NCBI GenBank assembly: GCA_028583605.1
Contig: CM053337.1
Coordinates: 28,840,397-28,904,396 of the forward strand
DNA: 64,000 bases
From: Dastarcus helophoroides
Taxonomy: Eukaryota; Arthropoda; Insecta; Coleoptera; Bothrideridae
Direction of reading: 5' to 3'
Shown one piece after another: positions 1 through 64,000 of this stretch. Within the stretch, counting starts at the first letter, position 1. Every line of letters starts with the position of its first letter. The notes under the pieces were generated by a model. That model worked only from the letters and a program-made list of their open reading frames with translations. It made no database searches and was not told where the DNA came from. A program made the translations under genes and the position numbers.

Positions 1-815
1 CTTAAAATTTTCGACCTTTTTTCAAGTTTTTTTTCAAAATTTCACTTTTTCGTACATTTGAAATTTTTTCGAATGAAGTATTTTGAAACCTTTTATTTTA
101 GAAGTTACGATTTACTTTTTAAGTTTAAAAATTTTGATTTTATTTCAAAATTACCCTTTTTTAAGTTTTTTGACCATTTTTCAACCTTTCGACTTTTTAA
201 AATGATACGAATTGTTTTCAAAATTTCGACTATCGAAAATTCTGATATTTTAAATTTTACCTTTTTATGAAAATGTTGACATTTCTCAATATTTTATTTC
301 AATTTTTTTCAAATTTTCGCTCTTTTAAACAACTCATTTGTGTTTTTTTTTTATTTACTTCGATATTTTTTTTAAAAGTTGCACCATTTTTTAGAAGGTT
401 TTGAATTCTTAAGAAAAATTTGGTTTTTTTTCAAACTCTCACATTTTTTTGGAGTTTTTGACCAATTTTTAATACTTCGACTTTTTTAAAAAGTAGAATT
501 ATTTTCAAACCTTTAATTTTTTGAAAGTTTTGTTTTCTTCTTGGAAATTTTAACTATTTATGAAAATTTACTTTTTTTAACATTTTTGGAATTTATTAAA
601 AATTTAAACTTTTTTTTGAACCTATTAACTTTTTAGAATTTCGACTCTTCTAAAAATTTGGAATTTTCAGAACACTTTGTATTATTTTTTTAAATTATCG
701 AATTAGAACTTTTCGTTATTTTTCAAAACTTTGACTACTTTCCAAGATTTGAATTAATATTAAAAATTTTGAATTTTTTAGACTCGCAATTTTGATTTGA
801 ATTTTTGAAAATTTA
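1..815 (+). repeat. Degenerate AT-rich tract, TTTCGAC polarity
   Basis: Runs of T and A are punctuated by recurring TTTCGAC and AAAATTT words, roughly every 15-25 bases, with heavy substitution. The C-containing form is on the plus strand. No credible ORF: predicted peptides are only F, K, L, I and N rich. It continues off the left edge. Confidence 0.85.
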
Positions 816-1144
816 AAGGGAACCATGAATACTCCTGGAGGGCACAAGATAAAATTCTATTTTTTTTTATTGCTTATTCTGAAAATTACTATGACCAGAA
901 TTACTATGATCAGAATAACTAATAATAATATAATAATAACTAAACTATTTACAATTGATATTCCAAAAGAAAACAAATTTTGATACTGTAAATGAAACAT
1001 ATTTAGGAAAAAAAAATCGTAAATTTAAACTCTCACCTTTAAAACCATCTCAAAAACACTTAAATTTTATAAAAAGAAAACAATAAAATAAAATTGGTAA
1101 GTTTAAATTCCCTAATTAGAATTGAAAATTCCAGAAAGAGTATA

Positions 1145-1266
1145 CAGTTGAACCCCTCTATAATGAGCTCAGTTATAAAAAATCGAGCAGAAAAGGTAAA
1201 TTTGTTATCCCTTTGCATTGTTGTTCATATTTAGTGTTGTTTATAACGAAAATTGGGGTTCAACTG
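1145..1266. mobile_element. pogo-like MITE
   Basis: A 122-bp element with terminal inverted repeats: CAGTTGAACCCC on the left and GGGGTTCAACTG on the right, with inner arms TTATAA close to each end. A TA lies directly before the left end; the right flank reads TTAG, so the TA duplication is imperfect. Short non-autonomous pogo/Tc1-type elements with CAGTTGAACC-like ends are common in insects. It has no coding capacity. Confidence 0.65.
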
Positions 1267-1419
1267 TTAGTGTTAAAACAAAAATAGCACTTTTACAATA
1301 CCCAATCAGGGGCAGAAATGTTACAACATTTAGCTCAAAGTTTGTAAAATAAATAATGAAATATGACTAACATCTAAAAATTGAAGGAGTCAAGATTTAC
1401 AAAATGTTCCTCACTCCAA

Positions 1420-1425
1420 TTTATT
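1420..1425 (-). terminator. Candidate poly(A) signal of LRR1
   Basis: AATAAA on the minus strand about 140 bp after the LRR1 stop codon. Position and hexamer are the only evidence. Confidence 0.4.
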
Positions 1426-1564
1426 TCCAAAAACTGTACAATAATCTTAGGACTAACATGAATTATCATTTCTCAAAATAGCTCCAAAACTAACAATCTG
1501 GGTCATTTCACTTCGTCATATCGTTACCAAATCACAATTAGTTGCTAAGATCGATTGCGTTCTA

Positions 1565-2830
1565 TCAGGTGAACCCAATTCGCAGTCGATGAGAAATGGC
1601 AGAGCCAAAGCAACGTAACGAACAAAAGTAACAATCTATAGGAACATAACCCAAGCCCTCTGAGGAATTAGTCAGTATTTCTGTTACAGACGACAATAGC
1701 AGCATGCGCGACCGTTGGAAGTAAACCTCAAAACATGCTTTACCACACACACAGTACTTTGCATGGTCTAAATACTCAACCAAAGTGTAGGGAATGTCAT
1801 CCCCTGAGTACATCAACTTTGCTTCCAACGTCCTCTTTGCTGCAAATTCCTTTAAAGTACAAACAGGCAACAGTTTGGGAAGTTGAGGTGCTGGAATATC
1901 CCGATAATTGGGATTGAATTGATTGTTGGATAAATCGAGGGAGTGCAACCTCCACTTCTTCGCACTTCCTGGCAAAATCGATATCATGTTATTGGATGCA
2001 TTCAAAACTTTTAAGCACCTCAAATTCCCAATTCCTGAGGGTAACAATTTTAACTGATTAGAACTAACATCTAACTTTAACAGGTTTTGCAACTTTACTA
2101 TTTGATCAGGTAAACACGCTAAATTATTATTTGATAAATTCAATAATGTTAATTTTTTTGCAAGATTTCCGCCTAACCACTTCCAATCTTTGAGGGTCGA
2201 CCTTCCAAACTGGTTGCAACTAAGATTCAGTTCGCACAAATTTGGTAGTTTGTTAAATTCCGCAGGCAACCTCTCAATGTTATTGTTGCTTAAATCTAGC
2301 ACTTTCAATTTTGTCAAGTTCAATATTCCCCTGTCTAGCGAGCACCTCCCAATATCATTAATTTGCAGCACTTCCAAAGTTCTCGGGAACCCTTTGATGG
2401 GATATTCCGAGCGCTTGGTAATCACCAATTTCTTGGGGGCTATCTCCTTATTAGTGATAGCTGTAACGGCCATGCTAGAATATGTAAGTTCCTTCTCACC
2501 GATTTTGCCCTCCAAAGCTCGCTTCAACAAATGTAAGAAACTCTTCAACTGGATAACCTCAGCTTGCACAAAAAGGTCATGTGGTGGAGTTTGGAATTGC
2601 AAAGTAACCTTCCCCTCGTTGAGGAATTTCGTCAGCACCTTCGTCACGTTACCTTTTAGTTCGTATTTCGTCCCGGTCTTATTCTGAATGTTGAACAATA
2701 TGAGACAAAATTCTTCGCTTTTGGGGTTCTTGCATAAGGCCAAGGTCGACTTTACATGTTTCCGTTTGGGATTTATCCCCGAACCAGGCAATAATCTATT
2801 GTTTACGGATATGTTGCACATTAGTTTCAT
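1565..2830 (-). CDS. LRR1: Leucine-rich repeat protein 1, CUL2 ubiquitin-ligase substrate receptor
   Basis: The 421-aa product aligns along its length with metazoan LRR1 (PPIL5, 414 aa in human). Residues 1-125 match the N-terminal domain, with the family-typical GTKYEL at 53-58 and FLNEGKVTL at 69-77. Residues 150-310 hold leucine-rich repeats of the LxxLDLSNNxIxxLP type. Residues 325-335 (TLKEFAAKRTL) sit where the VHL/BC box binds Elongin C. A C-terminal cysteine cluster follows at C360, C362, C366, C400, C403 and C407. In animals LRR1 joins CUL2 to ubiquitylate the CMG helicase at replication termination. I chose the ATG at 2830 because MKLMCNISV matches the vertebrate start. The frame stays open upstream to an ATG at 3052, but those 74 codons match nothing in the family and a splice acceptor lies 7 bases before the chosen ATG. 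The protein-coding part appears to lie in one exon. Confidence 0.9.
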   Translation of the reverse strand: MKLMCNISVNNRLLPGSGINPKRKHVKSTLALCKNPKSEEFCLILFNIQNKTGTKYELKGNVTKVLTKFLNEGKVTLQFQTPPHDLFVQAEVIQLKSFLHLLKRALEGKIGEKELTYSSMAVTAITNKEIAPKKLVITKRSEYPIKGFPRTLEVLQINDIGRCSLDRGILNLTKLKVLDLSNNNIERLPAEFNKLPNLCELNLSCNQFGRSTLKDWKWLGGNLAKKLTLLNLSNNNLACLPDQIVKLQNLLKLDVSSNQLKLLPSGIGNLRCLKVLNASNNMISILPGSAKKWRLHSLDLSNNQFNPNYRDIPAPQLPKLLPVCTLKEFAAKRTLEAKLMYSGDDIPYTLVEYLDHAKYCVCGKACFEVYFQRSRMLLLSSVTEILTNSSEGLGYVPIDCYFCSLRCFGSAISHRLRIGFT

Positions 2831-3052
2831 TATGATCTGGAAAATGTTACGTGAATAATTGACAAAATGTTGGCATGCATAATTTACCGCCAAATGCCAT
2901 CGATAATTGTCAAAATTGATATTTAGGAGCGAAAAATCAAAACAAACAAACGGTAGCGTTTTTGACAGCCAACGTTGCCAAATCGTTTTTCCGGATCGGT
3001 ATTGAAAAGTTCGCAGAATGGTAGTGTCGGAGTCCAGAGGCGTGTTCTCCAT
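2831..3052 (-). other. In-frame 5' extension of LRR1, probably 5'UTR/intron
   Basis: Seventy-four open codons (from ATG 3052) join LRR1 in frame. On the minus strand the bases just before the LRR1 ATG read TTTTCCAG then ATCATA, a good acceptor with its AG at 2838-2837. The extension has no recognisable domain and no family counterpart. I infer that it is untranslated or partly intronic; an insect-specific N-terminal extension cannot be excluded. Confidence 0.5.
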
Positions 3053-3064
3053 GACAGCTAGGAA

Positions 3065-4080
3065 AGCTGAAATGAAAATATCCAGAATTTCAAAATATCC
3101 AGAATAAATTAGAAATTTTGGTAATTAAATAAACGATTAGAAATTTTAAGTTTAATGAGAGTTCAACTTTTTTAATCTTGAAATTTCGACTTCAAAGCTG
3201 AAATTTCGATTTCGAAATTGAAATTTTTTTGTACAAATCCAGGCTACAAAATTGACACTTTTCAAAATTTCGAGTTTTTCTCGAAATTCTAACTGAAAAT
3301 TTGTACAACTTCGACTCTTTTAAAATTTTGACTTGTTCTCAGAAGTTATCTTGAAATTTCGATTTTTTTTTTAAATTTGATTAATGTGTATAAAATTTAG
3401 ATTTTTTCGTGAAATTTTGCCTATTTCTTAAAAAGGACTAGTAATGTCAAAATTTCAACTTTTTCTGGAAATTTGGATTTAAAAAAAAATGTGGTCTTAA
3501 AAAGTTCGACTTATTTTGAAAATCTGACTTTTTAAATGCTCCTTTTTATAAAAATTTCAACTTTTTTAAAAAATTTCCAATTCTTAAAATTTTGTTTTTT
3601 TTTGTAATTTTTTTTGAAAAATTTCGACACCTTTGAAAATTTAGACTTTTCTTAGTTAGTGTCTTGAAAGCATCGACATTTTTTTTTATTTCAAGTTTTT
3701 TATAAAAATGACTTGAATTTGAAATTTTGAAATTCTAAACTTTTTTGTAAACTTTTGAATTTTTTGAAAAGTTTGACTTCTTTCATTTCCTCTTTTTTTT
3801 TTTAAATTTTGATATTTTTCAAACATATTTATTTTAGAAATGTTGATTTTCTGATTTTTGTCTTTTTTCATTTCGACTTGCACGAAAATACAAGTTCATA
3901 TTATTATTTTCTTCAAATTTTGACTTTTTCTAAATGGTTTTAAAGATAATATTTTTTTTTTGCTTAAACGATAAACAAATAACGTTTCTGATCAAAATGT
4001 TTTTAGAATAATTATTTAACTCAAACCAAGTTTAATCTTGGAAGAGTCATTTGTTTGAAGTGAAAATTTCTTTAGGCACG
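3065..4080 (+). repeat. Degenerate AT-rich tract, TTTCGAC polarity
   Basis: Same TTTCGAC/AAAATTT mosaic as at the left edge, starting directly upstream of LRR1. No gene is seen. Confidence 0.8.
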
Positions 4081-4199
4081 TTGGTCGATTTTAGATAGGG
4101 GGAAAACTTATGATTTCGCGTTACCATCATGCTAATTAAAACTACCAACATGCAGTAAATGTAACGATGAGTAAGACGCGTAATGGAATTAAAAAACGC

Positions 4200-4270
4200 T
4201 TTGACGACAGTGAGATTTGAACCCACAACTTATGAGAGTTTTAATCACTGAACCACACGACCGTTCACAA
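4200..4270 (-). repeat. tRNA-Met-like SINE head or tRNA pseudogene
   Basis: On the minus strand there is an A-box-like TGGTTCAGTGATT (4255-4243) and a perfect B box GGTTCAAATCT (4223-4213). Between them lies a seven-base loop CTCATAA that would place CAT as anticodon. The anticodon stem is poor and the acceptor ends do not pair well, so this is not a functional tRNA. Non-repeat sequence extends about 100 bp on each side, as expected for a tRNA-derived SINE remnant. Confidence 0.55.
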
Positions 4271-4916
4271 GATTACGAATTTCAACTACATTTAAAGAGT
4301 TTTTACTTCAAACAGCAGTCCCCAGACTGCTTAATCTTTTTTCAATTTTGAAATTTCGAAAAAAGATCCTAAAATAAAGCAAAAGAAGTCTAGAAATTTT
4401 TAAACAGCTAAAACCAGTGTTAGATTAAAACATCGTGGGGCCTGTAGCAAATAAGACCAGAAGGCACTTTGCTTTAGGTATTATTTAATTGTGAATTTCT
4501 GATTTTTGATTTCATTATCTCGACTTGATTTTCAAAATTCTCACTTTTATCAAATTTCATATTTAAGGTTTAAAAGTTTTTTATGACGTTCAAGTTTCTT
4601 TCTTGTTTTATTCTCGAAAAGTTTAACCTTATTCTACTCTTTCAATTTTATCAAAATTTCAAGAATAACATTTTATGATTTTGTGAATTTCAATTCATAT
4701 TTCGAAATTTCGATTTTGTTTGTGACGTTTTTCTAGATTTTGATTTTTTTTTTTAATTTTATCTCAAATTGTAAAGCCGATATATTCCGATTTTCTCTCA
4801 AACTTTCGATTTTTTTCTTAAATGTCTTGTTAAAGTAGCATTTCTATTTTTAATCCTTAAAAATTTAATTTTAAATTTGAAACATCTTGATCTTTCTTTG
4901 TAAATTTAAATTTTTG

Positions 4917-5146
4917 TCTTCAAAGTTCAAAAACTGAAATACAAAACATGTCCCCCGAAACCTGAAACATTAAAAAACACAACAAAGGTTGTTCTAACGC
5001 GTTTCGACAGCTGAAGGTGATAGCTTGGCTGTCGAAACGCGTTAGAGCAAGCTTTGTTGTATTTTTTAATCTTTCTTGGTTTCAGGGGTCAAGTTTTGTA
5101 TTTCAATTTTTGTATATAACTAACGACCAGTCCGTTTCACCAAAAT
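4917..5146. mobile_element. Hammerhead-bearing foldback element, copy A
   Basis: Two inverted arms meet near 5010. The right arm reads outward as CGCGTTAGAGCAA, an A/T-rich stretch, CTTTCTTGGTTTCAGGGG, then GACCAGTCCGTTTCACCAAAAT. The left arm is its inverse but truncated. The same unit recurs at 6261, 11680, 16363, 31771, 38339, 49988 and 54352. At the arm junction the left stem I strand is lost. Confidence 0.8.
5011..5047 (+). ncRNA. Hammerhead-ribozyme-like motif, copy A right arm (core mutated)
   Basis: Reads CTGAAGG (5011-5017, canonical CTGANGA with the last A changed), T, stem GATAGC (5019-5024), loop TTG, stem GCTGTC (5028-5033), GAAAC (5034-5038), GC, GTT (5041-5043), AGAG. The change at the position of A9 and the missing upstream CTCT suggest an inactive copy. 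Confidence 0.5.
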
Positions 5147-6260
5147 TCAAAGTTCAACTTTAATCTCAAATTTTTTCTTCTAAAATTTTAAGTTTAAACT
5201 CAAAAAAGTAGGGTTCATATTTTGGAAATTAAATTTAAAATTTTTGATAGAGGCGTCTAGGTTTCAAGTTTTGAATCAAAATTTTAGAAAAAATGAAGTT
5301 TCGGGTTTAAACTCAAAATTTTAAGAAGAAACTAAACATTGCCAAAACTACAACTTATATGAAGATATATTTTTTTCATAAATTAAACTCTTTAGAATCT
5401 CCACCCAGAAACCTTAAACTTCAATATAATGTTTAAAAAAAATACGCATTTTTCAGTTTAAAAATTTTTGAGAATTTTGAGAAAAAAGTTCAAACGTCTA
5501 GGTAACTCAAAATTTATGGTATAGGAATCCTAATTAATATGATTTTTTTTTAAGTAAACAAATAAAATCCTAAAATTTACAAGAATTTTGTAGAAATTAC
5601 CGAGTTTCAAAATGTTAAGTTGAGACTCATAATTTTCATAAATTTTCGAAGAGTATTCGACATTTGCTTACAACTTAAAACCTAATAAAGAATTTAAATT
5701 TTCAAAATTCAAGTGGAAATTTTAATAAAAAATCTTTTAAGTAATTTTCTTAAAGAAATTTTTAATTTAGTTTCTTTCAGCGCATTTAAACTGGAAGGCA
5801 CTTTTGAATTCAGTTGCAAAATTTCAACTGTTTCTAAGAAATAATTTTCTCTTTAAAATTAAATTTCAAGTCATTATCAAATTCTAAACTTTTGTCTTAA
5901 AATCACCTTAAATTTGTAAAAATTATTCAAAATTTGTTTTATAAAAAAATGTAAAAATTATATCAAGCATTTTAAAAGTAAGAAATTTGGAAAAAGTCGA
6001 AAATTCTGGAAAGTCGAAATTTGAAGTCGATATTTTCAAAAATGTCAAGAATAAAAAATATTTCAAATTTTGGAAAAGCCGTTTTCAAAAAATTCAAGGA
6101 TTTGAAAACAATGGGAAGATTAAAAAAAGGCTTTAATTTTTAAAATAGTTAAAAAGTGTTTTAAAATTTCAAAAAAATTGAAACTATTAAAAAAATGTCG
6201 GGATAAATTAAAAAAAAAACAAAATTATCAGAAAGGTCGATTTTTTAAAATAATTTAACA

Positions 6261-6484
6261 TTGAAAAGTTAAAATACAAATTTTGTCCCCTGAAATCAAG
6301 AACGATTAAAAAACAGAACAAAGGCTGCTCTAACGCGCTTCGACAGCCAAGCTATCATCTTCAGGGAGAGAGTACCTCTCTTAGAGCAACCTTTGTTGTA
6401 TTTTTTAATGTTTCTTGGTTTCAGGGGATAAAATTTGTATTTAAATTTTTCAAGATAACCAAGGAACAGTCCGTTCCACCAAAA
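6261..6484. mobile_element. Hammerhead-bearing foldback element, copy B
   Basis: The left arm retains a complete minus-strand motif (6370-6327): CTGAAGA, stem GATAGC, GCTGTC, GAAGC instead of GAAAC, GTT, AGAG. The right arm has lost its ribozyme core, passing from ACCTCTC to TTAGAGCAACC, but keeps its outer part through CCACCAAAAT. Confidence 0.8.
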
Positions 6485-8860
6485 TTGAAAAGTTAAAATT
6501 CTGAAATTTTGTGTAGTTAAAATTTTGAAAAAAAGGCACCTTTTTAAAAGATTCAAATTTTGAACTGGAAATTTGTAAGAAAATGTTGAAATTTGAAAAA
6601 ATGACGAAATTTTAAAAAATCGATCTGTTCAAAAACTTCAAGATTTGTAGTCCAAATATTCAAAGAAAATTTCAAAAAATTACAAAATTTTTTCAAAAAC
6701 TCAAATAATCGAAATTTGCTTTTTGCAAGTTGATATTTTGAAGAATAGTCGAAACTTTCAAAAAAAGTTTAAATTTCGAATGAAGTCGAATTTTGGAAAA
6801 AAATGTAAAATTTTTAAAAATTGTCAATTTAAAAAAAAAGTCGAGTTTCGGAACAAATACCAGCTTTACAGCGATATTTCCAAAAATATAAGGAGATTTT
6901 CAAAAACGTTACCATTTTCAATAGCAGAACAAGGATCTTAACTTTTAAGTCGAAATTTAAAAAAAAAATCGCCATTTTCATAAAAGTAGAAATGTTTGGA
7001 AAAGTCCAAACTTTCAAGGGTCGAAATTTTCAAAAGCTCAATATGTTCAAAACTGGATAATGTAAAAGTCGAAATTTTCAAAGAAAAGTTGGAAAATTGG
7101 CGAAACCTTTTGAAAAACTTAAAATTTTGAATAATAATCGAGAATTAAAAAAAATTGAGTCGATATTCTAAAGGATAGCCGAAATTAAAAAAAAAAAGTT
7201 TTAATTTCAAAAGAAGTCAAATTTTGGTAAAAAAAGTAAAATTTTGAAAAAAAATCTATTTAAAAAAAACTCGTAGAAATTTTTGGAAAAGTTGAAACTG
7301 TCAAGAGGCGAAATTTACAAAATTTGAATTTGGACAATTTGAATAGTCGAAATTTTCAAATTTGAAAAATTGACTAAAATTTTTGAACTCAGAATTGTGA
7401 AAAATAATCAGAAATTTAAAAAATCGAAATTTGCGTTTTGCCAGATGAAATTTTGAATAGCTGAAATTTTCAACAATGTCTAAATTTCGAATGAAATCAA
7501 ATTTTGGTACAAAAATAAAATTTTGAAAATAATCAAGTTTTAAAAAAGTTAAATTTTTGGAAAAAGTTCAGTTTTAAAACGCTCGACATTTCCAAAAACT
7601 GTAAAAAATTCCAAAATATAAAGAATTTTCAAAAACTACAGATTTTTAAAACAGTTACAATTTTTAAGAGAAGAAATTTTGAAACTAGGATGAAAACTTT
7701 TTAGTTGAAATTTTCAGAAAAACAATCGCTATTTTCATAAAGGCAGAAATTTTTGGAAAAGACAAAATTTGAAGAGGCGAAATTTTCCATAAAATCTTAA
7801 CAATTTAAAAAATCGAAACTTTTAAAGAAAATTTGAAAAATTGACTAAATTTTTTGAAAAACTCAAAAGTTAGAAAAATAATCGAAAACTAAAGAAAAAT
7901 CGAAATGTGCTTTTTGTGAGTCCATATTTTGATGGATACCGAAACTTTTAAGATTAAATTTCAAAAAAAAGTCAGATTTTGATGAAAAAGAATTTTGAAA
8001 AATAGTCAACTTTAAAAAAGTCCCATTCTTGAAAAAAGTCTAATTTTAAAAAACTCGACCAAAAACTGTAAAATTTTTTCAAGAAAAATAAAGAATTTTC
8101 AAAATATGTGGACATTTTTAAGTCACAATTTTTAAGTCAAAATTAAAAAAAAAATCGTCATTTTCATAAAAGTAGAAATTTTTGGAAAAGTCGAAACTTT
8201 CAAGAGGCGAAATTTTCAAAAATTCAGTTTGTTCAAAACTCGACAATTTGACAAGTCGAAATTTTCGAATAAAATTTGAAAAATTGACAAAACCTTTTTG
8301 AAAACTTAAATTTTTGAAAAATATTGAAAAATTTAAACAAAATCGCGAGTCGATATTTTTAAGGTTAGCCGAAATTTTCAAAAAGGTTAAATTTCGAAAG
8401 AAGTCAAATTTTGGTAAAAAAGGAAAGCTTTGAAAAATAGTCAATTTCAAAAAAAAGAGTCGAATTTTTGGAAAAAGTCCAACTTTAAAAAGCTCGACAT
8501 TTCCAAACATCTTAAAATTTGTCCAAAAAATAAAGAATTTTAAAAAATAGAAGTTTTTTAAAGTTACATTTTCAAGAACAGAAATTTTGAAAAAGGGATG
8601 TAAATTTTCTAAGTCGAACCTTTAAAAAAATCGCCATTTTCATAAAAGTAGAAATTTTTGGAAAAGTCAAGTTTCAAGAGACAAAATTTTCAAAAATTCA
8701 ACCTGTTCAAAAACTCGCCAATTTGAAAGTTCGAAATTTTTAGAGAAAATTTAAAAAATTGATAAAATTTTTTAACATTTTGACTTTAAAATAAAAATTT
8801 CGGTTTTTAGAAATTTTAGCTTTGTTTCGAAATTCTGAATTTATATCGAATAATCAAAAT
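6485..8860 (-). repeat. AT-rich tract, GTCGAAA polarity, with tandem higher-order units
   Basis: Opposite polarity to the left-edge tract. Inside it a longer block recurs: a segment containing CGCCATTTTCATAAAAGTAG and GGAAAAGTC begins near 6969, 7724, 8153 and 8629, with a partial relative near 7276. Spacing is about 300-480 bp. Order is kept within units, for example a later AGTCGATATT or GAGTCGATATTT and then TTGGTAAAAAA. This is a decayed tandem array rather than random simple sequence. No gene is seen. Confidence 0.75.
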
Positions 8861-8995
8861 TTTAATAAAAGAAATATTACTTTTTGAACGCAATTGAAAA
8901 GAAAAAAATTATAATTACTCCTTTAGAGCGGTTTAATGCTGAAATATGAAGAAATGCATTTGCTATTTTTTCTGATTAGCTTCCCCATTCATAAA

Positions 8996-9012
8996 AGTGA
9001 CGACGCGTCACT
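8996..9012. promoter_or_regulatory. Palindrome AGTGACG/CGTCACT upstream of TADA2B
   Basis: A perfect 7-bp inverted repeat with a 3-bp centre (ACG), containing two TGACG/CGTCA half sites like those bound by CREB/ATF bZIP proteins. It lies about 620 bp before the TADA2B start codon. Function is inferred only. Confidence 0.3.
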
Positions 9013-9625
9013 GCTTTTTTTACATTTGTGTATTGATGAGCAGAGAGGGAGCATTTTCTCCATGGCGCTAAAATCGGCATTGTTTGTATTCAGAGTTTTA
9101 TAAAAAGTATACATTTTCCAACTCCTTTAATTACCTACATACTTCAAATATGTAGTGTACTTCAATTTAATATAGTTGTCCATTTACATTCACAACTGTA
9201 ACAATAAAACAACAAGTTATTTTATTATTATTTAAAATGTCGCCTGTGATTGGCCGCCGTTGTTTGGGAAACAACCAACTGCACACACATTGCACGCAGC
9301 ATCCCTGCTTTTTTAAGAAATAGTTTTTTGATGCGCCACTGTTTCATAGAATAAAAATATTAATCTTACACGGCCGCTGCGTAATCAACTTCCGTTAGGC
9401 TCCTTAATATTTGCACAATATGTCAACATCGAATTGAGAACATTTAAAATTTAATCAGTCTTTATGTCTTACAAAATACTGCAGTCAGTTGGCCACTCAA
9501 GTGCATTTTTGGTGGAATTACGAAGCCGTCGTTTGTATACTTGGAATTTAATTATATAAATAACAAATTTCTTGGAGTAGTTTTTCCCACCATTTGAAAA
9601 TGTTTGACATTTGACGTTGGCAACA
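9013..9625 (+). promoter_or_regulatory. Presumed TADA2B promoter and 5'UTR region
   Basis: This 600-bp stretch is free of the AT-rich mosaic. It contains a reverse CCAAT box (GATTGG near 9247) and an inverted repeat GTTTGGGAAACAAC near 9263. No TATA element or transcription start can be assigned. Its release from the repeat suggests the promoter region. Confidence 0.4.
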
Positions 9626-12600
9626 ATGAATATGACTGGTAAGCGATGCTCCCGATAAATTGGCAGATTTTATTAATCTGTGCATGATTAGAACGATTTT
9701 TTTATTGCAGATTTGTTTGCAAAGGTCACATGTACCTATTGCCAAGAAGAAATCAAGGGTGTTAGAATCCAATGTTGCGTATGCAGCGAGTTCGACATTT
9801 GCCTTCAGGTAGGTGATCATCATATGACATTTGGTGTTTCAACATGGCGGGTAATTTGAATTTTACCCTAGAATCGTGCTTCAGTTATTCAATTAGAATT
9901 TATGGTTTAAAAGGGCAAAGTCATTCAACAATAATTGTTGTTGAATTAGGTAACGGTCGTGGGAAGAATCTTTAGCTAATTATTTTTGAATTTTAACATG
10001 CTTGAAACGTATAATTCCTATTTTGTTTGCTTTAAAATCTTGGTGTATTAATGTTTTATTTTCAGTGTTTTCTGTGTGGCGCTGAAATAGGACCTCACAG
10101 AAATGACCATGCTTACAAGTTTGTGGTAAGTTTTTCTTTTATTTAATAGATAAATTTTTAATGTTTTGTATTTTTGGAACAGATAATCTCCCGAGTTATT
10201 TATTAGTGTTTGTTGTGGCTCAATTGAAATAGGTAGATATTTCAACAAAATTCTAGGCCTGAGCCAGTTTCAGAGAGTGAAATTGAAAATATTACCGACA
10301 TTTCAGAAATTCTCAAATTTCCATTTTTTTTTAAATTTTGCCAATAATACAAAAGTTTCGATTTTTATCTTGAAATTATGAAAATAATAAAAAAGGTACA
10401 TCCATATAATTTTAAGAAATAGTCTACAAAGCTCGAAATTTATTGAAAAAAGAAAATGATTAAAATTTTCCTCTTTACTTGTTTTCCTTCTTATAATATT
10501 CGTTTTTTTCTTAAAATTTCGACTATACTATTTCTCAGAATTTTGGTTTGATACTTTTCATTTTTACTTTAATTTCTTAGAATTCTTATTTAATTGAATA
10601 TCAACTTTTTTCTCAAAATTTCGTAGTTTTTTCTATAAATTATGGCTTTTTTCCAAATTTCGCGTTTTCCTCAAAATTCAGGGTTTTGTACAATAGTTTT
10701 TAATATCTTCTTAAAATTGACTTTTAAACTTCAAAAAATACTGACTTTGATATTCTATTTTTTTTAAATTGAAATCTTGCCTAAATCACGAATACTCGCT
10801 TTTTTCTCGTAATTTTAGCAGTTTTCTTATTAATTCCAGTTTTTCCTATTTATTTCGCTAAATGTCAAATTGTTTAAAAATGTAGAACTTTTCAAAACTC
10901 TACATTTAACAAAAATGTACATTTTCAAAAAAGCTCATTTTGTAAAAGACGAAATTCTCAAAAATTAAGATAGAATTTTTTAAAAAGTAGCAATTTTTAA
11001 AAAGGTAGAAATGTTTAAAAATGGTTGAAATTTTTAGTCGAGTTTTTCCAAAAGGGTCGAAATTTTGAAAATGAATTGAAAAATGTAAAATAAGTTAAAA
11101 TTTTGAGAGAAAGAGTCGACATTTTGGGAAAAAATGGATGTTTAGGGAAAGCGGAAATTTAAAAATGTCGAAATTTTAGAAAAATATGGAATTTTTCAAA
11201 AATGGATTTTCAAAAAAGTCTGAGCGACGAATTTTTCAAAAATAGAATTTTAGAAAAATATGGAATTTTTCAAAAATGGAATTTTTCAAAAATGGAATTT
11301 TTCAAAAATGGAATTTTAGAAAAATATCGAATTTTTCAATAATAACTAAAATGTTCTAAAAAGGTTGAATTATTCATGACTGATCGAAATATTTAAAGGG
11401 GTCAAAATCTTCAAAAATTAAAATTATGAAAGAAAATCAAAATAAAAAAAATTCAGAAAAACTCGAAATTTCAAAAAAAAATTGAAGTGTTTAAAGAATT
11501 GAAGTCTTGAGAAAAAAAAATATTTCGAGAGAAAAAATTGAAATTTTGCGAAAAGTGAAAGTTTGGGAAAAATGAAATTTAAAAATGTTAAAATTTTCTA
11601 AAATGTCGATATTTTCAAAAAGAGGAATTTTTAAAAAAATTCCGAATTTTTGAAAAAAGTAATATTTTCTAATAAAATTTTGGTGGAACGGACTTGTCCT
11701 TGGTTATCTTCAAAAAATGATATACAAATCTTGCCCTCTGAAGCCAAAAAAATTAAATACAGCAAAGGTTGCTCTAAAGCGTGTCGACAGCCAAGCTATC
11801 ATCTTCGGAGAGATACTAACTAGTTGGATAGAGATACTAACTAATTAGTATCTTAAGGAAAAGGATTTTCAAAAAATTTCGAGTTATTCATAAACTTTCA
11901 AAATATTTAAAAGGGAAAAATTTCCAAAAATTGAAATTTTGAAAAAGAGTAGAAAATTATAAAGCAAGTCAAAATTTCGAGAAAAAATCAAAATTTAAAA
12001 ATATCAGAATTTTCAAAAAAGTTTTTTAGAAAAGTCGACATTTTTAAAAAAGTCGATTTTATTTAAAAAAAAAGTTAAACTTCAAATTATTCATTAGCGG
12101 TCGAAATATTAAAAAGGGGGAATTTTTCAAAAATCGAAATTTGGAAAAAATGCAAAATTTCAAAAAAATTGAATAACTTCAAAAAAAGCCAAATTTTTGG
12201 AAAATTTGAAATGAATCGAAAATAATAAAATAGGTTGAAATTTTCAGAGAAAGAGTCGAACTTTTGGGAGGAAAAAAATGGAAATTTAAGGGAAGTGGAA
12301 ATTTAAAAATTTCAAAAAAGGAAATATTCAAAAAAATCGGAATTTTCAAAAAAGTCGACATTTAAAAAAATCGAAATTTTTAAGAAAGGTAAAAATTTCG
12401 GAAAAAAACATCGAAATATTCAAAAGCGATTATATTTTCAAAAATCGAAATTTTGAACAAAACACCTCATTAATAAGAATCGAAATTGCAAAAAAATTCG
12501 AGATTTTCAAAATTATTATTGAAATCTTCAGTCAAATTTTTGAAAAAATCGAAATTAGTAAGATTTGAAAGTTTCCAAATAATTCAAAAGGGGTCAAATA

Positions 12601-15600
12601 TTTTGAAAGTCTGAATTAAAAACCAAATTTAATTTAGACAAATGGTTGCAGATTTCAAGAAAGTCGAAATTTTGAAAACCCCGAAATGTTCTAAAAAGAG
12701 TTAAAAAATAATTAATTTCGAAAAAAGGCTAGAAGAATAATAAAGAATTGACAATCTTGAGAAATACTTCAAAATTTTAAGAAACGGTGAAAATTTTAAA
12801 AGAAACGAATATATGGAAAAAAGTGAAAATATTAGGATTGAAATTTTCAAAAAAACTTGAAATTTTCGAACAAAAAAAAATCGAAATTTAAAAAAAATGG
12901 AAATTTTGAAAAAGCCAAATATTCAAAAACATTGAAATACAAGGATTAATTTCGAAAAGTCAAAAACTAAAAAAAAATACCTAACATTTTGAGATAAGCC
13001 AAAATTTATCAAGTAAATGGAAATTTAAAATTGTTGAAAATTTCATGAAAAGTGAAAATTTTTTAATTGTAGTTAAAATTTTCATAAACATTCGATATAT
13101 TTTCAGTTGATTTTTTGAAAAAAGTCGAGAAAAAACAAAAAATTGAAATTTCCAAATTGTTGAAATTTTTCAAACACCAAATTTTGAGGCCGATTTTTTT
13201 TTAACAAAGACGAAATTTTCAATTTTCAAATAAGTCGAAGTTTTCAAAAAACGTTGACTTAATTACAGAAAATAGAAATAAAAAAAAAATCGTAATATTC
13301 AAATTCAATCAAAATGTCAAAATTTAGAAAAGTCTAATATTTGGAAAAACCCTAATACGAAAATACTATGTTCTTAAAAAAATCAAATTTTCTGAAAAAA
13401 ATTGGAGAAAACTAAATTTTCAATGAGCCGAAATTTTCCTAACCTAAATTTTTAAAAACTGAAAATACTGGAAAAATGTTTAAATTAAAAAAAATCGAAA
13501 TATATAAAAGGGGTCAAATATTTCGAAAACTAAAATAAAAAAAAAGTTGAATTGAAATTGTGAAAAACAGAATTTTTCAAAAAAATGTGATTTTTAAAGA
13601 AGTCAATTGTTTGAAAAAAATCAATGTTCTCAAGAAGACAAAATAATGATCCAAATTTCGAGTAAAACCTAAGATGTATAAGCAAGAAATCCGAAAGTTT
13701 TATCACAAAATTTCGGAAAGACTTGGAACTGGAAAAAATCCCCCTCTTCCCCCACCAAGCGTTTAAAGTTTAAAATAAAAAAATAACAATTTGAAATCTA
13801 AAGCAAACAATCAAACTTTCGACAAAGACTCGGAACAAACTCCCAATTTTCAAGAAAAAGATCCAAGAATTCTCTTTGCTTTTTTTTGTGTTTTTTCTTT
13901 CAAACTAGCTTTCATGGGAAACATTGAGTCAATATCGTTATGACTTATTGATTCCTGCAATTAAACATTTTTAACGATACTCATCTAAGAACAAAACAAC
14001 TTATTCTTGTAATCATAATGTTCCACTAACTTAAGGTGCGTTTGGGTGGTAAAATATTTGATATCTCCAAGACTCGCTTTTCCTAATAGCCTTATAATCA
14101 CTTGTAATCGTCTCGAACCAATGAGTGATTTCTGGGGATGCGTATTTCCCTTAAAGAGTTTTTAATAGCTTCTAGTAAACATCCAATAAACAAACATAAG
14201 TAAACATCTGCTAAACTCATCTTAAACACTTTAAATAATTTCATATTCTGTTTTAATAGACATATTGTATGTACAATAATATTGTCCGGGAGACATAACA
14301 AATTTTAAAAATATTTTCAGGATCATTGCGCCGTTGCAATGGGTGGAAGAGGCAACTGGACAGGAACCGAGGAACTTCAACTACTGGAAGCCGCAGAAAG
14401 GTACGGTTACGGCAACTGGGACTTGATCAGCCAATGCGTCGAAACCAGAACACCAGAAGAGGTCAAAGAAGAGTTCGTCAGTCGATACTTGGACGGCAAC
14501 ATCGGCAAAATGACCTGGGGTACAGACTTGGAGCGAAGACGGCCGAATTTACCTGACCACGTGCCGGACGACAACGGTCCTTTGGCACCCTCGGTGACGT
14601 CCAGATTGCCGCCGTTGGACGCCACACCCGAAGAGGCGGCTCTTTTGGGGTACCGGACCCATCGGGATGATTACGAGAGGGTGGGTCAGAATTTCGGGTC
14701 GTTTTAATCGTTATTAATTTGGATTTGATGCAGGAATACAATATGGCTGCCGAGCAGCTAGTGTCCGGTCTTCAGCTAGATATGACGCAGGATTCCAAAG
14801 TGGAGATAGCGTTAAAATTGGCGAGGATAGATATGTATACTAGAAAATTGCGGGAGAGGGCGAGAAGGAAAAGGCTTATCAAGGATTACCAACTAGTTGC
14901 GAAATTTTTTGCCGGTCATAGAAAGGATCAGAAAAGGAATCTGTCTAAAGAGCAGAGGTAGCATATCCGCTTAGTTGAGTTGTGTTGTTACAATTAACTT
15001 TGCAGGGAACTGAGGGAGAATATGAAGGTTTTTAGTCAGTTTCTCACTTCTGGGGAGCACGAGAGGTTAATAAACAGTATAGAACGTGAGAGGGAGCTAA
15101 GGTTTCGATTATCTGAATTAATCAGATATAGAGGCTTAGGGCTTACGACTAAAGACGAAATATTTCATTATGAGCAACATGCGGCCTTTCAAAATCAACA
15201 AAAACAGAATAAATCATCTGTAAGTTTCTCCGGATTCTTGCTTAGCATGAATGTTCCATATGAATGCAGTTTAACATTTCATTTTAAAAGTCGCATTTGA
15301 GTGCACAAATTTTAGTCAGTAATTACTACCTTAGTTTTCGAGCCATTAACTCTAAAAGTACAGGGAACATAGTTTTTGATAGTTAGTAGTACAAAAAAGT
15401 TTGTTTTTAACCTGATTCCTTTTATAATTTTGTTTTAAGAATCAGGTTATTTTACAAACAAGGAAGTTTGGTTAACAAAAGAATTTAATATGCCTAGATT
15501 TGGTTTTTATTGTTGAAAACCAGTGTATTCAATCGCAAAAGACAAATTTAACTTAAACACTGACAAAATTAGGAATTATCATTCACCCAATTCCTTGATT

Positions 15601-18600
15601 AATGAGCGACTGTCAATTTAATAGTTATCAAGCGTGATTGAATGAGAGAAAGTTTTATTGTCTTTTCCGTTCATTTCATCATTTGTTCATACCATCATGG
15701 TTTGGTTTGTGTGCAGGCTAGAGTTAAACGAAAAACTTATGTAAACAGAAACAGATTGTATCAGTTTGCATTTCACTTAGGGCAGCAGTGGCTCTGCAAT
15801 GTTAATCCAGGAGGACCAGTCAAAAAACGGGTAAGATTAGGTTTACGTTACATCACATTGTAGAATAGTTCAAACCTCATTATCGCGCCTTAGTTTCATC
15901 AAATTAGACATTGAGAGCATGTGATTTTTATAATGTAAATATCGTTTTATAACTCAGATGGCGTTATTTCATTCGTTATATTAACATTTTGTTTGGTATT
16001 GTAGAAGAAGCGAAGGCGACCAAAGTTTCACAGAAAGAAAATCCATGTTGCTGTGGGAAGGAGAGCCAGAGCACAACGGCTCCAACAATTGCAGCAACAA
16101 TTGGAGCCACTCGAACTTTGATAAATACTCAGAGTCATACATTAGGGTTTTACCGTTAGGATCATTACTTTCGCAGTACGAAGTAGCGGTAAGTTACTGG
16201 CGCCCCCTAAGATATTTCATGTTTTTAACATTTACTTGTGGAATCGTTTATAAATTAGAACTATTAACAAAATGAAATATACAATAAAATTAATGCGCTG
16301 CTGCGCGTGTAAAAGGGGTTAAGTCATAAATAGATAAATTTGGAAAAAACATCATTACTCAAAAATTGAAATACAGAACTTGAAACCAAGAAAAATTAAA
16401 AAACACAACAAAGGTTGCTCCTAACGCGTTTCGACAGCCAAGCTGTCATCTTCAGAGAGAAACTGTCAAAACGCAAACCTTTGTTGCCGTTATTAATCTT
16501 TCTTGGTTTCAGGGGACAAGTTCTGTATTTAGATTTTTGAAGATAACCAAGGACCAGTCCGTTCCATCAAAATCATTACTCAATTTGCACAGACTTAGAT
16601 TTTTAACTGACGAGCACAATTAGACAATTAGTCATATTCCAAATGACTTAGCTGCCATTAAACAACGACAGTAACTTCAAAATTATATACGAAAATGACT
16701 TGAACTTATTTTCAGGAAATTTGACTTGACCCCTTTTAGATGTGCAGCAACGAATAATTAATCATAGCCCGACCTAAATTACATTTTTGATCGAAAACTG
16801 ATGATTTCAGCGGAAACTAAGTACCCCAGCGAAATGGAAAAGCTGTATTTAGTGAATTTTGGATTTACATCCTTCTATTTTCATTTTCAAATTTTATTGT
16901 CTTGAAATTTCGTCTGTGTTTTCAAAATTTCGACGTTTCTCTCGAAATTTTTCAACATTTCTATCGTTTTTGTCGCAATTTCCATTTTTCTTTTCAAAGT
17001 TTTGATTTTAACTTTAAATAACTTTGAATTCATACTCAAAGTTTCTTGAGCAAGGTCAATAGTTTGTTTGAATGTAATGCTGAAAAATTCAACTTTAAAG
17101 TAAAATTTAAGTGAGAATTAAAAGTTTTAAATTATGAAAATAGAGTTAAAAAAACGCTTAAATTCGCTACATTTTGTTATTATTTACGTATATTTTTTTT
17201 CCAAAATTGTCAGTTTAAACTTGACATTTTATTTCAATACTAGCTTCGCTTGTGGTCGAAATTTGATCAGTATCAAATGCATATTTGAGTGTAAATTCTT
17301 AATTCTTTCTTTGACGATTTGAGGAAAAAAGTGAGAGAATGAAAATTTTGATTCTCGAAAATTTAGACTTTTATCGACCATTCTGACTTTTTTAAAAATT
17401 TCGATTTTTTTATTGAAAATGATTAGTTTTTCTTTAAAAAAAAGCGACTTTTGAAAATTTCAATTGAAAGAGATTCTTTGATAATTTCGAGTTTTTTTTT
17501 CAAATTAGGTACTTTTTAAATTTTGGATTGTTTGAAATTGTTGACTTCTTAATTTGATTTTTTTTTGAAAATTGACCTTTTGAGAATTTCGACTTTTTTC
17601 AAATAGTTGAATTTTTTGAAGATATCTTGACTTCTTAAATATTTCAACTTTTTAAATAACTCGACCCTTTAAAAATTCCTACTTTTTTTGAAGAATTCGA
17701 TTATTTTTTTTAAATTCCCATTTCTTCTTAAGTTCTGCATTTTTGAAGATATCGACTTACGAAATTTTAAAATTTCAACTTTTTATCAAATATCTAAAAT
17801 TTTTTAGAGAATATTGACCTTTTAGATATTTCAACTTTTTAAATAACTACTCTTTTTGAAAATTTCTATTTCTTGTTAATTGTTACATTTTTGAAGATAA
17901 CGGACTTATGAAAATTTTAAATTTTCCACTTTTATATTATTATAAATTTAAAATTTTTGATTTTTTCGAAATTTTCGCCTCTTTTAAATTTTGAATTGTT
18001 TTGAAAATTTCGCAATTCTTTTGGATTCTCGAATTCTCGGAAAATGTCGACTTTCAAAATATTGAAATTTTGGATTTTTTGTAAATCTTAACTCTTTTTT
18101 TTTTGGAAATTTATCTACATTTATGAAAATTATGAAAATATTGACTTAAAAAATATTGTTTTTTTTTAAATTTTAACTTTTTTCGAAAATTTTAAATATT
18201 TTTCGAAATGATTTTGAAAATTTTGCTTAATTATCAATTTTTCCAAAATTAAATATTTTCCAAAATTTCAGCCCTTTAAGAGTTTGGACCATATTTCAAA
18301 ATGTCTACATTTATCAAGTTTTCAACTTTCGGTCCTTTTTGGAAATTTCGATTTTTTTAATTTTTTTTAAATTTTAGTCTTTTCAAGAATTCGATTTTTT
18401 TTTAAATTTGACCCTCAAAAATCTCAAATATTCTAATTTTTGGAAATTGAAAATTAGCCATTTTTTTTAAATCTCGACATTTTTCAACTTTTGACCATTT
18501 TTGAACTTTTAGCCTATACATTTCAAAATTTCGCTTTTTTTAAATTTTGAATTGTTTTGAAAATGTTGTCATTTTGTCAGATTCTCGAATTTTTTGAAAA

Positions 18601-21600
18601 TATCGACTTTTCTTTGAAGAATTCGATATTTTTTTTAAACTCCCATTTCTTAATTTCTACATTTTTGAAGATATCGACTTACGAAATTTCAAAATTTCAA
18701 CTTTTTATCAAATAGCTAAAAAATTTTTAGAGAATATTGACCTTTTAGATATTTCAACTTTTTAAATAAATCTAAGGTTTTTGAAAATTTCTATTTCTTG
18801 TTAATTATTACATTTTTAAAGATATCGACTTACGAAAATTTTAACATTTTAAATTTTCCACTTTTATTTCAAACTATCCATTTTTTTTGAATATATCGAT
18901 TTTTTTATCTTGAAATTTTGATTTATAATCTGAAGATTTCGTTTATTTCAAAATTTCCCCTTTTTTGAAAATATTGATGTTTTCAAACGTTTGATTTTTT
19001 TCAAAATTTTGATATTTTTTCAAAATTTTGACTTTTGTCAAAACTTCGACCTATTCTCAAAAGTATTTTGTTGTGAATTTCGACTTTCTTTAAAATATGC
19101 TGTTTTTTCTTGAAACTTTTAACGTTTTTAACAAGGTTGACTTTTCGAAAATTTCGACTCTTAACTTTTTGACCTTTTCAAAGTTTTGATTATTTTGCTG
19201 AATTCTGCTTTTTTGAAAAGGTTAACTTTCAAAAATATTGACTTTTTTCAAAATTTTAACTTCTTTAGTAATTGTGATTTTCAAAGTTTTCACTTAAAAA
19301 TCGTTTTTTTTTTATTTTCACCTTATTTGAAAGTTTTAAGTGTTTTTGTAAAATTCTACTATTTTTTAGAAATTCCAATTTTCGAAAAAGACATTTCGAA
19401 GTTTTGATTCTTATTAAAAACTGCGACTTTTTAAAATATTTTCACTTAAAAATTTTAAGCTTTTTTCAAAATTCTTAGTTTTTGAAAATTCACCTTGTTT
19501 TTAAAGATTTATACTTATTTAAAATTTTTGATTTTTTTTCACATATATGGGCTTTTTTCAAGATTTCAATCTCTTCCCAAAATTTTGACCTTTTTTTTTA
19601 AATTCGATATTTTTTGAAAACTTTTTTAGGTTCGTTTGAATTCCAAAATTTCAACTTTTTCTCGAAATTTCGGCTTTATTTTGAAATTTTCACTTTTTTC
19701 GACATTTTGACTTTTAAACAATTCTAACTTGTTTAAAATTCTGGCTTTTTTGTTTAAAATTTGATTTTTTTTAAATTTTTTTACTTTTTTGTGATAATTT
19801 TTGTCTTTATCAAAATTTTTCTTTTTCGAAAATATCAACTTTTTTAAAAAATTTCTTTTCAAAATTTCAAATTTTTAACCTTATTTTTGAAAATTTTGGC
19901 ATTTTTTTTCGAAATTCCTATCTTGTTATTGAGAATGCATACCTTTTTTTTAAACTTTGATTAAAAAAAAAATCCATTCTTTTGGAAAGTTTGAATCTTT
20001 TGAAAATATCGACCTTTGAAAACAGTTGACTTACTTGAAATGATTGATTTTTTAAAACTCGATTTTTTTCAAAGGGGTCTAGAGAGAAAAGCATGGCGAA
20101 AGGGCCCCCATGTCCAAGGTCTGAAATATTATATGTACAGTTATTGTGGCTCCAAAGGAATACCACCTACAAGTCCTACAAGGTTTTGATCTGTCCTTGA
20201 GATATTCGAGAACGAAAGCTAGGTCGCAGTTGTGTTACAAAATTAATTTTCTCAAAAACTATAAAAGTTACAGAGATGGCAACAATTTCATGTTTTGAAG
20301 AATATGTACTGAATTTTGTTTAGATTTTTCATATAATATTAATGAGATAAATTAATAAAAAATATTGTAAATATCATTACTATATTTTAATAATATTCGA
20401 CAAGGTATATACTGATCAAAAAAATACTGAATATTACCGGATTTATTTACTTGTACTACACAAAAATACAACAAAATCAAAGAGGGGCTTTTTGTGTAAA
20501 ATGTCATTGAATACAAGTGTTCCAAGCTCATTTTGCCTTCGAATTACCAAAGAAAATACTTTGATTTAAATTATTGTAAAAAAAATATTTTTATATGAAA
20601 ATTTGCAATAAAAAATGTTTAAATTTTTTTTGAAAATGTTAAATATTTCGATTTTCGACTTTTTCAAACATTTTACTTTTTAAAATTTCGACTCTTTTTT
20701 AAAAGTTTAACTGTAAATTGCCCAATTTTCTTAAAATCGCTACATTTTTTCAAAATTTTTACTATTTCTGAACTTTTAGTCTACTTTCCATAATTTAGAT
20801 TTTTTTGTAAATTTTGAATTGTTCTGAAAATTTCTAATTAGTTTCAGATTTTCGAATTCTTTAAAAATATTTTTTTAAAATGATCATATTTTGGACCTTT
20901 TTTGAAAATCTTAATTTTTTCTTAGAAAATTGTCTTTGGCTTTAATATTTTTGATTTTTTAAAATTTTAATCATTTGAAAATGTCTTCAAATTTAGGATT
21001 TTTTTAAAGTATGGCTTATTTTCAATTATTTTCAAATTTTTGTTTTTTTCATAATGTCGACATTTTTCAGGCTTTCTACTTTCGGTTTTTTTTTGAAAAT
21101 TTTAACTTTTATTTTTTTTTAAACATTCGTCTTTTTTCAAATATTCGACTTTTTTTAAAACTCCGACTTCTAAAAATTTCAAATTTCATATTTTTTTTTA
21201 AATTGGACGCATTTTTTTTTAAATTTCGACATTTTTTCCAAATTTTGTACTACTTTCGGATGTTTTTTTATTTGAAAATTTTAACTTTTATTTTTTTTAA
21301 ATATTCGTCTTTTTCAAATATTCGACTTTTTTTAAAACTTTCGACTTTCAAAAAATTTCAAATTTTAAATTGGTCGCATTTTTTTTAATTTCGACATTTT
21401 TTCCAAATTTTCTACTAATTTTGAACTTTTTAATTTCACGAATTGTTTGAAAATGTCAACTTTTCAAAGTATTAAAATTTTGGATTTGTTTTCGTAATTT
21501 AACTGTTTGTGAAAATGTTTAAAATTTTAAATTTTAAAAATTTCGACTTTTTCGAGAATTTTAACAAAAACTTTAAGTTTTTGATTGTTTTCAAAATTTT

Positions 21601-24600
21601 AATTTTTTTTGAAAATTTTGGCTACTTTTCAAATTTTCGTTTTTCCCAAAATGTCAACGTTTTCCAAAATTTCAACTCCATAGAGTGTGGACTATATTTC
21701 AAAATGTCGACATTTTTTAAGTTTTCAACTTTCGGCCTTTTTTTTAGAAATTTTGACTTTTTTAAATTTTCCTTTTTTCAAATAAATATTCGACTTTTTT
21801 TTTAAAGTTCGATTCCTAAAAATTTCAATTATTCTAATTTTAGTAAAATAACAATTACCCATTTTTTAAAATGTCGCTTTTTTTTTATTTTGAATTGTTT
21901 TGAAAGCGCCATTTTTTGTATTCTCGAATTCTTTGAAAGGGTCATCTTTTCAAACGGCCTATTTTGGAAATCTTAACTCTTTTTGGTAATTTAACTTTTT
22001 GTGAAAATATTTGAAATTTTTTCAAAATTTTGATTTTTCGAAAATTATACATTTAAAATTTTTGATTTTTTCGAAGGTTTCGCCTTTTTTAAATTAAATT
22101 TCGCAATTTTTTTGAATTCTCGAATTCTCGGAAAATGTCGACTTTCAAAATATTTAAATTTTGGATTTTTTGTAAATCTTAACTCTTTTTTGGAAATTTA
22201 TCTATATTTATGAAAATTATGAAAATATTGACTTAAAAAACATTGTTTTTTTTTTATTTTAACTTTTTTCGAAAATTTTAAATATTTTTCAAAATGTTCT
22301 TTTGAAAATTTAGATTTTTTTTTAAAATTTTGCCCTATTAAAATTTTTGCCAAAATTTAAACATTTTCCAAAATTTCAGCCTTTTAGAGTTTGGACCATA
22401 TTTCAAAATGTCTACATTTAGCAAGTTTTTAACTTTCGGCCCTTTTTGAAAATTTCGATTTTTTAAATTTTAGTCTTCAAGTATGCGCCACTTTTTAAAA
22501 TTTGACCGTTAAAAATCTCCAATATTCGAATTTTTAGAAATTGAAAATGAGCAATTTTTTTTTAAATCTCGACATTTTTCTACTTTTGACTATTTTTGAA
22601 CTTTTAATCTATACATTTCAAAATTTCACCGTTTTTAAATTTTGAATTGTTTTGAAAATTTTGTCATTTTTTCAGATTCTCCAATTTTTTGAAAATGTCG
22701 ACTTTTAAAAATATTTAAATCTTGGACCTTTTTTGAAAATGTTAACTTTATTTGGAAATTCATTTATGAAAATTTTGGCATTTTTCAAAATTTCGAATTT
22801 TTTTGAAAATTTTGACTTCAAGGTTTTTGATTTTTTCAAAATTTTAACTTTTTTTCGAAAATGTTAGCTGTTTTTCCAAATTTTTTGTTTTCATAATCTA
22901 GAAATTTTTGATAATTTCGCCCTGTTTTCAGTTTTTTAATTCTAACTGTTTTTGCAAACTTTGGACATTTTTCAAAACTATTTGTCTTTTGAAAATCCGA
23001 ATTTCTAAAAAAAATTGCATTATTTTTAATTTTTTTCAAATTGTCGTTTTTTTTTCTAAAATGTCAACATTTTCTAAAACTTCAACTTTTTAGAGTTCGG
23101 ACTTTTTCAAATGTTGAACTTTCGGCCTTTCTTGAAAATTTTTGCTTTCTAATTTTTATTTTTTTTGAATTTTTTTTCTTTTTCCAAATATTGCCCTTTT
23201 TTTTAAAAATCCTACTCTTAAATATTTCAAATTTTATAATTGTTGTAAATTCAAATTTTCTCGTAAAATTTCGATATTTTTTCGAAATCGCGATTATTTT
23301 TCAAAATTTTACGTGCCTACTCAGAAGTATACTCAAGTGCCTCATTTTCTTAGCTAAATAGCGAACTATTTAAGGGTATTGCGACTATAAAGAAAAATGG
23401 TTAGTCCGTAAACAGCACTTGGCTTCCTTCGTAGTTTCGAGGTTTTCACTCTGGCTCGAAGCTCAAGTTTTTTAAAAATGTTAACATATTTTTCTCAAAA
23501 TTACACTTTCTAAAACTCTTGACCTTTTTTCTTTTAAAGATTGGGCTTCTTTGTCACAAAATTTAGAGTTCGAAAGAAATAAGTTCAAATTTAAATCCTG
23601 AATTTATATCTAGAAAAAGTTAAAAATGGTGAGATTAGTTAGGAATTTTGAGAAAGTCATTGAAGTTTCAAAAAAATACCAAATGCTCTAAATTTCCACT
23701 TTAATCACGAAATATTGTCTTTAAACTGGAATATTTGACTCTTTTTCCTGAAATTTTGCTCAAAACCAACATTTTTAAAGAAAGTCAAAATTCGGAAAAT
23801 AATTTAATTTGGTCGAAGTTTTGTCTTTTTCAAAATTCCTAATGTAAACAAGCAATTTTATATTTTTTTTCCCACTGAATACTGAATTTTAAACTCGAAA
23901 TTTGAACTTTTTCTCTTGTGTTTGAAATGTACAACTGCTAGTTAATAATTTCGACTTGTTTTCTCGAAATTTCCTGTTTAAACTCTTACTTAAAAAACTA
24001 AATATTTCAAGTTTGAACGGAAAATTTTGATAAAAAATCGAATGTTCAACTTTTGTCCAGAAATAACATTTTTAGAAAACTGAAAATTTTGATTTGGAAT
24101 TGAGAATTTTAATAAATATTTATGCATAAATTAATTTAGAAAAATAACAAAAAATTAAGAAAAATCAACTGACTCAAATTTTGACTTTATTCTGAAATTG
24201 TAGCTTTATTCTCTGAAAATCTTGCATTAAAGCATGAAATTAAAAAAAAATATGTTTCAAAAAAATACTGTTAAATTCAAGACTTTGAAAAAACACCGAA
24301 ATATGTATAAAAAATATTTTCCAAATTTCCAGTATTTTCGCAAAGTTTTGATTTAAAATATTCAATATTTCTGTTTAACTTTTGTTATAAAAATTGATAA
24401 TGCAAGTTTTTTGTGACTTTTGGTTTGTTTTCAGCTTTGTTCTGCTCTGTGTCTACACCCTGTACAGTATTTAACTTTAAAAACCCTAATTATCCAGGTA
24501 AGTTCATTTCCTGGGCAGTAAAAAGATAAGCTAATAAAATCTGTTGCAGGATAATCTTTTGACTCCTCACAAATACAAAAATTTCCAACTGGATCAGAAG

Positions 24601-24660
24601 AACGCGACTGTGAAAGACGTAGTGACTCAATACTTGCTTTTGAGTGGTTGGTTGCCATGA
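9626..24660 (+). CDS. TADA2B: Transcriptional adaptor Ada2b (TADA2B), SAGA subunit, spliced
   Basis: Exons: 9626-9638, 9711-9808, 10066-10125, 14321-14680, 14734-14957, 15006-15219, 15717-15830, 16005-16118/16188, 24435-24497, 24550-24660. All have GT/AG borders and compatible phases up to exon 7. Residues 11-57 form a ZZ zinc finger (C12, C15, C26, C29, C35, C38, H48, H52). Residues 68-120 form a SANT domain, with NWTGTEELQLLEAAERYGYG at 69-88. Then come the conserved LPPLD, LGYRTHRDDYE and IDMYTRKLRER blocks of Ada2 proteins. The last two exons give the end of a SWIRM domain (LCSALCLHPVQYL). Ada2b bridges Gcn5 to SAGA and stimulates histone H3 acetylation. Exons 1-7 encode 361 aa. The link into exon 8 is ambiguous (separate entry). 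The start ATG at 9626 is the first in frame; a second Met follows at residue 3. Confidence 0.9.
10126..14320. repeat. TADA2B intron 3: two opposed AT-rich tracts
   Basis: From about 10280 to 10860 the TTTCGAC form is on the plus strand; from about 10870 to 13660 the GTCGAAA form is. A short local repeat of GGAATTTTTCAAAAAT occurs at 11250-11320. A foldback fragment lies at 11680. From 13670 to 14320 the sequence is ordinary AT-rich intron. No extra exon is seen. Confidence 0.75.
11680..11815. mobile_element. Hammerhead-bearing foldback element, copy C (one arm)
   Basis: Starts TTTTGGTGGAACGGACT and keeps only the left arm. The minus-strand motif (11813-11772) has CCGAAGA for CTGAAGA and GACAC for GAAAC, so the core is mutated while the stem II sequences GATAGC and GCTGTC remain intact. 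Confidence 0.7.
16005..16188 (+). CDS. TADA2B: TADA2B exon 8, two overlapping reading frames
   Basis: Acceptor AG at 16003-16004; donor GTAAGT from 16189. Splicing from exon 7 at phase 0 enters a frame coding a very basic tail (KKRRRPKFHRKKIHVAVGRR), ending in EPLEL and stopping at TGA 16119-16121, which gives a 399-aa short form. A different frame is open to the donor, ends GSLLSQYEVA, and joins exon 9 in phase to give EVALCSALC. That matches the SWIRM entry region of TADA2B. No obvious acceptor leads from exon 7 into this second frame except weak ones before 16066, 16072, 16135 or 16177. Drosophila Ada2b also has short and long C-terminal isoforms. Confidence 0.65.
16283..16288 (+). terminator. 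Candidate poly(A) signal for short TADA2B transcript
   Basis: AATAAA about 160 bp after the exon 8 stop codon at 16119-16121, inside intron 8 of the long form. It fits an alternative early 3' end. Confidence 0.4.
16363..16571. mobile_element. Hammerhead-bearing foldback element, copy D, with target-site duplication
   Basis: Inserted in TADA2B intron 8 and flanked by a perfect 12-bp direct repeat ATCATTACTCAA at 16351-16362 and 16572-16583. The left arm lacks the outer GGTGGAACGGACTGGTCC part; the right arm is nearly complete, ending CCAGTCCGTTCCATCAAA. Variable-length long duplications with an arm missing at one end point to target-primed reverse transcription rather than cut-and-paste transposition. 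Confidence 0.85.
16421..16459 (-). ncRNA. Hammerhead-ribozyme-like motif, copy D (best preserved)
   Basis: Minus strand, in order: CTCT, CTGAAGA (16455-16449), one extra T, stem GACAGC, loop TTG, stem GCTGTC with six Watson-Crick pairs, GAAAC (16432-16428), GC, GTT (16425-16423), AGGAG. This matches the hammerhead layout CUGANGA, stem II, GAAA, stem III, cleavage site and stem I, with a 2-bp stem III as in minimal type I hammerheads. Deviations: one extra U between A9 and stem II, and a one-base insertion in the stem I strand. Self-cleavage is inferred, not shown. Confidence 0.6.
16840..20084 (+). repeat. AT-rich tract in TADA2B intron 8, TTTCGAC polarity
   Basis: Dense TTTCGAC, TTTTGAAAAT and AAAATTT words. 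Larger blocks are duplicated: about 17680-17950 recurs at about 18610-18880 (shared GAAGATATCGACTTACGAAA and AGAGAATATTGACCTTTTAG). The block from about 17930 to 18340 recurs near 22060-22450. Confidence 0.8.
20085..20620. other. Non-mosaic insert within the intron 8 repeat
   Basis: About 530 bp without TCGA mosaic, starting GGTCTAGAGAGAAAAGC and including TCCTACAAGGTTTTGATCTG. It looks like a dispersed-repeat insertion, but no family, ORF or terminal repeats could be recognised. Confidence 0.4.
20630..23310 (+). repeat. AT-rich tract with duplicated blocks, TTTCGAC polarity
   Basis: Continuation of the intron 8 mosaic. It includes a local tandem duplication with a unit near 170 bp (about 21095-21247 and 21268-21413; both contain CAAATATTCGACTTTTTTTA and CGACATTTTTTCCAAATTTT). 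It also holds the distal copy of the 17930-18340 block. Confidence 0.8.
23460..24420. repeat. Degenerate AT-rich tract, weak polarity
   Basis: More diverged than neighbouring tracts, mixing CGAAATTT and TTTCGA words up to the polypyrimidine stretch before the 24435 exon. The preceding 23310-23460 is ordinary intron sequence. Confidence 0.6.
24435..24660 (+). CDS. TADA2B: TADA2B terminal exons 9 and 10 (SWIRM end)
   Basis: Exon 9 (24435-24497) follows TGTTTTCAG and encodes LCSALCLHPVQYLTLKTLII plus Q, then GTAAGT. Exon 10 (24550-24660) follows CTGTTGCAG and encodes 36 residues ending LLLSGWLP before TGA 24658-24660. The exon 9 peptide corresponds to LCSSLNLSPARY-like sequence and the exon 10 end to the ESGW-like C-terminus of vertebrate TADA2B. 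This identifies them as the Ada2b SWIRM end despite the 8.2-kb intron. Confidence 0.85.
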
Positions 24661-25387
24661 TTCCGAGCTTCACAGTTGTCTTCGTTCAGACTAATTGTGT
24701 GCGTGGTGCGCTGAGACAATAATAATGTCAGTGTCGAAAAATTTTTAATTTATTTAATTTATTTTAAGCCACCTGTAAGTTTTAAGATCCAGTACAAGTT
24801 TTACCACTTGTAGCGTTTTATTTCATATTTAAAAGTCGAATGTATACAAATTGTGATAGGGGAATTCCCTAAATTGTTAGTACAAGCAATGTTCACCTTA
24901 GACTAAGAATAATTACTGAAGTTGGCTCTTAAATGATTGCATTTTTGATTAGTACAAAATGCAAGGAAAATATCCAGTTGATTTAATGTATAGATATCGT
25001 TGGTTTGGATTGAGGCAGTCGAAATGTGTATTTTTGGAAAAACCATCTGAAGAAACATCTTTAAAATGACATTATTGAGCTTTTGTTTGATTGTTGTTTT
25101 AAAATAACAGACTACATATTGCCAAATTCCGATGTTAGGGCATACAGCATAGAAAAAGTTGGGCTTTGCTTCTGGTGTGGAAAAATGTTGTTATAGACTT
25201 ATCAGTTAATTTTATCTTCAGTTTTATTCGGTTATACAAAGCTTCATTCCTTTTGTATTTATAAAGCTTCATTTTTTATTTATTTCTGATATATTTCTCA
25301 TAGATCATATTACATTTGCATTTAAATGTTTTCGTCTGTACTTGCATTCATGACAGAAACGCTTTTTAAGTCTAAAAAAAAGTAAAA
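24661..25387. other. TADA2B 3'UTR and following intergenic DNA
   Basis: AT-rich but free of the TCGA mosaic. No clear AATAAA was found close to the stop, so the 3' end is not placed. No other gene is seen. Confidence 0.4.
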
Positions 25388-25584
25388 GCGCAGATGAGGA
25401 CGGAGAGCAGCGCAGCATATCGGGCCGGATTTATTTGATTACACAGATTCTTATGAAAAATGATTTAAATCCGCGCCGACTCGATGCGCCAGTAGTGTGT
25501 GTTACCGCATAAGAACATGTGTAACTGATTCTGGCGAATTTTTGCGCTCGGATTCACTACTCTGCCCTCCGCCCTAATCTGCGG
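25388..25584. mobile_element. GC-richer foldback MITE remnant
   Basis: Outer arms GCGCAGATGAGGACGGAGAG at 25388 and (inverse) CTCCGCCCTAATCTGCGG ending at 25584 are imperfect inverted repeats. An inner pair, GGGCCGGATTTA and TAAATCCGCGCC, is also inverted. The GC content stands out from the surroundings. No target duplication or superfamily could be assigned. Confidence 0.55.
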
Positions 25585-26530
25585 TTCCCTTTAAGTGGAA
25601 GAATATTTGCCACATGTGTATGAATGTTGCACTAATTGCACATTATCCTGACATATTGAATATTTTTGTTGTCTATGTTTTAATATAGAGTATGTCTGTT
25701 CTTTGATTCACTATAATCTAACCGCATGTAACCTTTTTTAGAATCCCAGTATGATACAGCTGACAAATGTAAAATAAGCCAATGCTGCTTCAAGGAATTT
25801 GACAATAATGCATGCATTTTTCTTCCACCCTGTAGAAAATTAATGCTTACCAAAGTGGCTACACAATCAACAGCTATCAAACAAAATATCTTTGTTTCAG
25901 TTTGGGAGTATTCTATAAATGTTAACATAATGTTCTCCTAACACCACATTTCTTGCAAAACTGTGAAGAAGTTTGAGCAATCATGAAATTGACTGTGTGA
26001 CTGTCACAAATAAGAGAGCTTGATTTTTAGAAACTGGAACACAAATTTAGAGATGCTTTGTGAGAAATACTCAAAAATGGCAATTTTTGACTGTCTTCTT
26101 CCTAATTGATGATGCATAATATTTTATTTACAGTAATTTTATTTTCAGAACCGTGTAATTATGATTTTTATTTTTGAAAATTGTATTAACTATTAGATAT
26201 AAGCAAAGACTGCCTGAATATATTTGTCTTCTCTTTTTTTTGCAAATATACCATTTATGAAACTTGTCTGCTCTTTAATAATTTTCCTCCACAAAAATGA
26301 AAATGTTAATAGCAGCATTCACCAAACATCTGCTATCGATATGTCTTAAAATAGCTATATTATCACTGGCGTAGCTATGAGGTGGCAGTATTATGTGGTG
26401 CGCAAGAGACCCAATTTTGCATGTACATTGTTTAAGATTTTTAAATACTACATACATGTCTCAATAGAAGATATGAAACCCTAGATGCACTTAGGAAAGT
26501 GCTTGGGGCGCTAAGTTCCAACCGAAAACT
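25585..26530. other. Intergenic DNA with a dispersed-repeat fragment
   Basis: Ordinary AT-rich sequence to about 26360. From there TCACTGGCGTAGCTATGAGG and GTGCTTGGGGCGCTAAG resemble a commonly dispersed insect repeat. No ORF with recognisable similarity. Confidence 0.35.
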
Positions 26531-29500
26531 CAATTAGCCTCCTAAAATATTCAAACATTATCAGAAATCGAACTTTCAAACAAAAAACTCGAATTTATAA
26601 GAAATAATTCGATTTAATTCCACATAATTTCAAGAACAGGATGTTTTCCAAAACTTGAAATCAAAAATTTAGGGAAATGTCCTAGATTTTGAGAAAAAAA
26701 TTGAAATTTTTATGGAAAATTCGATATTATTGAAATAATTATCTAAAAACTTCGAGTTTAAAATCAAGATCATAAAAAAAATGTAAACGTTTTAAGTTCA
26801 AATCTACCAAAAAGTAGGAAAGTTTAGAAAAATATCTCAATTTATAATAAACTTTCAAAATTTATACTTGATATTTCGAAAAAATGTGGAAATATAATTT
26901 TTAGGTCGAAATGACGAATAAAATTAATCTCAAAATTAAATTAGAGTCTTGATTTTAAGTCAAAAATTTAGTTTTAACACACTGAAAACTTGAAGTTATG
27001 CGAAAAATTCGAAAATTTTCGAAAAGAACAACTCATAAAAGAAGAATTTTGACTGTAACGTGAAACTTTGGCGGAAAAACATTTAAACTCGAAATTTTTA
27101 ACAAATTTTCTGGATGAAATTCGAATTTCTGAAATAAAAATCAAAACTTGTTAAAACGTTTAATATTTGGAATTTAAGTCCAAGATTGGAGTAAATAGTA
27201 AAAATTGAAAGAACATAATCCCAAGAAATAGGGGATTTAAAGCGGATATTCTGATATTGAAAATTTATTTAAAAAAATTTCGCAAACCTGCAATTTCGAG
27301 AAAATTTCCCATTTTTTGCGAAGAATTGAAATATTTTTAAGAAAAAATCAACTTCCATATAGTAGTTTTAAATAGACGACAGCAACTGACGGTACAAACC
27401 AGGCATTATATAAAAAAAAATCGAGATTTGAAAAGCAACCCAGAACTTATAGAAGAATTAAAAATTTAAAATTTGGAGAAAAAATCGAAATTTTGAAAAT
27501 TTAAATAAAATTTAATTTCCAGCTAGCAATTTCAAACTGAATTTTAAACCCGAAATTGTATGAAAGAAGCAACCCTTTTAAAGAAAAATGGGAACAATTT
27601 TTGGGGAAAAAACGTTTTAAACAGGGCTTCGAACCGGAACTGAACCAAAACCCGAAAAAACCCGTTATTTCTGTCGGAACAGAAGCGGAAAAAATAACGG
27701 TTTATTTCGGTTCATATATGTTTTCAAAATAATTTTTACTTTACCCTAAAGTTTGGGATTTTTTTAGAAAGTTCCTTTTTAATGTTTTACACAAATTCAT
27801 GCAACTTTCATCTCAAAATTAGGAGTTAATTTAAAAAATATTTTTTTTAAAGTTGGATTAGAAACTTACGATTTCCACACTTTCTAAGAAAATGTTGATT
27901 TTATTCCCAAAATTTCAAGCCAAATTAAATTTTAAGTTGTATAACTGGAATATTCTTTTTCAAAGTTATCGGCTCTTTTTTAAAATTTAGACCTTTTTCT
28001 CGAAATATCTCTTTCCTATTTCTAAAATTTCGAGTTTGAAATAAAAATTTTATATTCTATTGCAAATTTGGACTAAAGCAGTGAACTCTTTTTACTGGAG
28101 CACAGTTCCTGGCAATTTTATTGGCAAATTCAAATTTTTCTGAAAATTCCAACTTTTTCTTTAGAACAAACACTCAAAATTTGTTTTTTTTCTTAGATTG
28201 GGATTTTGCCTTTCATAATCTGATAAAAAATTTCGTGTTTTCTTGAATTTTTTCCTTCAAATTTCGCTTTAATTTCAATATGCCAATTTTTTCTCGAAAT
28301 CTCAAATTCTAATGATTTTTTTACGATGCCAACTTCCTAAAACTTCCCAAAATTCTAGGATTTGGCTTTTTTCTCAAAATTTTCGATTTGATTTTGCTAT
28401 TTCTAATTTTTCCTAGAAATTGGTAGTTTCAGTCAAAATTTCAAGAGAAAAATACATCATTTATATTCCAATTTAGGTCAAAATTTTGAAAATAAACTTG
28501 ACACGGTGACATGTTAGAAAATGTCTACTTTAAACTTCCAATTGTTATCTGGTTTTGTTTACGCGATATTTGACTTTTTTCTTAAAATTTTGACTTTAGC
28601 TTCGAAGCTGCGATTTTTTTTCAGATTGTTTTGAATTTAGGCAGCTTTAAAATCGAAATTTAGTTAAGTCTTGAATTCGTTTTGTAGAATTCGTTCAAAA
28701 TTTAAAAATTCGTAATTTGGAAAATAAGATTCTTCAAACAATTGAAAAATTTCTAGAACAAGCGAATTTTGAAAAAATGACGAAGTTTTCACAAAAAGTC
28801 TAACTTTTGAAATAAAAAATGAAAATTTCGAAAAAAAACTTCAAATTTGTAATGAAGCCATACTTAAGTTCGAAAAATGTCCAAATTTTGATGATAAAAC
28901 CTAAACATTTTCAAAAAATGTTAAAATCCTGAAAAAATTCCATGTTTCAAAAAAGTGACAATTTTCAGGAACAAAGTCGAAGTTACCAAAAATAGGAGTT
29001 AAAACCTCCAGAAATAGTAATAGTTTGAGCTAAAGTGGAAATTTTCAAAATAAAAGGTAACCGTGATAACCATATTACAAAAAAAAACAAAATTTTGAAA
29101 AAAATCGAAATTTTGAGAAAGGGAGGAAATTTTCCGCAAAAATGAAATTCTAAAAAAGTTACACCTTCAAGAAAAAGTCGAAATTTTGATGATAAAAGGT
29201 CGAAATTTAAAAAAAATCTAAATCCTGAAAAAGATTTGAAAATTGAAATTTTCAGAAAACTTTAATTTTTCAAAAAAACAAAAATTAAAGGAAAATCTAT
29301 TCTATTAAATAGGAGTTTAGTTTACTACATAAAAGTCAAAACCTCAAGAAAATGTCGAGATTAAAAAAAAATCTCAGTTTTCAAAAAAGATCGAAACTTT
29401 GAGAAATTGTTAAAAGTTGGGCCAAGATGAAAATTAAAAAAAACAGAGTAGAAGTTTTTAAAAATCAGTTTTACAGCATCAGTAAATTTAAAGAAAAAGT

Positions 29501-31110
29501 CAAAATTTTGAAAACAAATAACTATTTTCAGAAAAATCGAAATTGTATTTAAACATTTTAAAAAAATTCAGAATTCGGAAAATAAATTAAAATTCTAAAG
29601 AAAAGTCAAACTGAAAAAGTCTTACGATTAATAAAATAAATAAATATTTGAAAAAAGTGAAAACTAAAATAAAAGTTCTCAAAATATAAAGACGAAATGC
29701 TTTAGACAATTCGAAAAAATGTTTAAGAATTGTCAATAAAAATCGAAGGCTGACTTTTCAAAATGTAATTCTTTTTAGGTCAGAATTTTAAGGAAAAGTA
29801 AAAATTTTGAAAAAAGTCGAAAAAAAAAGAAACACACTAGAGAGTCGGTATTTGCAAAAATAAGGTCAAATATTCAAACTTCGAGATCAATTCAAAATAT
29901 TCAAAAAATTTGAAATTTTCAAAAAATGAAATTTTTAACAAGGACAAAAGTTAGAAAAAAAGTAAAATGTGAAAAAAAATCAAAATATATCCAAATAAGA
30001 CAAAATTTTGAGTAGTTTAGAATATTCAAAAAATTAAAATTTTGAAAAAGGTCAAAATTTTCAAAATGAAGTCAGAATTTCTAGAAAAAAATGAAATTTT
30101 GGAAGTCGAACTAGAAAAGATCGACTTTGTAAAAAAGTGGATTTTTATTGTCGAAATTTTCGAAATAAATTAAAATTTTCAGTCAAAATTAAATTCTTCA
30201 GAAAAGTCGAAACTTTCAAAAAACCAAAGAATCCTTTCCCTTCTTTCACTTAGGCAAAAACATAACGGAACCGATATGATTTTTTTCCCAGAACGAAAAT
30301 CAAAACCGGAACGAAAAAAATAGTGGTGGTTTCGAAAAAATAAATTTATACTGCCGGAAAAACAAAGTTTTGTGTTTAAAATCAAAAACCACGAAGGAAG
30401 AAAATACTAAATTATAATTTTTGAATTTTGTGAACTAGAAATTCTCAAACTAATTCAAACTATAAATATCCAAAATTTCAGAAAAAAAATGTTAAGCCGG
30501 AAATTTTGATAAGGAGCAAACGTTCCAAACGTTAAAATTTGCAAAATTATGTTCTCGAAAATTCGAATTTAAAAGAAAAATGGTATAAATGAAGGAAAAC
30601 TTTTTTAGTTGAACCCAAAGGGTAATTTAAATTTCCAAAAAAAAACAAAATTATGGAAATACTTTTAACACCAGAAAAAAATGTTAAACCGGAAATTTTG
30701 ATAAGAAAATTTTGAAATTTACAAAATTATTTTCTCGAAAATTCGAATTTAAAGGAGAAATGGTAGAAATGAAGGAAAACTTTTTTAGTTAAACCCAAAA
30801 GATAATTGAAATTTCCAAACAAAACAAATTATAGAAATACTTTTAACATTTCAAATCTGAACTGTTGAAATATAAAAAGTTCGAACCTAAAAATGACAAA
30901 AAAAAGAAGAATTTATAAAAGGGAAAAAATGGATACAGATGTAGGGAAAAAACTCTCTAAAAGAATAATATTTAAAGTATAAGTCCAAATCTAAAGGAAA
31001 CATATAAAAACTGCAAGTTTAAAGTCGAAATTTTGAGAAATAATAAAAATGTGGTTATATCGGGAATTCTAAGAAAAAAAGTAAAAAAGGAATCTTTTAT
31101 GACAAAAAGT
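26530..31110 (-). repeat. Long diverged AT-rich region, mainly GAAATTT polarity
   Basis: Mosaic of GAAATTTT, AAAGTC and AAAAATT words, strongest from 28680 to 30230; 27730-28660 leans to the opposite TTTCGA form. A near-repeat of GAAATTTTGATAAG, CTCGAAAATTCGAATTTAAA and GAAGGAAAACTTTTTTAGTT occurs at about 30495-30640 and again at 30685-30830. No gene is seen. Confidence 0.7.
27618..27720. mobile_element. hAT-like terminal fragment with CCGGAAC repeats
   Basis: Starts CAGGGCTTCGAACCGGAAC and contains repeated AACCC, CGGAAC and GGTTT words, ending in TTTCGGTTC, the inverse of GAACC-type motifs. The CAGGG start and clustered short motifs recall hAT ends. A related diverged cluster is at about 30258-30360. 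Confidence 0.4.
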
Positions 31111-31142
31111 CGTGTTTTTTGTTAGTTTTCGATAATAGAGCT

Positions 31143-31290
31143 AACCACGACCAACATTTTAGTTTTTTACAAGAAATTTTGATTTATTATCAAATTTCCG
31201 AGTTTAAATTTATATTTCTATAAAATTTTCATGTTATACGCCAAAATTTGTCTTTTTCAAGAAATTTTTAAAAACGACCGTTGGTCGTGG
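31143..31290. repeat. 12-bp inverted repeat pair
   Basis: ACCACGACCAAC at 31143-31154 is the exact inverse of GTTGGTCGTGGT at 31279-31290, with about 125 bp between. A small GC-richer patch (CGGTCGGGCTCCCGCG) follows at 31389. It may be a decayed foldback element. Confidence 0.35.
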
Positions 31291-31770
31291 TGTGCAATTG
31301 AAACTCAGAATTTTGCGAAATAAGTCAACATCTTTCCACATTTTGTAAGTAAAAAAAAATTAACCCCGAAAATGTCAGGACTGAATAGCGGTCGGGCTCC
31401 CGCGATCAAATTATCTACATGTAGGTGAAGTGTTGCGATTAATTCGAAAATTCAAGGAAAAAGTAAAAAATGCAAGTGTTAACTCAGAATTTCAGAAAAA
31501 AAGATCGAAATTTGGAGAAAAAAGACATTTCATTTTTAAACACTAAATTTCGGAAAAAATATCAACATTTCTGGAAAGTCAATATTCTAAATTTTAAGAC
31601 AAAAACTAAGAAGAAAAAAATGTAACACATTAAACTTTGAGATAAAGGAATTAAAAACGATGCGCAATAAAGAAGAAAATATCTGTAATATACAGGTGGA
31701 TCATAAGTAATGGTGCACAGAGCAAGAGTGGATTTTTTCTATAAAAATAATGGGAATTAACTATTTTTTT

Positions 31771-31945
31771 TTGGTGGAAAGCACTGGTCCTTGGTTATCT
31801 TCAAAAATTGAAATACAAAACTTGTCCCCTGAAACTAAGAAAGATTAGAAAACACAACAAAGGTAGCTTTAACGCGTTTCGACAGCCAAGCTACCATCTT
31901 CAGAGAGATATCTCTCAGGGAAGAAGTTTTGTATTTCAATTTGTG
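31771..31945. mobile_element. Hammerhead-bearing foldback element, copy E
   Basis: The left arm is complete from TTTGGTGGAAAGCACTGGTC through GTCCCCTGAAAC. The centre is GAGAGATATCTCTC; only a short part of the right arm (AGTTTTGTATTTCAATTTGT) follows. Confidence 0.8.
31867..31908 (-). ncRNA. Hammerhead-ribozyme-like motif, copy E
   Basis: Minus strand: TCTCT, CTGAAGA, T, stem GGTAGC, loop TTG, stem GCTGTC (two G/U wobbles), GAAAC, GC, GTT, AAAG. The core is intact by the same criteria as copy D. The stem I strand AGAG is changed to AAAG. Confidence 0.55.
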
Positions 31946-32099
31946 ATTTAGCTTTTACCTTATTCCAGAAGTTGATATTAACCGAAGTACAAGATGTCAA
32001 AGTTGAAAAATAAAATCCGAATTTTTCGTATAACTATTGAACAAATTTTAATATAGGCATGAAATTTAGCACAAGAGGGTTTTTACGGAATTTGTAAAA

Positions 32100-33640
32100 A
32101 AATTCAAAATTTCAGAATAAGTTATAAATAGAAGTTTAAATTTTAAATTATTTGAAATTTTCGACTTTTCTTTGAAAATTAAAAAATTTCCATTGTTTTG
32201 AACAATTCTGGTCTTTTAAAAATTTGAATATTCTAAAAATATTACTTTTTTGAAAATTTGCCTTATTTTAAAATATCGAATTTTTAAAAATTTCCAATTT
32301 AATTTTTTTTTAAAAATTTAACAATTTTTTTTTAAATTCATTTTTTTCTAAACATTTCGAGCTTTTTTTGAAACTTTCGGCTTTTTTGTAACTTTTTAGG
32401 TTTCAAAATTTTCATTTTTTTCAAAATTTCGATTTTTTCTTAAAATGTTGACACTTTTCACTTTTTTTATGAATGAATGTATTCTAATTAAAAAAAAAAT
32501 TGACGAATTTTCTTTTGAAAATTTCACTCCTTTTTAAAAATTTCGAGCTGTTTTAAAAATTTCGGCTTTTTTTGAAAATTTTTAGGTTTCAAAATTTCCA
32601 CTTTTTTCCAAAAATTTCTACTTTCTTCAAAATTTTGATATCTTTTGACAATTCTTTTATTGCGAGTGTCCATTTTTTTTCATAAAGTTTTTGACTTTAT
32701 TGAAAATGTTTTTAAATATCTATTTTTTTGAAAATTTCGACTGTTAATTTCTATTTTTGTCAAAAATTCTCACTTTTTTTTTTGAAAATTTTAGTTATTT
32801 AAAAAAAATAATATCGACATTATTGGAAATATAAACTTTTTGAGAATTTCAACTTTTTGAAGATTTCAATTTTTCTCAAAATATTCACCTTTTTTTTGAA
32901 AATTGCCGTCTTTTACAAAACTTGATCTTTTACTCAATATTTTCAAAAATTTTAAAATCTGCAAAAGTTCAGAAAAAGCCGATAATTTAGACAAAAATGA
33001 AATTTTTAAAAATGTCAAAACAGTCGCAATTTTCAAACAATGTCTCAATTTAAAAAAATCGGAATTTTCAAATATAGTCGAACTTTTAAAAAAAATTGAA
33101 AAAACATTCACAGTTTGAAAAAAGTCGAAAAAGTTGAAATTTATAAAAAAACATTGACATTTATAATAGTCGAAATATTCCAAAAATTAAGGTTTTCAAA
33201 AAAATATAAAAATTTCAAAAGATTTAAATGTTCAAGAAAGTTGAAATTTTGAAAAATATCCAAATTTTGCACAAAGTTAAAATTTTGAAAAAATATGAAG
33301 CTTTTAAAAAAGGTCGAAATTGTGAAAAAAGTGTAGGCCTTTTTTAAAATTTCGGGTACATCATATTTTGATATTGATAAAAAAAGTCAATATTTGGAAA
33401 TATAATCGAAATTTTGAGAAAAATTCAAGCCTTCAAATATTCGACCTCTTCAAAATTCAAAATTAAAAAAAAAACCTAAACTTTAAGCAATAATCGAAAT
33501 TTTCATAGTCGAAGTTTTAAAAAAAGTCGAAATTTTGGAAAAAAAGGAAACTTAAAAATATGAAAATTTTAAAAAAATGTTGAAATCAAAGAAAATTGAT
33601 TCATTTAACACGATAAAGAAAATATTGACCCTAACAGTAT
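32100..33640. repeat. AT-rich tract with polarity switch near 32880
   Basis: TTTCGAC words dominate the plus strand from 32100 to about 32880. From about 32900 to 33600 the same words appear as GTCGAAA. The two halves form a loose, long inverted arrangement. Confidence 0.75.
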
Positions 33641-34980
33641 TTAGTGAATAGGGTCGGATAGTTTCGAAATAAAATCTATGAACATGCAAAAAAACTCAGG
33701 TTTAATGTAACATTTGGAGAAAAAGATCATTATGCGATCAAAGTCAAAATTAGCAACAAAAGTATTGATTTCAATTTTTCAGTAGACATTTTTTGGTTTC
33801 AGATTTAGCTAAACTCAAATTTTAACAGCATACCAACATTCCAAAAACGTTTCTAACTTATAAGTAAAAATTTTTAAAATTTCGAGTTTATTCTCGACAA
33901 AAATTGTGTAATACATTTTTTTTCAATAAATTAAAGGTTTCTCGACATTTTGACTTTTCTATTCGAAAGTTTTAATTTAAACCTGAGTTTCCACTTTGAG
34001 AAAAAAATCCAAAGTCGAAAGAAAATTTAAAATTTATCAAAAATAAAGGGAGTCAACATGAAATGTGAAAAATTCGAAATTTCGTGAAAAAATGTTCGAA
34101 AGAACTTTCACGTTAAAACTTAATTCTTTTATAAATTTGGATGTTTATGCAAAAAAAACTTTGTTCTGGTCGTTTCAAATTTTCAAACGCGAAATCGACG
34201 AATCATTTTGAGTATTTTATTCAAAACTCGAATTTTTCTCAAATACAGTTCAAAATGGAAACTTTTTTCCTAAAACTTCAACTTCAGGTATAAAATGAAA
34301 GATTTTTTCAATATCCCAACTTTAACTTCATTTCTGATTTTCTCACAAAATTTCTATAAAAAAAGGTTGAAATGTCGAATTAAACATTTGATGTTGATGA
34401 CAAAGTTATTTCAATTTTATTCAGGAATTATAGACTTTAAGAATTATAAATTACGGACTTTAATAATAAAATTTCAAGGTTACAATAAAATTTTTGAACC
34501 TAATTTTAATGATGACGTTTCGAAATAAAGTTGAATTTTATTTTTCACAAAAGACTAAATTAAAAGTAAAGTTGAAATTCTGTTAAGATGTGATAAAAGT
34601 TTAATTTTTTTAAATAATATCCCGGATTTTTAATTAGAAATTGAAAACTTCCGGAAAATATATTTTTAATAATTATTTTTTAAATTCTCAATTTCACTTT
34701 AAATTTGGACTATCTCAAAAAAACTTTACTATCCCTTTAAAATTTAGAATTTTTACTCTTTAAAATATTAAACACACTTCTGCTCGACCGAGAGAAAAGG
34801 CTGAAAATTTGGGAATTTTTCTTTTTTGAAATATCTTGAATTTGCCATATTATAGTTTTTAAGTTTTCACTTCTGCTGATTTTTTTCCCCATAAATTTCA
34901 AGTTCTTTCATATTTTAATTATAATCTCAATATTTCACACATGCCTGGTTTAAATTTGGTTATTTTGTGAAACAAAACGC
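33640..34980. repeat. Diverged AT-rich region, weak polarity
   Basis: Mixed, more decayed mosaic between the inverted tract and the 3' end of topors. No gene is seen. Confidence 0.55.
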
Positions 34981-34997
34981 ATTGTACTGAAAAATTC

Positions 34998-35003
34998 TTT
35001 ATT
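34998..35003 (-). terminator. Candidate poly(A) signal of topors
   Basis: AATAAA on the minus strand about 145 bp past the stop codon. A second AATAAA lies at 35127-35122, only about 20 bp after the stop. The more distal site is the likelier of the two. Confidence 0.45.
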
Positions 35004-35148
35004 AACTTAAATTTACTTCGAGAACAATAACACTACTATTAAATATACATGGTCCCCTCAAAGGACAAATTAAAACATATTTTTAATACAAAATTTCAAA
35101 TAACATACACAACAGAATTCATTTATTTACAACAAACAATGCTGTTAT

Positions 35149-38100
35149 TCAAATTAGAGGAGGTGTATGACTTGGAGAGGAATAATTTGAACTGGATGAA
35201 GATGAACTGGTACTACTGCAGGAAGAACACGAAGATGAATGTGAAGAACTGGAACTATCACTTGAGTACCGTTTCTTCTCATATTTATGCTTCAATTCTG
35301 ATACCAATTTCTTTGTCCTCCTTTTTATAACATTGTTTGCGGAATCCCTGGCATAATTTGACGATGGAAAATTCATTTCCGGAGTTGAGTATCCTGAGAT
35401 TGATGAAGTATTTTTAACAGAGCAATTTGATCTATAAGACTCTGGACTCCTGTTAAAATCTTGGTAGGAGGTAGAAGGAGCGTTCAATATATCTCTCTGG
35501 TAATTCGACCTATTGGACAAAGACGACGAAGATGACTTCTTCGATTTTGATCTCCTGTAATTATCCTTGGTTTTCCTCTGGAACTCCTCTGATAATCGCC
35601 TGGAGGATACACTCCTAGAATCATCAGAAGCTCTAACGCCGTTCTCCAAGGTGAAGTGCAGCGTGGATGGTGGCCGCGATGACATCATCATGGAGCTACT
35701 CGGACTCTGATTCCTGGGCTCGAAAACCGCTTGCGAAGTCGATGGATACGGCGACACGCTTCTGAAGTTGATAGGGCTCAAATCTGAGGAACTCGAATAG
35801 TGATGGAGGGAGGTACACCTGGATACGTTCGGCGCTGAATGGCAGGAGCTCGCGACGGCCACTCCTCCCGATTGCAATGGCGGGGAAGGCGTATAGGTGT
35901 CTCTGTTATTGTTCGATGCATCGACTAGCAATCCTGACGTTCCAGGTCGCACATGAGCTGGAATTGTGTCCTCTCCCACACTAATCTCAGAGTCAGATTT
36001 TTCGGATTTATTTTCTAATTTCGTGATTCGGATCCTGATGCGGTTGCGTAGTTCCTCCAGAGGAGTATCGGAATCATCCTCGTTGCCACTTCGTCTTCTT
36101 TCTCGCTTTGGTCGCTTACTTCTTCGAGTTGATCTTCCTCTAGACCTCCTCTTTCTTGCATTTTGAGCGTACTCATCAGAATCCGAACATAAAGAAGTGC
36201 TACTAGATCTGGAGCTGGAATGCGTGCTGGGACTCATCGGAATCGGCATGGGCACTTCCGACGTAACGATGACATCATCGTCGGAATCGCTCGTCAATTC
36301 GATGATTGGAGGGTTGGAGTTGTTTGTTTCATTGACGATTACCACATCGCTGTCGTTGTCCTCGACGTCAAAGACATCTATCAGCGGCGTGGGGGAAGTA
36401 GGTCTTGTGGTGTATATCACGTGACGGTCATAACCGATGATGTCGAACGGAGACCGCATAAAATTGTAAAATTCGTGTATGAAATGTTCAGTGCGGTCGC
36501 CCAAATGTGGTCTGACTAAATCTGCAAATGATCGACTGCATACGTGATGTCTGAATAGAGCTTCCAATATATTTTCCACTAAGGGCATTATTTGTGGAGT
36601 GTTATTGCGAAGTAAGGCATTTAATTCCCTGTTCAACCAAGGGACGAGGCGAGTTCTAGCCGCCGGATTGTCCCTAAAATAAAATATATGTTAACATTGG
36701 TTTATGACATAAAAGTTTTTGCTAGTTCATAGATCTAGACATCAGGCTGGCCGAGAGAAATTTCTGGCGGCTGGTGACAGTCATGAGGCGAGGCCTCCGA
36801 CATTCTTTATGTACTTGATAAACATTGAAACTCGTGAATCTCTTGATTCACGAGTTTCAATGTTTATAAAGTTCAATTACCACTTCTACTAATAACTACG
36901 AAACATTTTTTTTAATTTTCTCCAAAACTCTAGACTAATAACAACAAATGAAAGGCAAAAAAATCCCACACACGTTCCATATTTCTAATATCTTCTTCCG
37001 CCAGGGCCCCTATGAGCAGTAATACAAGTGAACCTTGTAAACCAGAATATTCGGTTGGAGTTTTTAAAATATCTAGAGTTCGAGGTCAAAATAAAAATTT
37101 TAACAAAAAGACTATGCCTATAATTTCTAGAACAAAAATCCACGTTTAATTGGGAAATTCGGCATGTAGAGAAAAAGTTTCTGTTATAAAAATGGAACAA
37201 AATCGGACAATCTTTTAACAATAGATCACAAAATTTTAAGAAGAAATTGGAATAAATTCAAATTTAAATTAGGAATGTAACCGTAACCGAAACTATCGTA
37301 TATCCGTATTCATAGCCGAAACTGTTTCGAAACTGCTAAATGTTTCGGATAATGTCGGATGTTGTTGAAATAATTTTATTAATTTCAGTCGACGATTGTT
37401 TTTTTTTGGTCGATTAAAATTATGAGTTAAACTAGGTGGTATGACCTGACCTTACTCACTATTGCCACGGCCACTAACTACTTTCTTTAAAGTGTTAAAT
37501 GCATCGTTTTTTTTTAATTTCGACATTTTTCCACAATTTTTTTTTGAAAATTTCACGTTTTTAATTACTTGCATTTTTCATTTTTACTTTTTTCAAAATT
37601 TGTCTTTTTGAAAATTACAAAATTTTTTAAGAATTTCAGATTTCTTTAAAAATTTGGCTATAAAAATTTTTGATAATGTCTAGTTTTTTTTCCAAAATTT
37701 GATTTTATTTAAAAATGTAGACTTTTTGCACAAATTTGATTTCTTATCAACATTTGGGCTCTAAACATTTCAGCTTTTTTCAACATTATGAAATTTTTAT
37801 TGTTTTTGAAAATTTTGATTTTTTTATGTTTCAATTGTTTCCGAAAATGTCTATTTTATTGAAAATTTCGATTTTTTTTTAGATATTTCGACGTTTTTTT
37901 GGCAAAAATTCTACTTTTAAAAAATTCTTAATATTTTGAAAATGTAGATTTTCAAATCTAAACTTTCCTTTAAAATTTTTGAGTTTTTCAAAATTTCAGC
38001 TTTTTCTCCAAATTAACATTTTTTTAAAGATAATAATTTTTTTAAATCAAAATTTTGACTAATTTTTAAATTTTTAAAAATTTTAATTGGGTAATTACAT

Positions 38101-41100
38101 TTTAAAATATCGGTTTTAAATGTAAATTCTCTTTTTTTTTAATTGAGATTCTTTTGGAAATTTTTAGTTGTAATTTCTTGATTTTTATATTTTCTAATAT
38201 TTTTAAAACATTTTGAATTATTCTTTAGAAATTTTGACCTTTCAAAGCTTAAATTGTTGTCGAAAATTTAGCTTTTTTTGTTAAAAATATTGGCTTCTCT
38301 AAAAATTTTGACTTTTTGCAAAATTTCTATTTTTTTTTTTTGGTGAAACGGATTGGTCCTTGGTTATCTTCAAAAACTGAAATACAAATCTTGTCCCCTG
38401 AAGAGAGATCTCTCTGAAGATGATAGCTTGGATGTCGAAACGCGTTAGTGCAACCTTCGTTGTGTTTTTTAATCTTTCTTGGTTTCAGGGGACAAGATTT
38501 GTATTTCAATTTCTAATTTTTTAAAATTCATACTTTTTAGAAACTGTATATTTTTCAAATCTGGATTTTCTTTCAATTTTTTGTTTTTTTTTCAAAAATT
38601 CGCCCTTTTCTCAAAATTTACTTTTTGTGAAAATTATACATTTTTTAAAATCAAAATTTTGACTAATTTTTGATTGTTTCAAAATTTCACCCTTTTCCCA
38701 AAAATTACAATTTTTCAAGTCAAAATTTTGATTAATTTTTTAATAAAATAAAGACCTTGTTTGAAAATTTTCTTTTTTAATACGAATTTTTTAAGTGTCG
38801 ATTTTTTCGAAATTTTTAGCTGTAATTTAGTGATTCTTATATTTTCTAATTTTTTCGGAAATTTCGATTTTTTTTATGCTTCAATTGTTTCCGAGGTTTA
38901 GATTTCAATGTTTAGATTTTTTTCGAAAATTTAGCTTTTCTTGTTACAAATATCGACTTTTCTGAAAATTTAGACCTTTTAGTAAAATTTCTATCTATAA
39001 ATCCTTACTTTTTGGAAAATGTAGATTTTCAAATCTGGACTTTCCTTAAAATTTTTGGTTTTTTTTTTTAATTTCAGCTTCTCAAAATTTACATTATAAT
39101 TATTTTTAAATCAAAATTTTGACTAATTTTTTGAATTTCTAATTAGTTAATTATTATTTTCAAATATCAACTTTATTTGAAACTTTTTTTTTAATCGCTT
39201 TAATTGACTTTTTTTAAGTGTCGATTTTTTTGGACCTTTTTTGCTGTAATTTGGTGATTTTTATATTTTCATTTTGTTTTAAATCTCGACTATCTAAAAT
39301 TTTGGAATTTTTTTTCAAAATTTTAATTTTTGAAAATTTGCGATTTAAATATTTTAATTATCCAAAACTATTCAAAATTTCGATTTTTTCAAATCTTTGA
39401 CTTTTTTGATAATTTTGGCTTTTCTTGAATATTTGGACTTCTCAAAATTTGGCTATTTTTGAAATTTTAGTACTTCTCAAAATTTCAACCAACTTTAAAT
39501 TTTTTTAAAAATATTTAATATTTAAATATCTCTTTAAATCTCTTTAAATATGGCGACTTTTTCAAAATTTTGCTTTTTTTTAGTTTTTTTAAATAGTAGT
39601 AGTAGTAGTAGTAGAAACCAAATGCAAATAATAGGTACCTAATTAATACTTTAATTCAACGTTATAAGTAATTTTTATAGATATCGTACATGTATGTTGG
39701 AGGAACAGGGAACTGCTATCCCTTTAAGAAGTTTTATGGTTGCGTTTTAATTCTCGACGTGTATTCATATACAGTCTGTCAAGTAAGAGCGTGGTCGTGT
39801 TAATTTATAAAAAAAATATTTTATGAAACTTTCATATTTTTATATACATTGTACACATTACAAACAATGATGCAATTCGGTCAATAATGTGTCCAGTCAC
39901 CACCGGCGTCGATAATTGCCTGGCATCTCCGAGGCATGCTTTCTACTAATTTGACGGCGTATTCTAGTGGCAAGGATCTCCAGATCCGATGAATTTCGTA
40001 AGACAACTGCTTCCAAGTGTATGTGCGTCTTCCACGAAGCTTCTGTTTAATATATGCCCACACATTTTCAATAGGGTTTGCATCGGGCGACTGCGATGGC
40101 CAATCCAATGTAACGATGCCAGATTAAGTCTTCCACTGAGTACAGAGCTTGCTGCGGTGTTTAGGATCGTTGTCCTCCTGCAGAAACCAATCTTCATTTT
40201 TTGTGATGAACCATCGTTTGGCAGATGGCAGTAAAGCCTTTTTGTAGATTTTTATCATTTTCTCGGCATTTAGGTTGTCAGTAAAGAGGTACAAAATGCC
40301 GAATCCCTGCTTTGAGAAGCGCCCCCAAAGATGCACCTTTATTCCATGTTTTACGGTCCGCTGAATAAGCCTATTGGTGGAAGTTGACCAGGCTCGCGTG
40401 AGGACAGAACGTGCCCATATAGAACATTCATCAGTAAAAATGACATTTTCAAAATCTCTATCAATATTCTCATGCGCCCAAGCGAGTCGCTTTGTCACAT
40501 GTTTTTCAGTCAACAGAGGCTTCTTCATTGTGTTGCGCCATTTCAGATCATGAGTACGAAGAAGGGTTCGGATAGTTTCGTAGGATATATCTAAACCTTT
40601 TGCCATTAATTTTGCTTGTCCTTGCCGCAGTGTTAAAGAAGGATTCCGCGAAAACAGATTCACTATTCTTTTTTATCTTTTTTGTTCACTTTTCCTATCG
40701 AACCACGTTCTGGTAAATCATCGACATTTTTAGCCACTTTATATCGCTGTATCCACTTCTGTACAAATGCCTTCGACTTTCTCATATATTTATCAGCCGC
40801 TGATTGCGACATTTTGGGACCTTTCGGGTGGATGCAAAGGAACACAGCCTCGTAGCGCGACGCGTACTTACCACTCATGGCGTTTAACGTGATTCTCTTT
40901 CAAAAGATCAACGACAACTGAACCTTTGTTGACAATGCATCAACGACAAAGCTTCCCTGTATCGGCTCGCGAAGGAATTAGAGCAAAATCTTTCATTAAC
41001 TGTCGGTAAAGTCGACCACTCTCTTACTTGACAGACAGTAGCTTCGAGAGTGGCCGCACTGGATATTCCTATAATGCTAACCTGCTTCCAGTTGGTACCT

Positions 41101-44100
41101 GCCTAGCGCCAACTGGCAACAGCGCTCTGCATAAGAGACCGCACTGCATTCTCAGTCTAAAATTCACTATAGACACTTTATTCTGTACTCTCTGGCATAA
41201 GTGTCAACTATCCTGATAGAAGCTATCCAACTCTCAGCTGTGTAGATGAGTCCATTCTTAGAACTATTTTAAAAATTTCGCCTTTTTGAAAATGTAGATA
41301 CATTTTTTTAAATTTCCACTTTCTTAAAATCGTCCAAAAATTTCGACATTTCTGACGATGTTGCCTTTTTCGCAATATTTATTGCTAAGATTTTTCGATA
41401 ATGTCGGTATTTTCGAAACTTTGTCTAAACATTCTTCAATTCTTTAAGTGTCTATATTTCTGCAAAATTTTAACTCCAAGATTTACGAAATCTTCAAGCT
41501 ATTTTCGAAAATTAAAATAAAATTACAATTTTTATCTTTTTTGAAATATCTACTTTTTTTTGGAAATTTTGACTGCATAAAAATTTCAACATTTTTCAAA
41601 ATTTTCAATTTTTAGAAAATTTTGGCTTTCAACATTTTAGACTTTCTTTAAAACTTTTTTTTAAATTTCAAATTTTGTTTCTAAAATTTCACCAAAAATT
41701 TCATTTGTTAAAAATTGCGATTCTTCTGATAATTTTGTTTTTTCTAATATAAAAATTTCGAAAATGCCGCTCTTTTTTTAAATTTGACATTTTACAATTC
41801 TTGACATTTTTTAATAACGTTGACATTCTTTAAAATTTTAGACCATTTCCCAGAATTTTAACTTTCTTAAAAATTACGAATTTTTTTGAAAATTTTGCCA
41901 CTTTTCCAAATTTTGGAAATGTCGATTTGTTTCAAATTTTAACCGATTTCAAATTTTCTGTTTTTTTTTTGTAAATTTTTACTGTCTATGAAAATTTTGA
42001 ATTTTTAAAAATTCGACCGTTTATATTTTGACTTTTCCAAAAATTTAGAGATTTCGACTAGTTTTAAAGTTTGGAATTCTATTTCAACACTTTTTAAAAG
42101 ACTAATTTTTTTGAAAATTTTTATTTTAAAGGTTATTCAAAATTTCAACTATCCAAAAATTTCGTATTTTCTGATAATTTTGCTTCTCTTCAATATTTAA
42201 ACTTTTCGAAGGTTTTAGTTTTTTTTTGAAAATTTGATTAAACATTTTTAAATTATTTAAATCAAGACAACTTGACTATTTTTGAAATTTTACACATTTT
42301 CCCCAAATTTCAACTGTTTAAAAATGATTGGAAAACTTGACCATCTTTTCAGATTTTTCAATTTTTTGAAAATGGCGATTTAAACGTAATTTCGACATTT
42401 TTTTTTAATTTCAACATTTTCCAAAATTTCGACTTTTGTTTTTGAAAATTCTGAATTCAACATTTTCGATGGTGATTTAAACGAAATTTCTACATTTTTT
42501 TCAAAATTATAACATTTTTAAAAATTTTGAAATTTTTTTAAAAACAAACTTTCACTTTTTTGAAATTTACTCTTGTATATTTTTACATTTTCTTTTTTCA
42601 AAATTTCAACACCTTTCATTTCAAATTTTAGGGAGCTTCGACTATTTCTCAAAATTTTTACATCTTCCAAAATTCCAAAAATAGACGAAACTCACGATTT
42701 GGAGTTTTTTTTTTGGAAATGTTTTTTTTGGAAATGTTGCCTATTTTAAATTGTCGACTTTCTTTTTTTTTGAATATTACATTCTATTTTTGAAATCTTA
42801 GACTATTTATATATTTATTTATATTTCCCATATTTGATTTCTTGGAAATTTGTAAAAAATGTAGATATTTTTTAAAATTTCGACTCTGAAAATTCAACTT
42901 CAACATTTTCAACTGTTCAAAATTGTAACTTTGTTCGAAAATTTCCATTACTTTCAATTTTCATATTTTTTTTTTTAAATTTCAACATTTCAAATTATCG
43001 GAGATTAGATTTTTTCAAAATTTCCACATTTTCCAAAGTGTCGAAAGTTTGACATTTCGTCTTTTCTTATAATTCGGGCTTTTAAAAACTTGACTGAGTA
43101 CTTTTCAAATTTTTAAATCTCGATATTTTTTAAACTATGTGACTGTTTTAAAAATCTATTTTCCTAAATTTTAACTTGTTAAAAGGTCTTTGAAAATGCC
43201 ATATTTTTAGATTTCCAAAATTTTTGAAAATGTCGATTTCTTCGAAATTTTAAGTTTTTCAAAATTTTACCATTTTAGAAAACTGTGACTGCACCATTTT
43301 CAACTTTTTCAAAATTTTAATTCTTTTTTTAAAAATTTCTTCCTAAACTGAGATTTTCACATTTTCTGAAAATTTTTTTTTCCAAAGTTTCTAATTTTCC
43401 AAAATGTAGAAATTTTGAAAAATAGTCAAAACTCACGATTTAGACTTTTTTTGATGGAAATTCCTTTAAATGTTGACTTTCTAAATTTTCGACCTTTTTT
43501 AAAACTTCGATTTGAATGAAGACTTTCTAAATTTCGATATTTTAAAAAAAATTGACCATTTTTGAAGTCTTAAGACTATTTTCCCAAATTTCAACTTTTT
43601 AAAATGTTTTAGAAAATTTTGCCACATTTTCAGATTTTCGAATTGTTTGAAAACGGCGACTTCAAAGTTCAAATATTTTTGAAATCTTGACTTTTTTGAA
43701 AATTTTGACCTTTTTTCAATATTTCGAAATTTTTCAAAAATTCGACTTTTTGAAAAAATACTTCACGATTTTTGACTGTTTTCAAAATTTTTAATTTTTT
43801 AAAAACTTTGTCCTTTTAAAATTTCGTCTTTTCCGACAATTTGGAGTTTTTTAAAAACTTCGCCTTATTTTTAAATTTTTCCAAAAATATCTTTTCCGAA
43901 AATATTAAAACTTTGGAGTTTCCACTATTTTTCAAAATTTCGACTACTTTATAAGATTTTGCCTTTTTTTTTTGAATTTTTGAGTCGATTTTTTTTAAAC
44001 TTTCGAGTTTTTTCAAATACGATTTTTTTAAATACTAACTCTTTTTAAAAATTTCAAAATTCAGTTATTTTTAATTTGGACTTTCTTTCAAATTTTCGAA

Positions 44101-46065
44101 ATTTTTCAAAAATTGTAGCTATTTTTAAAAATTTCATAAAAACAGTTACAGTTACTCAAGTGCCTATTTATCAAGAAAGATGATTCGTTGGTAAGCCTAA
44201 CCTGATTAAATGGCATTACCTGTTTCCCCTCACAGATCTACAAGATGTTTACATGTTATGATTTATAACTCTGTAATTTTTTCGACAATTAACCACCGAC
44301 AAAATATTATGCAGCGTTCACAAATTAACACTAACTATTTTCTGCTATTCACTATCAGCATCACCAAAATGTGTTCTTAGGACATGAGTTAAAATCGAAA
44401 TTTCAAGAAGTAAGTTAAAACTAAACTTGAATTTTAAAATGAACAATCAAACTTTTCAATTTATCAAGTCATTAGAAAAAAATAAAAATTGATGGTTCAA
44501 CCTAGAATGTCGGGAAAAAATTTAGAGCTTCCAAAAAACCAAATTCAAATAGATTTTCTAGAAATTTTGGATTTAAATTTAAAATTATTGAATTTATGTT
44601 ACTAACCTAATGAAACTTCTCATATACATTTTGCATTTAAATTGACATCAAAATTGTTACGTCGCAATTAACTTGTAAAGGAAGTAAAATTATTTTAATT
44701 AATTTTGTCCGAGGTCATACGAATATTGAGACTTAAGAACCTAATACGAAAATCAAGTTACCTGTAAAATCTAGGTGTAACATCTCTGTAGGTACCAGTG
44801 ACGTCTGGTGGGGCACTGGCCCACAGATCTTCATTATATATAGACCTCCTAAAGCTTGTGGTGGCATTATTCCTTCTTCTTAAGCCTCTGTATCTGTGTG
44901 TGGGAGTTGGTGAGTTGCAAGTTTTTAAATCAACAAGCTTTAACATACCTAATTCCAACCCTGGGTGAACTAGTTATTCCGTTCAATGAATGAGATAAAA
45001 GCATCTGCTGGATGGCACTTTCTCCTCTTGTGTCTACCGTTACAGTGGTTCTGTTACAAAATGCTAATTAGTAAACTATGCAATAAAGAATACAGCCTAC
45101 ACACATAATATGATCTAATGTAAAGTAAGTACAATTCTTTTCAGAACACATGATACATAAAAATGTTATCATCGAGATATTAACTAACAACAAAAGGAAA
45201 TTTACATTTCTAAACCATATTTTGTAAAATTTTTCAATATTCATAACTCATAAAATACATTAACCATATTTAATTAACATTTATCCGAAAATCGTGAAGT
45301 TATTAATATTTATTGTTATATTTACTGCTAATATATTTCATGAATTATTAGGGTTGCCAGATGTTCCAACCATTTGGTAATTAGGCCATTCGTGTGTGGA
45401 ATGAAATGTGGACCGAACATAGATTTATTTCGTAATTTAGAGTTAGGCAATAATTATAATTAGACAAATATAACTCACAGTACGAAATATAGTGTGGTCC
45501 TATTTTTGATCGCTTAAAAATTTCTGCGAAGCTAAAGCATGGAAAATTTAAATTGAGGACTTTTTTTTAGTCCAACCTGATTGAACAGCCACTGTTGTTC
45601 GGTAATCGAATGCTGCCAATCCTAAGATTTATGAAGAGGAAATTTCTAATAATCTAATCTCATGAGCCCAAAAACCAGTAAAACATACAAACCTGAAATG
45701 AAACTGATGCCTTGTAGGCAGATACAAGTACTGCTCATTATCCAAAATATGAATCTCCTCGACAGTTCTGTTTTCGATGATGTGCTCCTCATAATCTTCA
45801 TTAGACCTCACATTGTGTATGATGGACCTAAACGCTTGTTTGCACAGAGGGCATTCTGCTTTTATCTGGTGAAACACGGGTTAGAATAAAGAACTAATGC
45901 GGGTTTTAACGTATCTACCTTGGACCATTGCAATAAACAGTTGAAGCAAAACTGGTGCATACACGTATCTGAGAAACATTTGTTGGAGCAAGGACCCAAA
46001 CATATAGCACAATTGGGCGGAGGGCTAGCGGATGAGCTGCTCACTTCGAATTTGCTATCAGCCAT
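35149..46065 (-). CDS. topors: E3 ubiquitin/SUMO ligase Topors, four coding exons
   Basis: Exons on the minus strand: 46065-45919, 45865-45693, 44893-44762, 36673-35149. Splice sites are consensus and phases agree, giving 658 aa. A C3HC4 RING finger spans residues 19-57 (C19, C22, C35, H37, C40, C43, C54, C57), split by a 53-bp intron after QWSK. Next come HQFHFRYRG, SFRRSIYNEDLW and, opening the last exon, LVPWLNRELNALL, all hallmarks of Topors. The C-terminal half has hydrophobic-acidic SUMO-interaction-like motifs DVVIV (260-264), IIEL (274-277) and DVIV (284-287), an Arg/Ser-rich basic stretch at 303-348, and a long serine-rich tail. Topors is a nuclear ligase for ubiquitin and SUMO that acts on p53 in vertebrates and in chromatin insulator complexes in Drosophila. 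I start at ATG 46065 (MADSKFEV), the first ATG in frame. Confidence 0.93.
36674..37500. other. Topors intron 3, non-mosaic end
   Basis: Ordinary intron DNA apart from the hairpin. From about 37272 a GGAATGTAACCGTAACCG cluster with ATCGTATATCC and TTTCGGATAATGTCGG resembles the subterminal part of a hAT-like MITE. No exon is seen. Confidence 0.45.
36814..36871. repeat. Near-perfect long hairpin in topors intron 3
   Basis: A 23-bp perfect inverted repeat (36818-36840 and 36845-36867) around a 4-base loop TCTT. After one mismatch, three more pairs follow on each side. It lies about 140 bp upstream of the last exon's acceptor in transcript direction. Confidence 0.85.
38339..38511. mobile_element. 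Hammerhead-bearing foldback element, copy F
   Basis: The left arm's outer part (TTGGTGAAACGGATTGG to TTGTCCCCTGA) passes directly into the central palindrome AGAGAGATCTCTCT and an almost full right arm ending GACAAGATTTGTATTTCAAT. The left arm has lost its own ribozyme segment. Confidence 0.8.
38410..38448 (+). ncRNA. Hammerhead-ribozyme-like motif, copy F
   Basis: Plus strand: CTCT, CTGAAGA (38414-38420), T, stem GATAGC, loop TTG, stem GATGTC (one mismatch), GAAAC, GC, GTT, AGTG. The catalytic-core words are intact; stems I and II each carry one mismatch. Confidence 0.5.
39594..39614. repeat. (AGT)n microsatellite
   Basis: About seven uninterrupted AGT units. Confidence 0.9.
39772..41038 (-). 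mobile_element. Tc1/mariner-superfamily DNA transposon
   Basis: 1,267 bp with terminal inverted repeats: CAGTCTGTCAAGTAAGAG on the left and CTCTTACTTGACAGACAG on the right, followed inside by GTGGTCG and its inverse. It is flanked by TA at 39770-39771 and 41039-41040, the canonical Tc1 target duplication. Inserted in topors intron 3, encoding on the same strand as topors. Confidence 0.95.
39881..40878 (-). pseudogene. Tc1 transposase (DD34E), inactivated
   Basis: Starts at ATG 40878 (MSGKYASRYEAVFLCIHPKG). A helix-turn-helix part follows (SAADKYMRKSKAFVQKWIQRY). The catalytic triad is present: D in FTDEC, D in QEDNDPKH and E in NPIENVW, with 34 codons between the last two. Two lesions are visible. 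A one-base loss in an A run near 40668 shifts the frame after KKDKK, and an in-frame TAA at 40126-40124 follows QWKT. The C-terminus ends DAGGDWTHY before the stop at 39881. Length is close to a full Tc1 transposase (about 330 codons), so this is a rather recent but dead copy. Confidence 0.92.
41041..41260. other. Non-mosaic intron stretch with short hairpin
   Basis: About 220 bp of balanced composition next to the Tc1 element. It includes an 8-bp inverted repeat (CCAGTTGG at 41088-41095, CCAACTGG at 41109-41116). No similarity recognised. Confidence 0.35.
41265..44150 (+). repeat. AT-rich tract in topors intron 3, TTTCGAC polarity
   Basis: Continuous mosaic; nothing coding. Confidence 0.8.
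44150..44761. other. Topors intron 3, 5' part
   Basis: Ordinary AT-rich intron sequence ending at the exon 3 donor (GTAACTTG on the minus strand). No further element recognised. Confidence 0.5.
44894..45692. other. Topors intron 2
   Basis: About 800 bp of non-mosaic AT-rich DNA between the RING exons and exon 3. No conserved ORF. A patch at 45350 (TAGGGTTGCCAGATGTTCC) could be a transposon end, but no partner was found. Confidence 0.5.
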
Positions 46066-46392
46066 CACTTGTGACCATATGAAAACTTTTTCTTATAAGC
46101 GAATGACGTAGTATTTTCACTACCGTTATTTAGGCACACTAATTATTAAGTAGCACAAACAACATTAACAAAAACCAGAGAAAATGTGAAATTTTCGATT
46201 TTTGTTACTATCGACAGTGATGCAATATAAATAAAATTCAGAATTTGAGCTTTTCTTAGTAAAGTTATGAAACATTGAATTGGATTGGAATTGACAAGAA
46301 TGACATTTGGGCATTTAAAAACATCAATGACCACAGAACGTCGGAGCAATGACAGTTAAGAGCATAGAGTCTGTTTAGGGGTAAGGAAGCCC
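46066..46392 (-). promoter_or_regulatory. Presumed topors promoter/5'UTR region
   Basis: Non-mosaic sequence directly upstream of the topors start codon. No TATA box or defined initiation site can be assigned. Confidence 0.35.
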
Positions 46393-46565
46393 TTACACTA
46401 GACATTTTGTTCCGTACATTTCTCTCCGAGATAAGTGATAACTGTTCTGAGGGAAGCTATCCGAGACTTATTTATATGGCTGAGGTTCTCGGATAGCTTC
46501 AATTAGTTAGTTGACGATATATTTTATGTCATAGAGAAATGTACGGAATAAAGTCTCTAGTGTAA
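46393..46565. mobile_element. Foldback MITE upstream of topors
   Basis: Outer inverted repeats TTACACTAG and CTAGTGTAA, extended by TTCCGTACATTTCTCT and its inverse. A second perfect inner pair, GAAGCTATCCGAGA and TCTCGGATAGCTTC, sits around a 22-bp centre. The whole element can fold back on itself. No target duplication is evident and it is non-coding. Confidence 0.8.
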
Positions 46566-46624
46566 ACGTAGCGTTAAAGGTGCCACAGAACAAATAAATG
46601 TACATCATAGCGTTGATCAGAGTA

Positions 46625-46705
46625 GTGTTCACTAAATATCGATAGCAAATGTCGATAATATCGATAGTTTCGACTATCGGAAAACTATCGATAGTAATAT
46701 TCTAT
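46625..46705. promoter_or_regulatory. Cluster of TATCGATA/CGATA motifs
   Basis: Contains ATATCGATAGC, ATATCGATAG, ACTATCGG and the palindrome ACTATCGATAGT within about 75 bp. TATCGATA is the DREF site and CGATA clusters bind BEAF-32 in Drosophila. It may equally be subterminal DNA of a hAT-like MITE, as in the 50.8-kb element. Confidence 0.35.
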
Positions 46706-48100
46706 ATTTTCGATTTTTGACAAACAACGTTCGACTTTTGATAAAAATATTTAACTTTCCCGAAAAATCTAAAGAAAAAAGGAAAATATTAAATATTGTG
46801 ACTAAAATGGAAATTTTAAAATTTTTAACAAAAAGTCGAATGGCCTTTTTCTCGAAATTCGAATTAAAATTCAAATCCGTTTTACAAGCTTTCAGCTTCC
46901 AAAATCAGAAATTCTATTTTGAAGCGAGGTTTAAGCTTGAAATTGTTACACTCGAAAATTCGAGAAATTTTTTATAAATTTTACGTTTAATGTTGAAATT
47001 TCCAGTAAAAAACCAATAATAAATTTCATTTAATAAAGAAATTCTCAGAATTTCGGATTCAACTTTGAAATACTGGCTTCAAGTTAAAGTTTAGTTGAAG
47101 CCTTCTCTGAAAGTTGAAATTAAAAAAATGAAACTGATAATTTTAACTAAGCATTTTAAATAATTAAAATTTAAAAAAAAAATTGAAAAATCCAACCAAA
47201 GTCTTAAGAAAAAAATCAGACATATTTAAAAAATTATACTTCCAGTTTTCCCGCGAAAGTTCGAAGTTTCTTTTTAGAAATTTCGGTACTTTGATTCCAT
47301 CTTTCAAATTTTGATTTAAGCATCAAAATTTAAAAAAATAATTTAAATATTCTGAGCTTTTTGAAATTTAAACTTTAAAATCCTTTTAGTTCAAAATTTT
47401 GAGTTACAAGTTAAAATTTTGAATTTTATCTTAAAATGTTGAATTTAATTCTTACATTTTTGAGTTGACTCTGAAAGTTTCAAGTTTATTCTCAGCATTT
47501 CGTTTTAAAGAAGAAATTAAATAAAACTATATATATTCCTATTCAAATTTGAATTATAAAAAAGACTAAAATTTTTAGAAAAAAAGCGTAAAAAATTTAA
47601 AAATGTCTCACATTTGAAATTTTGACTTTTTCTTCTGAAATATTTGACGTTTTCTAAAATTAAAACTTAAAATTTTCATATTTTTCGCAACATTTTGAAT
47701 TCAAAGTCGTATATTTGAATATAATCTCAAAATTTTTTTTTTGTTGAAATTGAAATAAATAGTAATTCCAACTCGAAATTCTGAATGAGTCAAGGTTTTG
47801 AAAAAAAACCAAAGTTCTAAATATGTAATGCAAAAAAAAATACATAATTAGAATTCTAAAATTTTGATTTTGATTTCAGTTTTTTCTAAATTTTTTTAAA
47901 TTCAGAAATTCAGTTTTGAAACTCAAAATTTCCACCTTTTTCTAAAAATTTTGACTTTAATTTCAAAATTTCATCTTTAAAGTTGAAATTATATAAAAAA
48001 AACCAACTTTAAACCTGCCATTGTCAAAGAGCAATTTTGAAAAAAAAAGAGAAAACAAAACAAAACCTTTCTGAAGAGTTGCTCGATTTGTAATATATAC
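46705..48100. repeat. Diverged AT-rich region, weak polarity
   Basis: Mosaic words are present but decayed. No gene is seen. Confidence 0.6.
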
Positions 48101-48155
48101 GATACGCTACTTAACTGACTCCACAAAATATGGAATCCTTAAATAATTATCTATA

Positions 48156-48560
48156 CATATTTATAAACAAACTTGTTTTTCGTTTATTATAACAGATAAT
48201 CAAGTGTACTCTGGATTCGAGGTGAGTTACCTAGAGTTTAGGCCAGCACTTAGGCCACCCTTTCCAGCCTCATTGTACTGCCTCTGTGATTAAGGTGTCC
48301 TTGGTCAATCATTCAGCCACTCAACCTTGTTGAGAAATTAAATAACGTCCCTTGGATGCGCCTCTCTCAAACTGGCCATACTAGGCCAGAAGTCCCCCAG
48401 TGTGGATTCTCTGATTGAAGCTAGTGCCGGGCAGTGACACATCACGTGCTCGACACTCTCGTCTTTTTCTGAGCACCCCCTACCACTCGGATCGTTTATA
48501 ATTACTATTCTGTGGGGGTGTTTGTTTAATCGATCGTAACTTGTCCAAATCCCTACAAGT
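48156..48560 (-). pseudogene. Non-LTR retrotransposon 3' end (RNase H-clade C-terminus)
   Basis: In one minus-strand frame, 48555 to the stop TAA at 48340-48338, residues read SYDRLNKHPHRI, then GCSEKDESVEHVMCHCPALA and SLREAHPRDVI. This is the terminal CxxxxxSxEHxxxxCPAL zinc-knuckle-like signature of Jockey/I-type non-LTR retrotransposons. A 3'UTR follows to about 48156. The copy is heavily 5'-truncated. Confidence 0.75.
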
Positions 48561-48664
48561 TTCTCAGGTTATTTCTTGAAAGTTACATAGTTTTGCTCTT
48601 TCCCTGCGCGGCATTCGAATGAGGAGTAGTGGGATTAAACCGTCATCTGCCTAATTTGACCATA

Positions 48665-49350
48665 GAGTAAAGAAATTTCGACTTATTCTCGATATTTCGA
48701 AAAAAAATTCGATATTAAAGTCGAAATTTTGACATAAGTCTCGGAATTTAAAAAAAAAGTAGAAATGTCAAGAAAAAAGTAGAAATGTCAAGAAAAAATT
48801 CGAAATTTCGAGAAAAAAGTCGAAATTTCGAGTGTAAAGTCAAAATTTCGAGTTTAAAGCCGAAATTTAGAGAAAAAAAATCGAAATTAAAAAAAAAATC
48901 GAAATCTTGACAAAAAAAGTCGAAATTTCCAAAATTTTTTTTTTATAATCAGTGTCCTTTTTACGCTTTTTGTAAAAGGTCAAAATTTCTAAATATATAT
49001 TTTTTTAATCAATGCCTTCCTACGCTTTTGTAAAATGTCGACTTTGAACTCAAGATTTCGGCTTTTTTCTCGAAAATTCTACTTTATGCATACATGTGTC
49101 AAGAAAGTCGAAATTTTGGGTAATAAAAAATTGAAATTACTGAACATATCCTACTGCTAAGTGTTAATATTAAATTGTAAAAGGGTTGGTGCTTAGAATA
49201 TAGTCTTAAATTCTAAGGGTTGGTAAGGCTAAACTGTCATTTGCCCAACCTAATCGTAGAATAAGAAATTTCGACTTATCTCGAAATTTCCTCAAAAAAA
49301 AGTAGAAATTTCCACTGTAATCTCGTAATTTCCAGTTTAAACTTCATATT
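48665..49350 (-). repeat. AT-rich tract, GTCGAAA polarity, with short tandem repeats
   Basis: At 48750-48920 AAGTCGAAATTTCGAG-type units recur almost exactly every 16-22 bases, cleaner than most tracts. Two copies of TTTGTAAAATGTCGA/TTTTGTAAAAGGTC in related 60-bp blocks follow at 48960-49040. Confidence 0.75.
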
Positions 49351-49987
49351 TCTAAATATACTTTTATAATGAATGTATTTTCTACATCATCGTAAAAACA
49401 AACAAAAATACATAAATAAAAAACAAAGCAGAAAATAAATTTGTATCGGATCTTTCTAATTAGGAATAAATAAATAAATTAAAATATAAATAATAGTGTT
49501 TAAAATCTAAGAAAAAACTTTCAAAATTAAATTAAATTTAAATTTGGACATAATGGAGGCGCTATTTTCTTTAAACTTTGCGTTGCCTGTAGATTATTGC
49601 CTAATTTACATTTTTGAATGTTTTGTCACAACATTTTAATCTTTGTATCACAGTTGATATTTTTGATATAGGAGATATGACGCCAATTCATCATTATTAT
49701 TCAATTTTTCTTTTATTAGAAATGTTTTAAAATTTCACCAACAAGACGATTAATCAGAAATCGATCTTTCAGCACCCAATTTTATCGGGAATGGATTCCT
49801 TCGCCCACGATTCGAATCGATCCAAAAATCGATTATTTTAAAAAGGAATCGACATCCCTAATTCTCCTGTAATAGACATTCTAAAGCTAGGTGGCAGTGC
49901 CATACCAGCATTGAGTTTGTTTTCACATTCCTCAGAGCCTTAAGGGCTGCCTGGCTGCCCGTCTTTATTTGGATATATTTTCTTTCT
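49350..49987. other. AT-rich intergenic DNA with a hAT-like terminal fragment
   Basis: Mostly unremarkable. At about 49755-49861 ATCGAT-type words lead to CGACATCCCTA, the inverse of TAGGGATG, consistent with a hAT-like right end (see 50837-51492). No gene is seen. Confidence 0.45.
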
Positions 49988-50118
49988 CTTGAAGATGATA
50001 GCTCGGCTATCGAAACGCGTTACAGCAACCTTTGTGTTTTTAATCTTTCTTGGATTCAGGGGACAAGATTTGCATTTTAATTTTTGAAGATAACCAAGGA
50101 CCAGTCCGTTCCTCCAAA
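49988..50118 (+). mobile_element. Hammerhead-bearing foldback element, copy G (right arm only)
   Basis: One arm from TTCTCTTGAAGATGATAG to GACCAGTCCGTTCCTCCAAA. The motif (49986-50026) has TTGAAGA for CTGAAGA, but its stem II is fully Watson-Crick (GATAGC, loop TCG, GCTATC), followed by GAAAC, GC, GTT. Confidence 0.75.
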
Positions 50119-50138
50119 ATTAAAAAAAATATGTATAA

Positions 50139-50370
50139 ATATTTATAAGCAGGCTTGTTTTTCGTCTATTTTATTAGATGGTCACGTCTATGTTACATCT
50201 TCCAATAGAAATAGAATAAATCGACCAATGCGTAAATTTATTGATGGTACCACGTACGATATTTACCAATGTTGGGAAAATTCGTGCATAGCCGTGCATC
50301 GCGAATTGGAGCAGCTATCTCCTACGCGGGGACGATCATTTGAGCTTAGATGGCAACGGCAGGTCAAATA
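50139..50370. other. Unidentified single-copy-like stretch
   Basis: Its start (50139-50183) is about 80% identical to 48156-48200, next to the 3' end of the non-LTR remnant, so it may be a 3' tail of the same retroelement family. A 95-codon ORF ends at 50371 but resembles nothing known to me and starts inside element G. Confidence 0.35.
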
Positions 50371-50399
50371 AGAAGATTCATTTTATTAAATAAAATTAT

Positions 50400-50836
50400 A
50401 TGCTGAAATAATAGGTAGTAGCATCGATAGTTTTGTAAAAGTCAATTGAAACTATCGATGGTAGAAAATATCGATCTGTAGTGAACATTACACTAGAGTA
50501 GGCGGTAAAGAACGGATTATAGAAGAAGGATAGTAGTACCTTTTTGTGATGAAATTCTACCCTTAGAATTCTACCACTGAGGACATTGAGACCCAAAGTA
50601 AATAAATATGGTTACTAAACAGCTGTTGAGAAATGTCAAAACTTGCCGATTTCGTTTAATTTTAATGTCATTTCTTACTATGTTCATTAATATTTTTTAC
50701 GACAGAGATGATGTAGGAGAAATCTAAAAATGTTTTAGGTGGTTTATTTGTAATCTTTCATCACAATATGTAAGCTGCAAGTTCTACTATGATATGCGCC
50801 GTTGATTGATTACCGCTTACACCTTACACCTTCATT
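50400..50836. other. Intergenic DNA with CATCGATAG/CTATCGATG pair
   Basis: GCATCGATAGTTTTG and, inverted, GAAACTATCGATGG flank about 30 bp near 50411-50462, another small ATCGAT foldback. The rest is unremarkable and no gene is seen. Confidence 0.35.
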
Positions 50837-51492
50837 TAGGGATGATCGATATTCATCGATGGCGAATGAACATCGATGTTTAGTGGAAAAACATCGATGT
50901 TTTAATATCGATGTTAAGTTTTCGATAATATTGACACATCGATGTTATGAGAATAAAATCGGAACATCGATATCGATACATTCTAAGTCCAGGGCTAGGC
51001 CATCTAGCGTGATTAGGTGTAACAAATGTTGCTGATTAATGTTGCTATTAGTATTATTTCACTTTCACCCAATTCACACTAGATGTCACTAATCGATGTA
51101 ACCAAATTAAAACCAATAAAATAAAAAACTGTCAATTTCAAGCCATGGTTTCTTATCTAAGAATAAAGTGGGAGCGAGTGTTAGTAGAACTTAATTTTTT
51201 TTAGTAATGAAACTTCGAAAACGGAATAATATGTATAGTAAAACTACTCTATATGTCTGTCCAGTAAACTCAAACTTTTGCAGTAATGTAACCCAACAAT
51301 CTACCATGAATTTGCTTACGTCGCGTACTATATGTATACCTTATAATAAAATGGATTGTTTTTTTTTAGCTAAAACATCGATGTTTTCGGGCATCGATAT
51401 TTTTCTTTCGATATTCATCGTAGATCGATACTTTTGAACCGATGTTAATATTGATGTCAATATCGATGTTTTTCTAATATCGATCATCCCTA
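50837..51492. mobile_element. hAT-type non-autonomous MITE packed with ATCGAT
   Basis: Terminal inverted repeats TAGGGATGATCGATATT (left) and the exact inverse on the right. The flanks carry a perfect 8-bp duplication CCTTCATT (50829-50836 and 51493-51500). The 8-bp duplication and TAGGG start are hAT-like. Both subterminal regions are crowded with ATCGAT palindromes, often as AACATCGATGTT; about a dozen occur in the element. It has no transposase. Confidence 0.85.
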
Positions 51493-51526
51493 CCTTCATT
51501 GACAAATAATTTGCAGTTGAAGAGTA

Positions 51527-51910
51527 GGGATGCAAACGATAGTGCGATGTTTTGAAAACATTGATGTATCGTTCGTAAACATCGATGGTAAAACATGAAA
51601 AAGTATCGATACATCGCTTAGCTTATAAACGATGTTTGAAAAATCGATGTATCGCTTTGCGACCGAATTCTGTTGGATAGAATACATATTTATTGGACAA
51701 ATGACCATGCAATTTTGTAATTACTCACAAGATGGCAGTATATTTAACAAATTGATGCTTTGTTTATCACTCAGCTCAGGTATACAAACTTTAGAATAGG
51801 GATGCCAACATTTTTAAAACATCGATACAGTGTTCAATTGATATATCGAAAAAGATATATCGATATGTTTCGATACATCGGTAAATTTGTTCGATATTCG
51901 ATGTATCATA
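51527..51910. mobile_element. Two further TAGGGATG-type hAT-like ends
   Basis: TAGGGATGCAAACGATAG at 51526 and TAGGGATGCCAAC at 51796 each lead into clusters of CGATGTATCG and TATCGATA words. Neither has a visible matching right end, so they are truncated or related to each other as direct copies. Confidence 0.5.
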
Positions 51911-52395
51911 TAAATACAATATATGTAATACTTCTATATGGCGTGTTGTGTATAATCGGCACTGCAAAATGCTTTGTCAAAAAGGCGAGATGAAAGTATA
52001 TAAGTCCAAAGAAGGTTTCACCCCTTTACCACATCGGCAATTAAATAAATAAATACGCGATACGTATTTCGCCAGCAGAACTGGCATTTTCAAGCGCACT
52101 AATCAAAAAAGATTAGCAAAAGATGCATCGACGTCATCTGCATTGAGATTCAAATCGATACTGCATTCATTTGTTTATAGCGGAACAGATGACAAGATGG
52201 GCGGGAACAATAATAAATGAATGATAACAATGACGACTGTCAAGAAGAGGGATATTTGAAGTAAACTTTGGGATTGTTTAATATATTCTGTCCTCGAAAA
52301 AGACAAACATATATATCCATCGCGCCTTTTTGACACAAACAAAGGGACAAAACACGCCATATAGAAGTGTTACATATATGATAAATACAATGCCA
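51905..52395. mobile_element. Second foldback element with hammerhead-like centre
   Basis: Inverted arms of about 100 bp: left with ACTTCTATATGGCGTGTTG and TGTCAAAAAGGCGAGATG; right with the inverses CACGCCATATAGAAGTG and CGCGCCTTTTTGACA. Between them, on the minus strand (52093-52067), come TTGAAAAT, stem GCCAG, loop TTCTG, stem CTGGC and GAAAT, then ACGTAT. This is the same order as in the other family. The core has A where the catalytic G8 should be. Confidence 0.6.
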
Positions 52396-52434
52396 TACAC
52401 CAGGACTTCTTAACCAGCGAGGCGAGCCTCTCAT

Positions 52435-54300
52435 AATTTCGTTTTTTTCAAAATTCGTACTTTTTAAAACAAATCTTAACTTATTATACATTTTGACTTT
52501 TTCAAAATTCGACATTTAATAAAAAAGCTTCTGCTTTTATTTAAAACTTCGATTTTATTTTGTTAAACAAAATTGCAATTATTTATAAAAATTTCAGTTT
52601 TTAAGCTTTAGATTTTTTTTGAAAATGTCGAGATTTTTGAAAGGTTGACATTTTTTACAATTTTATTTCAGAATGTGGATTTCTTTTTCCAAAATTTGAA
52701 CTTTTTTAAGATTTTTGACTTTCTCAAATTTCGATGTTGTGTTTTACTATTTTAAAATGTCGACTGCAATTTTAGAAAGGTTCGATGTTTTTAAAAATTT
52801 AGACTTTTTTTGAAAATTTTGAAATTTCATAAAACTTAAAAATTTTTCGAAAATTTCGATTATTATTTTTAAATCTCAACTTTCTTGATAATTTCGATAT
52901 TTCTTTCAAATTTTCTATTGTTTTTTTCCATTCCCGATTTTTTCAAAGTTTCGAATTTCTTTAGAAATCCCGATTTTTCAAAATTCCATTTTTTAAATAA
53001 ACTTTAAAAATTGTCGATTTGTTTGGCAAATTTCGATATATTCAATCTTTTTCTACTACTTTTTTTAAAAACCTTCATTGTTTTTGAAAATTTTAAATGT
53101 TTACATTAAAATTTCAAAATTTTTACTGATTTTCAAATTTTGATTTTTTTTAAATGCCTTTTACAAATTTCGACCTTTTTTTAAAATTCATCTATTTTTC
53201 CAAATTTTGACTTTTTCGAATTAATTTCGAATATTTTTGTAAATTCTTCCATTTATTCAATTATTCAGTTTTTTTGAAAAAATCTAAACTTTGAAAAGCC
53301 AATATTTTCAGCAGAAAGTAAAAATTTTGAAAAAGTTAATTTTGAAAAAGTTAAATTTTAAATATAGTCGAACACATTTTAAGAAAACAACTAAAATTAA
53401 AAAAAAGTGGAAATTTTGAGTTGCCGAAATTAAAACATTTAAAATTTTCAAAAATAGTCGGATTTTTCAAAAAAAAAACTAAATTTTAAAAAGGGTCGAA
53501 TCAAAAAAGCGAATTAAAAAAGTAAAATTTCAAATAGTCGAAATTTTGCAGAAGAATTGAAAATACAATTTTTAAAAAAGTATATGTTCAAAAAACTAAA
53601 AATTTCAAAACGTAAAAATTTTCAAAAGATCAAAATTTTCAAGAAAGATGAATTTTTGAAAACGTTCTAAACTTAAAAAAATCGAATTCTTAAAAAAAGT
53701 CGGAACTTTAAACAAAAGTCGAAATTTGAAAAGGACAAAATATTTTAGAAATGTGCAAATCAAAAAACGAAATAATTTAAAAGGGGTAAAAATCTTCGAA
53801 GTCAGAATTTTGAGAAAAAGGTCCAAAAAAGGTCAACATTTTTAAAAAATGAAAAGTTTTAAAAAACTCAAAATTTTCAAAAAACAGCAAAAGTAAAAAA
53901 TCCAAATTTTGAAGAAAGTCGAAAATTTCAAAAAAATCGATTATTTTACGAGTCACAACTTTAAAAAAACCGCTATATTTAGAAAATAATTTTGAGAATA
54001 AGGCTAAATTCTGAAAAAAATTCGAAATTTTCAATAGCCGAAAATTAGTTCTGTAAAAATCAAAATAAAAAAAAGTGAATATTGTAGGTTAGATTTTTTT
54101 AAATAATTTGAATTATTGAAAAAAGTGGATCATTTAAAAAAACTTAAATTTTTCAAAAAGTCAATATATTCAAAAAATTTTAAAAATTGTAAAAAAGGCG
54201 ATATTCGAAAAAACTTAAATTTTCAAAAAATGCTAAATTCTTTAAAAAGTTGAGATTTTTAAAAGTGTTAACTTGAGAACAAATAGTAATGAAAAAGTTT
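52435..54300. repeat. AT-rich tract with polarity switch near 53275
   Basis: TTTCGAC polarity from 52435 to about 53270, then GTCGAAA polarity to 54300. Nothing coding. Confidence 0.75.
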
Positions 54301-54351
54301 AAAGTAAATAGAATTCCTCAAAACATATTTTTTTTATTCTGAAATAAAATA

Positions 54352-54474
54352 ATCTTTGAAAATTGAAATACAAATTTTGCCCCTGAAACCAAGAAAAATT
54401 AAAAATCACAACAATGGTTGGCCTAACGCATTTCGATAGTCAAGCTATCATCTTCAAAGAGATATCCACCAAAA
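54352..54474. mobile_element. Hammerhead-bearing foldback element, copy H
   Basis: The left arm from TTTGAAAATTGAAATAC through the minus-strand motif (54463-54421: TTGAAGA, GATAGC, TTG, ACTATC, GAAAT, GC, GTT), then straight to the right outer end CCACCAAAAT. Core positions are mutated. Confidence 0.7.
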
Positions 54475-54479
54475 TCATT

Positions 54480-55840
54480 ACAATGTCTGTTTATAATAAT
54501 TTTTTAAAGTGAAATCCACTCGCAAATTGTTATATCTTAAGAATAAACGCCCAAATTATACCTAACATCGACGCTAGCCCCTCTTAGCGGGTTTTTATTG
54601 TACAGAGTTACTGCAAATGCTCTATTAATTTTGGCAGAAAGTGATGAAGAGATTTGAGCATCTTACAATCAAATAGAGGTCCTAACACCATTTTATGAAG
54701 CACCAAAGGGGTAATTAAACTGCAATTAGATGAAAGTAGGAAGTTGCATCAAAAACGGGATTTAGGGTAGTAGTTAGGGAATTACCAGTTCTATAATTAC
54801 TAATTATTGCTGCTGCCGCACAACAATTACTACTAGTAGGTGAAAAATTTTAGAAAATTGAGAATTAATTGCATTTTTGACCAAAATTGCACAAAAGTTG
54901 CAATAATATTAAAAATTGCAAAAATTGCAATTGTCAATAACATCCGGTCTTTAATTATCAGGAAAGATGACTATTTAAAAATCACAACCATTTTAGCCTT
55001 TATTCGTTTAACAAAAATATGAGACATTGTATTAGTGAAATACCGCAGGAAAAAGTGCATGATTTATTAATTTCTAAATATTTCTGAGAAATTGTAGTAG
55101 TATTCAGAGCTTTATTTTGGATTCGGCATTGATCCAAATTACTCAACAATAACACGAGAATTACAGCCGTTGTAAATGTATGCAAAATAAACCCAAAGAC
55201 AAATTGAATTAGAACGGTCTCTTCGGGGTCAAATTTAACTTTATATATTTGTTGAACATCTTGTTAGATGTACGGATGTTTCCAGAAGCTGCAAACATGT
55301 CAATCGTATCAAGAATTATGGACCGTGACCCACTACCTTTGGTTATTTTTAGTGCAATTCCAAACAAAAACTTTCCAAATTCGACTCATTCTTATGATTA
55401 TTTTTAGCAAATTATACACCGCTGAAAAATGGTGTGAGATCATTTGAAATGTTTTCATTTTCATTCATGTCCAAAATATGTTTGACGTGTTATGACGATA
55501 CGATTATATGACGTTCTATGTTTTTCGATTTGCGTCGATTATCGATACTAGACGACACGTTTCTTAGTGGGATGTTGTATTTTTTTTCGAATTATTGTTG
55601 ACTACGCTGAATGATGAATTCTCATAAAAATAAACCACATTTTGATCCTATAAATACGAATACAATCTAGAATATAATTGTTAAATAAGTGTTGCTTAAA
55701 CTGTGGGGGCGATTGTGAACAGTATAATAGTTTCAATATCAATTATTTTAACCAAATGCCGCTGTACGTCAGAAACAATTTGCGTTCTTTTTATAAGCGT
55801 CCAAAGAGATAACTGCTAAGCAGGGCGCTACTTTGCAATT
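54480..55840. other. Intergenic DNA without mosaic
   Basis: About 1.3 kb of ordinary AT-rich sequence. A GC-richer hairpin CGCTAGCCCCTCTTAGCG lies near 54571. No gene or recognised element. Confidence 0.4.
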
Positions 55841-56480
55841 TCCATTCAAAATTAAATTTCAAAATTTTCACAAAAAAGTATACTTCAAAAAAAAACTATT
55901 TAATAAGAAAAAGTTTACACTCAAAATTTTAGTGATAAAGTTGGAATTCACAGTGTAGTTTTGGAATTTTAGTAAAAATATGAGCATTAAAAAAAACTCA
56001 GAATTTGTAGAAAAAAATGTTAAGCAAAATTTCTTTTAAAATTTCATTTCAAGTAAAACAGAAATTTGGAAAATAAGATCAAAATCTCGAACACAACGTC
56101 ATGAATTCTAGAAAAATCCGAAATTAAGTTTGTGAAGGTACTTGAAAAAAAATATTAAAAATGAAAAGTGGAAACTCGGAATTTTATGAAAGAAGTAGTT
56201 GTTTTCAAAAAACATTATTTGCATTATTTTTTCTTTAAGTTTTCAATCTAAACATCAAAAAAAGTAAGAAATTAAACTGAATAACTGAAATACAATTCTT
56301 GTCCCTTTAAAGAGTTCAAATTTTAAGTTTAAAATCAAAAACTTAATTTACAAATGTGTAAAACTATCTAAGTCGACGATTGCTTACGTAATTTTTGATT
56401 TTAATTTTTAACTTCGCAACTATTTTTATCGGTCAAAAAAAAAGAGATCTTTAGTTCAATATATTTTATTTCTTTTTTTT
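55840..56480. repeat. Diverged AT-rich region with foldback-element scrap
   Basis: Weak mosaic. At 56280-56312 GAAATACAATTCTTGTCCC matches the arm of the hammerhead foldback family (GAAATACAAATCTTGTCCC in copy F), a ninth, very short copy. Confidence 0.55.
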
Positions 56481-56489
56481 TTATTTTAT

Positions 56490-56660
56490 TTATTTTTGAC
56501 GACCAGAAAAGGTCCTGAAAACAATATTTTTCTTAACTTAACCTACCTAGGATGGGCAAATGAACTCTGTAAGGTGGCCATCTAATAATTACAACAATAA
56601 AAAACTGGATATGATAAATTTTTTAGGGTGGCCATTGACCATCCTCGCTGCTCCCCTAGT
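56490..56660. other. Unidentified non-mosaic patch
   Basis: Contains two AGGTGGCCAT/GGGTGGCCATT repeats about 60 bp apart and two CCTAGGATGG/GACCATCCTC half-inverse words. Likely a transposon remnant; family not recognised. Confidence 0.3.
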
Positions 56661-56669
56661 TGCGCTAAA

Positions 56670-59245
56670 AAGAATCGAAAAATGATAAATCTTAATTCTA
56701 AACTAAAAATTTTAGGAAAAATGAAAATTTAATATTACAACGTTTATAATATTCTTAAAATTCGTAGTTTTCATACCAAATTTCTAATTTCCTATTTAAA
56801 TTTCGGCTTAAAATAGAATTTCTAAAGAGGATCATCATTTTAAGGTAAAAATAAAAGTGTATTGGCAAAAATTGAAATTTAAAAGAATTTTTCAAATTTT
56901 AAATTTCAAGTTTAAAGTAAAAGTTTTAAAAAAAGTTGAAATAATGGACAGACAAGAGCAAAATATTAAAAAAAAATCCAAAAAATCGACTTTGCAAAAC
57001 AAGCCAAAGAAAAGTTGGCATTTTGAGAGAAAGTCGTAATACTGGCAAAACTTTCGAAATTTTTAAGAGGTCTAAATTTTCTCGAATTATTTCTATAGAA
57101 TTCGTTCAAAATGTTATTAATTTGCAATTTAAAACAACAGGTTCTTCAAAAAGATTAAAAATTTCAAAAAAAGGCGAGTTTTTCAAAATGTCGGGTTTAC
57201 AAAACTTCGAATGTTTATGAAACAGTAGCAATTAAAAAAAATCAAAATTTTTAAAATTGGTCGAAATTTTTTAAAAAGCCCTATATTCTAAAAAAGTCAA
57301 CTACGAGAAAAAGTCTTTTGATGATAAAAAATTAAAATTTTCAAAAGGAAAGAGGAAATTCTGAAAAAAGTTCAAACATTTTCAAAAACCCAAAACTTTG
57401 TAAAAATTAAACTTTTGACTAAAGCTGAAATTTTTAAACAAAGTTTTTAAATAAAAATGAAAGTAAAACTTCAAGACATCTTAATAATTTTGAATAAATA
57501 TCAAATTTTTTTTAAAAAAGTAGTGATTTTCAAGAAAAGTCAAAGTTTTCAAAAAAAGTTACTGCAAGAAGAGTAAATTTGCAAAAAATAGACAAAATGA
57601 AAAACTTCAAATTTGGAAAAAAATTCAAAATTTTGTGTCAACATTTTCAAAACGTTAAAAATTTATAAAAAAGACCAAATTTTTAATAAAGGCAAAGTAA
57701 AAATTGTTTTTCAAAAAAGTCGAAAATTTAAAAAAAAATAAAATTTTGCAAGGAAGTTTCATTTTTGAAAAAAGTCGAAATTGTGAAAAAGTTTTAATTT
57801 TTAAAACAATGTCAAAAATTGGAAACCGAAACTTTAAAAAAGTGTTCGTTGTCAGAAGATCCAAAATTTGAGAAGTCAAAATCTTGATTAAATGATAAAA
57901 TTAAAAAAAAATTAAATTTCTGGAAAAAGGCCAAAAAATTTTAAAAAGTCGCACAAAACCAAAAACCATTCTTGACAAAAAAGTCAAAATTTTCAAAAAA
58001 ATCGAATTGTTTAAATAAAAGTCTAATTCACATAAAAATTGACAGTTCAAGATGTAATCAAAATGCTTGAAATGTTCAAGAAAGTTGAAAGTAATCTAAA
58101 AAGATTAAATTTATCAAAAAAAAGTCAAAATCTTTAAGAGGAGATGAAATTTAAAAAAAAATATCGACGCTTTGTGTCAATATTTTTAGAAAATTTCGAA
58201 ATTTTCAAAAAGTAATATTTTCAAGAAAGTCAATGTCTTAAAAATAAATAGAAATTTGGATAATAAGTAAGATTGTTAAAAAAGGCAAACTGTGCAAGAG
58301 TTGAAAAATTCAAAATAATTCAAAATTAAAATTTAAAGTATTGGAAATTGTTCAAATAATTCGAAATATTCCAAAGAGTCAAAAATTTGGCAATTTAAAA
58401 AATAATCGAAAAGATCGAAATTTTGAAGTAATTCGAAATTTAAAAAAAAATTAAAGTTTGCAAAAAGTCAAAAAAAAGGTGAAATTTTGGAAAAAGCCCA
58501 GCTAGCAAGAAAATTGACATTTTCAAAAAAAGTAAAAATTTTCAAGGAGGGGATATTTTGGAAAAATTGAAAAAATAAAGATTCTTAATAAGCCTACATT
58601 TAAAAAAAATCTGAACTTTAGAACGCCAATATTTAAAAAAAAAGTAAAAATTTTGAAAAAGTAAATTTTGAAAAAAAGTAATATTTTCAAGAAATTCAAT
58701 GTCTTAAAAATAAATAGAAATTTGGATAAAAGGTAAGATTTTTAAGAAAGGCAAATTGTGCAAGAGTTAAAAATTTTTAAATAAGTCAAAATTGAAATTT
58801 AAAGTATTGGAAAATCTTAAAAAAATTCGAAATATTCCAAAGAGTTAAAATTTTCAGTAATATCGGAAATCACAGTTTTCTGAAAATGTCTCATTTCCAA
58901 ATGTTCAAATTTTGAAAAAGACAAAATCTTAAAAAAAGGGGACATTAAAAAATCAAGAATCTTAGGCGAAATAATGTTTTCAAAAGGCGAAATTTTCAAA
59001 TCTCAAATTAATATTTTTAAAAAAGTCGAATTGTAAAGTCAGATTTAATAAAAAGTCTAAATTTCGAGTGAGAAGTAAAAAAAGGTATAAACTTTCATTA
59101 AGAAGGAGAATTTGAAAAGGTCAAAATTTTCAAAAACAAATCGAAAATTAAAAAAAAATTGAAATTTCCCAAAAATTCAAAACTTTAAGAAAAAGTCAAA
59201 ACAGATTTAACATTTTGAAAGGGAGTTAAAATGTTCGAATGACAT
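56670..59245 (-). repeat. AT-rich tract, GTCGAAA polarity, with duplicated blocks
   Basis: Blocks around 58197-58380 (AAAGTAATATTTTCAAG, AATGTCTTAAAAATAAATAG, GTGCAAGAGTT) recur at about 58675-58850, an offset of about 480 bp. Nothing coding. Confidence 0.8.
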
Positions 59246-59274
59246 TGTTCGATTATAGAGATTTTTCTGTCTTT

Positions 59275-59420
59275 TTAGGGTTCCGTACCTTAAAAGGAAA
59301 AAACGGAACTGTTATAATCGCACTCTCGTGTCTGTCACAAAGAGATTTTCCTCGAAAACTATGTAACGTAGAAATTTGAAATTTTGCACAACGTTCGTTC
59401 TCGATAACCTAGGCAAATAC
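59275..59420. repeat. Dispersed TTCCGTACC/GGAAC repeat fragment
   Basis: GGTTCCGTACCTTAAAAGG followed by AAAACGGAACTGTTATA, then GTGTCTGTC, closely resembles a repeat widespread in insect genomes. Class uncertain. Confidence 0.45.
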
Positions 59421-59514
59421 CGCCAGCCAACGACTAGAAAAAGAAAATATTTTGTAATAAAATGGAGGATTAATTTGGTCTTTGGGAAAGGGAAGTTGAA
59501 TGTCCCATAGTAAG

Positions 59515-60412
59515 ATGGATTGAGTCGATGCTAAAAAGTCGTTTGATCACGGCCGCAATAAACAAAGAAACCGACGTAGCAGTGACAACAAAAAAAGGCT
59601 GTCCACAAGGCGAAGTTCTATCGCCTCTATTGTGGTCATTTGTTGTGGATAATCCTGTGACTACATTAAGGAGGGCGGAATTTACGGTCCAAGGCTATGC
59701 AGATGATATAGTCATAACGGTGAAGGGAAAGCATGATATTGAAGTATCCAGATTATTGCAAACAGCCCTAAACTTCATAAGGAACTGGTTTGAGGCAGAG
59801 GAACTTAATGTTAATCTACACAATACAGTTCTTATTTCATTTACGAGGAGAAGAGAGCTGAACCTACAGGCTCCCACTCTCAATGGAATACAGATACAAT
59901 TTTCCAATGAAGTTAAGTACTTATAGATTTTTATGGGCCAAAAATTGAAACACTCATTTGGAAAGAATTCTTTCAAAAGAAACAATGGCAGCATGGACTT
60001 GTAGTAGACTTGTAGGAAAAACATTGAGGCTGAAACCGAAAATGATATTTTGGATATACCAAACGGTAGTAAAGTTCATGGTCACATATGCCTCAATAGT
60101 ATGGTTGCCAAAAACAGAACAAATTTCCGCGCAAAGCAAATTACACAAAAAATTAATTTGCATTGGAATAATTGAAGCTATGGTGGAGCTGCAATATAGG
60201 CAATGATAGGATTGTCTCCTCTTCATATTTATGTGAAAAAGGAGGCAGCGCTTTGTGCCTCAAGGCTATTCCAATCGAACAAACTGAAACCGGGTGACTT
60301 CGTTGGCCACGTACAGATGCTGGAGAAAATTCCACTGGGATCCATTGCCAAACCAACAAATCAAATGCCTACAAAAACCGGACTTTGCTGTTCCATACGA
60401 AGTGGTTATCGG
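59515..60412 (+). pseudogene. Non-LTR retrotransposon reverse transcriptase (5' part of split element)
   Basis: 59528-59926 encodes RT motifs KKGCPQGEVLSPLLWSFVVD and GYADDIVI (the YADD active site), then LNVNLHNTVLISFTRRREL and FSNEVKYL. After a stop and a frameshift, 59958-60206 continues ILSKETMAAWTCSRLVGKTL and MVTYASIVWLPKTEQ, and 60203-60350 LSPLHIYVKKEAALCASRLF. It ends at VPYEVVIGD near 60412, where foreign sequence begins. The family is an I/LOA-type element with an RNase H domain; that domain resumes at 62722. Multiple lesions make it non-functional. Confidence 0.85.
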
Positions 60413-62722
60413 GGACCTCTTTCTTATTCTTCTTATGGTGCTTCATTCGTTCCGGACATTGGCGATCATCATGGTAATGCGAAATGTGGACAAGTTGAGT
60501 GGAACTGATGCCGAACCAGTCACGTAAGTTTTGCATCCAATAATGACGCCGTCTGCCTCGGCCCCTTTTTGCTTCGAGCTTACTCTACACCCTGCAGTAT
60601 TAGTTGGAGAAACCTATATTTGTTGTGCCTCATTATATGTGTTTTTTTAAGGTACATACGAGCTCCATGTCTTTATTCATTCTTTCAAGGACCTGTTTGT
60701 TGCTTACGTGTTCTGTCCAGGAGATTTTAAGTATGCGACGGTATAGCCAAATTTCAAAGGTACTAGTTTTCTCTGTAATTTTTTCGTTGACCGTCCACGC
60801 GTCGGCTCCATATAACAGTACAGAGAACACTTAACATCTTATTATTCGTATCTTTAAAGGTAAGCTAAGATCTTTGGCAACGAAGAAGCTTTGCATTTGG
60901 AAGAATGCGGTTCTGGCCTTTTCAATACGGCAATCTTATCTTTGCACCGTAATCCCAAGTATCGTGCATGGTTGTCCCTAAGTAAACGATTCTTTGTACT
61001 CTTTTAACAGTTTCGTTATTTACCAATAAGGGTCTTTGCGGGTTAAATGGAATTTTCGATGTTACCATGTATTTGGTTTTAGCTACTTTAGGCTTAGACT
61101 ATATCTGAGCGAGTGCAGGTGAATTCTATTAACCAAATTTTGTAGGTTTTTAGCTACAAGGGCAGCATCGTCTGTATATCTAATATTATCGATATGTTCG
61201 CCATTCATTTTTATTCCATTCTGACCGGCCAGCGCTTTCTGGATTACTTGCTCAGAGTATAGATTAAATAAAGTTGGAAACAGAACACATCCCTGGCGCA
61301 CGCCAGGACATATTTTTATTTCATCTGATGTACTGCCATCAACTCTCACAGCTAGCTGTTTCCAGTAGAGGTTGCCAATTATTCTTATATCTTTCTGATC
61401 TACTTCCGTCGATTAAAGTATTTCTATAAGTTTGTCATGTTGGACGCTGTCAAATGCTTTGGAGAAACCAACAAAGCAGACATGAACATTTTGGCTCATG
61501 TCTTTAGATCTTTGAACGAGCACTTGCAAGGAAAATATTGCCTCTCTGGTGCCGAGAGAGTTCCGGAATCCGAATTGGCTTTCAGAGATACACGATTCGC
61601 ATTTGTTATATATACCGGATTACCTTCTGAAATATTTTAGTGATGGTGTTAATCAGACTAATCAATCGGTAGTCATCACATTTTTTTGACGAATATTTCT
61701 TTGGTATGGTTATAAATGTTGAGATTAACCACTTCCGGGATATTTCTCTAGAGTCGTAGATCTGATTAAACAGTTTAATCAAAAGATTTTGAAATTCCTG
61801 GGTGTTACCGAACAGTTTCAATATCTCTGCGCAAATATCATCTGGATCTGGTGCACGTCCGTTTTACATATTATTTAATGCGCTATTAATTACATTTTAT
61901 TTATTGGGGGGCCGCTTGTTGCATCTGGCATGGTGAACGTTGATCGGGTATCTTTAAAGAGTTTCTGTAATGTAATTTTTCCACATCCTCAGCTTTTCAG
62001 CTTCTTCTGCCTTCATTGTCCTTCAGAACTACAATTTTGCGCCTTTTTCTGCTTGTTATCTGCTTTACCTTTTTGTGGATGTTAGCAAAATCATGCTTTC
62101 GCTCCAGTTGTTCTATCTCTTGATATCTATCTCTCATCCATTCCTCCTTTGCTAGACATATTTGTTTGCTAATACTGCGGTTAATTTCTCTATATTGACT
62201 GGGGTCTCTTTGTTTGATTAGTCTACGGTTTTCCATCATTTTCAAGATCTTTTGTCATCCATTCCTTATGATTGACTTTCTCTTTCTCAAGCAATTTTTG
62301 CAGGTCCTGTTAATTGCTTCCACGAGTTCATCCCACTGTTATTCCGGGTTTATTTATACTTTAGAAGTTCTCCTATTTTAAAGATATTCGCTAATAGAAC
62401 TTTTTACTTTGTCAGCCGCTTCTTGGTTCATAACTTGACCAATATCAGTGCATTGTCTTGCTGTAGATTTGGTAGGTTTCTTTAGTTTTATTCGGAAGTC
62501 AGAGACTACTGAATTATGATCTTATGCGATATCTTCACCTGGGTATGTTTTTGTTGCAGTTATAGAATGTCTGAACCTCTTGTTAATCGTTATGAAAATA
62601 ATCAATTATTGGCAAATCGTTAGGAGTCTTTCATGTATATTGTCTTCTTGTAGGTAGTTTGAAAAAGGTATTGGCTATCATTAGGTTGTTTTGTTCTCAG
62701 AATTGCACAAACCAGACAAACC
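60413..62722 (-). pseudogene. 5'-truncated RTE-type non-LTR retrotransposon
   Basis: On the minus strand, in the expected order: endonuclease end (EQNNLMIANTFF near 62690, then NKRFRHSI and TKTYPGEDI near 62530), linker (WDELVEAINRTCKNC near 62325; MENRRLIKQRDPSQYREINR near 62220), RT (ISRKWLISTFITIPKK at about 61720; GVRQGCVLFPTLFNLYSEQV at 61310; RYTDD at 61190) and C-terminal YGADAWTVNEKITEK, RILKISWTEHVSN (60810-60700). Stops and frameshifts are numerous and YADD is YTDD. The start inside the endonuclease domain is typical of incomplete target-primed reverse transcription. GGGGACC at both junctions is a possible short target duplication. Confidence 0.85.
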
Positions 62723-63536
62723 TGGGGGACCCCCAATAGAAATAGACACAGTGAAAGGCTAGCAAACAATGCATCCATCTGGTACACAAACGGATCGAAG
62801 CAAACAGAAGGAGTAGGACTAGGAATATGGGGTCGTAATTTGAGACTCTCTGAACCCCTAGAAAACAATCTCACAATTTTTCAAGCAATACCGCTTGCTA
62901 TAACTCTTTGCCCAAGAGGGTGCCTTCAAAAAGGACTCAGAAACGTCACAGCTTTACATCGTTTCGGATAGCCAGGCTGCATTAAATACTCTAAAGTCGT
63001 TTAGAACCGAGTCAAAAATGGCCTGGGAATGCAAACAATCCCTGAAGCAACTGGCTGCAAACAACAAAGTAACTTTGCGGTGGGTCCTAGGACATCAAGG
63101 CATATAAGGGAACAAAGAGGCAGATATACTCGCAAAAGAGGCCTCAATCATACCACTCTTCGGCCCAAAACCATATCGTGGTCTTACAAAAAACCACGTA
63201 AAACATGAAATAGATACTTGGGAGACAAACCAAAGGCTGTCATACTGGAGGAAAACTCCAAGCCGAAGACAGTTAAAAAAGTTCATCACTATCTCAAAAA
63301 AGAAGTCCGAGCAGCTTCTCGAATTGAACAAGAACGATTTAAGAATAATAACGGGAGTTTTCACAGGACACTTCTCACTCAAGCATCACCTTAAGAAGAT
63401 GGAAAAAGTGAATGATAAAAACTGCAGATTCTGCAACGCAGTAACAGAAACAGAACACTTGCTATGCAAATGCATGGCTCAGTTCGTTAAAAGGCTCAAA
63501 TTTCCTGAAAGGGAGACCCGAAACCCCAAGAAATAA
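62723..63536 (+). pseudogene. Non-LTR retrotransposon RNase H and C-terminus (3' part of split element)
   Basis: Resumes the element broken at 60412. RNase H segments: SIWYTNGSKQTEGVGLGIWG (catalytic D of YTDGS is N), LYIVSDSQAALNTLKSF, LRWVLGHQGI, stop, GNKEADILAKEAS. Then YRGLTKNHVKHEIDTW, LLELNKNDLRIITGVFTGHF, and the terminal CRFCNAVTETEHLLCKC knuckle (63324-63536). One frameshift lies near 62880 and one stop near 63104. It is the same strand and family as 59515-60412. Confidence 0.85.
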
Positions 63537-64000
63537 GAAATCCGCTCCTAATAATAATAGATAGATAATTTTACATAGACTACGTAAAATGTGTAAACAT
63601 CTTAGACAATCATTAAAAATTAGAGTCTTTACAAAAAATCCTAATTCGTCGCAGTGGTGAGAGGAGTAAAAACCTATACGACTTTATTTCAAACCTGAAA
63701 ACTGGTCTTCGAAAAATCAAGTTTTAGTTAATGTATTGTGTGACATATCTTTTGAAAGAGCTGCCCTTAAGGTTCTTAAAAATATTTTTTATAATTTTCG
63801 GTTCAATCGTTTTGAAGATATAGCTTAAAATGTGTCAGAAATGACCGTTCCCCCTTCTGTTCTCCTTGGTTTCTAAAGATAAAATTTAGGTTTTAATAGA
63901 GTTAGTAGATATCAGGCCATGGATTATCGAATAAGTGGAAGTTTTTTCGACATCCTAATAGTTGTTGAGAAAAAAATATGGAAAAATAGATGCTTGCATT
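63537..64000. other. Retroelement 3'UTR and unidentified repeat-like DNA
   Basis: Just after the retroelement stop the sequence is A-rich. From about 63660 another repeat-like stretch runs to the window edge (TTTCGGTTCAATCGTTTTGA). No gene is seen. Confidence 0.35.

Follow-up and report, generated by a model that had tools for sequence, protein, structure and literature searches.

Head-to-head repeat pieces with a decayed hammerhead-like motif in Dastarcus helophoroides, probably derived from Penelope-like elements

Short sequences with inverted arms recur in a 64,000-nucleotide stretch of the Dastarcus helophoroides genome (the window), and their arms contain words of a hammerhead ribozyme. 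Are they a ribozyme-bearing foldback family of an undescribed form, as a first-pass annotation proposed, or pieces of an element that is already known? We consider it likely that the copies are ORF-less, mostly dead-on-arrival insertions of Penelope-like element (PLE) pLTR pieces, joined head to head (with one piece left in copies F and H) and carrying the PLE's own hammerhead.

Anatomy and insertion sites of the copies

Alignment to an arm consensus identifies eight related copies (A to H) with head-to-head inverted arms, and self-BLAST places the likeness between them far above chance (E down to about 1e-46). The strand given for a copy is the one whose 3' end reads a tail. Signed positions are counted in a frame whose ATG is A9-U-G of the motif, with the predicted cut after +27 and ends at +97 and +129.

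Copy A, 4926-5145, plus strand: left arm 4926-5011, antisense; right arm 5011-5145, ending on the right in the tail and carrying the motif, in which stem I has lost its 5' strand and A9 has become G
Left target repeat of A, 4919-4930: TTCAAAGTTCAA, its final 4 nt common to the element end; right partner 5146-5157
Copy B, 6261-6484, plus strand: left arm 6261-6369 with the motif on the minus strand; right arm 6381-6484
Left target repeat of B, 6260-6273: ATTGAAAAGTTAAA, overlapping the BLAST-assigned outer end of the left arm; right partner 6484-6497
Copy H, 11678-11815, minus strand: right arm only, tail present; motif with U4 and A14 altered
Copy C, 16359-16572, plus strand: left arm 16359-16460 with an intact core motif on the minus strand; an extra G splitting the 3' strand of stem I; damage near the cleavage site in the right arm
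Left target repeat of C, 16351-16362: ATCATTACTCAA, its final 4 nt common to the element end; right partner 16572-16583
Copy D, 31769-31946, minus strand: right arm 31769-31910 with an intact core motif and the tail; left arm shrunk to 31915-31946; palindromic centre GAGAGATATCTCTC kept
Copy E, 38338-38512, minus strand: left arm 38408-38512 with an intact core motif reading on the plus strand; right arm 38338-38402 with the tail; one stem II pair and one stem I pair broken
Copy F, 49985-50119, plus strand: right arm only, tail present; motif with C3 changed to U
Copy G, 54352-54474, plus strand: left arm 54352-54464 plus the final 10 nt of the tail; motif with C3 changed to U
Scrap of an arm, 56280-56311, minus strand: about +65 to +96 (32 nt, 84%, E 9e-5)

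The eight copies and the scrap announced by the first-pass annotation are thus present, the scrap lying beyond the range 4917 to 54474 in which it had been placed. Two inverted arms throughout, and one motif per strand, did not hold up. Two arms are present in six of the eight copies, the second arm of G being only 10 nt long; the arms are asymmetric, and the second is cut down or absent in every copy (the right arm shortened in B, C, E and G, the left in A and D, the left absent in F and H). One arm per copy bears the hammerhead-like words, and no copy has the motif in both. Each of the six two-armed copies has its own inner junction, and the palindromic centre is kept in D and E. A weak Rfam match to mir-551 at 6284-6430 falls within copy B, whose arms it pairs with each other.

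The outer ends are more regular. A 32-nt tail is found at one end only in all eight copies (30 of the 32 nt in A, the final 10 nt in G). None of the six left ends has it, apart from the first 4 nt that the left end of G (+101) may include; these ends lie at +93, +97, +97, +98, +98 and +101. The right outer ends lie at +129, past which the flanks diverge. The tail end runs into 9 and 12 A's in D and E, and shows at most the AAAA of the tail end in the other six copies. These positions suggest that RT started internally, at +97 for one outer end and at +129 for the other.

Exact target repeats of 12, 14 and 12 nt flank A, B and C (three of the eight copies). Repeats of at least 12 nt occurred in random pairs at a frequency of about 0.0018 (20,000 pairs, with a left stretch of 45 nt against 53 nt in the real search). 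The repeats of A and C overlap the element end at TCAA and measure about 7-8 nt without these shared letters; that of B reaches up to 14. Copy E has a 7-nt low-complexity repeat, and flank comparison found none at D, F, G and H. The insertion sites are AT-rich.

Short copies with inverted arms, no ORF and AT-rich insertion sites could be those of a foldback or MITE-type DNA transposon, with transposase-moved terminal inverted repeats as arms and hammerhead words arising by chance in a palindrome-rich arm. We regard this as quite unlikely: the terminal inverted repeats are not symmetric, since every one of the 8 copies has a one-sided tail, and in 6 of 6 the opposite arm ends between +93 and +101; the target repeats differ in length; and F and H have a single arm.

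The hammerhead-like motif

In the consensus, the words follow each other in the order CTCT, CTGAAGA, T, a 6-bp stem with a TTG loop, GAAAC, GC, GTT and AGAG, as the first-pass annotation had described for the arms themselves; the whole motif is found in no copy. A strict descriptor, which demands a 4-bp stem I, an undamaged core and paired stems but tolerates one extra nucleotide after A9, has no match in the window and one match each in 2 of 150 dinucleotide shuffles. The consensus fits with zero deviations, in a single match that makes use of the extra nucleotide. When up to three deviations are allowed, C and D match with one, B, E and G with two and H with three, A and F are absent, and three unrelated places in the window match as well. 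One-deviation matches number 5 in 60 shuffles of the window. Since shuffles produce such matches, the motif by itself is not overwhelming, a point in favour of a chance origin in a DNA transposon.

The invariant core of a type I hammerhead (CUGANGA / GAAA / UH, A15.1-U16.1) is complete in the consensus and, with all 12 counted letters, in C, D and E (3 of 8 copies). The core is damaged at A9 in A, at A15.1 in B, at C3 in F and G, and at U4 and A14 in H; F, which had been put forward for cleavage assays, is among the damaged copies. Stem III is the self-complementary ACGCGT (ACGCGU in RNA). Contrary to the type I rule, stem II does not directly follow A9, one U preceding the first G-C pair. This departure had been recognized as a weakness from the start and remains unexplained, and because of it we call the motif hammerhead-like. 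A literature search, beyond whose reach the key surveys of PLE hammerheads lay, found no printed PLE hammerhead with an extra nucleotide, and it found no foldback hammerhead family. The Rfam search that the annotation had recommended, run over the entire window with a cutoff of E = 10, gave 10 weak matches, none of them a hammerhead (the models may not detect minimal PLE hammerheads), nor was a hammerhead found in 71 bases of E, one of the eight copies.

Covariation and constraint were both tested as evidence for a ribozyme, with negative outcomes. No stem pair is altered on both sides, and stem pairing is no better than in column shuffles, 374 of 500 of which pair as well. Pairing is 20-40% in slid controls, compared to 89.9% for the motif, as is to be expected when the structure is drawn from the same sequences. 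Variable cells number 6 of 96 in the core, 43 of 583 in the rest and 16 of 156 in the stems, the core being no less variable than the rest. In predicted folds, a slipped stem I is favoured in the consensus monomer (-9.8 vs -6.5 kcal/mol), and stem I has probability 0.0 in the whole arm; the two-strand fold is an extended duplex, as predicted by a program that cannot draw a double hammerhead. With no intact copy, no covariation, a core not conserved above the rest, a competing fold and the unexplained extra U, working ribozymes are not supported for these copies.

Relation to Penelope-like elements

Published PLE terminal repeats comprise inverted pLTRs, an optional 30-40 bp tail and a minimal dimer-type hammerhead. 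PMC3846280 describes adjacent inverted pLTRs, most frequently head to head, with palindromes at the inverted junction, target repeats of 9 and 10 bp, an optional 31-bp tail on one inverted pLTR, and insertions that sometimes lack a target repeat. Pen2a_Av of Adineta vaga, presented there, resembles our copies in its head-to-head inverted repeats, palindromic junction and target repeats of similar size; the tail of Pen2a_Av-type PLEs is likewise one-sided (31 bp there, 32 here), and the repeat terminates within the start of the ORF. Unlike those PLEs, our eight copies contain no RT/endonuclease gene. The repeat without tail is about 110 nt long here, compared to 193 and 218 bp in two families there, and the part presumed to belong to the ORF spans about 32 codons, or 43 if the tail is included, compared to 12 and 22 there.

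Poseidon PAc of Anolis carolinensis (PMC11167929) offers a second parallel: its hammerhead lies at the pLTR-ORF junction with the start codon at the base of stem II, the cut falls about 26-27 nt into the ORF, an AC-rich RT start lies near the ORF start, and the tail lies between two RT starts. It is, however, a full element, whereas the copies here are known from sequence alone, and its AC-rich RT site was measured at 111-118, as opposed to the +97 and +129 that we infer from copy ends.

Regarding the ribozyme, PMC7761336, PMC6155905 and PMC6466107 describe PLE hammerheads as minimal type I motifs that may cut as dimers, and the review PMC6466107 adds that double hammerheads in eukaryotes also require tandem motifs. 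The PLE/Terminon motifs share the minimal stem III, here ACGCGU, from which a dimer would be expected; compared with the motifs described in PMC7761336 and PMC6155905, our motif has an extra U after A9, is damaged in 8 of 8 copies and lacks tandem partners.

The one-sided tail, head-to-head arms, palindromic centre, target repeats and ACGCGT stem III together support the link to PLEs and their minimal type I hammerhead that the first-pass annotation had suggested. That the foldback form is new, having been judged undescribed at that time, is not supported: pairs of inverted pLTRs of which one bears a tail are already published for PLEs (PMC3846280).

Regular expressions over the window and Pfam on 7 of the 39 listed ORFs revealed no gene of the presumed parent. 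The copies, short and decayed, are without a PLE-type ORF in 8 of 8 cases. A regular-expression search for GIY-YIG found no match in the window; one for YxDD found three, none resembling RT. The 43-codon frame was rejected as good evidence for a PLE ORF: 13% of shuffles keep it open, the reverse strand has an open frame as well, and no protein shares three 5-residue words with it at the sensitivity of that search. Direct tandem or partial-tandem pLTRs were not found in the window either, A and B being separate insertions, each with its own target repeats; we therefore call the copies PLE-derived and not PLEs.

A hammerhead form of vertebrate PLEs reads CTGATGAAG..CGAAACGCGT. In viral contigs, neither this form nor an exact 26-nt stretch of the motif had a match. 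Two loci with CTTSRNTTCAGGGGACAAG were rejected, the arm being matched at the same few short spots with a constant offset and nowhere at length, and three loci with CTGAAGATG..CGAAACGCGT were dropped, as no good stem II forms.

Pfam, run on 7 of the 39 listed ORFs of at least 90 aa, returned two RVT_1 fragments (59474-59926 and 61083-61412), which we read as putatively non-LTR. These fragments, the fixed 3' end, variable inner ends and target repeats, and the 9 and 12 A's of D and E, as a poly-A-type element would show, could speak for pieces of some other non-LTR retrotransposon, or of a SINE, with twin priming as the source of a 5' inversion. That mechanism inverts a separate part of the RNA that lies further upstream; in these copies, the inverted arm covers the same sequence as the other arm except for the tail. 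Six of eight copies show no more than the tail-end AAAA. We regard this reading as very improbable.

A model of origin

Could the copies instead be a self-standing, non-autonomous foldback retrozyme, spreading as a hammerhead-processed, possibly circular RNA with PLE enzymes in trans? Metazoan retrozymes are similarly small and non-coding, with a type I hammerhead (PMC7229834). The right arm of B starts at +26, at most 2 nt from the predicted cleavage site at +27, and some variants are common to both arms of a copy: column 95 agrees between arms in 5 of 5 two-armed copies aligned, and column 97 has a C only in both arms of copy C. However, these columns were chosen after the fact, and others disagree between arms, such as column 72 in A, B and C. 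The two arms of a copy are 0.13-0.25 apart, no closer than an arm is to its nearest counterpart in other copies (0.06-0.26). In trees of 11 of the 13 arms, with the short left arm of D and right arm of E left out, arms of one copy were rejected as sisters (IQ-TREE supports of 37, 36 and 62 for A, B and C; FastTree groups none). The inner junctions, moreover, differ in all six two-armed copies. Retrozymes, as described in PMC7229834, are tandem repeats with RNAs of about 170-400 nt, in contrast to inverted arms with the motif kept in one and no tandem repeats in the window; and in a foldback transcript the motif would pair with its complement. Such a retrozyme is very improbable.

Our data are better accommodated by a model of insertion from PLE RNA. 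The template would begin slightly 5' of the hammerhead, at about -12 relative to the A9-U-G ATG, and reach into the start of the PLE ORF; reverse transcription would set in at either of two internal positions, about +97 for the tail-less end or about +129 for the tail end, at the AC-rich CCACCAAAA. The second arm may stem from one cDNA per target strand or from self-priming at the short palindrome in the centre. Both cDNAs would meet at the 5' side of the hammerhead, creating a foldback with the tail on one side and the target repeat outside. The motif would be the PLE's minimal type I hammerhead with its ACGCGU stem III, and cutting would need a dimer, perhaps also a PLE protein. Inside the foldback the motif faces its own complement, and the copies decay without visible constraint.

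It is unlikely that the copies form a PLE-dependent foldback family multiplied as a unit, a miniature PLE parasite of just two inverted pLTR pieces and a tail. With the core of one arm lost, exactly one hammerhead would be able to fold in such a family, which, if real, would naturally record how PLEs initiate on both target strands.

Integration of PLEs is poorly understood, and initiation on both target strands has been demonstrated in vitro for one PLE. Short copies of this kind, with outer ends at the two apparent RT start sites and target repeats that overlap the element end in A and C, would give a clean genomic read-out of this step, and if the host genome has many of them, a count could settle where reverse transcription starts, what part microhomology plays and how the inverted arm arises. 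The ribozyme carries less weight: elements of the parent type are known to have it, and here it seems to be decaying. If RNA of the family is cut at the predicted site, 5' ends are expected at AGAGCAACC.

Arms and ends of the foldback copies

The eight-copy foldback family proposed in the first-pass annotation is real, as judged by alignment of the copies (A to H, 13 arms) to an arm consensus. Each copy was oriented with the 32-nt stretch AGATAACCAAGGACCAGTCCGTTCCACCAAAA at its right end, and arm positions are counted from the A of the ATG (+1) in the hammerhead-like motif.

Foldback copies (position and strand; end of the left arm, in opposite sense; reduced arm and its starting point; exact repeat at both outer ends)
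A, 4926-5145 (+); +98; left, +12; 12 nt
B, 6261-6484 (+); +98; right, +26; 14 nt
C, 16359-16572 (+); +97; right, +33, preceded by a damaged piece; 12 nt
D, 31769-31946 (-); +97; left, +66; none
E, 38338-38512 (-); +93; right, +65; 7 nt, low complexity
F, 49985-50119 (+); left arm absent; none
G, 54352-54474 (+); +101; right, +120; none
H, 11678-11815 (-); left arm absent; none

On the right, all eight copies reach +129; the consensus end was chosen there and checked by the dissimilar flanks beyond, with the exceptions of C and G, which share TCATTAC, and of D and E, which continue with A's. TCATTAC follows directly after C (16573-16579) and G (54475-54481), and in C it resembles a target repeat. 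In element orientation, D (31760-31772) and E (38326-38341) end in 9 and 12 A's, respectively, then TAG, unlike the remaining six. These runs lend slight support to a poly-A-type element (another non-LTR retrotransposon or a SINE), an origin to which we give hardly any credence. Because the left arms end between +93 and +101 and the right ends lie at +129, the two arms share the inverted repeat only as far as about +97. The remaining stretch, +98 to +129, forms a tail on one side, of which A matches 30/32 nt and G only the last 10.

Repeats of at least 12 nt, as at the ends of A, B and C, had a frequency of 0.0018 when 20,000 pairs of positions were drawn at random from the window, a null that used a left stretch of 45 nt and right anchors up to 6 nt off in some copies, as against 53 nt and corrected anchors for the observed repeats. 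The repeats of A and C finish with TCAA, four bases with which the left arm also opens, leaving a strict repeat of about 7-8 nt; this overlap may reflect microhomology that primed the left cDNA. In B, the repeat overlaps the left-arm end as delimited by BLAST.

Penelope-like anatomy and the second arm

Judged by anatomy and not by sequence homology, the family fits Penelope-like elements (PLEs) in kind. In the portions of the literature used here, head-to-head is the commonest arrangement of PLE terminal repeats (pLTRs), and palindromes at the inverted junction are read as a sign of self-priming (PMC3846280). For PAc, the Poseidon PLE of Anolis carolinensis, passages of one study (PMC11167929) describe an enzyme that cleaves the two target strands and extends each of them, with reverse transcription starting within the RNA, in an AC-rich stem loop that lies 111-118 bp inside the ORF. 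The PAc tail is the stretch between two such start sites; the ORF begins where hammerhead stem II has its base, downstream of C3 and G8, and the hammerhead cut falls 26 bp into it. The 32-nt tail, the ends at +97 and +129 and the AC-rich end of our family are alike in kind; its ATG is A9-U-G, and its predicted cut falls after +27. These features speak for the Penelope-like link of the first-pass annotation; a PLE parent gene was not found in the window (regular expressions for GIY-YIG and YxDD, Pfam on 7 ORFs), so that the parentage rests on anatomy. On this analogy, copies A-H are probably insertions of inverted pLTRs derived from a PLE, a known kind of element, in which a hammerhead-like motif is decaying. 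Adjoining copy H, 5' of its motif (11816-11860), a near-repeat of AGTTAGTATCTCT occurs twice; it may be a remnant of upstream pLTR sequence or have been duplicated locally.

If cDNA synthesis were initiated on each of the two target strands, this would account together for the tail on one side and for the near-constancy of the +97 end. Alternatively, the second arm could come from self-priming or from the copying of the foldback as a unit, in which case the two arms of any copy should be sisters. Column 95 is identical between arms in 5/5 two-armed copies, and column 97 is C only in both arms of C; other columns disagree. IQ-TREE pairs the arms of A, B and C at support of only 37, 36 and 62, and FastTree pairs none. 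Arm distances within a copy (0.13-0.25) are no smaller than those to the nearest arm elsewhere (0.06-0.26), which counts slightly against copying of the foldback as a unit, an improbable reading, and against a foldback retrozyme, that is, a self-standing non-autonomous family, which we consider very unlikely. On balance, we lean slightly towards dual initiation over self-priming or copying as a unit.

The palindromic centre is kept in D and E (GAGAGATATCTCTC; AGAGAGATCTCTCT). The earlier description of one motif per strand, in opposite directions, is not borne out within any copy, since in every copy one arm has lost the motif wholly or partly, or is absent. The left arm of D and the right arm of E have lost nearly the same internal stretch, with CTCTC or CTCTCT now joined close to CAGGGG. 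Cells commonly lose the middle of long palindromes; another possibility is that reverse transcriptase skipped over the folded motif.

The hammerhead-like motif

The motif had been read as a type I hammerhead with a 2-bp stem III, cut after GTT. Its consensus (CTCT CTGAAGA T GATAGC TTG GCTGTC GAAA C GC GTT AGAG) supports this reading, with zero deviations from a hammerhead descriptor once one extra nucleotide, the U between A9 and stem II, is allowed. The single copies fit less well: a relaxed form that tolerates up to three deviations finds one in C and D, two in B, E and G, and three in H, and it also found three unrelated places and, in 60 shuffles, 5, 9 and 98 matches at one, two and three deviations. 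Several results weigh against the reading. A strict form of the descriptor, the extra nucleotide still allowed, had 0 matches in the window, and matches in 2/150 shuffles; Rfam, also proposed as a check, gave no hammerhead match for the whole window or for 71 bases of copy E; variable cells are about equally frequent in the core (6/96) and the rest (43/583; stems 16/156), counted in eight motif arms up to about +97, leaving out the column that holds the additional G of C; and the motif stems lack covariation, no pair being altered on both sides and column shuffles pairing as well (374/500). Because strict and relaxed forms also match shuffles and unrelated places, the motif taken alone is suggestive, not conclusive.

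At the U-G pair of stem II, two copies have U-A instead and one has C-G. Pairing is 89.9% and falls to 20-40% when partners are slid, a drop that carries no surprise because the structure was derived from these same sequences. The predicted monomer fold prefers a slipped pairing; for a whole single arm, stem I has a predicted probability of 0.0 and stem II of 0.96-0.97. For two strands the predicted fold is an extended duplex, from a program unable to represent a double hammerhead. The stem III sequence ACGCGU is self-complementary (predicted duplex, -7.5 kcal/mol), the situation where hammerheads act as dimers. The sections cited describe PLE hammerheads as minimal motifs of type I, perhaps active in dimeric form (PMC7761336; PMC6155905; PMC6466107); one adds that tandem motifs are required (PMC6466107), and the window contains none.

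Natural hammerheads can have a U-U mismatch at the stem II base, according to excerpts of two reports (PMC3088659; PMC7229834), whereas our motif has a one-sided insertion there, a different matter; the PAc text allows an extra U and displays none (PMC11167929). According to the same text, the PAc hammerhead cleaved only with protein present and was dispensable for insertion in vitro (PMC11167929), and the weak motif is therefore no objection to PLE parentage.

Surroundings of the copies

The window is AT-rich (G+C 23-38% in 4-kb steps). Its annotated features are an LRR1-like ORF and fragments detected by Pfam among the 7 ORFs scanned:

1565-3124, minus strand: LRR1-like ORF; below three unnamed top matches, its best relatives with a name are from beetles (Anoplophora, 61%; Asbolus, 60%), which makes a beetle host probable
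40124-40672, minus strand: Tc3-type transposase fragment
59474-59926, plus strand: reverse transcriptase fragment
61083-61412, minus strand: reverse transcriptase fragment, just below cut-off

A near-perfect palindrome of about 46 bp at 36820-36865 (AAACATTGAAACTCGTGAATC, a short loop and the complement), with no relation to the foldback family, lies upstream of a serine-rich ORF (35149-36690, minus strand). At 46393-46565 there is a short MITE-like element with inverted ends of 42 nt (86% complementary), which enclose another inverted pair. Long tracts at 17500-23400 and in other stretches consist of diverged repeats resembling AAAATTTCGACTTTTT, many of them at a spacing of 18-19 bases.
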